Translations under genes and position numbers: made by a program
Notes under the pieces: generated by a model
The model's input: the letters and a program-made list of their open reading frames with translations, nothing else
What the model was told of the DNA's origin: nothing
Database searches by the model: none
NCBI GenBank assembly: GCA_037200385.1
Contig: JBBCGL010000001.1
Location: forward strand, 1,364,001 to 1,428,000
Length of the DNA stretch: 64,000 nucleotides
Reading direction: 5' to 3'
Source: Rhizomicrobium sp.
GTDB taxonomy: Bacteria; Pseudomonadota; Alphaproteobacteria; Micropepsales; Micropepsaceae
Shown: in pieces, positions 1 through 64,000 of the stretch
How positions within the stretch are numbered: the stretch's first letter is position 1
Layout: every line of letters starts with the position of its first letter

Positions 1-1769
1 TAGAGGGAGCCGATCGCGAGAACGTCGAGCCCCGTACCCATGAAGCAGCGAAAGGCTTCATCGGGTGAGCAGACGATCGGCTCTCCGCGAATGTTGAAGC
101 TCGTATTCACCAACACCGGGCAGCCCGTGTGCCGGGCGAAGGCCGAGATAAGCGCGTGAAAGCGCGGATTGGTCTCGGAGTCGACGGTCTGAACGCGAGC
201 CGTATAATCCACATGCGTCACAGCCGGGATCTGCGACCGCGGAACGTTGAGTTTGTCTATGCCGAAAAGAGCTTCTTGGTCCGGGGTCATCGCCCGGCGG
301 TGTTGTTCCGCCACCGCTGCGACGAGCAACATGTATGGGCTTGAGGAATCGAGGTCGAACCAGCGGCCCACTTCCTCGCGCAGCACTGCGGGCGCGAAGG
401 GCCGGAACGACTCCCTGAATTTGACCTTGAGATTCAACTCCGACTGCATCGCAGGCGAGCGTGGATCGGCCAGAATGGAGCGATTGCCGAGCGCGCGCGG
501 GCCGAACTCCATTTGGCCTTGGAACCACCCCAGAGCCTTGCCCTGGGCGAGATCGGACGCCGCCCGTTCAACCAATTCCTGCTCGCCAAGGCGGGTGAAA
601 GTCGCTCCCGCCGCCTGAAGGCGCAAAGATGTCTCGTCATCGTCGAACGAAGGACCGAGAAGCGCACCCCTCATCCCGTCTCGTGGGCCGCTCACGTGCC
701 TCCGGCCCCCCTTATAGAGGTGGTATGCGGCCAAGGCAGCGCCAAGCGCACCGCCCGCATCTCCGGCTGCCGGCTGGATCCAGAGGTTCTTGAATCGACC
801 ATCGCGGAGAATTCTCCCGTTGGCGACGCAGTTCAAAGCAACACCACCGGCAAGACACAAATTGCGGGCGCCACTATCGGCTGCAAGCGACCGCGTAAGG
901 CGAAGCATCACCTCTTCCGTCACCGCCTGAATTGAGGCAGCCAGGTCCATATGACGCTGCGTCAGCGGCTCTTCAGGATCGCGAGGAGGCCCACCGAACA
1001 GACGGTCGAAGCGGGGTCCGGTCATCTTGAGACCCGTGCAATAGTCGAAATAGGACTGATCAAGCCGGAAGGTCCCGTCAGGCTTAAGATCGATCAGATT
1101 GTCGAGGATCGTGTTGGCATATTTGGGTTGCCCGTAAGGCGCCAACCCCATCACCTTGTACTCGCCTGAATTCACCCTGAACCCGGTATAGTAGGTGAAA
1201 GCGGAGTATAAGAGGCCGAGGGAGTGGGGAAAATAGAGCTCCTTTTCGATCACGAGGTCGGCACCCCGGCCGAACCCGGCCGAGGTCGTCGTCCATTCTC
1301 CGACACCGTCCATCGTAAGAATTGCGGCCTCGTCAAAAGGCGACGGAAAAAAAGCGGAGGCGGCGTGACTTTGGTGATGCTCGCAAAATAGCAAGCGATC
1401 TTCTCCGTCGAAATCCGGCGCGATTTTTCGCAGTTCGTCGCAGAGCAGCGTCTTCTGAAACAATTTTCCATTCAGCCAGAGCGGAATGGCCTGGCGGAAC
1501 GAGCGGAAACCCTTCGGTGCGGACGCAAGGTAGGTTCCCAGAAGCCGTTCGAACTTGCGAAACGGTTTGTCATAGAAGGCCACATAGTCGACATCTTCCA
1601 GTCCGCCGCCCGAGGCCTTCAGGCAATAGTGCAGCGCGTTGCGAGGGAAGCCGGCGTCATGCTTTTTCCGGGTGAAACGTTCTTCCTGCGCGGCTGCAAC
1701 GATCCGGCCGTCGTCTATCAGCGCGGCCGCGCCATCGTGATAGAATGCCGAGATGCCTACGATGCGCAT
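1..1769 (-). CDS. NodU/CmcH-family O-carbamoyltransferase (3' end cut by window edge)
   Basis: The family transfers a carbamoyl group from carbamoyl phosphate to a hydroxyl of a small molecule or sugar. The reading frame is open from the ATG at 1769 to the left edge. The N-terminus has the family opening GISAFYHDGAAALI followed by AAAQEERFTRKKHD. Further on are a GVGEWTT-like segment, YKVMGLAPYG, the CLAGGVALNCVANG block and, close to the left edge, VNTSFNIRGEPIVCSPDEAF. About 590 residues are visible and only a short C-terminal tail should be missing. It is the last visible gene of a minus-strand operon headed by the phosphopantetheinyl transferase, so a role in carbamoylating the cluster product is plausible but inferred. 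An alternative is carbamoylation of a surface sugar, since SxtJ-like and SGNH partners also occur with polysaccharide genes. Confidence 0.88.
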   Translation of the reverse strand, partial: MRIVGISAFYHDGAAALIDDGRIVAAAQEERFTRKKHDAGFPRNALHYCLKASGGGLEDVDYVAFYDKPFRKFERLLGTYLASAPKGFRSFRQAIPLWLNGKLFQKTLLCDELRKIAPDFDGEDRLLFCEHHQSHAASAFFPSPFDEAAILTMDGVGEWTTTSAGFGRGADLVIEKELYFPHSLGLLYSAFTYYTGFRVNSGEYKVMGLAPYGQPKYANTILDNLIDLKPDGTFRLDQSYFDYCTGLKMTGPRFDRLFGGPPRDPEEPLTQRHMDLAASIQAVTEEVMLRLTRSLAADSGARNLCLAGGVALNCVANGRILRDGRFKNLWIQPAAGDAGGALGAALAAYHLYKGGRRHVSGPRDGMRGALLGPSFDDDETSLRLQAAGATFTRLGEQELVERAASDLAQGKALGWFQGQMEFGPRALGNRSILADPRSPAMQSELNLKVKFRESFRPFAPAVLREEVGRWFDLDSSSPYMLLVAAVAEQHRRAMTPDQEALFGIDKLNVPRSQIPAVTHVDYTARVQTVDSETNPRFHALISAFARHTGCPVLVNTSFNIRGEPIVCSPDEAFRCFMGTGLDVLAIGSL

Positions 1770-1848
1770 CGCAGGTATGACGGGACATCGTGCGGCCGCC
1801 GCGACCTTCGCCACGACGACCTCAAATCCGCCGCGCTGAACCGCGCCA

Positions 1849-2088
1849 TCAGTATTGACCCTTCATCGAATTCGGCGGCGGACCAGGCGGCACGCGACCA
1901 ACCCAGTAGCTGGCGGCGTGCGGATCAAAGCGCAGCGCCAACGGATCCCTTCGCACCAACCGAACCAGCACGCCTACCAGTGTAACCACAGCATAGAAGA
2001 TGAACCCGAATACGATCAATTGCGCAGCGTAGCGGAAGAGACTTCCCAGCCGGACATGCGTCTGTTGCGGAGTCCTTCGTTCTGCCAT
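1849..2088 (-). CDS. small SxtJ-like membrane protein
   Basis: This 79-residue protein has one clear hydrophobic segment (about residues 19-42). After it comes a tail with RRDPLALRFDPHAASYWVGR and a PPGPPPNSM end. The tail resembles the conserved end of SxtJ-type proteins that sit beside carbamoyltransferases; I recognise this from memory and have not searched it. The ATG at 2088 was chosen as the first good start. The gene lies 79 bases upstream of the carbamoyltransferase and 122 bases downstream of the SGNH gene on the same strand. The function of this family is not known to me. A membrane partner or anchor for the carbamoyltransferase is the obvious guess. SxtJ proteins are usually longer, so this may be a short variant. 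Confidence 0.7.
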   Translation of the reverse strand: MAERRTPQQTHVRLGSLFRYAAQLIVFGFIFYAVVTLVGVLVRLVRRDPLALRFDPHAASYWVGRVPPGPPPNSMKGQY

Positions 2089-2210
2089 TCGACCGACAAT
2101 CTCCCGGATTGCTGGATGTCGCCACGCTATGCTCGGCGCTCATGCCACAGAGAACCCGCAGAATTCAACCTGTCAAGGCCCGTCCAAGCCAAGTATCCGA
2201 CGGGTTGATT

Positions 2211-4190
2211 CTAAAGCCAAATCGCCGAAGCGCAGAGCGCGTTCTCGACGGATTGGCGCATCCGGGCCAGATCCGAACCGTATGCAGCTATCGAGAACGC
2301 CCGCTCATTCTGGCGATATCGGTCCACGTGACGCTCATGAATTCCGATCAGCTCCAGGATGCGCAACAGCAGCCGATCCAACGCCTCGATATGCCCCGCG
2401 GCGGCCTCTTGGCGGCTTTGCGCGATCACGATGGCGACGACCAGTCCTTCGATCAGTCTCTCGATGTCCCAGCGTGCATACAGCATGGAAAGTCTCGACT
2501 GGGTTCCATAGCGGAAAGCCTCACGCGTATACCACCGCGTGACGGTTCGGATCCGCTCGCCGATCGTCGGCCGGAAGATCGCGCTATCGGACGTCAGCTG
2601 GTCTCTCACCTTCTCGATGATAGCGCGTTGATACGCCCCTCTGAGATCGAGATCGATGTCGAGCGGCTCACCGTTCTGCCGCAAGATGATTTTCTCATAG
2701 TCGTTCGACGAAAAGCGGATCGGCTCAAGCAGAGGGGCAGCCGAGAGGCGGCCGGCGAGACCGGCGTTTTCATACGCCGCCGAATAGCCGCGGAGCACGC
2801 GGTAGAGAAAGAATTCCGGGAACGACAGGATTTCGTGGCTCATGGGAATCCATGACCCCGAGAATTCGATGTTGGCGGTGAAGATCGGATGCTGCCGATT
2901 CGACTCGAAAAAGTTTTTGATGCACGCGCCGAGCTTCTCATCAGCGGGAGGGTCGCTGGGATGCGCATGTCGTTGGCCCTCCACAAGCGCCGCAATTTGC
3001 AAGCGATCGATCGGCCAATCCATGCAGTAGTAGTCGATCAGCGTCTGCCCTGGAGCGTACAGGTAATTGGGCGTCGGCAGCGTAATCTCAAGGCGCGAGC
3101 CCTCGACCAAACCGGTCGCACGATGATCGTCCCGGATGAGCTGCGCCAAAGCGAGCGCGATCCTTTCGTGGCCGGCTCCGGTCGGATGGCAATAGTCGAT
3201 AAAATGCTCGGCAGTCAGGATCGGCGCCAAGTCGAGAATGCGGACGTCGCTGTTCGAGGCGAACGTCGCAATCGCGTCACGATATTTCTCGTGTATCCGG
3301 TAGACCGAACCGTCCGCTTCAAGCGCCTGCCGCCCCAGATCGGCGGCTCCTTCGCGATCATCGCGCCATTCCATGAGCCGCGCGAGATTGTACAATATGA
3401 TGCTATCGTAGCCGGGAAACTGCCCGAGCAAAGCCCGCAGCTGGCGTTCTCCAGCCAAGTCGCCCAGCCGGGCCCGCGCGCAGGCCAGATTGTGCCTGGC
3501 GATGAAGCCCGCGACCCCGGCAGTCGGCGCGACCGGCTGCCACGACGCGATAGCCTCGGCCCAGCGCCCCGCGGTATAATGCCCGATCCCGCCACTCAAT
3601 CGCTCCGCGATGTCGTCAGCCGGCTGATTCTTGATCTCATAACCCAATCGATCCAGATCATCCAAGTAGCACATGTATGAGCTGTTCGGGGTTCCAACAC
3701 CGCACGGGAACCGGGCATTCGCGACCGGGTTGATGAGAATGACCTTCGTCCCCTGACGCGTGGCGCGGCGAACGATGGACCGCAAGTTCTTGCGGAATTC
3801 CAGTGGCGTGGTCGCCGGGGCTGGCGGCGCAACCCGATGTTGGAACCGAAAGCGCGGCGGTGAAAGGACGGGACGAAACTGCCTCGCCGGCGGCCTTGTG
3901 ATCCAAGCCGTTAAGCTTGCCTTGGCCGGGCTGTAGTAGCCCTTTTGAGCCGAGTGAGCGCCTTCGTTGTTCCCCAAATAGATGATCAGGTAATCGGTGC
4001 GCTCCTGCGCGCCGACCGCGTGAAAGAAGCGGCTCGCGTCGGCCGACGTGAAGCCCGGCACCGCATAGTTCGATAGCTGGACGTCCATCTCCTCACGCAG
4101 ATGAGCGAGCAGCCTGGCGGGATAGCAGTCTCTTCCAAGGCCGATGCCGCTGCTGCTCGAGTCCCCCAGAATCGCAATTCGAAGTGGCAT
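2211..4190 (-). CDS. SGNH/GDSL-type hydrolase-like protein with a large unknown C-terminal region
   Basis: The protein has 659 residues. The N-terminal half shows an SGNH-hydrolase plan: a nucleophile block AILGDSSSSG with Ser11, a NYAVPG block, an IIYLGNNEG block in the place of the usual GxND, and a late DYCHPTGAGH block supplying the Asp-x-x-His pair near residue 340. Between these blocks is a helical stretch (about residues 195-300) that looks TPR-like. The last 300 or so residues match nothing I recognise. SGNH enzymes cleave or transfer esters such as acetyl groups. No signal peptide is evident, so the protein is probably cytoplasmic. It lies 57 bases downstream of the phosphopantetheinyl transferase gene in the same operon. 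A deacylase or acyltransferase acting on the cluster product is possible; a polysaccharide role cannot be excluded. Confidence 0.72.
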   Translation of the reverse strand: MPLRIAILGDSSSSGIGLGRDCYPARLLAHLREEMDVQLSNYAVPGFTSADASRFFHAVGAQERTDYLIIYLGNNEGAHSAQKGYYSPAKASLTAWITRPPARQFRPVLSPPRFRFQHRVAPPAPATTPLEFRKNLRSIVRRATRQGTKVILINPVANARFPCGVGTPNSSYMCYLDDLDRLGYEIKNQPADDIAERLSGGIGHYTAGRWAEAIASWQPVAPTAGVAGFIARHNLACARARLGDLAGERQLRALLGQFPGYDSIILYNLARLMEWRDDREGAADLGRQALEADGSVYRIHEKYRDAIATFASNSDVRILDLAPILTAEHFIDYCHPTGAGHERIALALAQLIRDDHRATGLVEGSRLEITLPTPNYLYAPGQTLIDYYCMDWPIDRLQIAALVEGQRHAHPSDPPADEKLGACIKNFFESNRQHPIFTANIEFSGSWIPMSHEILSFPEFFLYRVLRGYSAAYENAGLAGRLSAAPLLEPIRFSSNDYEKIILRQNGEPLDIDLDLRGAYQRAIIEKVRDQLTSDSAIFRPTIGERIRTVTRWYTREAFRYGTQSRLSMLYARWDIERLIEGLVVAIVIAQSRQEAAAGHIEALDRLLLRILELIGIHERHVDRYRQNERAFSIAAYGSDLARMRQSVENALCASAIWL

Positions 4191-4247
4191 CGGTTGGCGC
4201 CTTTGGGAAGCTCATGCGGGAGAACGTTTGCCGCTCAATTTCCCGCT

Positions 4248-4922
4248 TCACTTGCCAGGACCGGGAAGCGTAAGGGCGGCCAGGACGTAATCCTGGGTCA
4301 TGCGGAAGCGGCCTCGAAAATGCCTCGTCAAAGGCCAAGGCTGGCGACGGGGATTCATCTCGATATCAAATACTCCTTCATTCGGAACGACAGAGACATT
4401 CGCATCCTGGAACCCCAAATAGCGGCGGCCGGCAGAGGAAGGCAGCGCCTTATAGAGGCACTCCTTCGCACTGAATACGAGCGTCGGCCAATCGGCCAAG
4501 GAGCCATCCGCAGGAGGGGCTGCGTTTTTGATCCAACGTTGTTCGGCTGGTGTGCAGATATGGGAAACCAACTCTGGGCCGATGGCACGGCGTCGTTCGG
4601 CATCTATCCCAATTCCGGCAAAGGCGTCTTGCCACGCAACTGCGGCCGCGCAGAAACCTCCGCTGTGCGTGATGCTTGCGACAACGCCGACCGGCCACAC
4701 CGGCGCGCGATCGGGACCCACCGAAAGGATATCCGTCGAGAGGCCCAGCACCTGCAGCGCACGTCGCGCGCAGGCTCGGCCGGCCCGGAATTCCCGGCGG
4801 CGCTTCTCGACCGCTCGTTCCAGGAAGACCTCCTCTTCGCTTCGGTGCGGCGTGTTCCACATGTCCGGGGTCGCTTGCTCGACAACCGCCGGTAGAGGAA
4901 GCAAGTCTCGCATCGTGGACAC
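4248..4922 (-). CDS. 4'-phosphopantetheinyl transferase (EntD/Sfp type)
   Basis: The enzyme converts apo carrier proteins to holo form with the phosphopantetheine arm of CoA. The 224-residue protein has the EntD-type RRREFRAGRACARRAL segment, an ASITHSGG block, the metal-binding GIDAE motif and the FSAKECLYK motif with the catalytic Glu and Lys. Length fits the family. A GGAGG ribosome-binding site at 4931-4935 lies 8 bases before the GTG at 4922, whereas it is 17 bases from the in-frame ATG at 4913, so the GTG is preferred. It is divergent from the radical SAM/NRPS genes and should activate the four carrier domains encoded at 6667-20759. It also heads the operon that ends with the carbamoyltransferase. 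Confidence 0.93.
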   Translation of the reverse strand: MSTMRDLLPLPAVVEQATPDMWNTPHRSEEEVFLERAVEKRRREFRAGRACARRALQVLGLSTDILSVGPDRAPVWPVGVVASITHSGGFCAAAVAWQDAFAGIGIDAERRRAIGPELVSHICTPAEQRWIKNAAPPADGSLADWPTLVFSAKECLYKALPSSAGRRYLGFQDANVSVVPNEGVFDIEMNPRRQPWPLTRHFRGRFRMTQDYVLAALTLPGPGK

Positions 4923-5068
4923 AACCGTCGCCTCCGAGATTTGTAGGTTCTTGATGGCGATAAGACTACGAATTTATCCGCATTCCTTGTCTGTCATAGG
5001 CAAGACTCCGGCTCAAATTCATACTATGCTGATGCTAGTCTTTGAGTTTGAATATTGGCGGTGATGGC
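4923..5068. promoter_or_regulatory. divergent promoter region of the biosynthetic cluster
   Basis: This 146-base gap separates the minus-strand phosphopantetheinyl transferase operon from the plus-strand radical SAM/NRPS operon. It must hold promoters for both directions unless they lie inside genes. It is visibly more AT-rich than the flanks. A short inverted repeat, CTTG-N11-CAAG around 4985-5003, is the only operator-like structure I see. No match to a Fur box is convincing. No regulator gene is present in the visible cluster. Confidence 0.45.
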
Positions 5069-6523
5069 ATGCAGGGCGCTATCAGCACGGTGGCGGAGAT
5101 GCGCGAGCATATCCGCAGCAGGCGGGGACGAAGGCAGTCGAACAAGGTTCTGCATGCTCATCCGTCGCCCCTTTTCTGGCGCGACCCTGAAGCCCCCGTG
5201 GTCGACATCATCAACAATCCGGCCGTGTCTGGAGGGGGACCCGTCAGCCTCTACGTAGCTACGCCCTACTGTCTTCCGACGAATCCTACCCGTTGCGGGT
5301 TCTGCCTGTTTCCGAGCGAGGACTACCATCGCTCTTCGCAGCTGGACGAATACCTCCACTACCTCTCGTTGGAATGCGACTTGTACCGTCCGCACGTCGG
5401 AAGCCTTCCGGTTACCAGCGTCTATTTCGGCGGGGGAACGGCCAACCTCTATCGAGATGGAGTCTATCGCCAGCTCTGCGACGTGGTGCGAAAGCTCTTT
5501 CCTCTGCTCAGCGCGGACGCAGAGATCACGCTCGAAGGCATCCCACAGCTCTTCAATGATCGAAAACTGCGCGCGATGAAGGACGCCGGGATCAACCGCG
5601 TCAGCATTGGCGTTCAACAGCTCCAGGATCGGTTGATCAAGTTTTCGGGACGGAACCAGACGGCCGACCAGGTTTACCGGACCTTGGCTTGGTGCGCGGA
5701 GAACGACGTCGTCACCAGCGTCGATCTGATCTTTGGCTGGCCCACTCAGACGCTTGAGGACATGCTCGGCGACCTGGAGATCCTGGTGGATCTCGGCGTT
5801 CGCCACATCACCCATTACGAGTTGAATGTCGCGGGACGAAGCGACTTCGCCAGGACGCACCGCGACTCGCTCCCAAGCATCGAGGACAATCTTCAGATGT
5901 ACCGGGCGGGCCGGGATTTCCTTCTCTCTCGTGGCTTCCGCCAAGCGACGCCATACGACTTCGAGAAACGGGATCCATCGTCGCCTCGGCAAGGGACCTA
6001 CGCTTACGAAGAGGCGACCCGCAATTTTACCTACGACGGAGCCGAGCAGAAGCGAGTGCCGCAGATGCTTGGACTGGGCTTCGCCGCTGTGTCGATCTTC
6101 CCTGGATCCGCCCGCGATCCCGGCGCCGCTTATATGAACCCGACGACCGTGGCGGATTATGCGAAGGCTTTGGAGGCCGGCCGCTTCCCGGCAAATCGTT
6201 TCTTTGCGTATTCAGAGAAAGACCGTCATCTCCTGGCGATTTTCCAGAGCCTGCAATCCATGCGGATAGACCGGCGCGGTTATCGCGCGGTCTTCGGCGA
6301 AGACGTCTACGAGGAGTTCTCTCTCGTCTGGGAGGCGCTACGCGAGGAGGGCTGGCTCTCGGCAACCGAGGACTTCCTGGAGACGATAGGCGACGGCGTG
6401 TTCTTCACACCGCTTATTCAAGCCATCCTGGCGCAGGAGCGGGTGAAGGAAATTCAGCAGCAGAGTTCGGGCAAACCGGCGAGACCGATGGTTCAGCTGC
6501 GCGTCCAGCCGACAAGTACCTAA
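5069..6523 (+). CDS. HemN-like radical SAM protein with atypical CX7CX2C cluster motif
   Basis: The 484-residue protein follows the HemN/HemW plan. It has ATPYC..., a GGGTANLY block matching the SAM-binding GGGT, TLEGIPQLF, and the RVSIGVQQLQD...FSGRNQT block. The cysteines that should bind the 4Fe-4S cluster are Cys68, Cys76 and Cys79, spaced CX7CX2C rather than the canonical CX3CX2C. The aromatic residue before the last Cys (GFC) is conserved. HemN-like proteins in biosynthetic clusters methylate or cyclopropanate unactivated carbons, or act on other substrates. True haem synthesis is unlikely because a standard hemN lies at 42157-43485. I chose the ATG at 5069; a TTG nine codons earlier (5042) is possible. 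It is 143 bases upstream of the NRPS gene and is probably co-transcribed. Confidence 0.85.
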   Translation: MQGAISTVAEMREHIRSRRGRRQSNKVLHAHPSPLFWRDPEAPVVDIINNPAVSGGGPVSLYVATPYCLPTNPTRCGFCLFPSEDYHRSSQLDEYLHYLSLECDLYRPHVGSLPVTSVYFGGGTANLYRDGVYRQLCDVVRKLFPLLSADAEITLEGIPQLFNDRKLRAMKDAGINRVSIGVQQLQDRLIKFSGRNQTADQVYRTLAWCAENDVVTSVDLIFGWPTQTLEDMLGDLEILVDLGVRHITHYELNVAGRSDFARTHRDSLPSIEDNLQMYRAGRDFLLSRGFRQATPYDFEKRDPSSPRQGTYAYEEATRNFTYDGAEQKRVPQMLGLGFAAVSIFPGSARDPGAAYMNPTTVADYAKALEAGRFPANRFFAYSEKDRHLLAIFQSLQSMRIDRRGYRAVFGEDVYEEFSLVWEALREEGWLSATEDFLETIGDGVFFTPLIQAILAQERVKEIQQQSSGKPARPMVQLRVQPTST

Positions 6524-6666
6524 CCGATTGGACCAAACCAGTCCTGACGAATTTGAGCCGATGGATGGGTGGGTAAGCTCGACATCGGCAGCGGGCGAGC
6601 GAAGTGCGGATAGCGCCATGGAGTGGTGATGAGCATGGTCAGACGACCTTCGCAGGAACACCGCAG

Positions 6667-9600
6667 ATGATCCCGCGCGGTTCCGCACGCGAGGGAGAGG
6701 CGGTAAGGGCTTTGAGTCCCGCGGGGAAGCGCGAACTGCTCGCGCGGCTTCTGCGGGAGCGGGAGACTGGGGCATCGCTCGCGCTCCGGCCGGAGCCGGG
6801 CGGACGCCATGAACCGTTCCCGCTCACGGACGTCCAGCAGGCATACCTTCTCGGTCGCAGCGGGTACGGCGAACTCAGTGGCGTGGGGGTTCATGGCTAT
6901 GTCGAAATCGATTGCCTCGACCTCAATGTTACGAGGCTCGAAGACGCGTGGCGCAAGCTCATCGAGCGGCACGACATGCTCCGAGCCGTCATTCTGTCGG
7001 ATGGTCGCCAGTGCGTTCGCCCTTTCGAAGAAGCACCGCGCTTCGACATCCCGTGCGACGACTGGCGAGGTGTCGAGCCCCGGGAGATCGATATCAGGAC
7101 CGCGAAAATCCGGGAGGAGATGTCGCATGAGGTGAGGCCGGCCGACGGCGGCTATCTCTTCGACTTCCGATCCGCGCGTATCGACGATCGCACGACGCGA
7201 CTCTTTCTGAGCGTCGACTTGCTGAATCTCGACCTGGGAAGTCTGGTTATCTTGGTGCGAGAATGGCGGCTGCTCTACGAACAACCCGAGGCCAGGCTTT
7301 CGCCGCTCCCGATCGGTTATCGCGACTACGCCCGTGCGCTTGAGGACGAGGGCAAGTCGCGCCAAGGCTTGAGCGCACTCGAATTTTGGCGGGCACGCCT
7401 TTCGACGCTGCCGCCAAAGCCCGAACTTGCGCATCGCATCGCCGCGAACGCCCTGCGCAAGCCGCGTTTCGTCCGGCGGACGCTGCGGATGTCGCGCCAG
7501 AAATTTGCGCAGTTCGAAAACCGGGCTCGAGGGCATGGTCTGACGCCGTCGTCCGCTCTGCTGGCCGCCTATGCCGAGGTTCTCGCGCTGTACGGGCGCA
7601 ACACTGCGCTCACCATCAACGTGACGCTTTTCAATCGTCGACCGTTCCATCCCGCCGTCCACGATCTGGTCGGCGATTTCACCTCGATGATGCCGGTGGA
7701 CTTCCATGCCGAAACCGGCGGCTTCGTATTGCGGGCAAAGGCGATGCAAGTGCGGCTGTGGGAGGGTATGGAAAAGAGCGCGGTCAGCGGTGTGCGGATT
7801 CGCCGGGAATTCCGGCGCCAGCGCGGCCTGCGCGGAGAAGCGGACCTCAGCGTCGTCTTTACGAGTGCGCTGGGGATCGCACCCCAGGGCGACGGGCTCG
7901 CCAGCTTCGGACGTGTGAGGTTCGCAGTTTCCCAGACGCCGCAAGTCGAACTCGACTATCAAGTCGTTCCGGAGCCGGACGGCGCCGTGCTGCACAATTG
8001 GGACGCGGTCGAGGAGCTCTTTCCCGAGGGACTGATCGACCGCATGCAGGCTTCATTTGCCCGACTTGTCGATCTGCTGGCTCTCGAAGACGCGGCTTGG
8101 GAGCGAGAGACCCTCGACATCTGCGATCCCATCGATCTGCAGCCACGGATCGAAGCGAACCGCACGGCAGCGGTTGTTGTGCCGGCGCGTCTCGAAGACG
8201 CCTTCGAGCGCCAGACCAACCGCAGACCCGACCGTATGGCTCTGGTCGATCTTGCGAGTTCGATGTCCTATGGCGCGTTGTTGGGCGCGGCAGGCTCCTT
8301 GGCGAAGCGACTACGCGAGGCGGGCGTCGCGCGGGGCGACCGCGTGGGGATTCTGGCGCGAGAGAAGCGGGAACAGCTGATCGGCGTTCTGGGCACCCTG
8401 AAGGCGGGCGGCGCATACGTCCCGCTCGCCACGGACGCACCGCCCGCGCGCCGTGCCGCGCTGCTTGCCGCGGTGGGCGCCCGTGCGGTCTGTACCGACG
8501 GGTCGTGCGATCCCGCGGAGCGAGATGAAGCGCGCAGTTGGGTTTCCATTCGAACGGCGATGGACGACGCATCGCACGGCACGGGCGAAGTCGACGCCGA
8601 GGATCTGGCCTATGTGATTTTCACCTCGGGTTCGACGGGCCGGCCGAAGGGCGTCGCTGTCCGGCATCGGGCGGCGTGGAATACCATCCGCGACCTCAAC
8701 GAACGCTTCGAGATCGGCGCCGCGGATCGCGTCCTGGCCGTTTCAAGCCTCGCCTTCGATCTGTCCGTATACGACATATTCGGCCTCCTCGGATCCGGCG
8801 GCGCCGTCGTGGCACCAGCTTTCGATCGTACCAGCAACCCCGCTCATTGGCTCGAACTGATCGAGAATTGTGGCGTAACGGTCTGGAATTCCGTTCCGGC
8901 TCTCATGACCCTCCTCGTCGACGAACTCGAACGGCGCGGCGTCGAGGAGATGGGCGGCTCCCTGCGTCTGGTCCTTCTGAGTGGCGACTGGATTCCCATC
9001 GGCTTGCCCGATCGTATCCGGCGGCTGTGGCCGAAGGCGAAAATCTACAGCCTCGGCGGCGCCACCGAGGCTGGGATATGGTCGACGATTTTCAAGATCG
9101 ATGCCATCGACCAGACTTGGCCAAGCATCCCTTACGGCAAGCCGCTGACGAACCAGCACTTCCGGATCGTCGACCGTCGCGGTGTCGATCGCCCGACCCA
9201 TGTTCCCGGGGAATTGTGGATCGGAGGCGAAAGCCTCGCGCAGGGCTATTGGGACGATCCCGACCGCACCGAAGCAGCGTTCGTCGTCGACGCGCGCACC
9301 GGCCAGCGTTACTACCGGACCGGCGACGCGTGCCGCTACCGGCCCGACGGCCACGTGGAGATCCTCGGTCGTCTGGACCGGCAAGTGAAGATCCGGGGAC
9401 ACCGGATCGAGCCGGGCGAGGTGGAAAGCGTGCTACGGCAGGATGCACGGGTGCGTGACGTCGTGGTCGATGTCCGCGGCGAGGCGCCCGACCGGCAGCG
9501 GCTGGTGGCCTGGGTGATTGTCGACGACGCCACGATGGCCGCCGAACTGGTGAGCGATCTCAAACGCCGGGCGGCGGCAGGCCTTCCGGTCTACATGGTG

Positions 9601-10035
9601 CCATCGGCAGTGCATGCGGTGGCCAAGTTTCCCCTCACGGCGAACGGCAAGATTGACCGGCAGGCGCTCGCCGAGCCGCAACGCAGCGAAGAGCCCGTTC
9701 GCGAGGTGCCACTGGTCGGAGTCGAGATCGAGATCGCCGGTCTGGCTATGGAGGTGCTGCAGATCGGCGAACTGGGCCCGCTCGACAATTTCTTCGACCA
9801 GGGTTGCACGTCGATGCAGCTCGTACAGATACAGGGAGAAGTCCGCCGACGATTCCACGTAGACATTCCGATCGCGATCTTTCTCGAACATGCGAGCGTG
9901 CGCGGGATCGCGGCGCTCGTGCGCGGCGGCGAGGCCGCGCCCGACTCGGCGGACGCCGGCGCGGCCCGTGGCCGCATTCGCAGGGAAACGCGCATGCGGC
10001 GGACGCGCCCGAGAGGGCAAGACGCGCATGGCTGA
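6667..10035 (+). CDS. NRPS module Cy-A-PCP, cysteine-specific heterocyclization module
   Basis: A protein of about 1,122 residues with one module. The heterocyclization domain (about residues 40-490) opens with FPLTDVQQAYLLGR, has RHDMLRAV, the diagnostic DxxxxD pair Asp184/Asp189 in SVDLLNLDLGS, an FTS block and SQTPQVELD. The adenylation domain (about 530-1000) has YVIFTSGSTGRPKG, FDLSVYDIFG, YRTGD and the terminal Lys in LTANGKID. Reading the pocket by comparison with GrsA gives D-L-Y-N-L-S-L-I-W, the classical cysteine code. The carrier domain has Ser1049 in an unusual GCTSMQ context. The ATG at 6667 has AGGA nine bases upstream; a GTG at 6604 is the alternative. The N-terminal Cy domain has no donor carrier in the same chain, so it must accept an acyl group in trans, most simply from the FAAL-ACP at 18624. 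The stop overlaps the next gene by 8 bases. Confidence 0.93.
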   Translation: MIPRGSAREGEAVRALSPAGKRELLARLLRERETGASLALRPEPGGRHEPFPLTDVQQAYLLGRSGYGELSGVGVHGYVEIDCLDLNVTRLEDAWRKLIERHDMLRAVILSDGRQCVRPFEEAPRFDIPCDDWRGVEPREIDIRTAKIREEMSHEVRPADGGYLFDFRSARIDDRTTRLFLSVDLLNLDLGSLVILVREWRLLYEQPEARLSPLPIGYRDYARALEDEGKSRQGLSALEFWRARLSTLPPKPELAHRIAANALRKPRFVRRTLRMSRQKFAQFENRARGHGLTPSSALLAAYAEVLALYGRNTALTINVTLFNRRPFHPAVHDLVGDFTSMMPVDFHAETGGFVLRAKAMQVRLWEGMEKSAVSGVRIRREFRRQRGLRGEADLSVVFTSALGIAPQGDGLASFGRVRFAVSQTPQVELDYQVVPEPDGAVLHNWDAVEELFPEGLIDRMQASFARLVDLLALEDAAWERETLDICDPIDLQPRIEANRTAAVVVPARLEDAFERQTNRRPDRMALVDLASSMSYGALLGAAGSLAKRLREAGVARGDRVGILAREKREQLIGVLGTLKAGGAYVPLATDAPPARRAALLAAVGARAVCTDGSCDPAERDEARSWVSIRTAMDDASHGTGEVDAEDLAYVIFTSGSTGRPKGVAVRHRAAWNTIRDLNERFEIGAADRVLAVSSLAFDLSVYDIFGLLGSGGAVVAPAFDRTSNPAHWLELIENCGVTVWNSVPALMTLLVDELERRGVEEMGGSLRLVLLSGDWIPIGLPDRIRRLWPKAKIYSLGGATEAGIWSTIFKIDAIDQTWPSIPYGKPLTNQHFRIVDRRGVDRPTHVPGELWIGGESLAQGYWDDPDRTEAAFVVDARTGQRYYRTGDACRYRPDGHVEILGRLDRQVKIRGHRIEPGEVESVLRQDARVRDVVVDVRGEAPDRQRLVAWVIVDDATMAAELVSDLKRRAAAGLPVYMVPSAVHAVAKFPLTANGKIDRQALAEPQRSEEPVREVPLVGVEIEIAGLAMEVLQIGELGPLDNFFDQGCTSMQLVQIQGEVRRRFHVDIPIAIFLEHASVRGIAALVRGGEAAPDSADAGAARGRIRRETRMRRTRPRGQDAHG

Positions 10036-13000
10036 GGATCCGCCCGCAGACGCCATCGCCGTAATCGGACTGGCTTGTCGGTTTCCGGGAGCGGCGACCG
10101 AGCAGCAATTCTGGCGCAATCTCTGCGGCGGCGAAGAGTCTCTGACCTTTCCATCCCGCGAGCAATTGATCGCCGCAGGCGTGGACTCAGCGCTCGTGAA
10201 CCGGCCGGAATATGTCCGTGCCGTCTCCAGCATCGAAGGCGTGGACCTCTTCGACCCCGGGTTCTTCGGCCTGACCGTGGGCGAGGCGCGCCTGATGGAT
10301 CCGCAGCAGCGGATATTCCTGGAAACGGCGTGGCACTGCATGGAATCCGCCGGCTACGATCCGCGGTCCTACGATGGCCCGATCGGCTGCTTTGCCGGCT
10401 GTTCGATCAATACCTACATGCTCTGGCATCTCCTGGCGGACGGCAAGCCGCGTTCGCTGAGCGAAATGCTCCCGATGTTCCTCACCAATGACAAAGACTT
10501 TCTCTCTCTTCAGGTGGCATACCGGCTGAACCTCACGGGTCCCGCGATCACTTGCCAGACGGCGTGTTCGACCGGTTTGGTGGCCATCCATCTGGCGGCC
10601 CAAAGCATCCTCTCCGGCGAGTGCGATCTGGCGCTGGCGGGTGCCGTGTCGATCCGCCCGCCGGAGGGCGCGGGCTATCTGTTCGAAGACGGTCTCATTC
10701 AAAGTCCGGACGGACACACCCGTCCCTTCGACGCGCGGGCCGGCGGCACGCTGTTTGGACACGGCGCCGGCGCGGTGGTTCTCAAGCGGTTGGACGCGGC
10801 GGTGCGCGACGGCGATCGGATCCGCGCGGTCCTTCTCGGCACGGCCGTCAACAATGACGGCGCCGCGAAGGCGACGTTCCACGCCCCGGCAATCCGCGGT
10901 CAATCGCGCGTGATCGCCGAAGCGCAGGAAGTCGCCGGCATCGAACCGGACTCCGTTGCTTATGTGGAATGTCATGGCACCGGCACGGCGCTTGGCGATC
11001 CGATGGAGATCGAGGCGCTGACGCGCGCCTTCCGGCGCGGCACGACACGAACCAATTTCTGCGCCATCGGTTCCGTCAAATCGAATTTCGGGCATTTGGA
11101 GGTGGCGGCCGGAATTGCGGGCTTCATCAAGACCGCGCTCGTAGTCGAGAACGGCCAGATACCTCCGACCCTGAACTTCGAGACACCGAACCCGGAAATC
11201 CCATTCGAGTCGAGCCCCTTCTACGTGGCCACAAGACTGGAGGATTGGCCGCCGACAGCAGCGCCGCGCGTCGCCGGCGTCTCATCGTTCGGCATGGGCG
11301 GAACCAACGCGCACGCGATCCTCGGCGCACCACCGAAGCGGGTGCGTCGGCGCCTTGCGCCGGAGCGCAGGCCCTATCTTCTGGCACTGAGCGCCCATGA
11401 GCCGGAAGCCCTGTCGGAGTTGGCAATAGCCTATGCCGACGTGATCGAAGCCGAGCCGGAAGCGCTGGGCGATCTGTGTTTCACGGCACATGTCGGCCGC
11501 GCGCAATTGCCGTGGCGACGGGCCTTCGTGGCTGACGACCCGCAGGCGATGACGAAGCTGCTGCACGAGGCGGCGCAGGGCGGAAAAGCCCGCCACGTAT
11601 CCGGTCCGCCGCGCCCGGCATTCCTCTTCACCGGACAGGGGTCTCAATATGCAGGCCTCGCCGCGGGGCTCTACGAGTCCGAGCCGGTGTTCCGTGCCGA
11701 GTTCGACCGTTGCGCCGCCGCGGTTGCGGACGAGGTCGGCGTGCTGCTCCCGCAGCTCGCATTCGATCCGACTTCGCAAGCGCTGCGGGATACAAGGTTC
11801 GCGCAACCGGTCCTGTTCGCCACGGAATGGTCGCTCGCGGCGTTGCTGCGCGAATGGGGCATCGAACCGCACGCCGTGGCTGGCCACAGTCTGGGCGAGT
11901 ATGTCGCGGCTAGCGTTGCCGGCGTGATGAGCCCGGAGGACGCCATCCGTCTGGTGGCTGTCCGTGGACGGCTCATGAGTCAGACGCGTGGCGCCATGGC
12001 GGAAGTGGAGGCGCCGGAGAGCGTTGTGCGCGATGGAATTGCGCCTTGGGGATCACAACTTGCAATCGCCGCCGTCAACGCACCCGAGCGGATCGTGGTC
12101 TCCGGCGCCGAGGCCGCACTCGAAGCGGCCGTCGCGTGGTTCGGCAAGGAGGGAATTGGCGCCGTCAGACTCAAGGTGGAGCAGGCCTTCCATTCCGCGA
12201 TGATCGACCCGGTGCTCGATTCGTTTCAGCTGGCGGCATCGGACATCGGCTATCGGGCGCCACAAATTCCTCTCGCGTCGAACCTGACGGGCGAGCTCGT
12301 CGAGACGGTGGACGCGGCCTACTGGCGCGCGCACGCCAGATCGACCGTCCAGTTCGAACGCTGCGTCAGGACCCTGGCGCACAGCGGCGCGGATCTCTTC
12401 GTGGAGCTAGGACCGCATCCGGTCCTTCTCGGGGCCGCCACTACGATTGAGCCTCGGATTCCAGGGATTGCGCTGCTGCGCCGGGGGCAGAACGACACCG
12501 AGCAACTCACGCGCGCCTTGGCGCGGCTTTACGAGCATGGGATCGCCGCCCGGGGAAACCGGTATTACGCGGACCGTGGCTACTGGCGCATCGATGCGCC
12601 GCGACTGCCCTTTCGGCGCATCTCCTGCTGGGTCGGTCCCAAACAGCAAGCGCGCGCGCCGGACGAAAGACTGCACGAGATCACCTGGGTCCGGGCAGAG
12701 CAACCGACCGGACAGAGCAACGTCGCCGGCTGGCGGATCATGGGCGACGTTGGACAACTCGACAACATCCTCGAGAACGCTGTTGCGATTTGCGCCGACT
12801 CTCTGCCGGTGGAGCAGTGTGAAGCCTGGGCGCCTTTCGGGATCATCTTTGCACGGGCCGGCGCACCGCCCGGGGACGATCTCGCGGCGTCAACGCAAAG
12901 GCTTGCGCAGCAGCTTCGGGAACTGGGGCGTGCCAATTGGCGTGGCCCTACCGTCGTTCTCACAAAAGGCGCCGCCGACGGCGAGCCGTATGCCGCAGCC

Positions 13001-16000
13001 GCCGGAATCGTGGCGCAAAGCATCCGCGAGGAATTCCCCGGCGCCCGAATCCGCTGTCTGGACGCGAGCGCGGGATGGCACGATCCGCAAGCTGCAGCCG
13101 CCGTAGCGCGCGAACTCGAAACCTCGGACACGTCCGAACAGATCCGACTGGAGAGTTCGGGCCGTACTGTGCGCCGCCTGCGGCCGCTGCAGCCGAGCAC
13201 CGCAAGCCCGCCCATTCGCGCAGACGGCACCTATCTGGTGACGGGCGGCCTGGGGGGCGTCGGCCGCTGTGTCGCGCATTGGCTTCTTGAGAAGGGTGCA
13301 CACCGCGTTTGTCTCGTGGGCCGCTCGGAAGCCAGCCTGGAAACGCTCGCCGAATTGTCCCAGCATGGCGACAAGCTCTTCTATCGGCGCTGCGATGTGA
13401 TCGACGAGGCCGGCGTCCGCGCTCTGGTCAAGGACCTCTGCGACCCGCAAGCCCCTCTTCGAGGCGTGTTCCACGCCGCGGGTGTGTATGGCGAAGATGG
13501 GCGCGAAACGACGCCGCCTTGCATGTTCCATGACGTGATGGCCCCGAAGGTTGAGGGCGCCCGCAACCTTCACGCGGCGACGCGAGATGTCGAACTCGAC
13601 CACTTCGTCCTGTTTTCGTCCATCAGTTCGGTTTTCGCGTTACCGAATTTGGCTGCCTATGGGGCTGCCAACGCCGCGCTCGACGGTATCGCGGAGCAAC
13701 GGCGGCGCCAGGCGTTGCCGGCGCTTTCGGTGAGTTGGGGTGTCTGGAGCGAGGGTGGGATGACGGCGCGCCTGCCGCATGTCCAGCCGCTCATGGATGC
13801 AGCGGGATTGAAGCCGATTTCGCAGGCCACCGGCCTGCGCATGCTCGAGGCTGCCATGGCCTCGCGGCGGGCGCATGTGGTCGCGGTTCCGGCGGATTGG
13901 GACCGGCTCGCGGTGTGGCGGCCCGATCTCGCGCTGATGTTGAACGAGCTCGTGCGCTCTCCGGCCGGCGTGCTCCCCCAAGCGAATCCGGCCGAGGCCG
14001 GCGCAATCGTTCGCGGCATCGTCGCGGATGTTCTCGGGTTGGACACCGTGCCGGACGCGCTCGACTTCGTTTCCCTGGGTGGGGATTCCGTGGCGGCCGC
14101 GCAGGTCGTGGGCCGTGCGCGCGGCCATGGCATCGTCATCGCGCCACGCGATCTCTTCGATCGCAGTTTGGCGGAGCTCCTGGCACAGCTTTCGGGTTCC
14201 GTCCGCGAACGGCAATGGCCGGAACTGCGACCGGAGCCCACGGCATGGCACGAACCGTTTCCGCTGACTCCGGTCCAGGAAGCCTACTGGGTGGGACGCC
14301 AGACAGGGCAGGAACTGGGCGGCGTCGGCACCCACGGCTACCTCGAATTCGAGTTCGAGGCGCTGGACCTTCCCCGGCTCGAAGAGGCGCTGAATCTGCT
14401 CATCTCGCGCCACGACATGCTGCGCGCGGTCATCCAGGACGATGGCATGCAACGCGTGCTCGCCGACGTGCCTTCCCTTCGCATTCCGGTTCTGGATCTT
14501 CGCGCCGCCGAGGATGCGGCGCGGGCGAAAGCCGCCGAAGCAGTGCGCGCAGAGATGTCGCATCAGGTCCTCCCCGCTGGTCGCTGGCCGCTTTTCGACG
14601 TTCGAGTCACACGTCTGCCCGGGTGCGACCTCCTCCACGTGAGCGTGGACAGCCTCATACTCGATGCGGGAAGCATCCGGATGGCGTTGCTCGAATGGGG
14701 CGCGCTCTACCAGGGTCAGGACCTGCCTCCCCGGCCGGCGATCTCGTTCCGCGACTTCGTTCTGGGCGAACGCCGCTTGCGCGAAACGGAAGGCTACGCC
14801 GAAGCCAAAGCCTATTGGACAGGCCGGTTCGCCGATCTAGCGTCCGGCCCGGAGCTCCCGCTACGGGTACAGGCATCGGCGATCGGCACGCCCCGCTTCT
14901 CCCGCCTCTCGGCCGTCCTGCCGCCGCGCGACTGGGAGGCGCTCATGCAAGGGGCCCGCGCGCGAGGCCTGACCCCGACCAGCGTTATGCTCACGGCTTA
15001 CGCCGAGGTTTTGCGGCGCTGGTGCCGGAACAAGAGCTTCGTCTTGAATCTGTCCGTCGAGCGCCGTCTCCCGATGCATCCGGACGTGGACCGCCTGCTC
15101 GGCGAGTTCACCGGCATCGAATTGCTGGTCGCCAAGAAACCACCCCCGGGGGCGAGCTTCGAGACGTGCGCGCGCTTGCTTCAGGAACAATTGCTCGAAG
15201 ATCTGCGTCACGATCAATACAGCGGAGTCGAAGTCCTTCGCGACATATCGAGACACAGGGGGCGGCTGTCCGGAAACATTGCGCCGGTCGTATTCACGAG
15301 CCTGCTCAACGGCCGTTTCGGCCGGGGCGATCGGTCGGCTTTCTTTCCCGGTTACCGGGCACAGACCTTCGGCATCAGCCAGACGCCGCAAGTCTGGCTC
15401 GACAACAAGGCGCTGGAAGCCGACGACGGTGGGCTGGTTGCCGAGTGGGACTTCGTGGACGATCTCTTTCCCGAAGGCCTGGTTGCCGCAATGCATGCCG
15501 CTTACATGCGGCTGCTTGAACATGTCGCGCGCGGCGCTTGGGACGACCGCTTAGATATTTTTCCTGCGGCGGCCAGGGACAAGATCGATTCCGCCAATGA
15601 TACCGCCGCGGCGGCGCCGGACGTGCGGCTTCACGAGCCGATCTTGCATACGGCGCGCGCGGCACCCGAGCGCCTGGCTGCAATCGAGGGCGAGCACGCC
15701 TGGACCTTTGAGAGCGTGGTTCAGCGTGCCGACGCGCTCGGACGTAGTCTGGCGAAGCGCGGACTGGCGGACGGCGCTCGGGTGGCGATCCTTGCGGAAT
15801 CGCGGGTCGAGGCCATGGCCGCCGCCCTCGGCATCTTGCGCGCCAGAGGCTGCTATGTGCCGATCGGAACGGACTGGCCGCCGGCGCGGATCGCGCAAGC
15901 TCTCGACGCCGCCGAGGTGCAGGCGGTCGTGGGCGATACGAAGCGGCTGGACGGTCTCCAGTTGGCGCCCCATGTCGCCAGTATCGGCCTCGACGCGCCG

Positions 16001-17422
16001 AACGACGATGCAGGCGAGACTGCGTGGCCGCGGCCCGCTGCGTCGGATTTGAGCTACATCATGTTCACCTCCGGATCGACCGGCGTCCCAAAGGGCGTCG
16101 CGATCGAACACGCCGCCGTCGCGAACACGCTCGCGGACATGAACGCGCGCTTTGGCGTGTCGGCCGCCGACCGCCTGTTCGCGGTGTCCGCCTTCACCTT
16201 CGATCTTTCCGTGTGGGATATGTTCGGCGTCGCCGGCGCCGGCGGCTGCGTCGTGTTTCCGCGCCGTGGCACGGAGAAAGATCCGGGCGCCTGGGTGCAC
16301 GATTTGGCCACGCACCGGATCACGCTGTGGAACTCGGTGCCGGCGTTCATGGAGATGCTTCTGGGATACATCGAGACGGCAGGCATCGACCGTCTCGGCG
16401 AGGCCCGCGAGTGGATGAGGCTGGTCCTGCTGAGCGGCGACTGGATTCCTCTCGAACTGCCCGACCGCATCCGCAGGGTCTTTCCGAACGCCCGGATCGT
16501 CAGCCTCGGGGGCGCCACGGAAGCCGCGATTTGGTCCGTGCTTTACGAGATCGAAGAGGTGAAGCCGGGCTGGAAGAGCATTCCTTATGGAAAAGCGATG
16601 CGAAACCAGCGCCTGTATGTGCTCGATGAAGATTTCGAACCCTGCCCCGAACACGTGGTTGGCGAGATTTGCATAGAAGGCCTGGGCCTGGCCCGCGGCT
16701 ATTGGGGAGACCCGGAGCAGACCGCGGAGCGCTTTTGCGTCCCGCCGAACCGAGGCCAGCGTCTCTATCGGACAGGAGATCTCGGACGTCTGATGCCTTC
16801 GGGCGACATCGAATTCCTCGGACGCGAAGACGGCCAGGTAAAGATCTCCGGCTTCCGCGTCGAGCTCAAGGAGGTCGAAGCCCATCTCCTTGCAACGCCG
16901 GGCGTTAAACAGGCGGTAGTCGAGCGCATCGGCGGACGGACCGACGGCAGGCTGGTGGCTTACGTGATTGGCGGCGTCGATGCCGAGACCCTTCACCGGA
17001 GCATGCGAAAAATTCTTCCCGGCTACATGGTACCGTCCCAGATCGTGGTCCTGGAGGCGTGGCCGCTCACGGCAAACGGAAAAATCGATCGCAAAACGTT
17101 GGCCGGCCTGCTGAGCGCGGAAAATCCGCAGGCGCGCGCGCGCTCCGGCGTGCCGGAGAACGCCTTGCAGGCAAAGCTGCTCGACCTGTGGCAAACCGTC
17201 CTGGAACTCGACGAGCCCGTGGGCATCGACGACAGCTATCTGGATTTGGGCGGGAATTCGGTTCACGTCGCCCGCGTGATGGCGGACCTGGAGACGTTCC
17301 TCGGCGAGGAGGTCCCCGCGATCCTGCTGTTCGAAAGCACGACGATTCGCGAATTGTCCGCCCAGCTCGCCACGGAGTTCGACTCCGCGGCTTCGCTGGT
17401 GCGCGAGAGGATCGTGTCATGA
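10028..17422 (+). CDS. hybrid PKS-NRPS: KS-AT-KR-ACP-Cy-A-PCP
   Basis: A 2,464-residue megasynthase. The KS has Cys180 (TACSTG), His316 (HGTGT) and His356 (KSNFGHLE). The AT has Ser621 (GHSLGE) and His722 in an AFHS context, which suggests malonyl-CoA. A non-catalytic spacer is followed by a KR (about 1070-1330) with GGLGGVG and Tyr1211 in a Ser-Tyr-Asn arrangement, so the beta-keto group should become a hydroxyl. I see no DH, ER or C-methyltransferase. ACP Ser1354 (GGDSV) precedes a second heterocyclization domain with Asp1541/Asp1546 (SVDSLILD) and SQTPQVWLD. The second A domain gives pocket D-L-W-N-L-S-L-I-W, one residue from the cysteine code. The final PCP has Ser2411. Nothing follows it, so there is no thioesterase, reductase or terminal C domain. 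The logic resembles yersiniabactin HMWP1 without methylation or TE. Confidence 0.93.
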   Translation: MAEDPPADAIAVIGLACRFPGAATEQQFWRNLCGGEESLTFPSREQLIAAGVDSALVNRPEYVRAVSSIEGVDLFDPGFFGLTVGEARLMDPQQRIFLETAWHCMESAGYDPRSYDGPIGCFAGCSINTYMLWHLLADGKPRSLSEMLPMFLTNDKDFLSLQVAYRLNLTGPAITCQTACSTGLVAIHLAAQSILSGECDLALAGAVSIRPPEGAGYLFEDGLIQSPDGHTRPFDARAGGTLFGHGAGAVVLKRLDAAVRDGDRIRAVLLGTAVNNDGAAKATFHAPAIRGQSRVIAEAQEVAGIEPDSVAYVECHGTGTALGDPMEIEALTRAFRRGTTRTNFCAIGSVKSNFGHLEVAAGIAGFIKTALVVENGQIPPTLNFETPNPEIPFESSPFYVATRLEDWPPTAAPRVAGVSSFGMGGTNAHAILGAPPKRVRRRLAPERRPYLLALSAHEPEALSELAIAYADVIEAEPEALGDLCFTAHVGRAQLPWRRAFVADDPQAMTKLLHEAAQGGKARHVSGPPRPAFLFTGQGSQYAGLAAGLYESEPVFRAEFDRCAAAVADEVGVLLPQLAFDPTSQALRDTRFAQPVLFATEWSLAALLREWGIEPHAVAGHSLGEYVAASVAGVMSPEDAIRLVAVRGRLMSQTRGAMAEVEAPESVVRDGIAPWGSQLAIAAVNAPERIVVSGAEAALEAAVAWFGKEGIGAVRLKVEQAFHSAMIDPVLDSFQLAASDIGYRAPQIPLASNLTGELVETVDAAYWRAHARSTVQFERCVRTLAHSGADLFVELGPHPVLLGAATTIEPRIPGIALLRRGQNDTEQLTRALARLYEHGIAARGNRYYADRGYWRIDAPRLPFRRISCWVGPKQQARAPDERLHEITWVRAEQPTGQSNVAGWRIMGDVGQLDNILENAVAICADSLPVEQCEAWAPFGIIFARAGAPPGDDLAASTQRLAQQLRELGRANWRGPTVVLTKGAADGEPYAAAAGIVAQSIREEFPGARIRCLDASAGWHDPQAAAAVARELETSDTSEQIRLESSGRTVRRLRPLQPSTASPPIRADGTYLVTGGLGGVGRCVAHWLLEKGAHRVCLVGRSEASLETLAELSQHGDKLFYRRCDVIDEAGVRALVKDLCDPQAPLRGVFHAAGVYGEDGRETTPPCMFHDVMAPKVEGARNLHAATRDVELDHFVLFSSISSVFALPNLAAYGAANAALDGIAEQRRRQALPALSVSWGVWSEGGMTARLPHVQPLMDAAGLKPISQATGLRMLEAAMASRRAHVVAVPADWDRLAVWRPDLALMLNELVRSPAGVLPQANPAEAGAIVRGIVADVLGLDTVPDALDFVSLGGDSVAAAQVVGRARGHGIVIAPRDLFDRSLAELLAQLSGSVRERQWPELRPEPTAWHEPFPLTPVQEAYWVGRQTGQELGGVGTHGYLEFEFEALDLPRLEEALNLLISRHDMLRAVIQDDGMQRVLADVPSLRIPVLDLRAAEDAARAKAAEAVRAEMSHQVLPAGRWPLFDVRVTRLPGCDLLHVSVDSLILDAGSIRMALLEWGALYQGQDLPPRPAISFRDFVLGERRLRETEGYAEAKAYWTGRFADLASGPELPLRVQASAIGTPRFSRLSAVLPPRDWEALMQGARARGLTPTSVMLTAYAEVLRRWCRNKSFVLNLSVERRLPMHPDVDRLLGEFTGIELLVAKKPPPGASFETCARLLQEQLLEDLRHDQYSGVEVLRDISRHRGRLSGNIAPVVFTSLLNGRFGRGDRSAFFPGYRAQTFGISQTPQVWLDNKALEADDGGLVAEWDFVDDLFPEGLVAAMHAAYMRLLEHVARGAWDDRLDIFPAAARDKIDSANDTAAAAPDVRLHEPILHTARAAPERLAAIEGEHAWTFESVVQRADALGRSLAKRGLADGARVAILAESRVEAMAAALGILRARGCYVPIGTDWPPARIAQALDAAEVQAVVGDTKRLDGLQLAPHVASIGLDAPNDDAGETAWPRPAASDLSYIMFTSGSTGVPKGVAIEHAAVANTLADMNARFGVSAADRLFAVSAFTFDLSVWDMFGVAGAGGCVVFPRRGTEKDPGAWVHDLATHRITLWNSVPAFMEMLLGYIETAGIDRLGEAREWMRLVLLSGDWIPLELPDRIRRVFPNARIVSLGGATEAAIWSVLYEIEEVKPGWKSIPYGKAMRNQRLYVLDEDFEPCPEHVVGEICIEGLGLARGYWGDPEQTAERFCVPPNRGQRLYRTGDLGRLMPSGDIEFLGREDGQVKISGFRVELKEVEAHLLATPGVKQAVVERIGGRTDGRLVAYVIGGVDAETLHRSMRKILPGYMVPSQIVVLEAWPLTANGKIDRKTLAGLLSAENPQARARSGVPENALQAKLLDLWQTVLELDEPVGIDDSYLDLGGNSVHVARVMADLETFLGEEVPAILLFESTTIRELSAQLATEFDSAASLVRERIVS

Positions 17423-18180
17423 ACCGTTGGATCCGCTGTCAGATTCCGCGGCCCGAGCACGAAATCAGGCTCATCTGTTTCCCCAACGCGGGCGCCGGCG
17501 CAAACGCGTTCGCCACTTGGGGGCGCGCACTGCCCGCGCGGATCGAAGTCTGTGCCGTCGAGCTCCCAGGGCGCTGGACCCGGATTCGCGAACCGCTCTA
17601 CACACGGTTCGACGACCTGAGCGGCCCTCTGCGCGATGCGCTGGAGCCGCTGTGCCGGGGGCGCTTCGCATTTCTCGGATACAGCATGGGCGGGCTTCTC
17701 GCCTTCGAGTTGACGCGGCGGCTGTGCGAAAGCGGGGCACAGGTCCCCGAGCATCTCTTCGTGGTCTCGACGCCGGCGCCCGGCGCCCGGCCCGCGAAAC
17801 GCGTGAGCCATCTCGACACCACGCAGATGATGAATGCCGTCGCCAGGAATACCGGGCGCGCGTTCCCCGCCGAGCTCGGCTCCGAGATGACGGACCTGCT
17901 CGTTCCCATTCTGCGCGCGGATCTGGCGGTCGCGGAATCCTATCACTGCGAGAATCCGAGACCGCTTCCGGTACCGATCAGCGCCTTCGCCGGAAAGGGC
18001 GATCCGGCCTTCGAGGATCCCGTCGCCCTCTCCGGATGGCGTTCGCAGACCATGGCCGGCTTCAATGCGCGCGAATATCGCGGCGACCATTTCGTCCTGG
18101 ATCAGCATCGGGACGACGTGATGCGGCACATATCGGAGGCGCTCGGCGCGTCTCCCATCCCGTCGAGGACTGCGCCATGA
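17419..18180 (+). CDS. type II thioesterase
   Basis: A 253-residue alpha/beta hydrolase of the RifR/GrsT type that removes wrong or stalled acyl groups from carrier domains. It has ICFPNAGAGA near the N-terminus, the nucleophile elbow GYSMGG with Ser89, and a C-terminal GDHF with the catalytic His. The ATG overlaps the stop of the PKS-NRPS gene (ATGA), indicating translational coupling. As no integral thioesterase is present, this enzyme could also be the one that releases the finished chain. That is inference; editing is the usual role. Confidence 0.92.
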   Translation: MNRWIRCQIPRPEHEIRLICFPNAGAGANAFATWGRALPARIEVCAVELPGRWTRIREPLYTRFDDLSGPLRDALEPLCRGRFAFLGYSMGGLLAFELTRRLCESGAQVPEHLFVVSTPAPGARPAKRVSHLDTTQMMNAVARNTGRAFPAELGSEMTDLLVPILRADLAVAESYHCENPRPLPVPISAFAGKGDPAFEDPVALSGWRSQTMAGFNAREYRGDHFVLDQHRDDVMRHISEALGASPIPSRTAP

Positions 18181-18620
18181 GCCGCAGCGGTGCGCAGCAG
18201 CGCAGTCTCATCATGGCCGTAGGCGCGATGCTCGTGCAGGGCAGCTGGGCCGCATATGCAAATTGGGATTTCGGCGCAGCTGCGGGAGTCCGGGCCGGCA
18301 TCGTTCAAGGCGCTCTCAGTTCGGTGATGACTTATGTGGTGACGATGATCATGGAGTGGATCCTCGGCCGCATGGAAAGGGCGTCGCGACCCGTCGCGGT
18401 CGCAGCGGCCGCGGCATCGGCGATCGCGACGATGATCGTATTGCAGGCGGGAATGCACCGGCTCGCCGGAACGCCGCGAATACTTGTCTCGATCTTGCCC
18501 GCCGTGATCGTCGGCGCCTTTTATTGTGCAATATACAGCATCGTCGTCACGCGGCGCGGCGCGGCCCATGCCGGGAGCTGCGAAGCGCCGCGCTACGGCA
18601 GCGAACCCCAGGGAGAATGA
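18177..18620 (+). CDS. small multi-spanning membrane protein of unknown function
   Basis: The 147-residue protein starts with an ATG that overlaps the stop of the thioesterase gene. It has about four hydrophobic segments (roughly residues 10-28, 40-60, 70-90 and 100-122) and a short polar tail. I do not recognise the family. It lies inside the biosynthetic operon and is the only membrane-spanning protein there apart from the hydroxylase at 22384. It might anchor the synthetase or take part in export, but it is too small to be a stand-alone transporter of a known class. Confidence 0.7.
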   Translation: MSRSGAQQRSLIMAVGAMLVQGSWAAYANWDFGAAAGVRAGIVQGALSSVMTYVVTMIMEWILGRMERASRPVAVAAAAASAIATMIVLQAGMHRLAGTPRILVSILPAVIVGAFYCAIYSIVVTRRGAAHAGSCEAPRYGSEPQGE

Positions 18621-18623
18621 GGC

Positions 18624-20759
18624 GTGGGCAGGGACGCCGACATATCCGCGCCGGTCCGCTCTGCCGCGGCGAGCCTCTCCGGCGCCCGGACGCTGTGCGA
18701 GATGCTCACCGCCCGCGCGCAGATGCATCCGGACCGCGTCTTGTATCGCTATGTCGAATCGGCGAATCCCGACGCCGCCGCTCGCGCGCTCACCTTCGGC
18801 GAGTTGCAGGCTCGGGCGCAGCAGCGGGCTCGCCTCCTTCGCGAGACGGCGCGCGAAGGCAGCACGGTCCTGCTGATCTATCCCGCGGGGTTGGATTTCA
18901 TCATCTCGTTTTACGCCTGCCTCTATGCGGGATTGATCGCCGTCCCCGCGCCGCCGGCAATGCCCGGCCGACTGCAGCGCATGTTTCCGCGGCTCACGGC
19001 CATCGCCAGGGACTGCAAACCCTCCTTGGCCCTCGCCAACGCCAAGCTGGCGAACCTGGTGAAATCCGGATTGGCGGACTCCCAGTTCGGCCTCGACGCG
19101 GCATTGGCAGGCGTCCGATGGATCGCGACGAGCGAGGACGAGGAACTGAGCGCCGCGGGCGGCCAAGCCCTGGCCGGGAACAGCGAGATTGCTTTTCTGC
19201 AGTACACCTCCGGCTCGACGGCCGACCCCAAGGGTGTGTGCATCACGCACGCCAATCTCATCTACGGTCTGGCGAACAACGCGGTCGAGGCGGCGTTCGC
19301 GCATGACAGCGTTACCGTTTCCTGGGTCCCCAATTTCCACGACCTGGGTCTCGTCTTCGGGGTTCTTCAGCCGCTTTATGTAGGCGGCGAGGGAATATTC
19401 CTGTCGCCCGACGCCTTCATGCGACGGCCAGCCTTCTGGCTGGAGACCATCTCGCGCTTTCGCGCCTCGCACAGTTCGACACCGAACTTCGGTCTCGAAC
19501 ACGCGTTGCGGCGCGTCACGGATCGCGAGTTGCAGGAAATCGACCTTTCCTCGTGGGTCGTGGCGGTCATCGGCGGAGAGCCGGTGCGCGCCAACACCAT
19601 CGAGAGGTTCGCAGCGCGTTTTGCGCCCTGCGGATTGCGCTACCCCACGCTTTCGGCGTGCTACGGAATGGCCGAGGCGGTCCTGAAGGTCTCCTCCACG
19701 ACGACGCGCGGCGCGGACATTTGTGAATTCGATGCGGCGGCGCTGCGGCAAGGATCGGTCCACGCGCCGATACCGGGCAAGGACACGCGACGGCTCGTCG
19801 CCTGCGGCTGGATTGGGCCCGGCACTCGGGTCGAGATCGTGGATCCCGAAACCGGGCGACGCTGTCTACCCGACCGGGTCGGCGAGATCTGGGTCAAGAG
19901 TCCGAGCATCGCCGCCGGCTACTGGCAGCGGCCAAAAATCACGGCAAGTGCGTTCCAAGCACGGTTGCCGGACGGGGACGGCCCCTTCTACCGGACTGGC
20001 GACCTCGGCTTCATATGGACCGACCAGCTCATTCCCTGCGGCAGGCTCAAGGACCTCGTCATTGTCCGCGGCCTCAACTACTACCCTCAGGACATCGAAG
20101 AGGCGGTGGAGAACGCCCATCCCATCATGCGCGCGGGACGCTCGGCGGCGTTCTCGACGGACGGCGAGACCGAGGAAAAGCTCGTGGTTGTCGCCGAGGT
20201 GCGAGGTTCGCCTTCGAATTTCGGGGAGGCCATCGCCGCAATTCGCAGGACCGTGGTGGATCAAGTCGGCCTCCACGTCGCGCGCGTGGTCCTGATAGCA
20301 TCCGGCAGCTTGCCCAAGACGTCGAGCGGAAAGCTGCAGCGCGCCGCGACCCGAACCGCCCTGGAGGCAGGAGCGCTGCCGGTGCTGCTGGACTGGACCC
20401 TCGCCGATCTGGTGGGCGACCGCTCGTCCCTCGTCGACTATCTCATGAAGCAGCTCTCCGAAGAGCTGTCGCGGCGCGGTGTCCTCGACGACTCGGAGGC
20501 TTTGAATCCGGATCGCTCGCCGATCGAGCTGGGAGTGGACTCCCTGATGGCCGTCGAATTGCTGAACAGCATCCGCGACGAACTGGGCATCCGGATATCC
20601 GCCATTGCGCTGGCGGAAGCGCACTCCGTGAAGGAACTGGCCGCCGCCATCGCCGCACAGCCCTCCCGCCAAGACGAGGATTCCAGCGACGTGACGTCCT
20701 TCACCGACGAGGCCGTCGACAGAATGCTCCACGAGCTGATGAAGGACGATCGCGCATGA
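18624..20759 (+). CDS. fatty-acyl-AMP ligase fused to an acyl carrier protein (FAAL-ACP)
   Basis: A 711-residue loading protein. The adenylating part (about residues 1-575) has FLQYTSGSTADPKG, the FAAL-like SWVPNFHDLGLV block, STPNFGLEHALRR and YRTGDLGF. The C-terminal ACP (about 620-700) has its modified serine, Ser640, in LGVDSLMA. FAALs activate a fatty or aryl acid as the adenylate and pass it to an ACP rather than to CoA. The GTG at 18624 is supported by GGGAGA at 18611-18616. This is the only visible source of a starter unit for the N-terminal Cy domain at 6667. The chain length or aromatic nature of the acyl group cannot be read from sequence. Confidence 0.92.
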   Translation: MGRDADISAPVRSAAASLSGARTLCEMLTARAQMHPDRVLYRYVESANPDAAARALTFGELQARAQQRARLLRETAREGSTVLLIYPAGLDFIISFYACLYAGLIAVPAPPAMPGRLQRMFPRLTAIARDCKPSLALANAKLANLVKSGLADSQFGLDAALAGVRWIATSEDEELSAAGGQALAGNSEIAFLQYTSGSTADPKGVCITHANLIYGLANNAVEAAFAHDSVTVSWVPNFHDLGLVFGVLQPLYVGGEGIFLSPDAFMRRPAFWLETISRFRASHSSTPNFGLEHALRRVTDRELQEIDLSSWVVAVIGGEPVRANTIERFAARFAPCGLRYPTLSACYGMAEAVLKVSSTTTRGADICEFDAAALRQGSVHAPIPGKDTRRLVACGWIGPGTRVEIVDPETGRRCLPDRVGEIWVKSPSIAAGYWQRPKITASAFQARLPDGDGPFYRTGDLGFIWTDQLIPCGRLKDLVIVRGLNYYPQDIEEAVENAHPIMRAGRSAAFSTDGETEEKLVVVAEVRGSPSNFGEAIAAIRRTVVDQVGLHVARVVLIASGSLPKTSSGKLQRAATRTALEAGALPVLLDWTLADLVGDRSSLVDYLMKQLSEELSRRGVLDDSEALNPDRSPIELGVDSLMAVELLNSIRDELGIRISAIALAEAHSVKELAAAIAAQPSRQDEDSSDVTSFTDEAVDRMLHELMKDDRA

Positions 20760-21580
20760 AAGAGACCTTCGCCAATGCCGTCGCGGTCGTGACGGGTGGA
20801 GCCTCGGGAATCGGACGCGGCCTCTGTGAAAAGCTGGCGAGCTACGGCGCCACGGTCGTCATCGCCGATATCGACCGGGCATCCGGCGAGAAAGTGGCGG
20901 CCGAGATCGTGGCGCGCGGCGGGTCGGCGACGTTCGTCGCCTGCGACGTCCGCCGCTTTGCGGAGGTGGATGCACTGCTCGCTGAAACGTTGCGGCGGCA
21001 CGGACGGTTCACGCATATGTTCAACAACGCCGGTGTCACGGTCATGGGCGAGGTCCGCGACATGCTCCCGGAAGACTGGGACGCGATGATCGACGTGAAC
21101 GTGAAGGGCGTCGCCAACGGCGTGCAGGCCGCCTATCCGCGCATGGTCGCCCAAGGCTACGGACACATCGTCAACACCGCCTCCACCGCCGGACTGATCC
21201 CGCATCCCGTCATGATCGGCTACGCCACGACCAAACATGCCGTGGTCGGCCTTTCGATCTCGCTGCGGGTGGAAGCGCGCGCCCTCGGCGTGAAGGTGAC
21301 GGTGGTCTGTCCCAGTTCGGTCAACACCCCGATGATCGAGAAGCTCACCCTGCGCCGTGTCGACAAGGCAGGCATCTTTGCGGATCCGGCCGTCAGTCTG
21401 ATGCCGGTGGAGCGATGCATCGACGGCATCCTCGCCGGCGTGGCGCGCAACGAAGGGCTGGTGATCTTTCCGCGCCGCTCGCGCGTCATCCACCTGCTGC
21501 ATCGCCTAGCCCCGGGTGTGTTCGCATGGTATATGGGCCAGCGGCTGGTGAGGTTTCGCCAGACCGCGCGTACGGCGTAG
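20756..21580 (+). CDS. short-chain dehydrogenase/reductase (classical SDR)
   Basis: A 274-residue Rossmann-fold oxidoreductase with the nucleotide motif TGGASGIGRG, an NNAG block and the catalytic Ser with YATTK. It should oxidise an alcohol or reduce a ketone with NAD(P)H. Its ATG overlaps the FAAL-ACP stop (ATGA), so it belongs to the same operon. The C-terminal 50 residues are basic and hydrophobic, similar to SDRs that act on lipid substrates. The substrate is unknown; the acyl starter or the assembled chain are candidates. Confidence 0.9.
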   Translation: MKETFANAVAVVTGGASGIGRGLCEKLASYGATVVIADIDRASGEKVAAEIVARGGSATFVACDVRRFAEVDALLAETLRRHGRFTHMFNNAGVTVMGEVRDMLPEDWDAMIDVNVKGVANGVQAAYPRMVAQGYGHIVNTASTAGLIPHPVMIGYATTKHAVVGLSISLRVEARALGVKVTVVCPSSVNTPMIEKLTLRRVDKAGIFADPAVSLMPVERCIDGILAGVARNEGLVIFPRRSRVIHLLHRLAPGVFAWYMGQRLVRFRQTARTA

Positions 21581-21613
21581 CAGATCGGCGTGAGATCCGG
21601 GAGGGATCGAGCA

Positions 21614-22387
21614 ATGGTGTACCTCTACGCGCACAGTTGGAGCCACGAGCGCGAGCGCCTCGCCGCCATCGAAGGCAGCCTTGACGAATATTCGATCGCC
21701 ACGCTTCTTGCCGTCGGCGTCGGCGCCGGCTGGCGCTGCCTCGAAGTGGGCGCGGGAGCGGGCTCTATCGCGCGCTGGCTGAGCGAAGCGGTGGGACCGT
21801 CCGGCGGCGTGGTCGCGACGGACCTCGAGACCGATCTCCTCGGCGTGCCGCCGGCGAACATGGAAATCCGCAAGCACGACATCAGAACCGACCCGCTTGA
21901 ACACAGCGCCTACGATCTCGTCCATGCCCGCAAGGTCCTGGAGCACCTCGCCGCGCCGCACGACGTGCTGGCGCGCATGGTGATCGCAACCCGGCCGGGC
22001 GGCTGGGTCGTGGTGGAAGACGCCGATCTGGTATCAGCCCTGCACAGCAACTCCGACGATCCCGATCGCTTCCGCGACCTCTACCGCGCCTTCATCGCGA
22101 CGATGCAAGCGCATGGCTATCACCCGGCTCTGGGTCTTTCGCTCGCCGGCATGCTGCGGGCCGCCGGGCTGTCCAACGTGCGCCTTCAAGGCTGGACATC
22201 GGAGTGGACGGGCGCCGGCGAGCGGCCTTCGGTCTTCCTCAGGACCTTCGAGAAGATCGCGCCCCGCGTGATCTCGGAAGGCCGCGCGGGCGCCGCCGAC
22301 ACCGATTGGCTGCTCAGAGAAATCCAGCGTCCGGCGTTTCGCGCGATCAGCGCGACGCATTATTGCGCCTGGGGCCAGCGGCCTTGA
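21614..22387 (+). CDS. SAM-dependent methyltransferase (class I)
   Basis: The 257-residue protein has a class I fold, with CLEVGAGAGSIARWL as motif I, ATDLE as the acidic motif II and RPGGWVVVED later in the sheet. GGGAGG at 21599-21604 precedes the ATG at 21614 with good spacing; an upstream GTG at 21590 is less likely. The substrate class (O, N or C) cannot be told. In some clusters a HemN-like radical SAM protein works with a partner methyltransferase, so pairing with the gene at 5069 is worth noting as a guess only. Confidence 0.88.
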   Translation: MVYLYAHSWSHERERLAAIEGSLDEYSIATLLAVGVGAGWRCLEVGAGAGSIARWLSEAVGPSGGVVATDLETDLLGVPPANMEIRKHDIRTDPLEHSAYDLVHARKVLEHLAAPHDVLARMVIATRPGGWVVVEDADLVSALHSNSDDPDRFRDLYRAFIATMQAHGYHPALGLSLAGMLRAAGLSNVRLQGWTSEWTGAGERPSVFLRTFEKIAPRVISEGRAGAADTDWLLREIQRPAFRAISATHYCAWGQRP

Positions 22388-23346
22388 GCGTCCGGCGGGA
22401 CGGTCACCTGGATATCGCGCCGGGCCGCGACGCCGGGCCATCTTATTCGGTCTGGTTCGTCCCGGTCGTCCTCGCGGCGGTGCTGGCCGCGGCGCTGTTC
22501 GCGGTCTCCGCCGGCGTTCCGCAAGCGGCGTTTTCCGCCGGCCTGTTCGTCACTCTCGTCGCGGTCGGCTTCGCGCTGGAGCGTAGCTTTCCGTTCGAGC
22601 GCCATCCGCGCGACCGCCCGACCGGCGTCCCCATGGAGATCGCCAACAGCCTGTTCAACGCCGTGCTGGTCGGCCAGGCGATAACGATAGGGCTTCCCCT
22701 GCTGCTCACCGCGCTCGTGGGACGCGCAACGGGCGACGCGGGCCGAAACGGCGTGGGAACGCTGCCGGTCGGTTTGCAGGTTCTGCTTTCCTTCCTGATC
22801 ATGGATTTCGCGCGCTACTGGGTCCATCGCTGGCAGCATCGCTGGTACGTGCTGTGGCGCTTCCACGCAATCCACCACTGCATCGCCAAGGTCCGGCTCT
22901 CCAACGCTCTGTTCGCCCACCCCATCGACTACGTCCTCAGGAATGTGCTGCCGCTCCTGATTCCCATGTGGATCGGCTTTCGGCCGTCGGCGGTGTTCGT
23001 TGCGGTCGCCATCGTCCAAGTGCTGGGGCTTCTCACTCATTTCAACGTCGGCCATCGCTGCGGCTGGCTGAGCCATGTCCTTGCGACCAATGAGAACCAT
23101 CGCTGGCATCACAACGTCGATCCGACGCACGGCGCCGACCGCAATTTCGGCATCGGCCTCATCGTCTGGGACATCCTGTTCGGCACCTTCTACCTGCCGG
23201 CGGACCCGGCCGCACCGGCCCGGATGGGACGCGACGGCGAGGCGCCGCGCGGCTTCTGGGACCTCATGGTGCTGCCCTTCAGCCGGGCCCGCGTCGGCGG
23301 CCCGCTCACACAATGGGCCGAGCCGCCTCAACGGGCGGACTCATAA
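22384..23346 (+). CDS. sterol desaturase/fatty acid hydroxylase family membrane di-iron protein
   Basis: About 320 residues, with several transmembrane segments and the histidine-rich motifs that bind two irons: HRWQH, HAIHH, HFNVGH and NENHRWHH. The family hydroxylates or desaturates lipid-like substrates at the membrane. The most likely start is a TTG at 22384 that overlaps the stop of the methyltransferase (TTGA). No good ATG is placed before the first membrane segment. In context it may hydroxylate the acyl chain introduced by the FAAL-ACP, which would create a site for carbamoylation. That link is inference. Confidence 0.85.
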   Translation: MSVRRDGHLDIAPGRDAGPSYSVWFVPVVLAAVLAAALFAVSAGVPQAAFSAGLFVTLVAVGFALERSFPFERHPRDRPTGVPMEIANSLFNAVLVGQAITIGLPLLLTALVGRATGDAGRNGVGTLPVGLQVLLSFLIMDFARYWVHRWQHRWYVLWRFHAIHHCIAKVRLSNALFAHPIDYVLRNVLPLLIPMWIGFRPSAVFVAVAIVQVLGLLTHFNVGHRCGWLSHVLATNENHRWHHNVDPTHGADRNFGIGLIVWDILFGTFYLPADPAAPARMGRDGEAPRGFWDLMVLPFSRARVGGPLTQWAEPPQRADS

Positions 23347-23359
23347 CGGGAGACGGAGC

Positions 23360-23821
23360 ATGCGGTATTTCGAAGACATCGAGATCGGCAACGAGATGAC
23401 GGCCGGTCCCTACGAAGTGACGGCCGACGAGATCGTCACCTTCGCCAAGAAGTGGGACCCCATGCCATTTCACGTCGATCCCGAAGCAGCGAAGAAATCG
23501 CATTTCGGCGGGTTGGTGGCATCCGGCTCGCACACCATCGCGATCTATTACGCGCTGCTGCACGATCTGCGCCGCCGCGCGGTAGAGCCGTTCGCGGCAC
23601 TCGCCGTGCTCAAGCTGGAGATCGAGTTCACCGGCCCCGTCCGCGCCGGCGACAAGATCAGCATCTCGTCCACGCCGATCGAGAAGCGCGAGTCGAAGTC
23701 CAACGACAAGGTCGGCATCACCAAGATGCAGGTCGTGCTGACCAACCAGGACGGCGCCAAGGTGTTGGCGCTGGTTGCGACCGGCATGTTCGCCAGGCGT
23801 CCGACAACGCCGGCGGCGTAG
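23360..23821 (+). CDS. MaoC-like (R)-specific hydratase/dehydratase
   Basis: A 153-residue single hotdog protein. The motif FAKKWDPMPFHVDPE followed by GLVASGSHT is the MaoC hydratase signature with the Asp and His pair. GGGAGACGGAGC precedes the ATG at 23360. The family adds or removes water at enoyl or beta-hydroxyacyl thioesters. In this cluster it could dehydrate the beta-hydroxyl left by the KR, because the PKS module lacks a DH, or it could serve starter-acid supply. Neither can be decided from sequence. Confidence 0.85.
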   Translation: MRYFEDIEIGNEMTAGPYEVTADEIVTFAKKWDPMPFHVDPEAAKKSHFGGLVASGSHTIAIYYALLHDLRRRAVEPFAALAVLKLEIEFTGPVRAGDKISISSTPIEKRESKSNDKVGITKMQVVLTNQDGAKVLALVATGMFARRPTTPAA

Positions 23822-23828
23822 GCGCAAG

Positions 23829-24917
23829 GTGCGGGTTGCCGTCATCGGCGGATACGGCGCCGTCGGCGCGATCGCGGCCCGCGTTCTGGCCGAGGACGCG
23901 GGCGTCCGTGTGCGCATCGGAGGACGCGATCCAGCCAAGACGGCGGTGTTTGCTTCCGAACTGGGCGGCTGCGCCGAAGCGGCGGCCGTCGACGTCACGG
24001 ATGGCGACTCGCTGCACCGCTTCGCACGGGAGTGCGACGTGCTGCTGTATAGCGGCCCGTCCGACATCGAAGCGCGGATGCGGACAGCGCACGCGGCGGT
24101 GGCCGCCGGCGCGCACTACGTCGATGTCGGTACGCCGCTTCCGCTTCGCGACCGTCTGGCAAGCGAACTCGGGCCGCAATTCCGTGCAACGGCACGCGTC
24201 TGCGCACTGGGTGCGTCATGGATGCCGGGCTTGGCGGAGCTGCTCTTCTTCCACGGCGTCGCGCTCGCCCGCGCGCGCCTCGACACAATCGAGCGCATCG
24301 CATTCTTCGCGCGTTATCAAGGCCCGCTGGGTATCGCCGGCGCCGAGGAGATCCTGGACGAGGCGCGGCGGCCGGATGCGGGCGACACGCGAGGCGCGTA
24401 CCGAGGCGGCGTCTGGACCGCGAACGCCAAATCGAACGTGTTCGTCTTCCCCGAGCCGGTCGGCAAACAGATGGTCGTGCCCAATTTTCCCCTGCATCTG
24501 CGCCAAGGCGTCGAAGCCAGTGGGCTCCAAAACCAGGTCGCGCACGTCGCGTTCTGCGTGGGCATTGGCGACCGGCTCATGATGGCGCTAGCGGAGCGGG
24601 CACGATCCGGCAGCGCTCTCGACGCAGACCGGATCGTGCGCGCCAGCCAGGAAGATGCGCAGCGGCGGAGCGCGGGCGAAGCCCTGGTCTTCGCCGCGAC
24701 CGGCACATCGAGCGGGACGCGGCGCGAGGTCGGCGTCCACCTCGTATCGCGCGGCGGGATGGCGCTGATGGGCCTGGTCCCAGCAAGCTTCTGCCAAGCG
24801 CTCCGCGCCGGCCGGATCGAGCGGACGGGAGTCGGCTTCTTTTGGGACCTCGCGCCTGCCGAGGCGATCCTGCAGCCGCTCGCGAAGGCCGGCTACGCCG
24901 TGCGCGTGTCGCCATGA
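23829..24917 (+). CDS. saccharopine-dehydrogenase-like NAD(P)-binding oxidoreductase
   Basis: About 362 residues from a GTG at 23829. The N-terminus is a dinucleotide-binding Rossmann start (VAVIGGYGAVGAIAARVL). The second half follows the saccharopine dehydrogenase/lysine-ketoglutarate-reductase-like layout with GASWMPGL. Family members form or reduce imines or act as uncharacterised oxidoreductases. In thiazoline pathways an imine reductase (Irp3/PchG type) converts a ring to thiazolidine, but those belong to another family, so this protein could be an analogue at most. Its stop overlaps the next start (ATGA). Confidence 0.8.
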   Translation: MRVAVIGGYGAVGAIAARVLAEDAGVRVRIGGRDPAKTAVFASELGGCAEAAAVDVTDGDSLHRFARECDVLLYSGPSDIEARMRTAHAAVAAGAHYVDVGTPLPLRDRLASELGPQFRATARVCALGASWMPGLAELLFFHGVALARARLDTIERIAFFARYQGPLGIAGAEEILDEARRPDAGDTRGAYRGGVWTANAKSNVFVFPEPVGKQMVVPNFPLHLRQGVEASGLQNQVAHVAFCVGIGDRLMMALAERARSGSALDADRIVRASQEDAQRRSAGEALVFAATGTSSGTRREVGVHLVSRGGMALMGLVPASFCQALRAGRIERTGVGFFWDLAPAEAILQPLAKAGYAVRVSP

Positions 24918-26179
24918 CGGTCGACCTTCCGCTGCGGCGCTCCTATTGGGGCCCGGACACCGCCGCCGAGCTTGCGCCGCCGCTGCAGGGCGATATCGAG
25001 GCCGACCTCACCGTTGTCGGCGGCGGCGTCATCGGCGTCTCCACCGCCATTGCGGCCCACGATGCCGGTCTTGATGTCGTCCTGCTCGAGCGCGCCTTCG
25101 TCGGCCATGGTGCCTCGGGACGTGCCGCGGGCATGCTCACCCTTCCTGTCACCTGGGGCGAAGCGGCGGCGCCGTGGCTGGCCGACGATGCCATGGCCAA
25201 GTCGATCCTGCGCTGGTCGCAAGATGCGATCGACGCAGCGGAGAGGTTCCTCGGCGCGAACGGCGTCGCCTGCGGCCTGCTGCGACGGCCTTTATGGCTC
25301 ATCGCGCACGATCAAGCCGGCTACGAGGATCTGATCCGGGCCTCCAGCCTTCTTCGCGGCGCCGGGATCGCCGCCGAGCCGCTGCGCGACTCCTGGCCAA
25401 CGACCTACCGCTCGTTCGGCGCGCTGCGCCTGGGCAACCAGGCCGTCGTCGATCCGTGGAACATGGCGCGCGGTTTGCGGGCGGCGGCCTTGCGGCGCGG
25501 CGTGCGCCTTTTCGAAGGGACCGCAGTCGATGACGTGACGGGCGGGGAGCCCGTCACCGTTCGCGCGCCGGGCGGCACAGTGCGTTCCAAATATGCGGTG
25601 CTGGCTGTGAACGGCTTCTCCGGCGCGCTGAGCCGGCGCGACGACCTTCTGGTCCCCTGCCGGGTCTATGCGGCCGCGACCGCGCCGCTCCCGCCGGCGG
25701 CACGCCAGGCGATCGGACCAGCAGACGACGTCATCCTCAACGATTTCCGCGGCCGATCCGGCGGCCCGCGGCTGTTCGAGCGTTTCCGGCAAAGCGGCGA
25801 GCTAATCTTCGGCGCCTCGACGCTGTGGCCGCCCAAGGACCTGGACCAGGACTGGGACGCGCGCAGCTTCCGCTTCCTGCTGCGCGAGCTGCAGCGTCGC
25901 TATCCCGGCCTCGGCGATCCCCCGATCGCGACCATATGGTCCGGCCTGGAATGCTTTACGCGCAGCGGGCTGCCCATCCTGGACTGGCTACCCAATCTCG
26001 AGAACGTCGCCATTGGCGTAATCGGAAATGGCCGCGGCCTCGGTCTGGGCACGACCTGCGGCCGGCTCTTGGTCTCTCGCCTGCTCGATAAGCCAATGAA
26101 CGACAAGGCATCGGACCTATTTCTATCGCTCTGCTCGCTCGCAAGTGCCGCCGGCCCTGTCGGTACGAATTCAATCTGA
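24914..26179 (+). CDS. DAO-family FAD-dependent oxidoreductase
   Basis: A 421-residue flavoprotein of the D-amino acid oxidase/glycine oxidase type. The FAD dinucleotide motif VVGGGVIGVSTA is at about residues 34-45 and a GNGRGLGLGTT segment near the C-terminus completes FAD binding. Such enzymes oxidise a C-N bond. In this cluster, oxidation of a thiazoline or thiazolidine is an attractive possibility because no FMN-type oxidase domain is present in the megasynthases. It is the last gene of the cluster before the AT-rich gap and the tRNA. Confidence 0.87.
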   Translation: MTVDLPLRRSYWGPDTAAELAPPLQGDIEADLTVVGGGVIGVSTAIAAHDAGLDVVLLERAFVGHGASGRAAGMLTLPVTWGEAAAPWLADDAMAKSILRWSQDAIDAAERFLGANGVACGLLRRPLWLIAHDQAGYEDLIRASSLLRGAGIAAEPLRDSWPTTYRSFGALRLGNQAVVDPWNMARGLRAAALRRGVRLFEGTAVDDVTGGEPVTVRAPGGTVRSKYAVLAVNGFSGALSRRDDLLVPCRVYAAATAPLPPAARQAIGPADDVILNDFRGRSGGPRLFERFRQSGELIFGASTLWPPKDLDQDWDARSFRFLLRELQRRYPGLGDPPIATIWSGLECFTRSGLPILDWLPNLENVAIGVIGNGRGLGLGTTCGRLLVSRLLDKPMNDKASDLFLSLCSLASAAGPVGTNSI

Positions 26180-26353
26180 GGAACTTTGCAGCAAAGCAGG
26201 CCGCTCTTTGCGCGAGCCGTTCGAGTCCCAATGCCGACTCCAACTCAATTTTGGTCGACTGGTAAGAGGTTGGGTTTGTTAGACGATTTCTGACACATTC
26301 GTCCGTGTACTGTTTTTATTTTAGATAAGTATTTGACTTAATTGAATTTTTCC
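26180..26353. other. AT-rich gap between the biosynthetic cluster and tRNA-Leu
   Basis: This 174-base stretch is clearly more AT-rich than the window, especially at 26290-26350. It holds no gene. It follows the last cluster gene and abuts the 3' end of the tRNA. A segment at 26220-26242 resembles the T-loop and 3' end of a tRNA and is discussed as a finding. Confidence 0.6.
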
Positions 26354-26438
<85 letters not shown>

Positions 26439-26691
26439 CGATGGAAGGGCGCTGTTTAAGGAAGCGGGCAATCCCTGTCAAACTCTTCCGCCAATCCGGC
26501 CTTTTACGGACGGCGCCGCCGGTGCGTCCGCGACAAGCAATAATCGAAGGCATGCGGAAAAATCGACCTGCCGCAGATGCCGCCTTCTTCTGCTGGGGCC
26601 TGCGACGCCTTATGTAAGCTGCAGCAGCGCTCCGCCGCTGCCGCCGGATTCGCGGCCGGTCTCGCGCGCCTTCGCGCAAAGGGAGGATGGC

Positions 26692-27015
26692 ATGCTCGTT
26701 ACGACCACGGAGAATGTGAAAGGCCAGCGCGTGAAGATCTCGCTGGGCCAGGTGTTCGGCGTGGTGGTGCGCTCGCGCGGCCTCGGCGGCAACATCATGG
26801 CCGGCCTGCGCTCGATCGTCGGCGGCGAGATCCACGAATACACCCAGCTGCTCGAAGAGACACGGCGGCAGGCGATCGACCGCATGGTGCGCAACGCGAC
26901 CGCGATGGGCGCCAATGGCGTCGTGATGATGCGCTTCGATTCGTCGGAGATCGGCCAGACCATGAGCGAGATCGTCGCCTATGGCACCGCGGTCGTGCTG
27001 GAACCGGAGGCTTGA
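26692..27015 (+). CDS. YbjQ family (UPF0145) protein
   Basis: A 107-residue protein with the conserved YbjQ layout: short beta strands, GQVFGVVVRSRGLGGNI, a helix with EETRRQAIDRM, and GANGVVMMRFD. The fold is known in structures as a pentamer and has been suggested to bind heavy metals, but no reaction is established. GGGAGG lies just before the ATG at 26692. The next gene starts one base after its stop, so the two form a small operon. The 250 bases between the tRNA and this gene hold nothing I can name. Confidence 0.9.
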   Translation: MLVTTTENVKGQRVKISLGQVFGVVVRSRGLGGNIMAGLRSIVGGEIHEYTQLLEETRRQAIDRMVRNATAMGANGVVMMRFDSSEIGQTMSEIVAYGTAVVLEPEA

Positions 27016-27016
27016 G

Positions 27017-27301
27017 ATGCTGCGATTCCTCGTGATCGGGCTGGGGCTCCTTTCCCTGGTCTGCGGCCTTGCCGCCCTGGCGACCGGGGCGTTCCCGCCC
27101 GCCATCGTGTTCGGCTTCTGGGGCGCGATGATCGTGCTCACCACGGTGTTCGAGCGCGTGATCTACAAACACATGCTGCCCGCGCGGCCCGGACCGGGCT
27201 GGGAACGCACACCCGAGCGCTTCGTCGACGATCGGACCGGCGAGCCGGTGACGGTCTATATCGAGCCCAGGAGCGGCGAACGCGCCTATGTGCAGGAGTA
27301 G
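27017..27301 (+). CDS. small membrane protein of unknown function
   Basis: A 94-residue protein with two hydrophobic segments (about residues 4-24 and 29-48) and a polar, Glu/Arg-rich C-terminus. It starts one base after the stop of the YbjQ gene, which suggests coupled translation. I do not recognise a family. Confidence 0.75.
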   Translation: MLRFLVIGLGLLSLVCGLAALATGAFPPAIVFGFWGAMIVLTTVFERVIYKHMLPARPGPGWERTPERFVDDRTGEPVTVYIEPRSGERAYVQE

Positions 27302-27364
27302 GTGTGGCGGGGAGCGGCATAAGGCGGACTTTTCCTAAGCGCCGCACCCGGCTATGAAGCGCCT

Positions 27365-28339
27365 ATGAGCGCTTCCCTGATCACGGTCTTCGGCGGCACC
27401 GGCTTTCTCGGCCGGCACACCGTCCGCGCCCTCGCCAAGGCGGGGCTTCGCATCCGCGTCGCGGTGCGCCATCCCAACAAGGGCTTCTTCCTGCCGCCCA
27501 ACGGCACGGTCGGCCAGATCGCGCTGATGAAGTGCGACGTGCAGGACGCCGAACAGGTCGCCGCGGCGGTGGCAGGCGCCGATTCGGTCGTCAACCTGAC
27601 CGGCCTGCTCTATCCGCATGGCGGGCAGGATTTCGACAGCCTGCATGTCGAGGCGGCCGAGACGATCGCCAAGGCCGCTGCGGACGCCGGCGTCCGGATG
27701 CTCGTGCATGTCTCGGCGATCGGCGCCGACAAGGATGCGGCGAGCAGCTATGCTGCGAGCAAGGGCGCGGGTGAGGCCCGGGTGCGCGCCGCCTTCGCCA
27801 ACGCCGCCATCCTGCGGCCCTCGCTCGTGTTCGGGCAGGAGGACAGCTTTTTCAACCGCTTCGCGGCGCTGGCGCGCGTCCTGCCGGTGCTGCCGCTGAT
27901 CGGCGGCGGGCAGACGAAATTTCAGCCCGTGTTCGTCGGCGACGTCGCCGCCGCCATTGCGAAGCTGGCGCAGGACCCGACGCTGGGCGGCAGGATTTAC
28001 GAGGCCGGCGGCCCGACGGTCTATTCCTTCAAGGAATTGATGCAGATCGTGCTGCAGGAGACCGGCCGGAGCCGCCTGCTGGTGCCGGTGCCGTTCGCGC
28101 TGGCGACGCTGAAAGCATTCTTCCTGCAATTCCTGCCCGATCCGCTGCTGACGCCGGACCAGGTGACGCTGTTGCGTTCTGACAATGTCGTGACGGGCGG
28201 GGATACGCTCGCGACGCTGGGCATCGTGCCGACTTCGGTCGAGGCCGAGCTGCCGACCTATCTGTGGCGCTTCCGGGCGAAGGGACAATACGAGGAAGCG
28301 GTGCGCGACCGCGTCAGCGAAGCAGCAATACCGCGATAA
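27365..28339 (+). CDS. NDUFA9-like atypical SDR (complex I associated / NAD-dependent epimerase type)
   Basis: The 324-residue protein starts with VFGGTGFLGRHTVRAL, an extended-SDR nucleotide motif. It has VVNLTGLLY, HVSAIGAD and AILRPSLVFGQED, the pattern of the alphaproteobacterial complex I NDUFA9-subunit family. The classical YxxxK is altered to SSYAASKGAGE. Family members bind NADPH and accompany respiratory complex I or act in quinone biology; a specific reaction is not established. The 3' end overlaps the convergent uppP gene by 26 bases. Confidence 0.87.
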   Translation: MSASLITVFGGTGFLGRHTVRALAKAGLRIRVAVRHPNKGFFLPPNGTVGQIALMKCDVQDAEQVAAAVAGADSVVNLTGLLYPHGGQDFDSLHVEAAETIAKAAADAGVRMLVHVSAIGADKDAASSYAASKGAGEARVRAAFANAAILRPSLVFGQEDSFFNRFAALARVLPVLPLIGGGQTKFQPVFVGDVAAAIAKLAQDPTLGGRIYEAGGPTVYSFKELMQIVLQETGRSRLLVPVPFALATLKAFFLQFLPDPLLTPDQVTLLRSDNVVTGGDTLATLGIVPTSVEAELPTYLWRFRAKGQYEEAVRDRVSEAAIPR

Positions 28340-29120
28340 TCCCGAGGCCGGCCGCGATCCGATACCAGCCGAACGGCTTGAGGCCGTGGCGGCCGATGAA
28401 GCCGATGAAGGTCCGCACCACGAACAGCGCGACGATGAAGGCGACGACGAAGCCGATCGCGATGTCGAGCCCCGCATCCATGTTGAGGCTGTGCCGGTTC
28501 TTCCACAGGTCGTACACCGTCGCGCCGAACATCGTCGGCACCGCGAGGTAAAAGGTGAAGAGCGCGCCCGCCCGCCGGTCGACCCCGACAAGCTCGCCGC
28601 CCAGGATGGTGGCGCCTGAGCGCGACACGCCCGGCACGATCGCCAGAACCTGGAAGAAGCCGATCTGCAACGCCTTGGAAAGCGGCAGCTTGTCGCCGTC
28701 GAGATAGCGCGGCGGCGGTGCCAAACGCTCGAACACCAGGATGAGGATGCCGCCGAGAATCAGCGTCGCGGCGATGACCTTGGGCGCGACGTCTTCCGCG
28801 AACAGCACGGTCTTGATGAAATCGTGCAGCAAGGCGCCGATCACGGCCGCCGGCAGGAAGGCGACGATCACCGCCAGCGCGAAATTTTGTGATTCGCGCG
28901 AACGCGGCAGCGTCACCAGCACGTCCCAGAAACGCCGCCAGTAGACCGCGACCACCGCGAGGATCGCGCCGAACTGGATCACGATGGGAAAGACCTCGCC
29001 CGGCGGCTTGAAGCCGAGCATGTCCTGCACGATCAGCAGATGGGCGGTCGAGGAGACGGGAAGAAACTCGGTCAGGCCTTCGACGACGCCCAGGATGATC
29101 GCGTTCAGAACATCATGCAT
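28314..29120 (-). CDS. uppP: undecaprenyl-diphosphatase
   Basis: A 268-residue integral membrane enzyme that dephosphorylates undecaprenyl diphosphate to recycle the lipid carrier of peptidoglycan and other polymers. It has the family motifs EGLTEFLPVSSTAHL near the N-terminus and PGVSRSGATI in the middle, with seven to eight hydrophobic segments. Length is normal. It is transcribed toward the NDUFA9-like gene and overlaps its end. A terminator-like hairpin lies in its 5' leader. Confidence 0.95.
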   Translation of the reverse strand: MHDVLNAIILGVVEGLTEFLPVSSTAHLLIVQDMLGFKPPGEVFPIVIQFGAILAVVAVYWRRFWDVLVTLPRSRESQNFALAVIVAFLPAAVIGALLHDFIKTVLFAEDVAPKVIAATLILGGILILVFERLAPPPRYLDGDKLPLSKALQIGFFQVLAIVPGVSRSGATILGGELVGVDRRAGALFTFYLAVPTMFGATVYDLWKNRHSLNMDAGLDIAIGFVVAFIVALFVVRTFIGFIGRHGLKPFGWYRIAAGLGIIAVLLLR

Positions 29121-29158
29121 TTATGGTTTCCCAGGCGTTATCTCAAGACAGTGGTAAC

Positions 29159-29186
29159 ATAAAAAAAGGCCGCAAAGCCGCGGCTT
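29159..29186 (-). terminator. terminator-like hairpin in the uppP leader
   Basis: On the minus strand the sequence GCCGC-GGCTTT-GCGGC can form a short GC stem and is followed directly by a run of seven or more T. It lies about 40 bases before the uppP start. No minus-strand gene ends here, so it could act as an attenuator in the uppP leader or be chance. Confidence 0.35.
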
Positions 29187-29330
29187 TCACAGGACCATTG
29201 CATTTCATTGGCGGCAAATTCAATTCGATTTTGGCGATCGAACTTAAACTCGAGGAAAGCTGGACTGCGCATGATTGCACCCACGCCGCCCGACGGCCTT
29301 CCGCAACGATTTTTTGAACAGGGGCATCCC

Positions 29331-29495
29331 ATGACCAAGTTGATCCAGTCTTTCATCCGCGACGAATCCGGCGCCACGGCCATCGAATACGGCCTGATCG
29401 CCGCCCTCATTGCGGTCGTCATCATCGGCGCCGTCGAAGTCGTCGGCACCAACCTGTCGACCACCTTCACCACGGTATCGAACAAGATCAAGTAA
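29331..29495 (+). CDS. Flp-type (class IVb) pilin
   Basis: A 54-residue prepilin. The short leader ends in a DESGATAIEYGLIAAL block that contains the Flp pilin cleavage region and the Glu-Tyr pair, followed by a single hydrophobic helix. GGGG at 29321-29324 is a plausible ribosome-binding site. Flp pilins need tad/cpa assembly genes, none of which is in the window, so this is an isolated pilin copy. The 200 bases upstream hold no gene. Confidence 0.92.
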   Translation: MTKLIQSFIRDESGATAIEYGLIAALIAVVIIGAVEVVGTNLSTTFTTVSNKIK

Positions 29496-29506
29496 GGCAC
29501 TCTCCT

Positions 29507-29543
29507 TGCGCCGAGCGGCGTCGTATTTGCTATGCTCGGCGCA
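29507..29543 (+). repeat. inverted repeat at the mtgA start
   Basis: TGCGCCGAGC at 29507-29516 and GCTCGGCGCA at 29534-29543 are perfect 10-base inverted copies with a 17-base loop. The last base is the A of the mtgA start codon. It could be a flp terminator without a T run or a structure that controls mtgA translation. Confidence 0.5.
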
Positions 29544-30316
29544 TGGATGGGGACGATCAGGAAAGCCGCGCGTCGACGCCACGGGCGAACGCGCGCGGCT
29601 TCTTCCACCGGTTCTGGCGCGGGCATGACGGCGCCAAGACACCCTGGGCGCGGCGCATTCTGTCCGTAGTCTTCTTTTTGGCCCTGCCCGCGCCAGTCCT
29701 GGTGCTGCTGATCTTCCGTTTTCTGCCGCTGCCCTTCACGGCGCAGATGGCCGCCGCCTTCGTGACGTTTGAGGACGTCCATTACGCGTGGCGGCCGGCC
29801 GAGGCGATCTCGCCCTATCTGGGCCGGGCCGTCGTTGGCGCCGAGGACCAGAATTTCTGCAATCACAACGGCTTCGACTGGAAGGAGCTGGGGGACGCCT
29901 GGCACGACTACAGCGTGCGGCACAAGGCGCTGCGCGGCGCCAGCACGCTCAGCCAGCAGACCGCGCGCGAGGTCTTCCTGTTGCCGGTGCGCAGCTTCGT
30001 GCGCAAGGGGATCGAGGCCTATCTCACGGTGCTGATGGAAGCCCTGTGGCCGAAGAAGCGAATCCTGACGGTCTATCTCAACACGGTGGATTGGGGGCAC
30101 GGCAATTACGGCGCCGAGGCTGCATCGCAGGCCTATTTCGGCATCTCCGCGGCGGCGTTGAACCCGGCCCAGGCCGCGCGGCTGGCCGCGATCCTGCCCA
30201 ATCCGGAGAAGTGGAAGGCGGTACATCCCGGCCGCTATGTCCGCAAACGCACCGGAACGCTGGTCTCGCGCCAGCATCAGGTGACCCGGGATGCGCTCGA
30301 TTGGTGCCTGAAGTAG
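29543..30316 (+). CDS. mtgA: monofunctional peptidoglycan glycosyltransferase
   Basis: A 257-residue GT51 enzyme that polymerises lipid II into glycan strands at the outer face of the inner membrane. A short cytoplasmic N-terminus and one membrane helix (about residues 38-58) precede the GT51 domain. That domain has AEDQNFCNHNGFDW with the catalytic Glu, GASTLSQQTAREVFL, and KKRILTVYLN. There is no transpeptidase domain. The start codon lies in a hairpin and no clear Shine-Dalgarno sequence is seen. Confidence 0.95.
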   Translation: MDGDDQESRASTPRANARGFFHRFWRGHDGAKTPWARRILSVVFFLALPAPVLVLLIFRFLPLPFTAQMAAAFVTFEDVHYAWRPAEAISPYLGRAVVGAEDQNFCNHNGFDWKELGDAWHDYSVRHKALRGASTLSQQTAREVFLLPVRSFVRKGIEAYLTVLMEALWPKKRILTVYLNTVDWGHGNYGAEAASQAYFGISAAALNPAQAARLAAILPNPEKWKAVHPGRYVRKRTGTLVSRQHQVTRDALDWCLK

Positions 30317-30411
30317 GGCGCCGGCGCGGTGCGCGAACCCGATTGCGGCACTGACAGCCGGACCGGAGGCGAATTTTTCCCGAAGCGGATTTGCTCTACA
30401 TTGCGCCCAAG

Positions 30412-31056
30412 ATGCGCAAACTGATTCATCTCACTCTTTCGCCGGCATCGCGGCTGGCGCGCCTGCTGGTGGGCGAAAAGCGGCTGGCCTGCGACCCCGT
30501 CCTGTGCGACGACGCGCTGGCGCACCTGCCCGCGTTCGTCGACCTGGACGGAACGACCGTCACGGGGCTGTGGGCGATCGTCGACCATCTCGAGGGCACT
30601 TATCCCGAACAGCCGCTGATACCGGAGGACCCGACCACCCGCGGCAATGCGCTACGCTGGCTCGACTGGGCGATGGGGCCGCTGCAGGACCACGTGACAC
30701 GGCGCATCCTGTTCGAGAAGGGCGCCCAACGCTACACCGGCGCGCCGCAGCGCCTGGCACCCGACATGAACGTGATCCGCCAGGGCCGCGAGGCCCTGCG
30801 CTCCGTGCTCAAGATGCTGGGCGACGCGGCGGAGGCCAACGGCAACCTCGCGACGCGCGATTGCACCATCGCCGATCTCGCGGTGGCGGCGCATCTGTCC
30901 TCGCTCGATTATTTTGGGGAAGTTCCGTGGACGGATTTTCCCCTCGCGGCGGAATGGTACATCCGGATCAAGTCGCGGCCTTCCTTCCGCACGCTGCTGG
31001 GCGACAAGGTCCCGGGACAACCGCCGACGGCGAGCTATGCCGAGCTCGATTTCTAG
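30412..31056 (+). CDS. glutathione S-transferase family protein
   Basis: A 214-residue protein with a thioredoxin-like N-terminus ([16 protein letters not shown]) and an all-helical C-terminal domain with the typical [19 protein letters not shown] segment. The family conjugates or reduces with glutathione; the substrate is unknown. The ATG at 30412 is preferred over a TTG seven codons upstream. The 3' end overlaps queG by 20 bases, so the two are probably co-expressed. Confidence 0.9.
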
Positions 31057-32140
31057 GGACGATCCAAAGGGGACGATCCGCGCCCGGGCGCTGGCCGACG
31101 GCTTCGACACCGTTCGGATCGCACGCGCCGTGGCGCCGCCGCGGGCGCCGGAGCATCTCGACATCTTCCTCGCCGAGGGGCGGCACGGCAGCATGGACTG
31201 GCTGGAGCGCAACGCCGACCGCCGTGCCGATCCCAGCGTGCTGTGGCCCGCGGCCCGGAGCGTCATTGTCCTGGGCCTGAACTACGGGCCTGATGGGGAT
31301 CCACGCGCGGTACTGGCGCAGCGCAGCGTCGGCGCGATCTCGGTCTATGCCCAGGGCGAGGATTATCACGACGTCATCAAGGCGAAGCTGAAGCGGCTCG
31401 CGGGCGACATCGCGCGCGATCTCGCTTGCGAGGTGAAAGTCTTCGTCGACACCGCGCCTGTGATGGAGAAGCCCCTTGCACAGAGTGCCGGCATAGGCTG
31501 GCAGGGCAAGCACACCAATCTCGTCAGCCGCGAATTCGGCTCCTGGCTGTTCCTCGCCTCGATCTTCACCACGCTCGACCTGGCGCCCGACGAGGCCGAG
31601 GCGGATCATTGCGGGCACTGCACACGCTGTCTCGACGTGTGCCCCACCGGCGCGTTCCCGGCGCCCTATCAGCTCGATGCCCGGCGCTGCATCTCCTATC
31701 TGACCATCGAGCACAAGGGACATATCCCGCGCGAATTCCGCGCGGCGATCGGCAACCGGATCTATGGCTGCGACGATTGCCTGGCGGTGTGTCCGTGGAA
31801 CAAATTCGCGCAGGCGGGGCGCGAGAACCGCCTGGCCGCGCGCGACGAGCTGAATGGCCCGGCACTGCGCGAACTGGCGCGGCTGGACGACGCCGCATTC
31901 CGCACCCTGTTCCGCAAATCGCCGGTCAAGCGCATCGGGCGCGACCGCTTCCTGCGCAATGTGCTGATCGCCATCGGCAATTCGGGCGATGCGACGCTGG
32001 CAGTGGAAGCGGAGCGTCTGTTCGACGATCCGTCGCCGCTGGTGCGCGCCATGGCGGTATGGGCAGCGCGACGGCTGGGAGCCGCCCTGCCGGCCCGGCA
32101 GGAGAGCGATCCCGACGTGCTTGCCGAGATGGCATCCTAG
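31037..32140 (+). CDS. queG: epoxyqueuosine reductase
   Basis: QueG reduces epoxyqueuosine to queuosine in the wobble position of certain tRNAs, using cobalamin and two 4Fe-4S clusters. The 367-residue protein has [19 protein letters not shown], the first cluster motif [15 protein letters not shown], the second [11 protein letters not shown], and HEAT-like C-terminal helices. The start at 31037 is inside the GST gene and is the first ATG that gives the usual length. Its stop overlaps the convergent TPR gene by 4 bases. Confidence 0.94.
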
Positions 32141-32883
32141 GGCTTGGCGGGCGCGGCACTGTCGGCGAGATGCTGGCGTGCGGCGTCGGCGGCGGCGCTG
32201 CCGGGATAGACGGAAACGACCTGCTGCCAGTCAGCGCGGGCGCCGGCGAGATCTCCGGATTCGAACTTCGTGGCACCACGTTCGACCAGCGCGTCGGGAT
32301 TGTTGGGTTGCAGTCGCAGCGCGCGATCGAAATCGGCACGCGCGTCGGGACGGCGATTGAGCGCGTGGCGGGCGCTGCCGCGCAGCACGTAGAGATCGGC
32401 GCGGTCGGGACTGACCAGCAATGCCGCGGTCAGGTCGGACTCGGCCTTGGCCCAGCTTTGCCGGGCGGCATAGGCACGAGCGCGGTCCGCAAGCAGATCG
32501 GCATCGAGCGGATCGGCCGCCAGCGCAGCGGAGAACGACACGATGGCGCTGTCGGGCCGGGACGCCAGCAGCCAGGCGTTGCCGGCCTGGTCGTAAAGCG
32601 CCATGCGGCGCTCGGGATCGGCCGCGAAGCCGCTGCGGGCCAGTGCGTCGAGCTTGGCCGCGGCTTCGCCAAAGCGGCGCAATCCGACGAGCGCCAGGGC
32701 GGTGCAGTGATCGGCGGCCGCGCCGCCGTTCTGTCTCGCCCAGACGCCTGCCGTTTGGAGCGCGCCGGCCGGATCGGTCTGCGCCTGCGTCAGGCAGGTG
32801 TCATATTGCGATGCGGCCGCGGCGGGCGCCGCCAGCGCAGCGAAAAAGCCAAAGAAGAAGCAGGCGTGCAGCAACGGTCTCAT
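32137..32883 (-). CDS. secreted TPR-repeat protein
   Basis: A 248-residue protein with a signal peptide ([24 protein letters not shown]) ending near residue 24, followed by four to five tetratricopeptide repeats from about residue 60 to 235. It is likely periplasmic and a protein-binding scaffold. The partner is unknown. The ATG at 32883 fits the signal peptide; an earlier start at 32955 would add an unlikely hydrophilic leader. The 278 bases upstream (32884-33161) hold no gene. Confidence 0.82.
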
Positions 32884-33161
32884 CTCAACTCTCCAACATG
32901 ATATGTGACCGTCCCATCGCGAAAATTGCCGGCCTGGGCGTCCTGACCGACACAATCGAAGCGCGGAGCCAGCGCCGCCCTTCGGCCAAAGTATCCAGCG
33001 CTCGCGCCTTGCTGCCGGTTATGTTGGACCGGACGTTGCCGATAGGCGGTCCGTTCTCCGTCCGCGCCGACAACGAGGGACCATAGCGTCGAATAACCCA
33101 TTGTGGGGCCGCAAACTAGCGCGGGCGACGTCATCTGATAGTGTCCACCGGGGAGGATTCC

Positions 33162-34517
33162 ATGGCCAGATCGTTTTCGCTGTTCGCGCTGGTGAGCGTC
33201 GCGCTCCTCATCTTCACCGGCGTGGCGGCCGCGCAGGCAGTGCCCGCGCCGGCGCCGACCTCCACCATCGAGAGCCACGCATTGCCGCCCATCGCTGGCG
33301 CCGTGGCGGTCTCGTTCGACCCGCGGAAAGCCACCGAGGCCTATCTCGCGCGCATCAGCGGCCCTGCCAAGGCGCGTTCCGACGCCTATTTCGAAGGCGG
33401 CTATTGGTTGACCTTGGTGGATGCGCTGTATGCGCTGGCCATCGCCGGTTTCCTCCTGTGGTTCCGCGTGTCGGCCTATCTGCGCGATTTCGCCGAGCGC
33501 CAGACGCGCTCGCGCTTCTGGCAGGTGCCGCTTTATGCCGGACCTTACATCCTGATCGTCACCGCGCTCAGTTTCCCGCTGACGCTGTTCGAGGGATTCT
33601 TCCGCGAAAGATCCTATGGGCTGATGAACCAGAGCTTCGCCGCGTGGTTCGGCGATTTCCTGACCAGCACCGGCCTGACGCTGATCGCCGGGACGGTGGT
33701 GCTGACCATCCTGTACGCCGCGATCCGCGGCGCAGGCCGGAACTGGTGGATCTGGGGCACGGCCATCACCACCTTTTTCGCCGCCCTGCTGATCGTCATC
33801 GCACCGGTCTTCGTTGCGCCGCTCTTCAACACCTACACGCCGCTGCCCGACAGCCCGCTCAAGCGCGATGTGCTGGCGCTGGCGCGCGCCAACGGCATCC
33901 CGGCGAACAACATCTATCTGGTCGACGCCTCGCGGCAATCCGACCGCATCTCGGCCAACGTTTCCGGCTTCCTGGAAACGACGCGGATCTCGCTCAACGA
34001 CAATCTGCTCAAGCATGCGACGCATGACGAAATCCTCGCCGTGCTGGGCCACGAGATGGGTCACTATGTGCTCGATCACTCCGTCCGTCTCCTGACCCTG
34101 ATGGCGCTGCTCGCACTCGTCGGTTTCGCCTTCGTGAACGCCGCGTTCTACTGGGCGGTGGGCTGGTTCGGGGGCAGCTGGGACATCCGGGAGATCGACG
34201 ACCCGGCGGGCCTGCCGGTCCTGGCGGCGCTCGGCACCATCTTCCTGCTGCTGGCGACGCCGGTGACCAACGCGATCAGCCGAACGACCGAGATCCAGGC
34301 GGACATGTTCGGGATCAACGCCGTACGCAGGCCCGACGCGTTCTCGACCGTCGTTCTGAAGCTCTCAACCTACCGCAAGCTCGATCCGTCGCCCTGGGAA
34401 GAGGCGGTCTTCTACGACCACCCGTCGGGACGCACCCGCATCTGGGAGATGATGCGCTGGAAGGCGGAGCATCTGAACGATCCCGACATCAAGGCCGGGC
34501 CGGTATCGCCGCAGTGA
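33162..34517 (+). CDS. Ste24/CaaX-type M48 family zinc metallopeptidase
   Basis: A 451-residue membrane protease. After a signal-like first helix it has several transmembrane segments, the zinc motif HEMGHYVLDH, and the third ligand Glu in TEIQADMFG. The layout matches Ste24-type CaaX prenyl protease 1 homologues, which in bacteria take part in membrane protein quality control. GGGAGG at 33151-33156 supports the ATG at 33162. The substrates are unknown. Confidence 0.92.
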   Translation: MARSFSLFALVSVALLIFTGVAAAQAVPAPAPTSTIESHALPPIAGAVAVSFDPRKATEAYLARISGPAKARSDAYFEGGYWLTLVDALYALAIAGFLLWFRVSAYLRDFAERQTRSRFWQVPLYAGPYILIVTALSFPLTLFEGFFRERSYGLMNQSFAAWFGDFLTSTGLTLIAGTVVLTILYAAIRGAGRNWWIWGTAITTFFAALLIVIAPVFVAPLFNTYTPLPDSPLKRDVLALARANGIPANNIYLVDASRQSDRISANVSGFLETTRISLNDNLLKHATHDEILAVLGHEMGHYVLDHSVRLLTLMALLALVGFAFVNAAFYWAVGWFGGSWDIREIDDPAGLPVLAALGTIFLLLATPVTNAISRTTEIQADMFGINAVRRPDAFSTVVLKLSTYRKLDPSPWEEAVFYDHPSGRTRIWEMMRWKAEHLNDPDIKAGPVSPQ

Positions 34518-34657
34518 GCGGCGGCTTCGCCCGTACCTTCGACGGCGAGAACGCGCCGCTGCGCCTCGCGGCGCACAACCGCCTTGCTGCGGCGTTGGTC
34601 TGAGGGAACTTCCGCCGCCGGCGGGCATTACCACCCCGATACGCACCGGGGATTTCC

Positions 34658-34810
34658 ATGACGCTGATTATCATCATCCTGTTGATCTTGCTGCTTGGCG
34701 GCGGCGGTTTCGGTTACAGCCGCTATGGCTATGGCGGCGCCGGCGGCATCGTCGGCACCATCCTGATCATCTTCCTGGTTTTGTGGCTGCTCGGCGCGGT
34801 CCGCGTCTAG
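34658..34810 (+). CDS. DUF3309-like small membrane protein
   Basis: A 50-residue peptide with a Leu/Ile-rich N-terminal segment, a Gly/Tyr-rich middle (GGGGFGYSRYGYGGAGG) and a second hydrophobic segment. This is the pattern of DUF3309-type peptides common in alphaproteobacteria. A GGGGA sequence lies before the ATG. Its TAG overlaps the stop of the convergent hisG. The function is unknown; a stress link is known for some relatives, but I see no convincing stress promoter here. Confidence 0.75.
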   Translation: MTLIIIILLILLLGGGGFGYSRYGYGGAGGIVGTILIIFLVLWLLGAVRV

Positions 34811-35781
34811 CCGAGCATCGCGGCCAATCCGGCATAGAGCGGATTGGCCGTGTCGAAAACGTAATCGGCATCCTGTGTCGTCGCGGGCGCATCACAGCCC
34901 TGCGCGCGCAGGGTGGCGATGGCATTCATCAACTTGGGCCGGGGACAGAGCAGCGAAAACTCGCCGCTGCCGTCGGCTGGACGCGACAACACCGAAGCGT
35001 CCGCGTCCTTCGCGAGCGCCGCGAGCACGCGCTCCACATTCTCATCAAGCCGTACACGGAGGATTTGGGAGGTCTTGGCACGCTCGCGGGCGCCCAGACG
35101 CCCGAGCAGAGCTTCGGCGGCGGCGCGCGCCTGCGGCGTCCAGTCCGCGCCGACGCTGGCGGCGAGCTGGGCCTGGCTTTCGAGGATCGTGCCGTCGTCC
35201 AGTACCTTGAGGCCGTTGGCCTCGAGCGTGGCGCCGGTCGTGGTGATGTCGACGATGGCTTCCGCCGTGCCGGCGGCGGGCGCGCCTTCGGTGGCGCCCG
35301 CGCTCTCGACGATCCGATAATCCGAAATGCCCATATGCGCGAAGAAGGCGCGGGTGAGCTGGAGATACTTCGTCGCGATGCGCAGGCGGCGGCGATGCTT
35401 GTGCGCGAAGGCGGCGCAGACGTCGTCGAGATCGGCCATGGTCGAGACGTCGATCCAGTATTGCGGCACCGCGACCACCACATTGGCGAAACCGAAACCG
35501 AGCGGCTTGATCAGGTGGATGCGGCCGGCGAGCTCCGGCGCCTGTTCGCGCAGCAGGTCCTCGCCGGTGACGCCCAGATGGATGTCGCCCCCGATCAGCG
35601 CGGCGGCGATCTCCGATGCCGAGAGCAGCATCACCTCGATATCGGGAAAGCCGGCCAGCGTGGCGCGATAGCCCCGTGCGCCGGCGGTCTGCTTCAGCGT
35701 CGCGCCGGCGTCGGCGAAATAGGCGTTCACCTGCTCCTGCAGGCGGCCCTTGGACGGCACGGCAAGCGTGAGCGCGGCCAT
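34807..35781 (-). CDS. hisG: ATP phosphoribosyltransferase catalytic subunit
   Basis: HisG joins ATP and PRPP in the first step of histidine synthesis. The 324-residue protein begins with LAVPSKGRLQEQVNAYF and has GDIHLGVTGEDLL and the PRPP-type loop region STTGATLEANGLKVLDDG. HisG proteins that work with HisZ are usually about 210-230 residues; this one carries an extra C-terminal part of about 100 residues. The ATG overlaps the hisZ stop (TGATG), so the genes are translationally coupled. Confidence 0.94.
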   Translation of the reverse strand: MAALTLAVPSKGRLQEQVNAYFADAGATLKQTAGARGYRATLAGFPDIEVMLLSASEIAAALIGGDIHLGVTGEDLLREQAPELAGRIHLIKPLGFGFANVVVAVPQYWIDVSTMADLDDVCAAFAHKHRRRLRIATKYLQLTRAFFAHMGISDYRIVESAGATEGAPAAGTAEAIVDITTTGATLEANGLKVLDDGTILESQAQLAASVGADWTPQARAAAEALLGRLGARERAKTSQILRVRLDENVERVLAALAKDADASVLSRPADGSGEFSLLCPRPKLMNAIATLRAQGCDAPATTQDADYVFDTANPLYAGLAAMLG

Positions 35782-36947
35782 CACCCGACCTCGGCGAAGC
35801 GCCGCGCCGCGAGCACGCGCTCGGTGCGGATGGAGAAGCCGACGGCGGGAATGCGGTGCGGCGCGCCAAGCGCTTCCATCAGCGCGTCATAGCGGCCGCC
35901 GCCCGCGACCTGGACGCGGCCTTCGGCGTCGGCGGACCACAGCTCGAACACGAAGCCGGTGTAGTATTCCATATTGCGCCCGAAGCGCGCCGCGAACGCC
36001 ACGCGTCCCGGATCGATGCCGAGCGATTTGAGGGCGGCGAGCCGCGCTTCCATCGCCGCCAGCGGCGCGTCGAGCGCGATGCCGGCGTCTTTCGTCAAGG
36101 TACGGATCTCCCCGATGGCCGATTGCGCGGTGCCGGAGACGCTCAGGAGGCTGGTGATCACGGCGGCGATCCTCGGATCGAGGCGCAAGGCCGCGGCATC
36201 GGCCGCCTGCTCCATCAGCCGCTCGACGATCTCCTCGCGGGTGCGGGCGCCCTGGGGCGCGTCGGCGACCATGTCCATCAGGCCTTCGATCGCGGCGCGG
36301 GATTCGGCGGCATTGAGATTGCCCAGCGATCCCAGCAGGCGCTGCGCGTCGGTCGCCGCGCCATGGGTCAGGCGGTTGAGCAGAGCCTCGAAATAGCCGG
36401 CGCGCCAGAAGTGGCGCTTGAGCCGCGCCCGCCATTGCGCCGGCACGTCGAGCGCATCGACCAGCGCGCCGAACAACGCGAGGTCGCCGACCTTCATGTC
36501 GAAATCCTTGAGACCCGCCGCGTGCAGCGCTTCGATGGCGAGGGTCATGGTCTCGATCTCGCCGGCAGCGCCGTCCTCGAGGCCGAGCAACTCCACCCCG
36601 GCCTGGAAGAACTGGGTCGGGCGATGCGGTTCGCTCGGCTGGTGGCGGAAGGCCAGACCGTTGTAGCAGAGCCGCGCCGGCAGCGCGGCGGCGGTGTCGA
36701 CCGCGTGCTTGCAGATCGGAATGGTGAGGTCGGGGCGCAGGCAGAGCTCGCGGCCCGACGGATCGGTGAGCGTGAAGGTGCGCCGGCGGATCTCCTCGCC
36801 CGAGCGGTCGAGGAAGATGTCGGCGGGCTGCAGCACGCTGGGTTCGTGGCGCACATAGCCGCGCGCCTCGAAGCTCTTCAGAATCGCGAGCGCCTGGACG
36901 TTCAACGCCTCGATGGACGGCGTGTCGTGGTAGGGAAAGGCCGTCAT
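35781..36947 (-). CDS. hisZ: ATP phosphoribosyltransferase regulatory subunit
   Basis: A 388-residue histidyl-tRNA synthetase paralogue that lacks aminoacylation and regulates HisG. It has class II motif 2-like LRPDLTIPICKHA and GLAFRHQPSEPHRPTQFFQAG. The HisS-specific histidine loop near the C-terminus is replaced by RNMEYYTGFVFELW. It starts two bases after the hisS stop. The order hisS-hisZ-hisG on one strand supports the assignment. Confidence 0.92.
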   Translation of the reverse strand: MTAFPYHDTPSIEALNVQALAILKSFEARGYVRHEPSVLQPADIFLDRSGEEIRRRTFTLTDPSGRELCLRPDLTIPICKHAVDTAAALPARLCYNGLAFRHQPSEPHRPTQFFQAGVELLGLEDGAAGEIETMTLAIEALHAAGLKDFDMKVGDLALFGALVDALDVPAQWRARLKRHFWRAGYFEALLNRLTHGAATDAQRLLGSLGNLNAAESRAAIEGLMDMVADAPQGARTREEIVERLMEQAADAAALRLDPRIAAVITSLLSVSGTAQSAIGEIRTLTKDAGIALDAPLAAMEARLAALKSLGIDPGRVAFAARFGRNMEYYTGFVFELWSADAEGRVQVAGGGRYDALMEALGAPHRIPAVGFSIRTERVLAARRFAEVG

Positions 36948-36949
36948 GG

Positions 36950-38425
36950 TCAGTGCTCGCGGGCGAGAAGCTTGCGCACCTCGCCGACGAGATCCGCCCG
37001 GTCCACCACGATCTCGGCCTGGTGATTGCCGATCCACTCGGCGCGCGTCTCGGCGGATTTCGCGAGCGCGGCACCCAGCGCCAGGTCCTTGATCTTCACC
37101 TTGCCTTGCGCCGTCTCGTCCGGACCGGCGACGACCGCCAGGGCCGCGCCGCGCTTGTCGGCGTATTTGAACTGGTCGCCGAGCTTGCCGGTGCCGACAT
37201 AAGCCTCGGCGCGAATCTCGGCATCGCGCAGCTCGCGGACCATCGCGAAGGCGGGGGCGGCATCGTGCTTGTCGAACACGGTGACGACAACCAGCGGCGG
37301 GACCTTCGCCACCGCGGCCTTGCGCATCTGCAGCGCAGTGAGCAGGCGGCTCACGCCGATGGAGAAGCCGACGGCGGGCGTCTTCTGGCCGGTGAAGCGC
37401 GCGACGAGATCGTCGTAGCGCCCGCCGCCGCCGACCGAGCCGAACACGACGGTCTGGCCCTTCTCGTTCTGGACCGGGAAGGCGAGCTGGGCTTCGAAGA
37501 CGGCGCCGGTGTAGTAGTCGAGGCCGCGGATGATGGAGGTATCGATCTTCGCCCGATCATGCCCATAACCGCTCTTGAACACGAGTTCGCTGATCGCCTG
37601 AATCTCGGCGATCCCCTCGCCGCCGATCTTGCTGAACGGCACCACGGCCGTATTGAGCAAATCCAGCAATTCGGCATCGCTCGTCGGCTGAATGAACGAA
37701 AGGATGCGCTCGATCGCTTCAGGCGACAGTCCGGCGCCTTCGGTGAAATCACCCGACTCGTCTTTCCGACCGGCACCCAGCAGCAGGGCTACGCCCTTGG
37801 CACCGACGCGATCGAACTTGTCCATCGCCCGCAAAACCGTTCCGCGGGTCTTGAGATCGTCAAGTGCGACACCGGACGATTCCAGCACGCCATCCAGCAA
37901 TTTGCGGCTGTTGAACTTGATGATGTACTCGCCGCGCTTGAGGCCGAGCGCCTCCAGCGTGTCGGCGAACATCATCACCATCTCGGCGTCGGCGGCGGGC
38001 GAGGCGGTGCCGACGGTGTCGGCGTCGCACTGGATGAACTCGCGGTAGCGGCCGGGACCGGGCTTGTCGTTGCGGAAGACCGTGCCGATCTGATAGCGGC
38101 GGAAGGGGCGCGGCAGGAATTGCTGGTTCTCGGCGACATAGCGCGCCAGCGGCGCGGTCAGGTCGTAGCGCAGCGAGACCCATTGCTCGTCCTCGTCGCG
38201 GAACGAGAAGACGCCGGCATTGGGCCGGTCGACGTCCGGCAGGAACTTGCCCAGTGCGTCGGTGTATTCGACGAAGGGCGTCTCCAGCGCATCGAAGCCG
38301 TAGGATTCGTAGGTGCGGCGGATGGTGTCGAGCATCGCGCGCTCGGCCGCAAGCTCGCCGGCGGCCCGGTCGCGGAATCCGCGCACGGTCCGGGCCTTGG
38401 GCCGGGGTTGCTTGTCACTCGCCAT
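36950..38425 (-). CDS. hisS: histidyl-tRNA synthetase
   Basis: A 490-residue class II aminoacyl-tRNA synthetase that charges tRNA-His. It has motif 2 (FRNDKPGPGRYREF), the histidine-A loop RGLDYYTGAVFE, motif 3 (GGGGRYDDL...VGFSIGVSRL) and a C-terminal anticodon-binding domain. The ATG at 38425 gives the usual N-terminus with VRGFRD; an earlier start at 38479 is unlikely. It leads the hisS-hisZ-hisG operon. Confidence 0.96.
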   Translation of the reverse strand: MASDKQPRPKARTVRGFRDRAAGELAAERAMLDTIRRTYESYGFDALETPFVEYTDALGKFLPDVDRPNAGVFSFRDEDEQWVSLRYDLTAPLARYVAENQQFLPRPFRRYQIGTVFRNDKPGPGRYREFIQCDADTVGTASPAADAEMVMMFADTLEALGLKRGEYIIKFNSRKLLDGVLESSGVALDDLKTRGTVLRAMDKFDRVGAKGVALLLGAGRKDESGDFTEGAGLSPEAIERILSFIQPTSDAELLDLLNTAVVPFSKIGGEGIAEIQAISELVFKSGYGHDRAKIDTSIIRGLDYYTGAVFEAQLAFPVQNEKGQTVVFGSVGGGGRYDDLVARFTGQKTPAVGFSIGVSRLLTALQMRKAAVAKVPPLVVVTVFDKHDAAPAFAMVRELRDAEIRAEAYVGTGKLGDQFKYADKRGAALAVVAGPDETAQGKVKIKDLALGAALAKSAETRAEWIGNHQAEIVVDRADLVGEVRKLLAREH

Positions 38426-38490
38426 GGCACGCCTGAGAGGTCGGAGCGGCCTTGTAAAGGCTCGCCCGGCCCGGAGCAAGGAAGCGCCCT

Positions 38491-39060
38491 TCAGTGCGTG
38501 GCGGCCGACAGCGTCTTGGCGGTGTCATAGTCGAAGCGCGCCAGCACGCGCTTGCCGAGATGATCATATGCCGCGGCGCGCGCGCTGTAGCCGGCAGCCG
38601 ATTTGGGCGCCAACGCGATGGCGGCAGAGAAATCGGCGACCGCGCCGTCGAGGTCGCCTCTGTTGGCGCGCGCATAGCCGCGGCTGATATAGGCCTCCGC
38701 GGTGTCCGGCGGCGCCATGCTGAAACGGACGATCGCCTCGTGGCCGGGCGACGCCACCGGCTTGCCGTCCTGCAGCGCCGGCGTGTTGCGCCAGGCATTG
38801 TCGACGCAGGCGACCGCGGCCTGATCGAGCCGCTCTGCGCCGCTGGGTCTCACGACCGAGATATTGCCGATCTTACCGTCGGCCGCGACGTCGTAGCGGA
38901 TCAACACGTCGCCCGTCTCCCAGATCCGGCGCGAAGCATCCGGGTAGAAGGCGGCACAGCTATGCGTTTGGCCGACGGCCCGGCTGGGCGTGACATCGGA
39001 TGCCTGCGCCGCGGCCAGGACGGCGGCGGCTGCGGCGAAGAAAGCGGCGATGCGGGTCAT
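38491..39060 (-). CDS. periplasmic TonB-C-like/TPR protein
   Basis: A 189-residue protein with a signal peptide (about residues 1-20). A TonB C-terminal-like domain (VLIRYDVAADGKIGNISVVRPSG...) with two cysteines follows, and then one or two TPR units at about 120-180. The combination suggests a periplasmic binding protein of unknown partner. It lies 66 bases upstream of hisS and 10 bases downstream of the PQQ dehydrogenase gene, all on the minus strand. Confidence 0.75.
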   Translation of the reverse strand: MTRIAAFFAAAAAVLAAAQASDVTPSRAVGQTHSCAAFYPDASRRIWETGDVLIRYDVAADGKIGNISVVRPSGAERLDQAAVACVDNAWRNTPALQDGKPVASPGHEAIVRFSMAPPDTAEAYISRGYARANRGDLDGAVADFSAAIALAPKSAAGYSARAAAYDHLGKRVLARFDYDTAKTLSAATH

Positions 39061-39069
39061 GGCGGCTCC

Positions 39070-41325
39070 TCAATGTGCGGGCGCAGCCGCGGGTGCGGCC
39101 GCTGTCGGGTGCTTCTGAGCATATAGCGCCTGCGCCTGGCTCAAAGCATAGGCGCGGATCGCCGTCACGTCGGCGGGCGACAGGATATCCTTGAACGAGC
39201 CCATGCCCGCGTCGGCCAGCGCGCCGTCGATCACGATGTTGTCGTACTGGTTCCAGACTTCCGCGTTCACCATGCGCAGGTCCGGCACCTCGCCCGACGA
39301 CATCATCAGGACGCCGTGGCACACCGCGCAGTTCTGGTGGAATAGCGCGAAGCCCTTGGCGGCGAGCTTGGGATCGACCTTCTCGGCCGGCGGCTGCGGC
39401 ACCTCGCCGTTGATGTCGGCGGGGATCGCCTGCACCGTCTTGGTGCCGCCGATCTTGAAGGCGAAGATGCGGCCCTGGTTGTTGTGCCATTTCTGCAGCG
39501 CCGTATTGGGATCGGAGGTCGCGCCGAGCCCGCCGGAGCCGCCGAACGCCGCCGCGATGGCGACATATTGCTCGCCGTCGACGGTGTAGGTGATCGCGGG
39601 CGCCGTCATCCCGGTCTTCAGGTCGATGGACCACAGCTTGCCGCCCGTCCTGGCGTCATAGGCGCCGAAGATCCCGTCGGAGCCGCCGCCGAAGACAAGG
39701 CCGCCGGCGGTGGTGAGCAGGCCGCTGTTCCAGCCGCCCGTCATCTCGACCTGCCAGACCATCTTCTGGGCCACCGGATCCCAGGCGCGGATATAGCCCT
39801 TGGCGGGCGCCGGGATCTGGCCCTTGGCGATGCCGGCGACGATCATCTGGCCGAGCTGCGCGAAGTCGCTGACGTTCCAGGCGCCGGGCTTGTAGCCGAG
39901 CTGGTGCTGCTGGGCATAGATGAAGTTGCCGTCGATCACCGGGATGTAGACGAGGCCGGTGTCGGGGTTGAAGGCCATGGGCTGCCAATTGTGCGCCCCC
40001 ACCGGCCCGGGAATCTGGACGGAGGGATTGCGGGCATAGCGCACGCCGGGCGCCTCGATCGGGCGGCCCGTCTTCATGTCGACCCCCTTGGCCCAGGTGA
40101 TCGCGGTGTAGGGCTTGGCCGAGATCAGCTTTCCGGTGGTCCGGTCGATCACATAGAAGAAGCCGTTCTTCGGCGCCTGCAGCAGCACCTTGCGCACCAC
40201 GCCGTCGATGGCGATGTCGGCGAGGATGATGTGCTGGGTCGCGGTGTAGTCCCAGTCGTCGCCGGGCGTGGTCTGGTAGTACCAGACGAGCTCGCCGGTC
40301 TCCGGCTTCAGCGCCACGATGGACGACAGGTAGAGATTGTCGCCGCCGCCGGGCGAACGCAGGTTGCGGTTCCACGACGCGCCATTGCCGGTGCCCAGGT
40401 AGAGCAGGTCGAGGTCGGGATCGTAGGCCATCGAGTCCCACGGCGTGCCGCCGCCGCCCTGCTCCCACCATTTGTGCTGCGTGCCGCCGTCGCTCCAGGT
40501 CTTCAGCGCGTCGGCCATCGCCTTGTTCTCGGGCGGCAGCTTGGGATCGCCGGGCACAACGTAGAAGCGCCACATCTGCTTGCCGGTGTCGGCGTCATAG
40601 GCGGTGAGATAGCCGCGCACGCCGTATTCGGCGCCGCCATTGCCGATCAGCACCATGCCCTTCACGATGCGCGGCGCGCCGGTGATCGTGTAGGGACGGT
40701 TGCGGTCGATGGTGTTGATGTCCCAGACCGGCTTGCCGGTCCTGGCGTCGAGCTTGATCAGGCGGCCGTCGAGCGTGCCGACATAGACCGCGCCCTTCCA
40801 CACCGCGACGCCGCGATTGACCACGTCGCAGCAGGCATAGCGGCCCCACTGGCCGGGCACTTCGGGATCGTAGAACCAGATCTGGCGGCCGGTCCTGGCG
40901 TCGAGCGCCCAGACCTTGGACCAGGAGCCGGTGACGAACATGATGCCGTCGGAGACGATGGGCGTGCTCTCGAGGCCGCGCACCGTGTTGGTGCGGAATT
41001 CCCAGGCGACGCCGAGCTGCTTCACCGTGCCGGTGTTGATGTCCTTCAGCGGGGAATAGCGCTGCTCCGAATAGGTCCGGCCATGCGCCAGCCAGTCGCC
41101 GGGCGTCGCGTCGGCGTGGATGATGCGGTCGCCGTCGATGTTGGCGGCATCGCCGAGGCGCGAGGCGGGGTCGCCATTGTTGTCGGACGCGGCGGGGACG
41201 GGTGCCGGCGCCGCGGCGGCAGGATGCGCGGGCGTCGCGGCGGGCTTGGGCGTCTCGCTGGGGCCGCAGCCGGCGAGCGCGAACAGCAGAAACGCCGCCA
41301 AACCGACTTGACGATACGACAACAT
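39070..41325 (-). CDS. PQQ-dependent quinohaemoprotein alcohol dehydrogenase, lipoprotein
   Basis: A 751-residue type II quinohaemoprotein. A lipobox, LFALAGC, ends in Cys20, so it should be lipid-anchored outside the cytoplasm. The eight-bladed propeller has repeated W-docking motifs, the vicinal disulfide pair YACCDVVNRG and the PQQ-pocket segment GGGGTPWDSMAYDPDLDLLY. The C-terminal cytochrome c domain has CAVCHG and a methionine-rich MGSFKDILSP ligand region. It oxidises alcohols and passes electrons to cytochrome c. GGGGGG before the ATG at 41325 supports the start. No PQQ synthesis genes are in the window. Confidence 0.93.
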   Translation of the reverse strand: MLSYRQVGLAAFLLFALAGCGPSETPKPAATPAHPAAAAPAPVPAASDNNGDPASRLGDAANIDGDRIIHADATPGDWLAHGRTYSEQRYSPLKDINTGTVKQLGVAWEFRTNTVRGLESTPIVSDGIMFVTGSWSKVWALDARTGRQIWFYDPEVPGQWGRYACCDVVNRGVAVWKGAVYVGTLDGRLIKLDARTGKPVWDINTIDRNRPYTITGAPRIVKGMVLIGNGGAEYGVRGYLTAYDADTGKQMWRFYVVPGDPKLPPENKAMADALKTWSDGGTQHKWWEQGGGGTPWDSMAYDPDLDLLYLGTGNGASWNRNLRSPGGGDNLYLSSIVALKPETGELVWYYQTTPGDDWDYTATQHIILADIAIDGVVRKVLLQAPKNGFFYVIDRTTGKLISAKPYTAITWAKGVDMKTGRPIEAPGVRYARNPSVQIPGPVGAHNWQPMAFNPDTGLVYIPVIDGNFIYAQQHQLGYKPGAWNVSDFAQLGQMIVAGIAKGQIPAPAKGYIRAWDPVAQKMVWQVEMTGGWNSGLLTTAGGLVFGGGSDGIFGAYDARTGGKLWSIDLKTGMTAPAITYTVDGEQYVAIAAAFGGSGGLGATSDPNTALQKWHNNQGRIFAFKIGGTKTVQAIPADINGEVPQPPAEKVDPKLAAKGFALFHQNCAVCHGVLMMSSGEVPDLRMVNAEVWNQYDNIVIDGALADAGMGSFKDILSPADVTAIRAYALSQAQALYAQKHPTAAAPAAAPAH

Positions 41326-42156
41326 GAAGACCCCCCGGGTGTACAGCCCACGCTCACGAGCCGGCGCGAGTCCGCAGAGGCTACACGGCCCGCCCCGCGG
41401 GAGGGAGGGGGTATTTCGGGCGCGCGCGATCCCAAAGAAATAGAGCGGGAGCACCTTGGCGCCCTGCCGGCGCGCGGCGAACCCGCTCTGGTCTTGTCGC
41501 TACGCGGCAGGCCAGCGGCGCGCCGCATCCGGCGGGCCGACAAGCACCTTCGCTTCAACCGCCTCGGTCCCTTGCGCGTTGCCGGTGCTGCCAGACCTTC
41601 GAGCCGAAGCGGGAACCACCTTTGCGTTGCGCGCGGGCGAGCACGAGCGCGCGCCCCCGACCTGTATGGGCTCATGCTGCACGCGGTTAGTTCATCTCGT
41701 CCTCGAAGCTTCCGACACGAGGATCATAAGGCCGCTCCGGAGGGGTGGGGATAAGGTTTCTGCGAGGGCAATGATCTCAACGGGCAAGCCGATTTTCGTT
41801 CCGACTTATCCCCGGGGGGCGCCGTGTCTACGTGCAAGCGTGGCGCTTCACGCCAATGTCTCTCATCCGGAAAAAACCAACGCTTGGTGCGGTTTCTGAT
41901 CGAGCTGCAACACCGCAGCGGCGCGTCGTCCTTCGAGGCTCCGCTTCGCGGAGCACCTCGGGATGACGCTACTTCTACAGTAGGCCCGTCACCCTGAGGT
42001 GCGAGCGCAGCGAGCCTCGAAGGGCGGCGGGCCGCTTGCACGGCTGCTCAACGTTACCGGAAACTGTCTAGCTTCGCCGTACTGCGCTAACCGTAAGTTT
42101 TATGCGTCGGCTGTACACAGCCGCTACAGACCCCGCGGAGCGTAAGAGGACTTTCG
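41326..42156. other. gene-poor intergenic stretch
   Basis: This 831-base stretch between the PQQ dehydrogenase and hemN holds no gene I can support. The only long frame (plus, 41456-41899) has Cys/Arg-rich shadow-like composition. A 9-base inverted repeat, GGGGATAAG at 41747-41755 and CTTATCCCC at 41805-41813, and a pair of inverted intergenic repeats at 41924-42029 are the visible structures. A small RNA cannot be excluded. Confidence 0.55.
41924..42029. repeat. intergenic palindromic repeat pair
   Basis: The segment 41924-41968 and the segment 41987-42029 are near-perfect reverse complements of each other; both carry CCTTCGAGGCTC. Together they could form a long hairpin with an 18-base loop. 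The sequence type (CCCTGAGGTGCGAGC...) is a common dispersed intergenic element in alphaproteobacteria, recalled from experience. Confidence 0.7.
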
Positions 42157-43485
42157 TCAGATCGCCGAGGAGTGGCCGCCCGCGCCGCCGAGATAGGCGT
42201 CGAAGGCGGCGCAGGCCAGGCGCACCGCGGAGCGTTCGGTCACCTTGATCGTGCTGCCGTCGATCGTCACGGCGCCTTCGGCGGCCAGCGTGTCGAGCGC
42301 CGGCGGACGCGCCGGCGGCGCCAGATGATGCGCCGCCGAGACCGCAGCGAGATCGACCGACAGGTTGCACATGAGCGCGCCGATGATGTCGCGGCGCAGG
42401 CGATCGTCGGCACTGAGCGCCACGCCGCGTGCGATGGGCAGCGCGCCGCCGCGGATCGCGGCGCGCCAGGCCGGCACGTCGCTGAGATTCTGCACATAGC
42501 CTTGCGGCAGCGAGCCGATGGCCGAGGCGCCGAAGCCGAGCAAGACCTGGGCGTCGTCGGTGGTGTAGCCCTGGAAATTGCGCGACAGCTTGCCCGCGGC
42601 CAAGGCCCTGGCCATCGGGTCCGACGGCCTGGCGAAGTGATCGAGGCCGATCGCGACATAGCCGGCCGCCAGCAGCCGGGCGCGTGCCGTTTCCGACTGG
42701 CGATAGCGCTCCGCAATGCCGGGCAGCGCCGCTTCGGGGATCAGGGCCATATGCTTCTTGAAAGCCGGGACATGGGCATAGCCGAAGACCGCCAGCCGGT
42801 CGGGCGCGAGTTCGAGCACCGCGTCGATGGTGCGGATCAGGCCCTCGGTCGTCTGGTGCGGCAGGCCATAGATCAGGTCGATGTTCAGCCGGTCGATGCC
42901 GTTGGCGCGCAGCAGCCGGACGCAGTGCGCCGTCGTCGCCGCGTCCTGCAGGCGGTTGATCGCGCGCTGGACCTGCGGCGCATAATCCTGGACGCCGATG
43001 CTGGCGCGGGTGAGGCCGGCCTCGGCCAGGGCTTCGGCCGTCGCCGCGGTGAAGCCGCGCGGGTCGATCTCGATGGCGAATTCCGCGCCGTCCTCGACCG
43101 CGAAGAAGTCGTGCAGCACGGCGGAGAGCCGGCGGATATCGGCCGGTTGCAGCAGGGTGGGCGAGCCGCCGCCCCAATGGATGTGCGAGACGCGCCGCCT
43201 GGCACCCAGCGCCTCGGTCACCAGCTCCATCTCGCGATAGAGCAGATCGAGATACGCGGCCACCGGGCCATAGGCGTTCACCACCCGGGTGTGGCAGCCG
43301 CAGAACCAGCACAGCGTGTCGCAGAACGGGATGTGGACGTAGAGCGACAGCGGCAGGCCGGGGTCGCATTCGCCCAGCCATGTCCGATAGACATCGGCGC
43401 CGATGCCGGCATGGAAATGCGGCGCCGTCGGGTAGCTCGTGTAGCGCGGCACGCGCGCCGCGAAAATGTCTTCGGGCTTTCTCAT
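42157..43485 (-). CDS. hemN: oxygen-independent coproporphyrinogen III oxidase
   Basis: A 442-residue radical SAM enzyme that decarboxylates coproporphyrinogen III without oxygen. It has RYTSYPTAPHF at the N-terminus, the cluster motif HIPFCDTLCWFCGC (CX3CX2CXC), the SAM-binding HWGGGSPT, and the RASIGVQDYAPQVQ and FQGYTTD blocks that mark true HemN. It lies beside the cbb3 oxidase operon. A FixK/FNR-like box at 43521-43534 precedes it, which fits microaerobic control. Confidence 0.95.
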   Translation of the reverse strand: MRKPEDIFAARVPRYTSYPTAPHFHAGIGADVYRTWLGECDPGLPLSLYVHIPFCDTLCWFCGCHTRVVNAYGPVAAYLDLLYREMELVTEALGARRRVSHIHWGGGSPTLLQPADIRRLSAVLHDFFAVEDGAEFAIEIDPRGFTAATAEALAEAGLTRASIGVQDYAPQVQRAINRLQDAATTAHCVRLLRANGIDRLNIDLIYGLPHQTTEGLIRTIDAVLELAPDRLAVFGYAHVPAFKKHMALIPEAALPGIAERYRQSETARARLLAAGYVAIGLDHFARPSDPMARALAAGKLSRNFQGYTTDDAQVLLGFGASAIGSLPQGYVQNLSDVPAWRAAIRGGALPIARGVALSADDRLRRDIIGALMCNLSVDLAAVSAAHHLAPPARPPALDTLAAEGAVTIDGSTIKVTERSAVRLACAAFDAYLGGAGGHSSAI

Positions 43486-43520
43486 GCGCGGCGTTGTCGG
43501 CGAAGCGGCCGAGCGCGATG

Positions 43521-43534
43521 TTGCGCGAGGTCAA
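43521..43534 (-). promoter_or_regulatory. FNR/FixK-like box upstream of hemN
   Basis: TTGCGCGAGGTCAA fits the relaxed FixK pattern TTG(A/C)-N6-(T/G)CAA and the FNR half-sites with three mismatches. It lies 36-49 bases before the hemN start. A second palindrome, TTGCG-TCATA-CGCAA, is at 43566-43580. Confidence 0.4.
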
Positions 43535-43630
43535 ATATGCGCCACGGCACATCCCCTGCGCGACATTGCGTCATACGCAACGTCCACAATGTGGTCGCGG
43601 CGACACGCGCGATGCGCGCCTGGCGGCCGA

Positions 43631-43644
43631 TTGATCGGGATCAA
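43631..43644 (+). promoter_or_regulatory. FNR box upstream of ompW
   Basis: TTGATCGGGATCAA is a perfect FNR/Anr consensus (TTGAT-N4-ATCAA). It is 56 bases before the ompW start, a spacing suited to activation from a centre near -41.5. Confidence 0.8.
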
Positions 43645-43699
43645 CGGACGCGATGTCCCCGCCTCTAAGAACGCCTTCGCTTTATCGAAGGAGTTGTCC

Positions 43700-44344
43700 A
43701 TGAGTCGCACACTTGCCTTTGCAGGCGCCTTGCTCGCCTGCGTCGCCGGCGCCGCGCCGGCCCTTGCCGATGACGCCGCCGACACCGGCGTCGCCGGACA
43801 TTTCCAGGTCCGCCTGCGCGGCCTCGTCGTGGCGCCCGACGCGAGCGCCAAGGTGACGGTCGCCGGCAGCCCGATCGGCGGCAAGACCGACGTCACCGAT
43901 TCCTTCATTCCGGAGGTCGACGGCACCTATTTCCTCACCGACCATATCGGCCTGGAACTGATTGCCGGCACGACCAAGCACGCCGTGCATCACTCGGTGG
44001 CCGGCGACGTCGGCAGCGTCTGGCTGCTGCCGCCGACCCTGACGGTGCAGTATCACTTCGATCCGACCGGTGCGATCCGCCCCTATCTCGGCGCCGGGGT
44101 GAACTACACGTTCTTCTACGACGCGCACAGCGCCGCCTATCCGCCGATCAGCTTCTCGAACAATTTCGGCTGGGCGCTGCAGGCCGGCGTCGACGTGCCG
44201 ATCGGCGACAGCCCGTACTTCTTCAACATCGACGCCAAGAAGCTGTTCCTCTCGACCACCATGAAGGCTGCGGGCGGCACGATCCGGGCCAGCGCCGATC
44301 TCGATCCGTGGATCGTCGGCGCCGGCGTCGGCATCCGCTTCTGA
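43700..44344 (+). CDS. ompW: OmpW family outer membrane protein
   Basis: A 214-residue protein with a signal peptide (about residues 1-23) followed by an eight-stranded beta-barrel pattern ending in GVGIRF, with the terminal Phe typical of outer membrane proteins. It contains YHFDPTGAIRPYLGAGVNYT, a strong OmpW family segment. OmpW forms a narrow hydrophobic channel. AAGGAG precedes the ATG at 43700. The FNR box upstream indicates induction at low oxygen. Confidence 0.92.
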   Translation: MSRTLAFAGALLACVAGAAPALADDAADTGVAGHFQVRLRGLVVAPDASAKVTVAGSPIGGKTDVTDSFIPEVDGTYFLTDHIGLELIAGTTKHAVHHSVAGDVGSVWLLPPTLTVQYHFDPTGAIRPYLGAGVNYTFFYDAHSAAYPPISFSNNFGWALQAGVDVPIGDSPYFFNIDAKKLFLSTTMKAAGGTIRASADLDPWIVGAGVGIRF

Positions 44345-44360
44345 TCGGCGACGGCCGGCG

Positions 44361-44648
44361 ATGCCCTGCTGCACGCTCATCGCGTTCCTGCTCAGCCAAT
44401 GCGGCATCGCGGCCGGCGCGGTGAAGACGCGGCTGTTCGGCCCGGGCGACCCGGCCGTTCCCGCCTCGAGCTTCACCGGGCTGCGCGCGCGATGGCTGGC
44501 GCTGGCGGCGATGCTGGTGCTGGAGGGCGGCCTCGGCGCCGCGGCCGCGCCCTATGTCGCCACCGGACAGGGACGCGCGCAGGCGGCCGCATCCTTCACC
44601 GCGACCTGGCACGTCTGCTCCGTTTTCCTGCGGGGGCGCAGCGATTGA
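44361..44648 (+). CDS. small conserved-looking membrane protein, unknown
   Basis: A 95-residue protein that begins MPCCTLIAFLLSQCGIAAG, giving one N-terminal hydrophobic segment with a CC pair, and a second hydrophobic segment at about 45-63. It lies between ompW and ccoN on the same strand. The FNR box of the cco operon overlaps its stop codon. I do not know a function. The cysteines might bind metal or be chance. Confidence 0.55.
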   Translation: MPCCTLIAFLLSQCGIAAGAVKTRLFGPGDPAVPASSFTGLRARWLALAAMLVLEGGLGAAAAPYVATGQGRAQAAASFTATWHVCSVFLRGRSD

Positions 44649-44658
44649 TTGCGATCAA
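44645..44658 (+). promoter_or_regulatory. FNR box upstream of ccoN
   Basis: TTGATTGCGATCAA is a perfect FNR/Anr consensus. It is about 200 bases before ccoN, so activation from -41.5 would start transcription near 44693 and leave a leader of about 170 bases. That leader includes a possible 56-codon frame at 44713-44883. Confidence 0.8.
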
Positions 44659-44712
44659 TGCGGCGCGCCGCGAAGCCATCGACAAAACAGGCAATCTCCC
44701 GGGAGTGACTCC

Positions 44713-44883
44713 GTGACCGATACGTTCGCAACAACCGGCGCCGCGACGGTGCATGGCTGGCTGGCCTTCTGCGAAGCGGCTCGCGCAGCGCGCGCCGACG
44801 ACGCTCCCGATGCATCGGACCCGGTCCGGTCCGCTCCCCAAACCCAGAAGGACGAAGGCGATGCAGACCACCGCCGTTTCTGA
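44713..44883 (+). CDS. possible leader peptide before ccoN
   Basis: A GTG-started frame of 56 codons in the predicted leader of the cco operon. It overlaps the first 23 bases of ccoN in another frame. The peptide is Ala/Asp-rich with no recognisable motif. Position downstream of the FNR box is the only support; it may be chance. Confidence 0.25.
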
Positions 44884-46534
44884 GCCATCCTGGCGCGCCG
44901 ATCTGCTGATCCTGCCCCTGCTCGTCGCCGCGATGTTCTTCGCCGCGGTCTACGCGGCGGCGCGTTCGCACGATCCGGCGATGGTGATCCAGGCCTGGAC
45001 CTTCGCGGCCTGCATGCTGGTCATCGGCGGCTGGTATCTGCGCAATTATGCGACGGGCGTGCCCGAGGAGGAGCGCGGCGGCTACCAGAACGCCGTGGTG
45101 AAGGCCGGCGTGATCGCCGCGATGTTCTGGGGCCTGGCCGGCATGCTGGTCGGCGTCGTCATCGCGCTGCAGCTCTCCTTCCCCAATCTCTTCTACTTCT
45201 CCGACTTCGGCTGGACGAATTTCGGGCGGCTGCGGCCGCTGCACACCTCGGCGGTGATCTTCGCCTTCGGCGGCAACGTGCTGATCGCGACCTCGTTCTA
45301 CGTCGTGCAGCGCACGACGCGCGCGGCGCTGTTCGGCGGCTCGCTCGCCTGGTTCGTGTTCTGGGGCTACAACACCTTCATCGTGCTGGCGGGCACCGGC
45401 TACCTGCTCGGCGTCACCGAGGGCCGCGAATATGCCGAGCCCGAATGGTATGCCGACACCTGGCTCACCATCGTCTGGGTCAGCTACCTGCTGACCTTCC
45501 TCGGCACGCTGTGGAAGCGCAAAGAGCCGCACATCTACGTCGCGAACTGGTTCTATCTCGCCTTCATCGCGACCGTCGCGCTGCTGCACATCGTCAACAA
45601 TTTGTCGATGCCGGTGTCGCTGCTCTCGACCAAGAGCGTCGCGCTGTTCTCCGGCGTGCAGGATGCGCTGATCCAGTGGTGGTACGGCCACAACGCGGTC
45701 GGATTCTTCCTGACCGCCGGCTTCCTCGGCATCATGTACTACTTCATCCCGAAGCGCGCCGAGCGGCCGATCTATTCCTACCGCCTCTCCATCGTGCATT
45801 TCTGGACCCTGATCTTCATCTACATCTGGGCCGGGCCGCATCACCTGCTCTACACCGCGCTGCCCGAATGGGCGCAGACGCTCGGCATGACCTTCTCGAT
45901 CATCCTGTGGATGCCGAGCTGGGGCGGCATGATCAACGGGCTGATGACGCTGTCGGGCGCCTGGGACAAGCTGCGCACCGATCCGGTGCTGCGCATGCTG
46001 GTCGTCTCGGTCGCGTTCTACGGCATGAGCACCTTCGAGGGGCCCGTGATGTCGGTGAAGACGGTCAACGCGCTGTCGCACTACACCAACTGGACCATCG
46101 GGCACGTCCATTCCGGCGCGCTGGGCTGGGTCGGCTATATCAGCTTCGGCGCGCTCTACTGCCTGGTGCCGTGGCTGTGGAAGAAGAAGAAGCTCCATTC
46201 GGACTCGCTGGTCGAGTGGCACTTCTGGATCTCGACGCTCGGCATCGTGCTCTACATCACCTCGATGTGGGTGGCGGGCATCATGCAGGGCCTGATGTGG
46301 CGCGCCTATAACGACTACGGCTTCCTCGAATATTCCTTCGTCGAGGTCGTGCAGGCGATGCACCCCTATTACATCATCCGCGCCCTGGGCGGCCTGCTCT
46401 ACCTGATCGGCGCCGTGATCATGGCCTACAATCTGTGGATGACGGTCCGCCGCGGCGAGCCGCTGGCCGCGGCGAAGCCGGCGCCGCTGCCCGCGAACGT
46501 CTTCCCCATCGCAGCCGCCGCGGAGATCGCGTGA
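44861..46534 (+). CDS. ccoN: cbb3-type cytochrome c oxidase subunit I
   Basis: A 557-residue membrane subunit holding the haem-copper oxygen-reducing centre. It has about 13-14 transmembrane segments, [15 protein letters not shown] with a haem-ligand His, [31 protein letters not shown] with the His pair, and [14 protein letters not shown] with further haem ligands. A good ribosome-binding site (AGGACGAAGG) is just before the ATG at 44861. It heads the cco operon for high-affinity respiration at low oxygen. Confidence 0.96.
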
Positions 46535-47262
46535 TGAAACACGAAGTCCTGGAACGCAACTCGATCCTGCTGCTGATCGGCATCCTGATCGTCGTCGCCA
46601 TCGGCGGCGCGGTGGAGGTGGCGCCGCTGTTCTGGATCAACGGCACGGTCGAGAAGGTCGGCGGCGTGCGGCCCTACACCCCGCTCGAACTGGAGGGACG
46701 CAACATCTACATCCGCGAGGGCTGCTATGTCTGCCACAGCCAGATGATCCGCTCGCTGCGCGACGAGGTCGAGCGCTACGGCCATTACAGCCTGGCGGCG
46801 GAAAGCATGTACGACCATCCCTTCCAATGGGGCTCGGAGCGCACCGGCCCCGACCTGGCGCGGGTCGGCGGCAAATATTCCGACGAATGGCATCGCCAGC
46901 ACCTGGCCGATCCGCGCGCCGTCGTGCCGGAGTCGATCATGCCGCCCTACAAATTCCTCGAGCAGACGGCGCTCGACACGCGCGACATCGCGGACCTGAT
47001 GCGGGCCAACAAGGCGGTCGGCGTGCCCTACACCGCCGACGACATCGCGAATGCGCAGGCCGACCTGGAAGCGCAGGCCGATCCGACCGCGGCGGGCGGG
47101 ACGAAGATGCAGGCGCGCTATCCCAAGGCGCAGATCCGCGACTTCGACGGCAATCCCGACGAGATCACCGAGGCCGACGCCCTGATCGCCTATCTGCAGG
47201 TGCTGGGCACGATGGTGGACTTCAAGACCTACCACGCCGACGCGCCGGAAAACCGGAGATAA
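46534..47262 (+). CDS. ccoO: cbb3-type cytochrome c oxidase subunit II (mono-haem)
   Basis: A 242-residue protein with one N-terminal membrane anchor (about residues 11-31) and a periplasmic cytochrome c domain with [13 protein letters not shown]. The methionine ligand is probably in SIMPPYKFL. The start overlaps the ccoN stop (TGATG). It passes electrons from CcoP to CcoN. Confidence 0.96.
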
Positions 47263-47264
47263 AG

Positions 47265-47432
47265 ATGGAATCCTGGGCTTATGAGGACGTGCTCGCCTTC
47301 GCGCAAAGCTGGGGCGTCGTCTATTTCCTCGCGATGTTCGTCGCGGCGCTGGTCTACGCCCTGTGGCCGTCGAACAGGACGCGCTTCGAGCATGCCGCGC
47401 ATATCCCACTCGACGACGACGAGGCCGCCTGA
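47265..47432 (+). CDS. ccoQ: cbb3-type oxidase subunit CcoQ
   Basis: A 55-residue single-pass protein with a hydrophobic helix at about 17-34 followed by WPSNRTRFEHAA and an acidic tail. This is the usual CcoQ size and layout. CcoQ stabilises the oxidase complex. It starts 2 bases after ccoO and its stop overlaps the ccoP start. Confidence 0.9.
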   Translation: MESWAYEDVLAFAQSWGVVYFLAMFVAALVYALWPSNRTRFEHAAHIPLDDDEAA

Positions 47433-48304
47433 TGTCGGACGACAAGAAGCACATCGACGCGGTCACCGCGACCGAGACCACCGGGCATTCGTGGGACGGG
47501 ATCGAGGAGCTGAACACGCCGCTGCCGCGCTGGTGGCTGTTCGTGTTCTACGCCTGCATCCTGTGGGCGGTCGGCTATTGGGTGCTGATGCCGGCCTGGC
47601 CGACCTTCAGCGGCTATACGCACGGCCTGCTGAACCATTCGCAGCGCGACGACGCGGCGGCCGGCGTGCGCGCCCTGCAGGCCGCGCGGACCGGGCAGGA
47701 GCAGCAGCTCGCGCATGCCGACCTCAAGCGGATCCTGCACGATCCCGACCTGCTGCAATTCGCCCAGGCCGAGGGCCGCGCGGCCTTCGCCGACAATTGC
47801 GCACCCTGCCACGGCTCCGGCGCCCAGGGCGCCCACGGCTATCCCAACCTCAACGACGACGTCTGGCTGTGGGGCGGCACGCTGGGCGACATCCAGCACA
47901 CCATCACGGTCGGGGTGCGCTCCACCGATCCCGGCACGCGGCAGTCGCAGATGCCGGCCTTCGGGCGCGACGCGCTGCTCAAGCCGGCGCAGATCGACGA
48001 CCTGACGGAATTCGTCGTGCACCTGTCGCACCGGCCGGCCGACCTGGCGGCCGTCGGCCGCGCCGCCAAGCTGTTCGCCGACAATTGTGCGGCGTGCCAC
48101 GGGCCGGCCGGCAAGGGCGACCGCGCCTTCGGGGCGCCCAACCTCACCGACAATGAATGGCTCTATGGACCGGCGCGCGAGAACATCCACGACCAGATCT
48201 GGAACGGCCATGGCGGGGTGATGCCGACCTGGGGCGGGCGGCTGTCGCCCGAGACCATCAAGGCGCTGGCGGTCTACGTCCACGGCCTGGGAGGCGGCGA
48301 GTAG
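47432..48304 (+). CDS. ccoP: cbb3-type cytochrome c oxidase subunit III (di-haem)
   Basis: A 290-residue protein with DGIEELNTPLPRWWL before a single membrane helix and two periplasmic cytochrome c domains carrying CAPCHG and CAACHG. It accepts electrons from cytochrome c or the bc1 complex. Length and order in the operon are normal. Confidence 0.96.
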   Translation: MSDDKKHIDAVTATETTGHSWDGIEELNTPLPRWWLFVFYACILWAVGYWVLMPAWPTFSGYTHGLLNHSQRDDAAAGVRALQAARTGQEQQLAHADLKRILHDPDLLQFAQAEGRAAFADNCAPCHGSGAQGAHGYPNLNDDVWLWGGTLGDIQHTITVGVRSTDPGTRQSQMPAFGRDALLKPAQIDDLTEFVVHLSHRPADLAAVGRAAKLFADNCAACHGPAGKGDRAFGAPNLTDNEWLYGPARENIHDQIWNGHGGVMPTWGGRLSPETIKALAVYVHGLGGGE

Positions 48305-48313
48305 CCAGCACGG

Positions 48314-49828
48314 ATGAACGCGCACACCCAGTTCACGGTCAACGGAGTCCCCAAGCACGGTGCGGTGGCGGCGGAGGGTGTGCTGCGCTCCGACGCGCGG
48401 GCCACCAACAGCGCCGCGGACCGCAAATTCTACCAGGCGCGGATCCCGATCCATCCCAAGCGGGTCCATGGCACCTACCGCAGGATCAAATGGGCGGTGA
48501 TGGCCGTCACGCTGGCGATCTATTATCTCGTGCCCTGGATCCGCTGGGAGCGTGGGCCGCAGGCGCCGGGCCAGGCGGTGCTGGTCGATCTCGCGCATGA
48601 GCGCTTCTATTTCTTCTTCATCGAGATCTGGCCGCAGGAGATTTACTACATCACCGGCCTGCTGATCCTGGCGGCGGTGTCGCTGTTCCTGGTGACCTCG
48701 CTGTTCGGACGGCTGTGGTGCGGCTATGCCTGCCCGCAGACGGTGTGGACCGATCTTTTCATCTACGTCGAGACCCTGATCGAAGGCGACCGCGGCGCCC
48801 GCATCCGGCTGGCGGCGGCGCCGTGGAGCGGCGGGAAGATCGCCAAGCGCGTGCTCAAGCATGCGATCTGGATCGTCATCGCAGTCGCCACCGGCGGCGC
48901 CTGGGTGTTCTACTTCGTCGACGCACCGACCCTCGCGGCCCAACTGCTGACCGGCGGCGGCTCGCTCGTCATCTACGCGGCCATCGCCACCCTGGCTTCC
49001 ACCACCTATGCGCTGGGCGGACTGATGCGCGAGCAGGTCTGCACTTATATGTGCCCCTGGCCGCGCATCCAGGGCGCGATGACGGACAAGGAGGCGCTGG
49101 CCGTCACCTATCGCACCGACCGCGGCGAGCCCCGCGGGGCGCACAAGAAGGGCGCGAACTGGGAGGGCCGCGGCGACTGCATCGACTGCAACCAGTGCAT
49201 CGCGGCCTGCCCGATGGGCATCGACATCCGCGACGGGGCGCAGCTCGAATGCATCAATTGCGGGCTGTGCATCGACGCCTGCGACGACGTGATGACGCGC
49301 ATCGGCCGGCCGGCCGGCCTCATCGCCTATGACACGGATGCCAACGCGGCGCGCCGCAAGCGGGGTGAGGAGACCGGCTTCCGCCTCGTCCGTCCCCGGA
49401 CGATCCTCTACGGCGCGGTGATCCTGATCGTCGGCGGCGTGATGGCGGCGAGCCTGGCGAACCGGCGGACCGTCGATCTCGACGTGCTGCGCGACCGCAA
49501 TCCGGACTTCGTCACGCTGGCCGACGGCGCGGTGCGCAACGGCTACACGCTCAAGCTGATGAACCGCGCCGACGCGCCGCGGACCTTCCGTCTCGACTTC
49601 GCCGGCTTGAAACCGCGCGCCGTGAACATCATCGGGATGGGCGACGTCCGCTTGCCGGTCGCGCTCGGCGTCGGCGCCGACAAGGTGCGCACGCTGCGCG
49701 TCCTGGTGACGGCGGCGCGGGGCGGCATCGGCGGCGGCTCCCAGCCCGTGGTGTTCTCGCTGAGCGATACGACACAGGGCGAGCGGCGCGACGCAAACGC
49801 CGTCTTCGTCTCCGGAGGCACGCCATGA
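48314..49828 (+). CDS. ccoG: cytochrome c oxidase accessory protein CcoG
   Basis: A 504-residue membrane ferredoxin-like protein with five or so transmembrane segments, LWCGYACPQTVW, two 4Fe-4S motifs (CIDCNQCIAACPMG and CINCGLCIDACDD) and a periplasmic immunoglobulin-like C-terminus. It acts in copper reduction for cbb3 assembly. It is 9 bases after ccoP and overlaps the ccoH start by 4 bases. Confidence 0.95.
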   Translation: MNAHTQFTVNGVPKHGAVAAEGVLRSDARATNSAADRKFYQARIPIHPKRVHGTYRRIKWAVMAVTLAIYYLVPWIRWERGPQAPGQAVLVDLAHERFYFFFIEIWPQEIYYITGLLILAAVSLFLVTSLFGRLWCGYACPQTVWTDLFIYVETLIEGDRGARIRLAAAPWSGGKIAKRVLKHAIWIVIAVATGGAWVFYFVDAPTLAAQLLTGGGSLVIYAAIATLASTTYALGGLMREQVCTYMCPWPRIQGAMTDKEALAVTYRTDRGEPRGAHKKGANWEGRGDCIDCNQCIAACPMGIDIRDGAQLECINCGLCIDACDDVMTRIGRPAGLIAYDTDANAARRKRGEETGFRLVRPRTILYGAVILIVGGVMAASLANRRTVDLDVLRDRNPDFVTLADGAVRNGYTLKLMNRADAPRTFRLDFAGLKPRAVNIIGMGDVRLPVALGVGADKVRTLRVLVTAARGGIGGGSQPVVFSLSDTTQGERRDANAVFVSGGTP

Positions 49829-50304
49829 CCCGCACCTTCACCGGCCGCGACCTGCTGATCTGGCTGACCGCGCTGTTCGTTCCTGTCATCGCGGTGAACG
49901 TCTATTTCATCGTGCTGTCGGTCACGACGTTCCGCGGCGAGGACGAGCAGAAGCCCTATCTGCAGGGTATCGAATACAACGACACGCTGGCGCGGCGCGC
50001 CGAGCAGGCCCGCCTCGGCTGGCACGCCGCCATCGCCGGCACGCGCCAGCGCGACGGCGCCGTGACGCTGGCCGTGGCGATCGCGGGGCGCGACGGGACG
50101 CCGGTCCGGGGCGTCGCCCTGTCGGGCGAACTGCGCCATCCCGCCGATGAGAACCGCGACCGCACCTTCCAGCTGGTGGAGCGCGCCCCGGGACAGTACG
50201 AGGCGCGGCTTGCCGGCGTGAGTGCGGGCGCCTGGGACGCCATCGTCACCTCGCCGTCGCCGGCCCGGCCCTTCGAAGCGAGCCGGCGGCTATGGATACG
50301 CTGA
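49825..50304 (+). CDS. ccoH: FixH/CcoH family assembly protein
   Basis: A 159-residue protein with one N-terminal membrane helix (about residues 10-32) and a periplasmic domain with QGIEYNDTLARRAEQARLGW, the FixH signature. It is needed for stable cbb3 oxidase assembly. The 3' end overlaps ccoI by 13 bases. Confidence 0.93.
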   Translation: MTRTFTGRDLLIWLTALFVPVIAVNVYFIVLSVTTFRGEDEQKPYLQGIEYNDTLARRAEQARLGWHAAIAGTRQRDGAVTLAVAIAGRDGTPVRGVALSGELRHPADENRDRTFQLVERAPGQYEARLAGVSAGAWDAIVTSPSPARPFEASRRLWIR

Positions 50305-52478
50305 CGCTCGCCCCGACCTCCTTCGGCGACGCGGACCTCTCGCGTCACCTGCAGCATGGGCCGGCGGGCGAGACGACGTTCGAGGTCGCGGTGAAGGGCG
50401 CGCACTGCGCCAATTGCCTGGGCAAGATCGAGCGCGGCGTCGGCGCGATGCCCGGCGTGACCATGGCACGGCTCAATCTTTCGACCGGCAAGCTGGCCGT
50501 GTCGTGGCGCGGCGCCGAGACGTCGCCGGGCGCGGTGATCGCGCGGGTGGTCGCGCTCGGCTACGAGGCGCAGCCCTATGACGCGCCCGCGGTGCTGAAC
50601 GCGGAGGCGAGCGAAGGCCGCTTCCTGCTGCGCAGCCTGGCGGTGGCGGGCTTCGGCACGGTGTTCGTGATGGGGCTGACCGACGGCGTCTGGTATGGCG
50701 GCGGCGACATGAACGCGGCGACGCGCGACCTGTTCTTCTGGCTCGCGGCGGCAGTCTCGGTGCCGGTGTCGCTCTATGCGAGCCTGCCCTTCTTCCGCTC
50801 GGCGTGGCGCAGCCTCTCCAAGCGCAGCACCAATATGGACGTGCCGATCAGCCTGGCGATCGTGCTGTCGCTGGGGCTCAGCGTCTACCAGACCGCGATC
50901 CACGGCCGGAACACCTATTTCGATGCCGCGGCGATGCTCGCCTTCCTGCTGCTGATCGGGCGCTATCTCGATTTCCTGCTGCGCGACCGGGCGCGCGGCG
51001 CGGCGCAGCACCTGCTGACGCTGCAATCGCTGCTCGCGCGGCGCCTGAAGCCGGACGGTGCGGTCGAGACCGTCGCGGCCGGAGACCTGATGCCGGGCGA
51101 CCGCATCCTGCTGGCGAGCGGCGAGCGCGTGCCGGTCGACGGCCGGGCCGGCGGCGACACCGAGCTGGACGTCTCGCTGGTCACCGGCGAGAGCGCACCG
51201 GTCAAGGCGCTGCACGGCACCGCGATCCATGCCGGCTCCATCGTCACGGGCGCGGCGCTCCTGCTGGAGGTCACGGCGCGGCTGCAGGATTCCCTGGTCG
51301 CCGACCTGGCGCGCCTGCTCGAAGCGGGACAGCAGACGCGCAGCGCCTATGTCCGCCTCGCCGACCGCGCGGCGCGCGCCTATGTGCCGTTCGTGACGGG
51401 ACTGGCAGCGCTGGTCTTCCTCGGCTGGCTGGTGGCCGGCGCCGGTGTCGGCGTCGCGGTCACCGATGCGATCACGGTGCTCATCATCACCTGCCCCTGC
51501 GCGCTGGGCTTGGCCGTGCCCGCGGTGCAGATCGTGGCAACGGGACGGCTGTTCGCGCGCGGGCTGTTCGTGAAATCGGGGGACGCGCTCGAGCGTCTCG
51601 CGGAGATCGACATGGCGGTGTTCGACAAGACCGGCACGCTCACCCTGGGCACGCCGCGCCTGCAGAACGGCGCGGAGATCGCGCCCGAGAGCCTCGCCGC
51701 CGCGGCGCGGCTGGCGCGGGCGAGCCGGCATCCGCTCGCCAGGGCGCTGGCGGCCGCGGCCGGCGAAGGCGGCGTCGCGGCGCAGGTCCGCGAAGTGGCG
51801 GGCCAAGGCCTCGAAGCGCAGGAGAACGGCCGGCACTTGCGCCTGGGCAACGCGGCGTGGTGCGGCTTGCGCGAAACGGCGCAGAGCAGCGAATTGTGGT
51901 TCGTGGCCGGCGATGACGCGGCGGTGTGCTTCCGCTTCCAGGACGACATCCGGCCGGAGACGATACGGCTGCTGCGTGCGCTCGAAGCGCGCGGCATCGC
52001 GGTCGAGATGCTGACGGGCGACCGGGAAGCACCGGCGGCGGCGCTGGCGGCACAGGCCGGCATCGCGCGCTGGATGGCCGGCGTGGAGCCCAAGGCGAAG
52101 GCGGCGCATATGGAGGCGCTGCGGGCGCAGGGCCGGCGCGTGCTGATGATCGGCGACGGGATCAACGATGCGGCGGCGCTGGCGCTGGCGCATGCCTCGC
52201 TCGCGCCGGGCAGCGCGGCGGATGTGAGCCAGCGCGCCGCCGACATGGTGCTGCGCGGCGAGAGCCTGCTGCCGCTGGTCGAAGCGATCGACGTGGCACG
52301 CAAGGCGCGGCGGCTGGTGCTGGAGAATTTCGCGGTGGCGACGCTCTATAACCTCGTGGCGATTCCGCTGGCGGCCTTCGGCGCGGTGACCCCGCTGGTC
52401 GCGGCGGCGGCGATGGCGGGCTCCTCGCTGGTCGTGACGCTGAACGCGTTGCGGCTGGCGCGGCAGGGCAAGGCATGA
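50292..52478 (+). CDS. ccoI: copper-transporting P-type ATPase for cbb3 assembly
   Basis: A 728-residue P1B-type ATPase. It has an N-terminal metal-binding domain with GAHCANCLGK, eight membrane helices, the CPC copper motif (TCPCALGL), the phosphorylation site DKTGTLT, an HP dipeptide (SRHPLARAL) and GDGINDAAAL. FixI/CcoI exports copper to the periplasmic side for the haem-copper centre. It overlaps ccoH and ccoS. Confidence 0.95.
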   Translation: MDTLTLAPTSFGDADLSRHLQHGPAGETTFEVAVKGAHCANCLGKIERGVGAMPGVTMARLNLSTGKLAVSWRGAETSPGAVIARVVALGYEAQPYDAPAVLNAEASEGRFLLRSLAVAGFGTVFVMGLTDGVWYGGGDMNAATRDLFFWLAAAVSVPVSLYASLPFFRSAWRSLSKRSTNMDVPISLAIVLSLGLSVYQTAIHGRNTYFDAAAMLAFLLLIGRYLDFLLRDRARGAAQHLLTLQSLLARRLKPDGAVETVAAGDLMPGDRILLASGERVPVDGRAGGDTELDVSLVTGESAPVKALHGTAIHAGSIVTGAALLLEVTARLQDSLVADLARLLEAGQQTRSAYVRLADRAARAYVPFVTGLAALVFLGWLVAGAGVGVAVTDAITVLIITCPCALGLAVPAVQIVATGRLFARGLFVKSGDALERLAEIDMAVFDKTGTLTLGTPRLQNGAEIAPESLAAAARLARASRHPLARALAAAAGEGGVAAQVREVAGQGLEAQENGRHLRLGNAAWCGLRETAQSSELWFVAGDDAAVCFRFQDDIRPETIRLLRALEARGIAVEMLTGDREAPAAALAAQAGIARWMAGVEPKAKAAHMEALRAQGRRVLMIGDGINDAAALALAHASLAPGSAADVSQRAADMVLRGESLLPLVEAIDVARKARRLVLENFAVATLYNLVAIPLAAFGAVTPLVAAAAMAGSSLVVTLNALRLARQGKA

Positions 52479-52615
52479 GCGGGATCGCGCTCATCATCGC
52501 GGCGGCGCTGTTGTTCGGGCTCGTCGCGCTGGGCATCCTGCTCTGGGCGCTCCAGAGCGGGCAATATGACGACCCGCAAGGCGACGCCGAACGCATCCTG
52601 CTCGACGACGAGTGA
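52475..52615 (+). CDS. ccoS: cbb3-type oxidase assembly protein CcoS
   Basis: A 46-residue single-pass protein: a hydrophobic helix (about residues 5-27) then SGQYDDPQGDAERIL, the conserved CcoS tail. The start overlaps the ccoI stop (ATGA). CcoS is needed to insert redox cofactors into CcoN. It ends the operon. Confidence 0.93.
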   Translation: MSGIALIIAAALLFGLVALGILLWALQSGQYDDPQGDAERILLDDE

Positions 52616-52619
52616 ATTT

Positions 52620-52659
52620 CGCCGCACCGCAGCATGACTGCGAATTCCCCTGTGCGGCG
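52620..52659 (+). terminator. hairpin after ccoS
   Basis: CGCCGCAC at 52620-52627 and GTGCGGCG at 52652-52659 are perfect inverted copies, with a nested CGCAG-CATGA-CTGCG hairpin. It follows the last cco gene by 5 bases. There is no T run, so it may protect the mRNA end rather than terminate. Confidence 0.45.
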
Positions 52660-52740
52660 TGCGGATTCCTGTAGCGCTTCGTGACAATTCGGCGCACACT
52701 TTCTTCAACGGGTCGCAGAATCCGCCTTGGGAGATTTGCC

Positions 52741-52884
52741 ATGGCATTGGTTCATCAGCATCAGCCCCATCGCAAACACGATCTCGCGGTCGTCGGACTG
52801 GTTCTTGTCGTCATCGGGATCATCGCGCTGGCCGTGCCCTGTGCAAAACTGGCCATCGACCAGCTCTTTGGGATGTTCTGGTAA
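52741..52884 (+). CDS. possible small single-pass membrane protein
   Basis: A 47-codon frame from an ATG preceded by GGGAG. It has a His-rich N-terminus (HQHQPHRKHD) followed by one hydrophobic helix. I do not recognise it. Position just after the cco operon would fit a small oxidase-associated or metal-related peptide, but this is only a guess. Confidence 0.45.
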   Translation: MALVHQHQPHRKHDLAVVGLVLVVIGIIALAVPCAKLAIDQLFGMFW

Positions 52885-53059
52885 GGCCGTCCTGCAACGC
52901 CAGGTTTGCGAAATATTGTGTCTCAATCCGGGATGGCGGCGCCGTTGGCACTGTAATCCTATTCAAATCGGCGTTTTGTCCTAGATTATTGCGATTGCGA
53001 AGGATACGGAGTGGCGGCATGCCCCGCCCGTTGCCCAACGCCGTCCGAGATTTTCGCGC

Positions 53060-54187
53060 ATGAATTCGAACCAGACGAAAAAGACGGGGCTTGGCCTCGC
53101 GCTGATCGGGTGCCTGTCCCTTGCCGGTTGCGGCCAGGGCACGCCTCCCAAGCGGCCGCCGCCGACGGTCGGCGTCGTGACCATCGCGCCCGAGGCCGTG
53201 CAGCTCACCACGCAATTGCCGGGGCGGACCGATTCGTTTGCGGTATCCGAAGTGCGGCCGCAGGTGAGCGGCATCCTGCTCAAGCGGCTGTTCGTCGAAG
53301 GCGGCCTGGTGAAGGCCGGCCAGCCGCTCTACCAGATCGACCCGGCGCCCTATCAGGCCGCCTATGCGAATGCCGCGGCGGCGCTGGCCACCGCCAAGGC
53401 GAAGTCCGACCGCTATGGCGCGCTGAAGGCGCTGAACGCGGTCGCGCTGCAGGACTATGACGACGCGCTGGCCGCCTACAAGCAGGCGGCGGCCAACCTG
53501 CAGACCGCGGCGATCAATCTGGGCTACACCAAGATCACCGCGCCGATCAGCGGCCGCATCGGGCGTTCCGCCGTCACCGAGGGGGCGCTGGTCACCGCGG
53601 ACCAGACGACCGCGCTCGCCGTGATCCAGACCCTCGATCCCATCTATGTCGACATCACGCAATCGAGCGTCGAGCTGCTGAACCTCAAGCTGGCCTTGCA
53701 GGGCGGAACGATGACGCGCAACGGGCCGGCCTCGGCGCACGCGACGCTGACGCTCGACAACGGGACGCAATATCCGACGCCGGGCTCGCTGCAGTTCAGC
53801 GAGGTCACCGTCGACCAGACGACCGGCGCGGTCACGCTGCGCGCGATCTTCCCCAACCCGGACGGCATCCTGCTGCCCGGCATGTTCGTGCGCGCCGCGA
53901 TCATCGAAGGGATCGACCGCAACGCCATCCTGGCGCCGCAGCAGGGCATCGGGCGCAACGAGAAGGGCGATCCGACCGCGATGGTCGTCGACGCCAAGGG
54001 TTTCGCAAGGCTGCGGCTGCTGAAGGTCGGGCGCGCCATCGGCGACAAATGGCTGGTCACCGACGGCCTCAAGCCGGGTGACAGGCTGATCGTCGAGGGC
54101 CTGCAGAAGGTGCAGCCCGACATGCCGGTGACCGCCGCGCCGGCGTCCTATGCCAAGCCGGCCGCCAAACCCGCCGCGGGTGGCTGA
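53060..54187 (+). CDS. RND efflux periplasmic adaptor (lipoprotein)
   Basis: A 375-residue AcrA/MexA-type membrane fusion protein. A lipobox, LSLAGC, sits at about residue 24. It is followed by a barrel-sandwich half ([19 protein letters not shown]), a hairpin helix (about 100-150) and the second half motif [15 protein letters not shown]. It links the inner-membrane pump with an outer-membrane channel. Its stop overlaps the pump start. No TolC-type gene or regulator is adjacent. Confidence 0.94.
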
Positions 54188-57100
54188 TGGGCTTTTCGCA
54201 GTTCTTCATCGAACGGCCGGTCTTCGCCTGGGTGATCGCCATCGTGATCGCCCTGATGGGCCTGCTCGCGATCAACACCCTGCCGATCACGCAATACCCG
54301 ACGATCGCGCCGCCCGCGGTGAGCATCGTGGCGAACTATCCCGGCGCCTCGGCCGAGACCGTGCAGAACTCGGTCACGCAGGTGATCGAGCAGCAGCTCA
54401 CCGGCGTCGACAACCTGCTCTATTTCTCGTCGTCGTCGAGCTCGAACGGCCAGATCCAGATCACCGCGACCTTCGCGCCCGGCACCAACCCGGACATCGC
54501 GCAGGTCCAGGTGCAGAACAAGGTGCAGCAGGCGCTGCCCATCCTGCCGCAGGAAGTGCAGCAGCAGGGCGTCGTCGTCCTCAAATCGCAGTCGAGCTTC
54601 CTCTTGATCGTCGCGCTCTATGACGACAGCGGGCGCTACAACAACGTCGACATCTCCGACTTCCTCGCGAGCAAGCTGCAGGATCCCCTGAGCCGGGTCT
54701 CCGGCGTCGGCCAGGCGCAGGTGTTCGGCTCGCCCTATGCGATGCGCATCTGGCTCGACCCCTACAAGCTCAACAGCTTCGGGCTGACGCCGGGCGACGT
54801 GCAGGCCGCGGTGCTGGCGCAGAACGTCCAGGTCTCGGCCGGCGAGCTGGGGGCGCAGCCCACCGTGCCGGGCCAGCAGCTCGACGCGACCGTCACGGCG
54901 CAGTCGCGCCTGACGACGCCGCAGGAATTCCGCGACATCGTGCTGAAAGCGAGCCAGGGCGGCGCCATCGTGCGGCTCGGCGACGTGGCGCGGGTCGAGC
55001 TCGGCGCCCAGAGCTATGCCGTGGTCAGCCGGATGAACGGCAAGCCGGCCGCCGGCATCGCGATCCAGCTCGCGCCCGGCGCCAACGCGCTGAAGACCGC
55101 CGATGCGGTCAAGGCGCGGGCGACCGAGCTGTCGTCGACCTTCCCGCCCGGCGTGAAGCTCGCCTTCCCGGTCGACAACACGACCTTCATCCGGCTGTCG
55201 ATCAACGACGTGATCAAGACGCTGGTGGAGGCCACGATCCTGGTCGTGGTCGTGATGTTCATCTTCCTGCAGCACTGGCGCACCACGCTGATCCCCGCGA
55301 TCGCGGTCCCGGTCGTGCTGCTCGGCACCTTCGGCGTGCTGTCCGCCTTCGGCTATTCGATCAACACGCTCACCATGTTCGCGCTGGTGCTGGCCATCGG
55401 CCTTCTGGTCGACGACGCCATCGTCGTGGTGGAGAACGTCGAGCGCCTGATGCGCGAGGAGGGCCTGTCGCCCAAGGACGCGACCAAGAAATCCATGCAG
55501 GAGATCACCGGCGCGCTGATCGGCATCGCGCTGGTGCTCTCGGCGGTGTTCCTGCCGATGGCGTTCTTCGGCGGCTCGACGGGCGTGATCTACCGGCAGT
55601 TCTCCGTCACCATCGTGTCGGCGATGGTGCTTTCGGTGATGGTGGCGCTGATCCTGACGCCGGCGCTGTGCGCCACGCTCTTGACGCCGATCCCCAAGGA
55701 CGGCGCGGAACGCCATGGCCGCTTCTTCACCTGGTTCAACGAGACCTTCGACTACGGCCGCGAGCGCTATGCCTCGGCGCTGACGCGCTTCCTCGGCTGG
55801 GTGACGCCGGCGTTGCTGATCTATGGCGGCATCATCGTGGTGCTGGTGCTGCTCTTCCTGCGCCTGCCGACCGCCTTCCTGCCCGAGGAGGACCAGGGCG
55901 CGATCCTCACGCAGATCACCCTGCCGGTCGGCGCCACCCAGGCGCGCACCCTCGCCGTCGCCAAGCAGGTCGAGCACCACTACATGGTGGACGAGAAGGC
56001 CAATGTCGACGTGGTTTTCGTCGTCGCCGGCTTCAGCTTCGCCGGCGCGGGACAGAATTCGGGTCTCGCCTTCGTCCATCTGCGGCCCTGGAGCGAGCGC
56101 TCCGGCGCGGCGAACCACGCGCCGGGCATCGTGCAGCGCGCGATGGGCACCTTCATGAGATACCGCGATGCCATGGTGTTCGCGCTGGTGCCGCCGGCGG
56201 TGCAGGAACTCGGGCAATCCTCCGGCTTCGACGTCGAGATGGAGGATCGCGGCAATCTCGGCCATGACGGGCTGATGAACGCACGCAACCAGTTCCTCGC
56301 CCTGGCGGCGAAGGATCCGCTTCTGTCCGGCGTGCGGCCCAACGGGCTCGACGACACGGCGCAGCTTCACGTCGACATCGACCGCGAGAAGGCCAGCGCG
56401 CTGGGCCTGTCGCTCGGCGACATCGACAACACGCTCAGCATCGCCTGGGGCGGGCAGTTCATCAACGACTTCGTCGACCGCGGCCGGGTCAAGCAGGTCT
56501 ATGTGCAGGCGGACGCGCCCTATCGCATGCTGCCCGACGATCTCTATCGCTGGTATGTCCGCGGCAGCACGGGCGAGATGGCGCCGTTCTCGTCCTTCGC
56601 GACGTTCAAATGGACGCTGGGTCCCGCCAAGCTGGAGCGCTTCAACGGCATCGGCTCGCTCGAGCTGCAGGGCACGCCGGCGCCGGGCGAGAGCTCCGGC
56701 ACCGCGATGGACGAGGTCGAGCGGCTGTTCAAGCAGCTGCCGGCCGGTGTCGGGCTGGAATGGACCGGCCTCTCCTATCAGGAACGGCAGGCCGGGGCGC
56801 AGACCTATGCGCTGTACGGCATCTCCGTGCTGGTCGTGTTCCTGCTGCTGGCGGCGCTCTATGAGAGCTGGTCGATCCCGCTCTCGGTCATGCTGGTCAT
56901 CCCGCTGGGCATCGTGGGCGCGATCCTCGCGGCGACGCTGCGCGGGCTCTACAACGACATCTATTTCCAGGTCGGCCTGCTCACCACCATGGGCCTCGCG
57001 GCGAAGAACGCCATCCTGATCGTCGAGTTCGCGGTCGATGCGCAGAAGCGCGGCGCGTCGGTGCGCGACGCGGCGCTGGAGGGGGCGCGGCTGCGGCTGC

Positions 57101-57321
57101 GGCCGATCCTGATGACCTCGCTGGCCTTCATCGCGGGCGTCATCCCGCTGGCGATCTCGACCGGCGCGGGCGCCGCGAGCCAGAACGACATCGGCACCGG
57201 CGTGATCGGCGGCATGCTGTCGGCGACGATCCTGGCGATCTTCTTCGTGCCGCTGTTCTACGAGATCGTGCGCGGCGGCTTGCGGCGGCGGCGGACCGCC
57301 GAGCCCGCGCGCGAGGCCTAG
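54187..57321 (+). CDS. HAE1-type RND multidrug efflux pump
   Basis: A 1,044-residue AcrB-like inner-membrane proton antiporter. It begins [20 protein letters not shown]. It has the two large periplasmic loops and transmembrane helix 4 with [19 protein letters not shown], which contains the Asp-Asp proton relay. The partner Lys helix and [14 protein letters not shown] are near the C-terminus. It exports hydrophobic and amphiphilic compounds. No link to the biosynthetic cluster 30 kb away can be shown. Confidence 0.96.
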
Positions 57322-57356
57322 GGTCCTTACGCAATTGCCCTGAGTCATTCAAAGGC

Positions 57357-57390
57357 CTGTCATGGCCCGCCGGAGAGCGGGCCATGACAG
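57357..57390. terminator. perfect 14-base hairpin after the RND operon
   Basis: CTGTCATGGCCCGC at 57357-57370 and its exact reverse complement at 57377-57390 are separated by six bases. It starts 35 bases after the pump stop codon. No T run follows, so it may be a dispersed palindromic element serving as an mRNA end. Confidence 0.55.
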
Positions 57391-57594
57391 TGACACTGCG
57401 AATCCCAATTGAGTCTGGACCCTCCGTACTCCATAAAAATGGAATGACGGCGCCCTTGATCGGATTCGGCAAAGTCCACTAAGCTTTGCCGGCCTGTGTA
57501 TCCTTGCGTTCGGCACAACCCAAAATCGATCGTTCGCGAACTTGTCCGCGCCTTGCGGGCGAGGGCCGGTGCGATCCTGCGCGGGAGCATCGCC

Positions 57595-57861
57595 ATGGAC
57601 GTGAACATTCTCGGGGCCCTGTGTTTCGGCGTCATCGTGGGCTGGATCACCTACCGCACGCTGCGGCGGCAGGGCGAGACCGTCGCGCTCTCCAACATCG
57701 CGAGCGTCATCGGCGCGATCGGCGGCGCCGCCGTCACCGCGCTGTTCAGGCCGGAGATCTTCAGCTGGTATTGCATCGGCCTGTTCGCCGGCTTCTTCGG
57801 CTATCTCATCCTGGGCAACACGGTGTTCAAGAACACAAGCTGGCTCGGCAACGGCGACTGA
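57595..57861 (+). CDS. small membrane protein of GlsB/YeaQ-like layout
   Basis: An 88-residue protein with three hydrophobic segments (about residues 4-20, 30-48 and 52-74), each Gly-rich. The size and layout recall the transglycosylase-associated GlsB/YeaQ family, but no signature is decisive. GGGAGC precedes the ATG at 57595; an earlier start at 57496 would add a basic leader and is less likely. Confidence 0.65.
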   Translation: MDVNILGALCFGVIVGWITYRTLRRQGETVALSNIASVIGAIGGAAVTALFRPEIFSWYCIGLFAGFFGYLILGNTVFKNTSWLGNGD

Positions 57862-57903
57862 CGCCGCGGCGGGGTGCGAACCGAAATCTTCCGGTGAAGG
57901 CAA

Positions 57904-60189
57904 ATGGCGCAAGCAGGGATGCCCGACAGGGCCTGGCTTCTGACGCAATTGCGGCGGCTGCTCCTGTCGCGGCTGAAACTGCCGCGTCTGGCGTCGGCGG
58001 CACTCCTGCGTCTGCCATTGCCGCAATCGGCGGTGCGGCACCTGGCTGCCGCGCTGATGCGCCTCCCGGCGCTGGAACGCTATGAACTCAGCATGGACGC
58101 CCTGCGCAACGTCCGAACGGCGGGCGATCTGCTCGCAGCCGTCGTTCTGAACCTCTCTCTGCAACAGGCCGCACCCAGGCCCGTCGCCAAGAAGACCGCA
58201 GGAAAAAAGCCGCCTGCGGCGCGCGCCGTCAAACGCCTGGCGAAAAAGCCGAAGAAAAAGGCGAAAAAGAAGAAGAGCTCCGATGGCGAAGGCCGCCCTG
58301 CGAGCGCGCATTCGACAAAAAGCCGGCGGAAGCCCGCCCGCCCGCGGCGTGAACGGGCGCCGCGGCGGATGTTCGACACGCTGACCGGAGACTCGGATCA
58401 TCCCACGGCTGCTTTCATGGAGGCTTTGCGGACGGCCGGCCCGCCGCAGATGCCGGAGCGGACCGCGCGCTTCGCCAATGTCGTTCTCACGAACGGCCGC
58501 GGCACGGTCCTGGATCGCAGCCGGAGCTTGGAGCCGGCGCAAACGGTCCGCCTGCGGCTCGATATCGGACCGCTCTCGGCGGAGAGCCAGGTCGAAAACC
58601 CGGAAGAGTTTCCCGACCGCATCCTGCCGGTCGATATCTGGCTCGATGTGCTGGTGAGCAGCACCGATTTCGTCGTCGCTTCGCATGACGGCAAGGCACG
58701 CGGCACGGTCGCGCAAAGCCGCCTGTTTCTTCCCGGCGACGGCGGGCCCGCCACCAATCCCGACGGCGGCAGGCACCTTGTCTTTGAACTGACCGCGCCC
58801 GACCGGCCGCGCGGCGACGCCCCGGCGCGGGCCCGCATCGGCTACTATTACCGCAACATCCTGGTGCAGTCGCAGTGCCTGATCGCCCATGTCGGCGGGG
58901 ATGGCGGCTTCAAAGTCGTGACCGATTACACGCAGTCCGCCGACCTGACCGGGCTCGATGCGATTCCGGACCGGCCGCGCCTCAGCGTCTTCACCAACGC
59001 CAATGACGACGGCGGTCACCAGATCATCCTGCGGCATCCGGACGTTGCCCAGACCGGCACGGAGAGTGCGGTCACCGTCGCGGTCGAAGGCAAGGAGATC
59101 GACCCGACCGTCACGGATCTGCGCAAGGCGCTGACCTCGCTGGCGCCCGAAACCTCCAAGGTTTCGCGCGACGCGCTGGCCGCGCTGCTGCGCAAGATCG
59201 CACCGCTCGGCGCCCTCCTCTACCAGCAGCTTCCCGGCCAGAAGGCATTCGGCTTCTTCCTCGACGTCTACGACAACCCGGAGAAATACGTCATCCAGGT
59301 CGCGCGCCCCGATACGTCGAGCTTCGTCCTGCCATGGGACCTCATCTACGAGATTCCGCTGACCTCCGGCGTCGAACCGGCGCTGTGCGAGATGGTCGCG
59401 ACCTGGGACGGCAAGCGCGATCTGTTCGACGGCATGCCGAGGCAGTGCCCGCACGGACCGCATCTGCGCGACGTGCTCTGCCCGTTCGGCTTCTGGGGAT
59501 TCCGCTACACCGTCGAACAGCTGTCGCGGACGGACGCCATCGCCAAGGAAATCGTCGCGGCCCCCGACAGCCGATGGGTGGTCGGCGAAACCCAAATCGG
59601 AATCGACCTCAAGGCGCTCGACGCCCATATCGCGAAGCTGCGCGCCCTGCTCGCCGGCGCGCTGCCCAAGGCGACCTTGAGCGAAGGCCGCAGCCGCCAG
59701 ACGCTCGAAGACCTGCTCGGGTCCAACCTGCCCTTCGTCTATTTCTTCTGCCACGGCAACAAGCGCAATATCGCCGATCCCAATCTCTGGCTGGCGGTCG
59801 GCAAGGACGAGCCGATCACCGCGGGCGACGTCGTCGGCTGGCCCCGCATCTGGTACGGCAAGCTGAAAAAACTGTTCTGGGACGAGGTTCGCCCGCTCAT
59901 CTTCGTCAACGCCTGCCAATCGCTGGCCATCGAGTCGACCACGCTCGTGTCCTATCTCGACGCCTTCCTCGGCAGCGGCAACGCATCCGGCGTGATCGGC
60001 ACCGAGATCAAGGTCAGCCAGCCGCTCGCGATGGATGTCGGCCAGCGCTTCTTCGAATCCTGGGTGCGCGGCGAGACGGTCGAGGCGGCCTTGCGCGCCA
60101 TCCGCATGGATTACCTGCGGCAAGGCAACATGTTCGGCCTGGTCTACACGCCCTATTGCTGGTCCGAACTGCGGATCAGGACGTCATAG
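57904..60189 (+). CDS. CHAT-domain caspase-like protease
   Basis: A 761-residue protein. Residues 1-75 are a helical Leu/Arg-rich region. Residues 95-150 are a strongly basic Lys/Arg linker. A beta-rich middle domain (about 180-400) follows, and a C-terminal CHAT domain spans about 440-755. In the CHAT domain LPWDLIYE leads in, His617 lies in YFFCHGN and Cys671 in FVNACQS, the catalytic dyad of this family. GVIGTEIKVSQPLAMD and the C-terminal YTPYCW complete the fold. CHAT proteases act as cysteine proteases, several in immune or cell-death modules. No obvious partner (TPR, gasdermin, nuclease or Cas gene) adjoins it. The next gene on the right is on the other strand. Confidence 0.85.
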   Translation: MAQAGMPDRAWLLTQLRRLLLSRLKLPRLASAALLRLPLPQSAVRHLAAALMRLPALERYELSMDALRNVRTAGDLLAAVVLNLSLQQAAPRPVAKKTAGKKPPAARAVKRLAKKPKKKAKKKKSSDGEGRPASAHSTKSRRKPARPRRERAPRRMFDTLTGDSDHPTAAFMEALRTAGPPQMPERTARFANVVLTNGRGTVLDRSRSLEPAQTVRLRLDIGPLSAESQVENPEEFPDRILPVDIWLDVLVSSTDFVVASHDGKARGTVAQSRLFLPGDGGPATNPDGGRHLVFELTAPDRPRGDAPARARIGYYYRNILVQSQCLIAHVGGDGGFKVVTDYTQSADLTGLDAIPDRPRLSVFTNANDDGGHQIILRHPDVAQTGTESAVTVAVEGKEIDPTVTDLRKALTSLAPETSKVSRDALAALLRKIAPLGALLYQQLPGQKAFGFFLDVYDNPEKYVIQVARPDTSSFVLPWDLIYEIPLTSGVEPALCEMVATWDGKRDLFDGMPRQCPHGPHLRDVLCPFGFWGFRYTVEQLSRTDAIAKEIVAAPDSRWVVGETQIGIDLKALDAHIAKLRALLAGALPKATLSEGRSRQTLEDLLGSNLPFVYFFCHGNKRNIADPNLWLAVGKDEPITAGDVVGWPRIWYGKLKKLFWDEVRPLIFVNACQSLAIESTTLVSYLDAFLGSGNASGVIGTEIKVSQPLAMDVGQRFFESWVRGETVEAALRAIRMDYLRQGNMFGLVYTPYCWSELRIRTS

Positions 60190-60203
60190 CTTCGCGGCGG
60201 CGG

Positions 60204-61826
60204 TCATTCCGCCGCCAACGCGAAGCCTTCATAGCCGGCCTTGGCCGAAGCGTCGCAGCGCTGCGAATAGTTGGCGAAGCCGCCGACATAGACGCCGAAC
60301 TGCCGCGGCTTGCCCGGGATGTTGGAGCCGAAATACCAGGAGTTCGAGCGCGGATAGAGCGTGTGGCCCGCGACCGCGGCAACATGGGCGGTCCACTCCG
60401 CCTGCGCGTCCGGCAGCGGCGCGATCCGCGTCAGGCCCTGGGCGCGCATATGCGTGAGGCAATCGGCGATCCAGTCGACATGCTGCTCCACCGCCACCGG
60501 CATGTTCGCGAGCACGGACGGACTGAGCGGGCCGGTGATGGTGAAGAGATTGGGAAAGCCCGCGATGCCGAGGCCCAGATAGGTCCCCGCGCCTTGCGCC
60601 CAGGCCTCGCGCAGACTCAGGCCGCCGGCGCCCCGGATGTCGATGGCGAGCAGCGGGCCGGTGATCGCGTCGAAGCCCGTGGCCAGCACCAGCACGTCGG
60701 CCTCATAGGCCGCGTCCGCGGTGCGGATCGTCTTGCCCTCCATGCCGGTGATCGGCGCGGCGCGCAGGTCGGCCAGCGTCACGTTCGGACGGTTGAAGGT
60801 CTCGTAATAGTCGTCGTCCATCGGCGGCCGCTTGGTGCCGATGGGATGGTCGGTCGGGGTCAGCAGCGCCGCCGTCCTGGGGTCCTTCACGACCTGTTTG
60901 ATATAGTCGCGCACGAAGCCGCACATCACCTCGTTCGCCTCGACGCTGGCGAAGATATCGGTAAAGGCGCTGAAAAAGCGCGTGCCGCCCATCTGCCAGA
61001 ACTTTTCCAGCGTGGCGCGGCGGACGTCTTCGGTCACCGCGAGCGCGGCCGCTTCCGGCGGATCGAACGGCACGCCGCCCGACGAGGCGAAGCATTTGGC
61101 GCGGATCTCGCGATAATGCTCTTTGACCCAGGCGTCGAACTGCGCGCTCATCGGCGCGTTCCACACCGGGATCACCCAGTTCGCCGTGCGCTGGAAGACG
61201 ACGAGGCTGTCCGCCTGCCTGGCGATGCGCGAGATCGCCTGGACGCCGGAGGCGCCGGTGCCGATCACCGCGACGCGCTTGCCGGTGAAATCCTGCGGCG
61301 TGTGCGGCCAGGCCGCGGTGTAGAGGACCTCGCCGGTGAAATTCTCGAGGCCGGGGATCGCGGGGCGCTGCACTTCCGAAAGACAGCCGGCGGCGGAGAT
61401 CACGAAGCGGGCGGTCAGCGTCTCGCCCGCGCTGTCGGTGACGGTCCACAGGGCGGCGGCATCGTCGAACACGGCGGACGTCACGGCGCGCGAGAAGCGG
61501 AAATGACGGCGCAGGTCGAAGCGGTCGGCGACATGGTTCAGGTAGCGCAGGATCTCCGGCTGCTCGGAATAGCGCAGGCTCCACGACCATTCCTGCTCGA
61601 GCTCCTTCGAGAAGGAATAGCTGTAATAGTAGCTTTCGCAGTCGCAGCGCGCGCCGGGATAGCGGTTCCAGTACCAGACGCCGCCGACGTCGTCGCCCTT
61701 CTCGAAGCCCGCGACCGTGAAGCCCAGCGTCGTCAGCTTGTGCGCCGCGTAAAGCCCGGCGAAGCCCGCGCCGATCACCACGGCGTCGCAATCCGGCCTG
61801 CGGCCCGGCGGCTGGGGGGTGTCCAT
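60204..61826 (-). CDS. Baeyer-Villiger-type flavin monooxygenase with altered fingerprint
   Basis: A 540-residue FAD/NADPH enzyme of the CHMO/PAMO type. It has the FAD motif VVIGAGFAGLYAA, GVWYWNRYPGARCD, the NADPH motif AVIGTGASGVQ and KRPPMDDDYYETFNRPNV with the catalytic Arg. The fingerprint FxGxxxHxxxWP reads FTGEVLYTAAWP, so the His is Tyr169. The family inserts oxygen next to a ketone or oxidises heteroatoms. It is divergent from the VOC gene, and a degradative role with its neighbours is possible. Confidence 0.9.
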   Translation of the reverse strand: MDTPQPPGRRPDCDAVVIGAGFAGLYAAHKLTTLGFTVAGFEKGDDVGGVWYWNRYPGARCDCESYYYSYSFSKELEQEWSWSLRYSEQPEILRYLNHVADRFDLRRHFRFSRAVTSAVFDDAAALWTVTDSAGETLTARFVISAAGCLSEVQRPAIPGLENFTGEVLYTAAWPHTPQDFTGKRVAVIGTGASGVQAISRIARQADSLVVFQRTANWVIPVWNAPMSAQFDAWVKEHYREIRAKCFASSGGVPFDPPEAAALAVTEDVRRATLEKFWQMGGTRFFSAFTDIFASVEANEVMCGFVRDYIKQVVKDPRTAALLTPTDHPIGTKRPPMDDDYYETFNRPNVTLADLRAAPITGMEGKTIRTADAAYEADVLVLATGFDAITGPLLAIDIRGAGGLSLREAWAQGAGTYLGLGIAGFPNLFTITGPLSPSVLANMPVAVEQHVDWIADCLTHMRAQGLTRIAPLPDAQAEWTAHVAAVAGHTLYPRSNSWYFGSNIPGKPRQFGVYVGGFANYSQRCDASAKAGYEGFALAAE

Positions 61827-61931
61827 CGGCGTGCTCCCTGGGCGATCTTTGTTGTTTTAGAACCACCATTCTATAACATGCGTTATGCAATCACGACAAG
61901 CCGCATCGCGGCGCAGACCGGGAGGACGACG

Positions 61932-62444
61932 ATGGCGGAATGGCGGCTCAGGCATTTCTATCACACGATCATCAACGCGCGGGACATCGACGAGTCGGTG
62001 CGGTTCTACGAGATGCTGGGATTCCGGATCGTCTCCGACCGGCGCGACGCGGTATGGCCGGACGGCAGCGGCGCCTCCTTCGCGCTGATCCCCAATCCGA
62101 AGGGCCGTGGCGTGCTGATGATCCTGCCGTCGGATCCGGACGGCCCGATGCTCGACATCATCGAATGGCAGGCGCCGCGCGCCGAGTTTCCGGAGGGCGC
62201 GCCGACGCGGGTGCCGCGCGTGCTGGCGTTCCGCACGGAGAATGTCCGCGCGGCGCATGTCGCGCTGAAGGCGCAGGGCGTGCGGTTCACGACGGAGGAG
62301 CCGACCTCGATCCCCGCGGCGGGGATCACGGGCTGCATCGTCGCCTATGACCCGAACGGGACGCTGATCGAGATGATCGAGCTCGAGCCGGGGCTGCGGC
62401 ATTCGAAGATCCGGGAAGTGTTTACGCCGGAGGGGAAAGCGTAA
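61932..62444 (+). CDS. VOC (glyoxalase/bleomycin-resistance-like) family protein
   Basis: A 170-residue protein with two beta-alpha-beta-beta-beta units: HFYHTIINARDIDESVRFYE...GF in the first, and VAYDPNGTLIEMIEL with the metal-ligand Glu in the second. GGAGG at 61921-61925 gives a strong ribosome-binding site for the ATG at 61932. Family members are glyoxalases, isomerases or dioxygenases; the reaction here is unknown. Confidence 0.9.
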   Translation: MAEWRLRHFYHTIINARDIDESVRFYEMLGFRIVSDRRDAVWPDGSGASFALIPNPKGRGVLMILPSDPDGPMLDIIEWQAPRAEFPEGAPTRVPRVLAFRTENVRAAHVALKAQGVRFTTEEPTSIPAAGITGCIVAYDPNGTLIEMIELEPGLRHSKIREVFTPEGKA

Positions 62445-62454
62445 GACACCACAG

Positions 62455-62604
62455 CTTGTCATCCCCGGCCGAACGCCGCGAAGCGGCGTGAGGGGACTGC
62501 GTAGCGACAGCGTACACAGACCCAGGCGGTAAGACCGTCACGGTGTTTGCTGCCTGGGTCCCCTTCCCTCGCCGCGCTTCGCGCGGCTCGCCGGGGATGA
62601 CAAG
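62455..62604. repeat. palindromic MITE-like intergenic element
   Basis: The 150-base element begins with CTTGTCATCCCCGGC (62455-62469) and ends with its exact reverse complement (62590-62604). Inner arms also pair (GACCCAGGC and GCCTGGGTC). It fills the gap between two convergent genes. It carries no gene. Confidence 0.7.
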
Positions 62605-62612
62605 TGGAGGTG

Positions 62613-63086
62613 CTAAATGACCTCGTGAATCTCGTACGCCACGCCCTCCGGCGTCACCAGGCCGACACCCACCGCAACGAGATCGTTGAGCCAGGCATAG
62701 CGGGCGTCGCCGGTCTCGAAGACCGGGCGGGTGCGGAAATAGAGCGCGGCGCGGTCGGCTGCGCTCAAGGTGCCACCGCGTGCGAACTGCTTCGGGCCCT
62801 CGGAATAGGGGCGGAAGATGCCGGTGTAGCTGACATAGATCTTGGCGCCGTCCTGCGTCTGCCAGGTGACGCGGGCATCGAGGCGCAGGACGTCGCGCGC
62901 CGCGTCGATCAGCGCCCAGTCGCCGCCGCCCGGAAGCACGGTGCCGTTCAGGCGCTCGCCCACGATATCGCCGCCGGTCACAACCGCGATCATGCGGCGG
63001 CCGAACGGCGCGGCACCGGTGTCGTGCTGCGGCCGGTCAAGCGTGGCGCGATAGAGGCAGAGCGGGCGAAGGCCTGGCGGCGTCAT
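62613..63086 (-). CDS. DUF3237 family protein
   Basis: A 157-residue protein with the DUF3237 pattern: IVTGGDIVGERLNG-like opening, VLPGGGDWALID, LDARVTWQTQDGAKIYVSYTG and a C-terminal AVGVGLVTPEGVAYEI. The reaction is not known; relatives lie in aromatic or steroid degradation regions. It starts 2 bases after the enoyl-CoA hydratase stop, so the two genes form an operon. Confidence 0.88.
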   Translation of the reverse strand: MTPPGLRPLCLYRATLDRPQHDTGAAPFGRRMIAVVTGGDIVGERLNGTVLPGGGDWALIDAARDVLRLDARVTWQTQDGAKIYVSYTGIFRPYSEGPKQFARGGTLSAADRAALYFRTRPVFETGDARYAWLNDLVAVGVGLVTPEGVAYEIHEVI

Positions 63087-63088
63087 CG

Positions 63089-63886
63089 TCAGGCCGGCGC
63101 GGCATAGCGCGGCGGGCGCTTTTCCAGGAAGGCGTTCATCGCTTCCTCGAAATCGGGACCGCGGCCGCAGATCGCCTGGGCGCGCTCCTCGAGGTCGATC
63201 ACCGCCGCGAGATCGTCGATCTTGAGCGAGGTGTTGAGCGTCTGCTTGGTCAGGCGCAGGCCGAGCGGCGCGGTGTGCAGCATCGGCGCGACGAATAGCG
63301 CCGCGGCGTCCTCCAGCCCGGCATCGGGGACGACGCGCGAGACGAGGCCGACCTGCAACGCGCGGGCCGCGTCGATGAAGGCGCCGGTGTACATGAGCTC
63401 CGTCGCGACGCCGAGGCCGACGATGCGCGGCAGGAAATAGGTGAGGCCCAATTCGCAGCCCGAGCGGCCCAGCGCCACGAACGCGTCGTTCATCCGGGCG
63501 CTCTCGCCTGCGATGCGGATGTCCGCCGCCAGCGCCAGCGCGAAGCCGCCGCCGCACGCCGGACCGTGCACCAGGGCGACGATGGGCTGCGGACAGGCGC
63601 GCATCAGCTTGACGATGTCGAACAGGTGATGCCCGGGGCGGAGGCGGCCGGCGCCCTCCGGCACGCGGTCGCCCGCGAGATGCTCCTTGATGTCGAGGCC
63701 GGCGCAGAAAGCGCGCCCGGCCCCGCGCAGCACGACGATGCGGACGCCATAATCCTGCTGGAGCCCTTCGAAATAGGCGCACAGCTCGCGCACCATGGTG
63801 CCGGTCAGCGTGTTGAGGCGGTCGGGGCGGTTGAGCGTTAGCCACTCGACCTCGCCGCGGCGTTCAACCTGGATGGTGACGGGCAT
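63089..63886 (-). CDS. enoyl-CoA hydratase/isomerase family protein
   Basis: A 265-residue crotonase-fold protein. It has LNRPDRLNTL, the oxyanion-hole segment GRAFCAGLDIKEH, a second one in HGPACGGGFALALAADIRIA and GRSGCELGLTYFLPR with one catalytic Glu. It hydrates or isomerises enoyl-CoA thioesters. The ATG at 63886 is preferred; an upstream TTG at 63922 is the alternative. With the DUF3237 gene it may serve degradation of a fatty or cyclic acid. Confidence 0.9.
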   Translation of the reverse strand: MPVTIQVERRGEVEWLTLNRPDRLNTLTGTMVRELCAYFEGLQQDYGVRIVVLRGAGRAFCAGLDIKEHLAGDRVPEGAGRLRPGHHLFDIVKLMRACPQPIVALVHGPACGGGFALALAADIRIAGESARMNDAFVALGRSGCELGLTYFLPRIVGLGVATELMYTGAFIDAARALQVGLVSRVVPDAGLEDAAALFVAPMLHTAPLGLRLTKQTLNTSLKIDDLAAVIDLEERAQAICGRGPDFEEAMNAFLEKRPPRYAAPA

Positions 63887-63946
63887 GGCGGGATCCGCGC
63901 GGGCGGGCGGACGGCTGTTCAACGCACAGCCGCCCGCCCTACCGGT

Positions 63947-64000
63947 CTAGAGGTTCACTCCGAACCGGATGCCGACGGTCCGCGGCGGGTAGTAGACGAA
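63947..64000 (-). CDS. C-terminus of a TonB-dependent receptor (cut by window edge)
   Basis: The last 17 codons of a minus-strand gene read VYYPPRTVGIRFGVNL and stop at 63947. A final aromatic-rich strand with PRTVGIRFG is the standard end of TonB-dependent outer membrane receptors. The rest lies outside the window, so the ligand cannot be judged. Confidence 0.7.
   Translation of the reverse strand, partial: FVYYPPRTVGIRFGVNL

Follow-up and report, generated by a model that had tools for sequence, protein, structure and literature searches.

A putative fatty-acyl bis-thiazoline assembly line accompanied by a Jaw5-family radical SAM protein in Rhizomicrobium sp.

Of central interest here is what the NRPS-PKS genes near the left end of this 64,000-nucleotide stretch of Rhizomicrobium DNA (the window) assemble, and which of their neighbours take part. 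Twelve codirectional plus-strand genes form a single tight operon at 5069-26179, with intergenic gaps of -8 to 143 bp, so that a chance arrangement is not a sensible explanation; a scan of 4600-5200 for promoters and terminators found none. Three minus-strand genes to the left are oriented away from the operon: that for a Sfp-type 4'-phosphopantetheinyl transferase (PPTase), divergent from it (4248..4922; 4PPT_N E 2.2e-26, ACPS E 7.9e-15), that for an SGNH/GDSL hydrolase-like protein of 659 amino acids (2211..4190; Pfam Lipase_GDSL_2 E 2.8e-14), and that for a NodU-like carbamoyltransferase of 610 amino acids (1..1766, continuing to about -65; L002:435-2266; Pfam Carbam_trans_N/C). It is uncertain whether the SGNH gene belongs to the pathway; a plasmid search with its product gave no match. 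The original prediction counted the carbamoyltransferase among the pathway's partners. The gene is indeed there, but its membership is doubtful because, among the 15 matches listed, copies with 66-67% identity occur in Sinorhizobium, as well as in Leisingera. Beyond the left edge of the window lie genes for a MATE pump and a luciferase-like monooxygenase, and a probable cysteine synthase remnant.

The core of the operon consists of three proteins, a Cy-A-PCP NRPS, a PKS-NRPS reading KS-AT-KR-ACP-Cy-A-PCP and a fatty acyl-AMP ligase (FAAL) fused to an ACP, and this predicted set of domains is confirmed by Pfam, motifs and PDB matches. The Pfam scan gave Condensation-AMP-binding-PP for 6667-10035, KS-AT-KR-PP-Condensation-AMP-binding-PP for 10028-17422 and AMP-binding-PP for 18624-20759. 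EpoB, Irp2, BmdB (three chains), HMWP2, PchE and 6lta (presumably FmoA3), all of which we take to contain Cy domains, make up the eight top PDB matches of either Cy segment; DxxxxDxxS is present in both segments, and HHxxxDG is absent from both proteins. The A-domain codes, located by anchor motifs, are DLYNLSLIW(K) in the first protein and DLWNLSLIW(K) in the second, which we take to be of the cysteine type, and both domains are predicted to be cysteine-selective. In the PKS-NRPS the AT motif is malonyl-type, no clear LDD motif was seen in the KR, and the scan left no trace of a DH domain or terminal TE. The best PDB matches of the FAAL include FadD23, FadD32 and FadD28, while the two entries at the head of the list, 7r7e ('Polyketide synthase') and 3kxw, carry no FAAL label in their names; the NCBIfam fatty-acid-AMP ligase models come best after a general NRPS/PKS model, with scores below their cut-offs. 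Its fusion to an ACP is what a FAAL-initiated lipopeptide or lipo-polyketide line would have. Since the FAAL gene comes after those of the NRPS-PKS proteins, the FAAL-first order of the original prediction is one that we infer from biosynthetic considerations. The scaffold proposed there, in which a beta-hydroxy two-carbon link joins an acyl-thiazoline to a second thiazoline, is supported by domains, motifs and PDB relatives.

The remaining operon genes begin with that of a HemN-like radical SAM protein (5069..6523). A stand-alone, type II-like thioesterase (17419..18180; Pfam Thioesterase E 4.1e-34, with GxSxG) and a small membrane protein with hydrophobic segments that drew no match in family searches (18177..18620) lie between the PKS-NRPS and the FAAL. 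Downstream of the FAAL come an SDR oxidoreductase (20756..21580; adh_short E 7.7e-54), a SAM methyltransferase (21614..22387; Pfam Methyltransf_23/11/12), an OlsE-like membrane protein of the di-iron fatty acid hydroxylase superfamily (22384..23346; FA_hydroxylase E 1.2e-26), a MaoC-like hydratase/dehydratase (23360..23821; Pfam, Asp/His motif), a saccharopine-dehydrogenase-like NADP protein (23829..24917; Sacchrp_dh_NADP E 2.4e-10) and a DAO-type, glycine oxidase-like FAD oxidase (24914..26179; profile match). The OlsE model matches the hydroxylase with E 2.6e-45, which is under the model cut-off, and a PDB search by sequence gave no match. A search for close relatives of the saccharopine-dehydrogenase-like protein found none, and no reading is drawn from its single-sequence structure model (mean pLDDT 44.7). 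Profile searches thus recover the radical SAM protein, hydroxylase, MaoC and DAO oxidase originally named as partners; the PPTase, thioesterase, small membrane protein, SDR, methyltransferase, saccharopine-dehydrogenase-like and SGNH genes had not been named.

Taken as a whole, the proposal of a self-contained NRPS-PKS pathway, making a lipo-bis-thiazoline core that MaoC and the radical SAM protein furnish with a cyclopropane and other enzymes tailor, is in our estimation evenly poised between right and wrong; the part derived from the domains (FAAL start, two cysteines, beta-hydroxy malonyl unit) is a well-supported prediction. The PPTase gene and, just outside the window, the MATE and luciferase-like monooxygenase genes also speak for the proposal, and the unclear KR motif and missing DH domain speak against it. 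The FAAL would activate a fatty acid and load its own ACP, after which the first Cy-A-PCP would add cysteine and close a 2-alkyl-thiazoline, KS-AT-KR-ACP would extend the chain by one malonyl unit, left at the beta-hydroxy stage, and the last Cy-A-PCP would turn a second cysteine into the terminal thiazoline. Acting in trans on the starter ACP or the KR-module ACP, MaoC may form an alpha,beta-enoyl thioester, a role that we infer for it in a line whose PKS has no DH domain; the radical SAM protein could then add a SAM-derived methylene to the resulting alkene, which would set a cyclopropane next to the thiazolines or between them. Tailoring of the chain would be the work of the SDR, methyltransferase, di-iron hydroxylase, saccharopine-like reductase and FAD oxidase. 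Because no TE domain ends the assembly line, release would need an enzyme acting in trans, be it the stand-alone thioesterase or some other, and the MATE pump may export the product.

The radical SAM protein, described originally as unusual, can be assigned from its sequence to the HemN-like Jaw5/Pfl2 family, taken in the broad sense. Its Cx7CxxC motif, at C68, C76 and C79, has the same cysteine numbers as that of Jaw5, as given in PMC13389473, and recurs in 81 of the 82 relatives read, the exception (L102) being only a 31-residue fragment. Over 463 aligned positions it is 41% identical to the copy at L080, from S. albireticuli NRRL B-1670, the source of pfl (PMC13389473). By hand count, 34 of the 82 relatives' loci contain a match to the KS-AT part of the window's PKS, which counts for the proposed pathway. 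The partner of Jaw5, Pfl2 and Log2, of the jawsamycin/fuelimycin type, is described there as an iterative KS-AT-DH-ACP PKS with a stand-alone KR; unlike them, the Rhizomicrobium protein lacks 14 residues typical of their group and sits with a FAAL and two Cy modules. These 14 positions were picked, with cut-offs of 0.9 and 0.8, to separate 30 PKS-linked members from 47 others, the groups having been set by hand from context and tree, with the studied protein, L033, L039, L061 and L095 in neither; among the 47 are two loci with KS genes, L105 and L082, as well as Acidobacteriota loci that show no hydrolase. At all 14 the studied protein has the other group's residue and at none the PKS-linked one, L033 and L039 side with the others at 13 of 14, and L061 and L095 are mixed (7 PKS-type and 5 other; 9 and 3). 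A tree without outgroup, from which 31 of the 82 relatives had been dropped (29 thinned near copies and the fragments L102 and L104), puts it on the side of 17 rows at a split support of 97/97, on a long branch and with its place unsure; 15 of the 17 are labelled hydrolase-paired and of unknown function. We know of no characterised member of this branch. On group-typical residues and trees together, we rejected a reading as a plain cyclopropanase of the Streptomyces type. Nor does the protein match the two-component cyclopropanase C10P/C10Q, in which a dedicated methyltransferase accompanies the HemN-like C10P and C10P has CxxxCxxC (PMC6050322) in place of Cx7CxxC; the operon does encode a methyltransferase, of general Pfam type.

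These same features bear on what the protein does. With the assembly line as described, it might instead methylate the thiazoline or the alkyl chain, in the manner of class C methylases, or carry out another radical step, a reading to which we give somewhat less than an even chance. The missing group-typical residues and the position outside the PKS-linked group in the trees point that way, as do the relatives: many adjoin a hydrolase gene while their examined DNA shows no match to KS-AT, and a sequence search for solved relatives yielded only HemN and the methyltransferase NocN. Against it, the protein keeps 82 of the 87 positions that both groups conserve, and carrier proteins also accompany other-type members, namely L105 (ACP, KS), L082 (one protein with two KS, PP-binding and KR) and L039 (a PP-binding and AMP-binding protein, and a PPTase). 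The cyclopropyl-thiazoline lipid, in which the Jaw5-family enzyme would cyclopropanate the MaoC-made enoyl thioester before a cysteine-cyclizing module captures it, is less likely, and we treat the cyclopropane as a lead and not a result. If it were made, the product would hold either a curacin-like motif or a cyclopropane bridging two thiazolines, and the route to it would be chemically unrelated to curacin's. Curacin A combines a lipid, a cyclopropane and a thiazoline, and its ring comes from a halogenase/HMG-type cassette in which no radical SAM enzyme is known to take part. The figure legend of PMC13389473 that names the curacin pathway lists Hal, ECH1, ECH2 and ER.

Whether the core would chelate metals, as originally supposed, is a separate matter. 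In a metallophore the thiazoline nitrogens, beta-hydroxyl and terminal carboxylate would bind Fe, Cu or Zn and the fatty tail would anchor the molecule to the membrane; we consider this unlikely, a little more so than the cyclopropane. The chelating part of yersiniabactin-type siderophores resembles the thiazoline/beta-hydroxy/thiazoline unit, and a heavy-metal P-type ATPase gene lies at 50292-52478, 24 kb right of the operon, though nothing links the two. Lusichelins, which carry a salicyl group on thiazoline and thiazole rings, bind iron and copper (PMC12210259). On the other side, a siderophore importer, an aryl-acid synthase and a metal regulator are all absent from the scanned cluster and flank genes, the nearest of the genome's 69 TonB plug genes is 39.6 kb off, no Fur box was found within three mismatches of the E. 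coli consensus, and the product would offer fewer donor atoms than its aryl-capped relatives. TonB neighbours, E. coli-type Fur box and gene content thus lend the metallophore no support.

The predicted mismatch to yersiniabactin, pyochelin, micacocidin and coelibactin holds for the scanned genes, which lack an aryl starter, a cMT and a terminal TE, against reference clusters known to us largely from general background; in particular, no salicyl or alkylphenol starter genes of the yersiniabactin/pyochelin/micacocidin kind occur among the scanned cluster and left-flank genes. Unlike yersiniabactin-, micacocidin- and massiliachelin-type lines, in part as generally known, this one has no aryl-starter gene, synthase MT domain or terminal TE that we could see, gives each of its two Cy modules its own A domain, and has additional radical SAM, fatty acid hydroxylase, MaoC, saccharopine-like and DAO genes. 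It shares with them cysteine-derived thiazolines and the combination of KS, AT, KR and ACP with NRPS domains, and the domain lists of the micacocidin and massiliachelin lines include FAAL and ACP (PMC6604713). The lusichelin (lus) line likewise interleaves cysteine-specific A and heterocyclization modules with PKS, and its products join a thiazoline and a thiazole through a vinyl link, but it has a salicyl cap, four NRPS modules, Ox, cMT and TE domains, and TonB, ABC, MFS, AraC and P-type ATPase genes in the cluster; neither 'FAAL' nor 'cyclopropan' occurs in the main text of its description (PMC12210259).

Only part of the locus would form one pathway if it were a decayed or chimeric island, with the minus-strand carbamoyltransferase and SGNH genes as chance neighbours. 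A GC content of 58-62% across 1-6 kb of the window, the commonness of the carbamoyltransferase in rhizobia and the probable cysteine synthase remnant would fit, but the core catalytic motifs searched for proved intact and gene starts along the operon overlap with preceding stops, and we judge this improbable. An island borne on tRNA-Leu was discarded: the 3' end of the tRNA is single in the genome at up to two mismatches, so that no att repeat was found, and a search of L002 for direct repeats of at least 30 bases gave none. Among the plasmid records shown, the best match to the full-length 16S gene was 88.2%, in Methylosinus; ten records fell in the bands of 90% or more.

Returning to the self-contained pathway, no described cluster of the same kind was found in the literature searched by terms, curated cluster databases being outside that comparison, and the combination of a fatty-acyl bis-thiazoline line with a Jaw5-family radical SAM protein was not found described. 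If the cyclopropane is made, the Jaw5 family would extend beyond iterative Streptomyces PKSs onto an NRPS-PKS line, opening a functional assignment for its apparently uncharacterised remainder in Acinetobacter, Granulosicoccus, Acidobacteriota and Methylomirabilota, and, as in curacin A, lipid, cyclopropane and thiazoline would come together. Even without it, a fatty-acyl bis-thiazoline line with no aryl cap or nearby uptake genes would broaden the thiazoline family past siderophores. Parallels that count in favour of the pathway are plasmids of Deinococcus sp. QL22 and KNUC1210, where another member of the radical SAM protein's family (41-42%) lies beside a Cy motif, in QL22 with a cysteine-type A code as well (read by eye). 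They differ in having nitroreductase/SagB-type oxidase, thioester reductase, aminotransferase and KAS III genes and, in QL22, a KS-AT-DH-ER-KR-ACP PKS; no FAAL match was found in either cluster at E 1e-8. The best similar module among the matches listed, at 41.9%, is in a Bradyrhizobium plasmid NRPS (H21), which was set aside as a counterpart, as it sits in a larger, different cluster. The Chloroflexota locus L081 encodes a C-A-PCP-reductase protein.

The predicted NRPS-PKS cluster is real, consisting of a 12-gene codirectional operon (5069-26179, intergenic gaps of -8 to 143 bp) with the reported domains, its gene families having been assigned with Pfam and NCBIfam scans. The window spans positions 1364001-1428000 of a single-contig genome of 5.0 Mb, and its GC content is 66% overall vs. 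58-62% in the first 6 kb. The host is presumably an alphaproteobacterium; of the full-length 16S matches listed from plasmid records, the best reaches 88.2% (Methylosinus). The operon encodes, in order, a radical SAM protein (5069..6523, +), a Cy-A-PCP protein, a KS-AT-KR-ACP-Cy-A-PCP protein (10028..17422, +), a free-standing thioesterase, a small membrane protein with no family assignment, FAAL-ACP, an SDR, a methyltransferase, an FA_hydroxylase, MaoC, a saccharopine-dehydrogenase-like protein (23829..24917, +) and a DAO oxidase; genes for a PPTase, an SGNH protein and a carbamoyltransferase lie divergently on the minus strand. Left of the window, three plus-strand genes are consecutive, so the cluster may extend to about -3472: one encodes a protein that is SGNH-like by eye but matches no Pfam or NCBIfam model, the others a luciferase-like monooxygenase and a MATE pump. 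In this left flank, a 310-aa frame at about -4467 to -3535 (L001:14533-15465) with a cysteine-synthase-like match of 75 residues is probably a remnant; the flank also encodes a TIR-WD40 repeat protein (L001:10383-13439) and a TerB-domain protein (L001:5016-7757), and a CHAT-domain protein is encoded at window:57904-60189.

Both Cy segments have solved Cy-containing proteins as best matches, keep DxxxxDxxS and lack HHxxxDG. The A-domain codes as read are DLYNLSLIW and DLWNLSLIW, which, at the anchor positions used, we take to specify cysteine; the AT motif is presumably malonyl-type. The KS, KR, ACP and PCP motifs searched for are intact, and the FAAL is assigned as such from the solved FAALs among its best hits. 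The predicted core, an acyl-thiazoline joined by a beta-hydroxy two-carbon link to a thiazoline, is the scaffold first proposed and is sound as a prediction, with the caveat that the FAAL is encoded downstream of the NRPS-PKS genes, so we infer its action at the start of the line from its function. Thiazolines and ketide units are common to this line and to those of massiliachelin and micacocidin (PMC6604713) and the lusichelins (PMC12210259), whereas aryl caps are found in all of those and transport genes in the lusichelins.

Metal chelation by this core, the function suggested in the original prediction, is chemically possible but favoured by little in these data, and the metallophore reading is unsupported. 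The genome's 69 TonB plug matches come no closer to the cluster than 39.6 kb on the right (from 26179) and about 46 kb on the left (from -3472), a search for E. coli-type Fur boxes (<=3 mismatches) gave none, and the heavy-metal P-type ATPase gene at 50292-52478 has no link to the operon.

With the saccharopine-dehydrogenase-like gene as cluster marker (E 1e-10), matches outside the window's own genome were found in one of 95 family genomes (27% over almost full length), one of 384 class-sample genomes (30%, partial) and ten of 397 phylum-sample genomes (27-34%, partial); the sets overlap, and the class and phylum samples were scored for <=5 candidates per genome. Plasmid records gave no match. 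The PKS protein at E 1e-150 matched over part of its length in 4 of 119 other genomes (36-43%; 2 candidates scored per genome). No second copy of the cluster was found in the family, class, phylum, plasmid and 119-genome sets. The window's genome has a second, small NRPS locus (L118:7708-14420; G000:C1:about 55.7-62.4 kb) with A-PCP, Cy-A-PCP-nitroreductase-type oxidase and thioesterase; its A code, read by eye, is cysteine-like, and its Cy-A part has 44% identity to the window's PKS-NRPS.

What the analysis chiefly adds is a family assignment for the radical SAM enzyme, and this raises a cyclopropyl-thiazoline hypothesis that can be tested. The usual radical SAM motif is CxxxCxxC; the window's protein has Cx7CxxC, as do 81 of 82 relatives (the best 80 of 104 found when each species was represented by a single genome, plus two Deinococcus plasmid loci). 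According to PMC13389473, this motif lies at C68, C76 and C79 of Jaw5 and is invariant in polycyclopropanating cyclopropanases, and pfl1-4 come from S. albireticuli NRRL B-1670. Locus L080 is from that strain; there a KS-AT-DH-ACP gene precedes the radical SAM gene, whose product has 41% identity to the window's protein, so we take this product to be Pfl2. The shared motif and this identity place the window's protein, by sequence, in the Jaw5/Pfl2 family.

Conservation common to the whole family is largely kept (82 of 87 shared positions), but wherever a group of 30 PKS-linked members differs from a group of 47 others (14 positions), the window's protein carries the residue of the latter group, at 14 of 14. 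It forms a deep lone branch in a tree with outgroup (83 rows); in a thinned tree without outgroup (52 rows) it groups with a 17-row side (support 97/97), 15 rows of which are labelled hydrolase-paired, on a long branch whose placement the program flags as unsure. That side includes PKS contexts, with ACP and KS at L105 and two KS, PP-binding and KR at L082; L039, with a carrier-bearing AMP-binding protein and a PPTase, is of the other type by residues. Given these carrier and KS contexts, and matches to the window's KS-AT part in 34 of the 82 relatives' loci, methylene transfer to a carrier-bound alkene would be plausible. The cyclopropyl-thiazoline product, raised by the family assignment, is a tentative and rather unlikely outcome.

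Other members of the family have varied neighbors. In Acinetobacter (L062, L064, L067 and L070, near 10-12.3 kb) the radical SAM gene is followed by a hydrolase gene, of alpha/beta type in L062, where chemotaxis-type genes lie upstream. In 15 loci of Granulosicoccaceae and a relative (L053, L043 and 13 more) the gene before it encodes a related protein of ~760-810 aa, a GGDEF-EAL protein in the two cases scanned. The NRPS gene of Deinococcus KNUC1210 (L024:11746-14400), of which the gene table, omitting pseudogenes, lists the first 288 aa only, has stops in the frame examined, vs. none in the QL22 copy. In Methylomirabilota (L026:9609-12056, and similarly long frames in L028, L031, L035 and L037) the radical SAM protein continues as a single frame of 803-818 aa, the C-terminal part in L026 being an alpha/beta-hydrolase.
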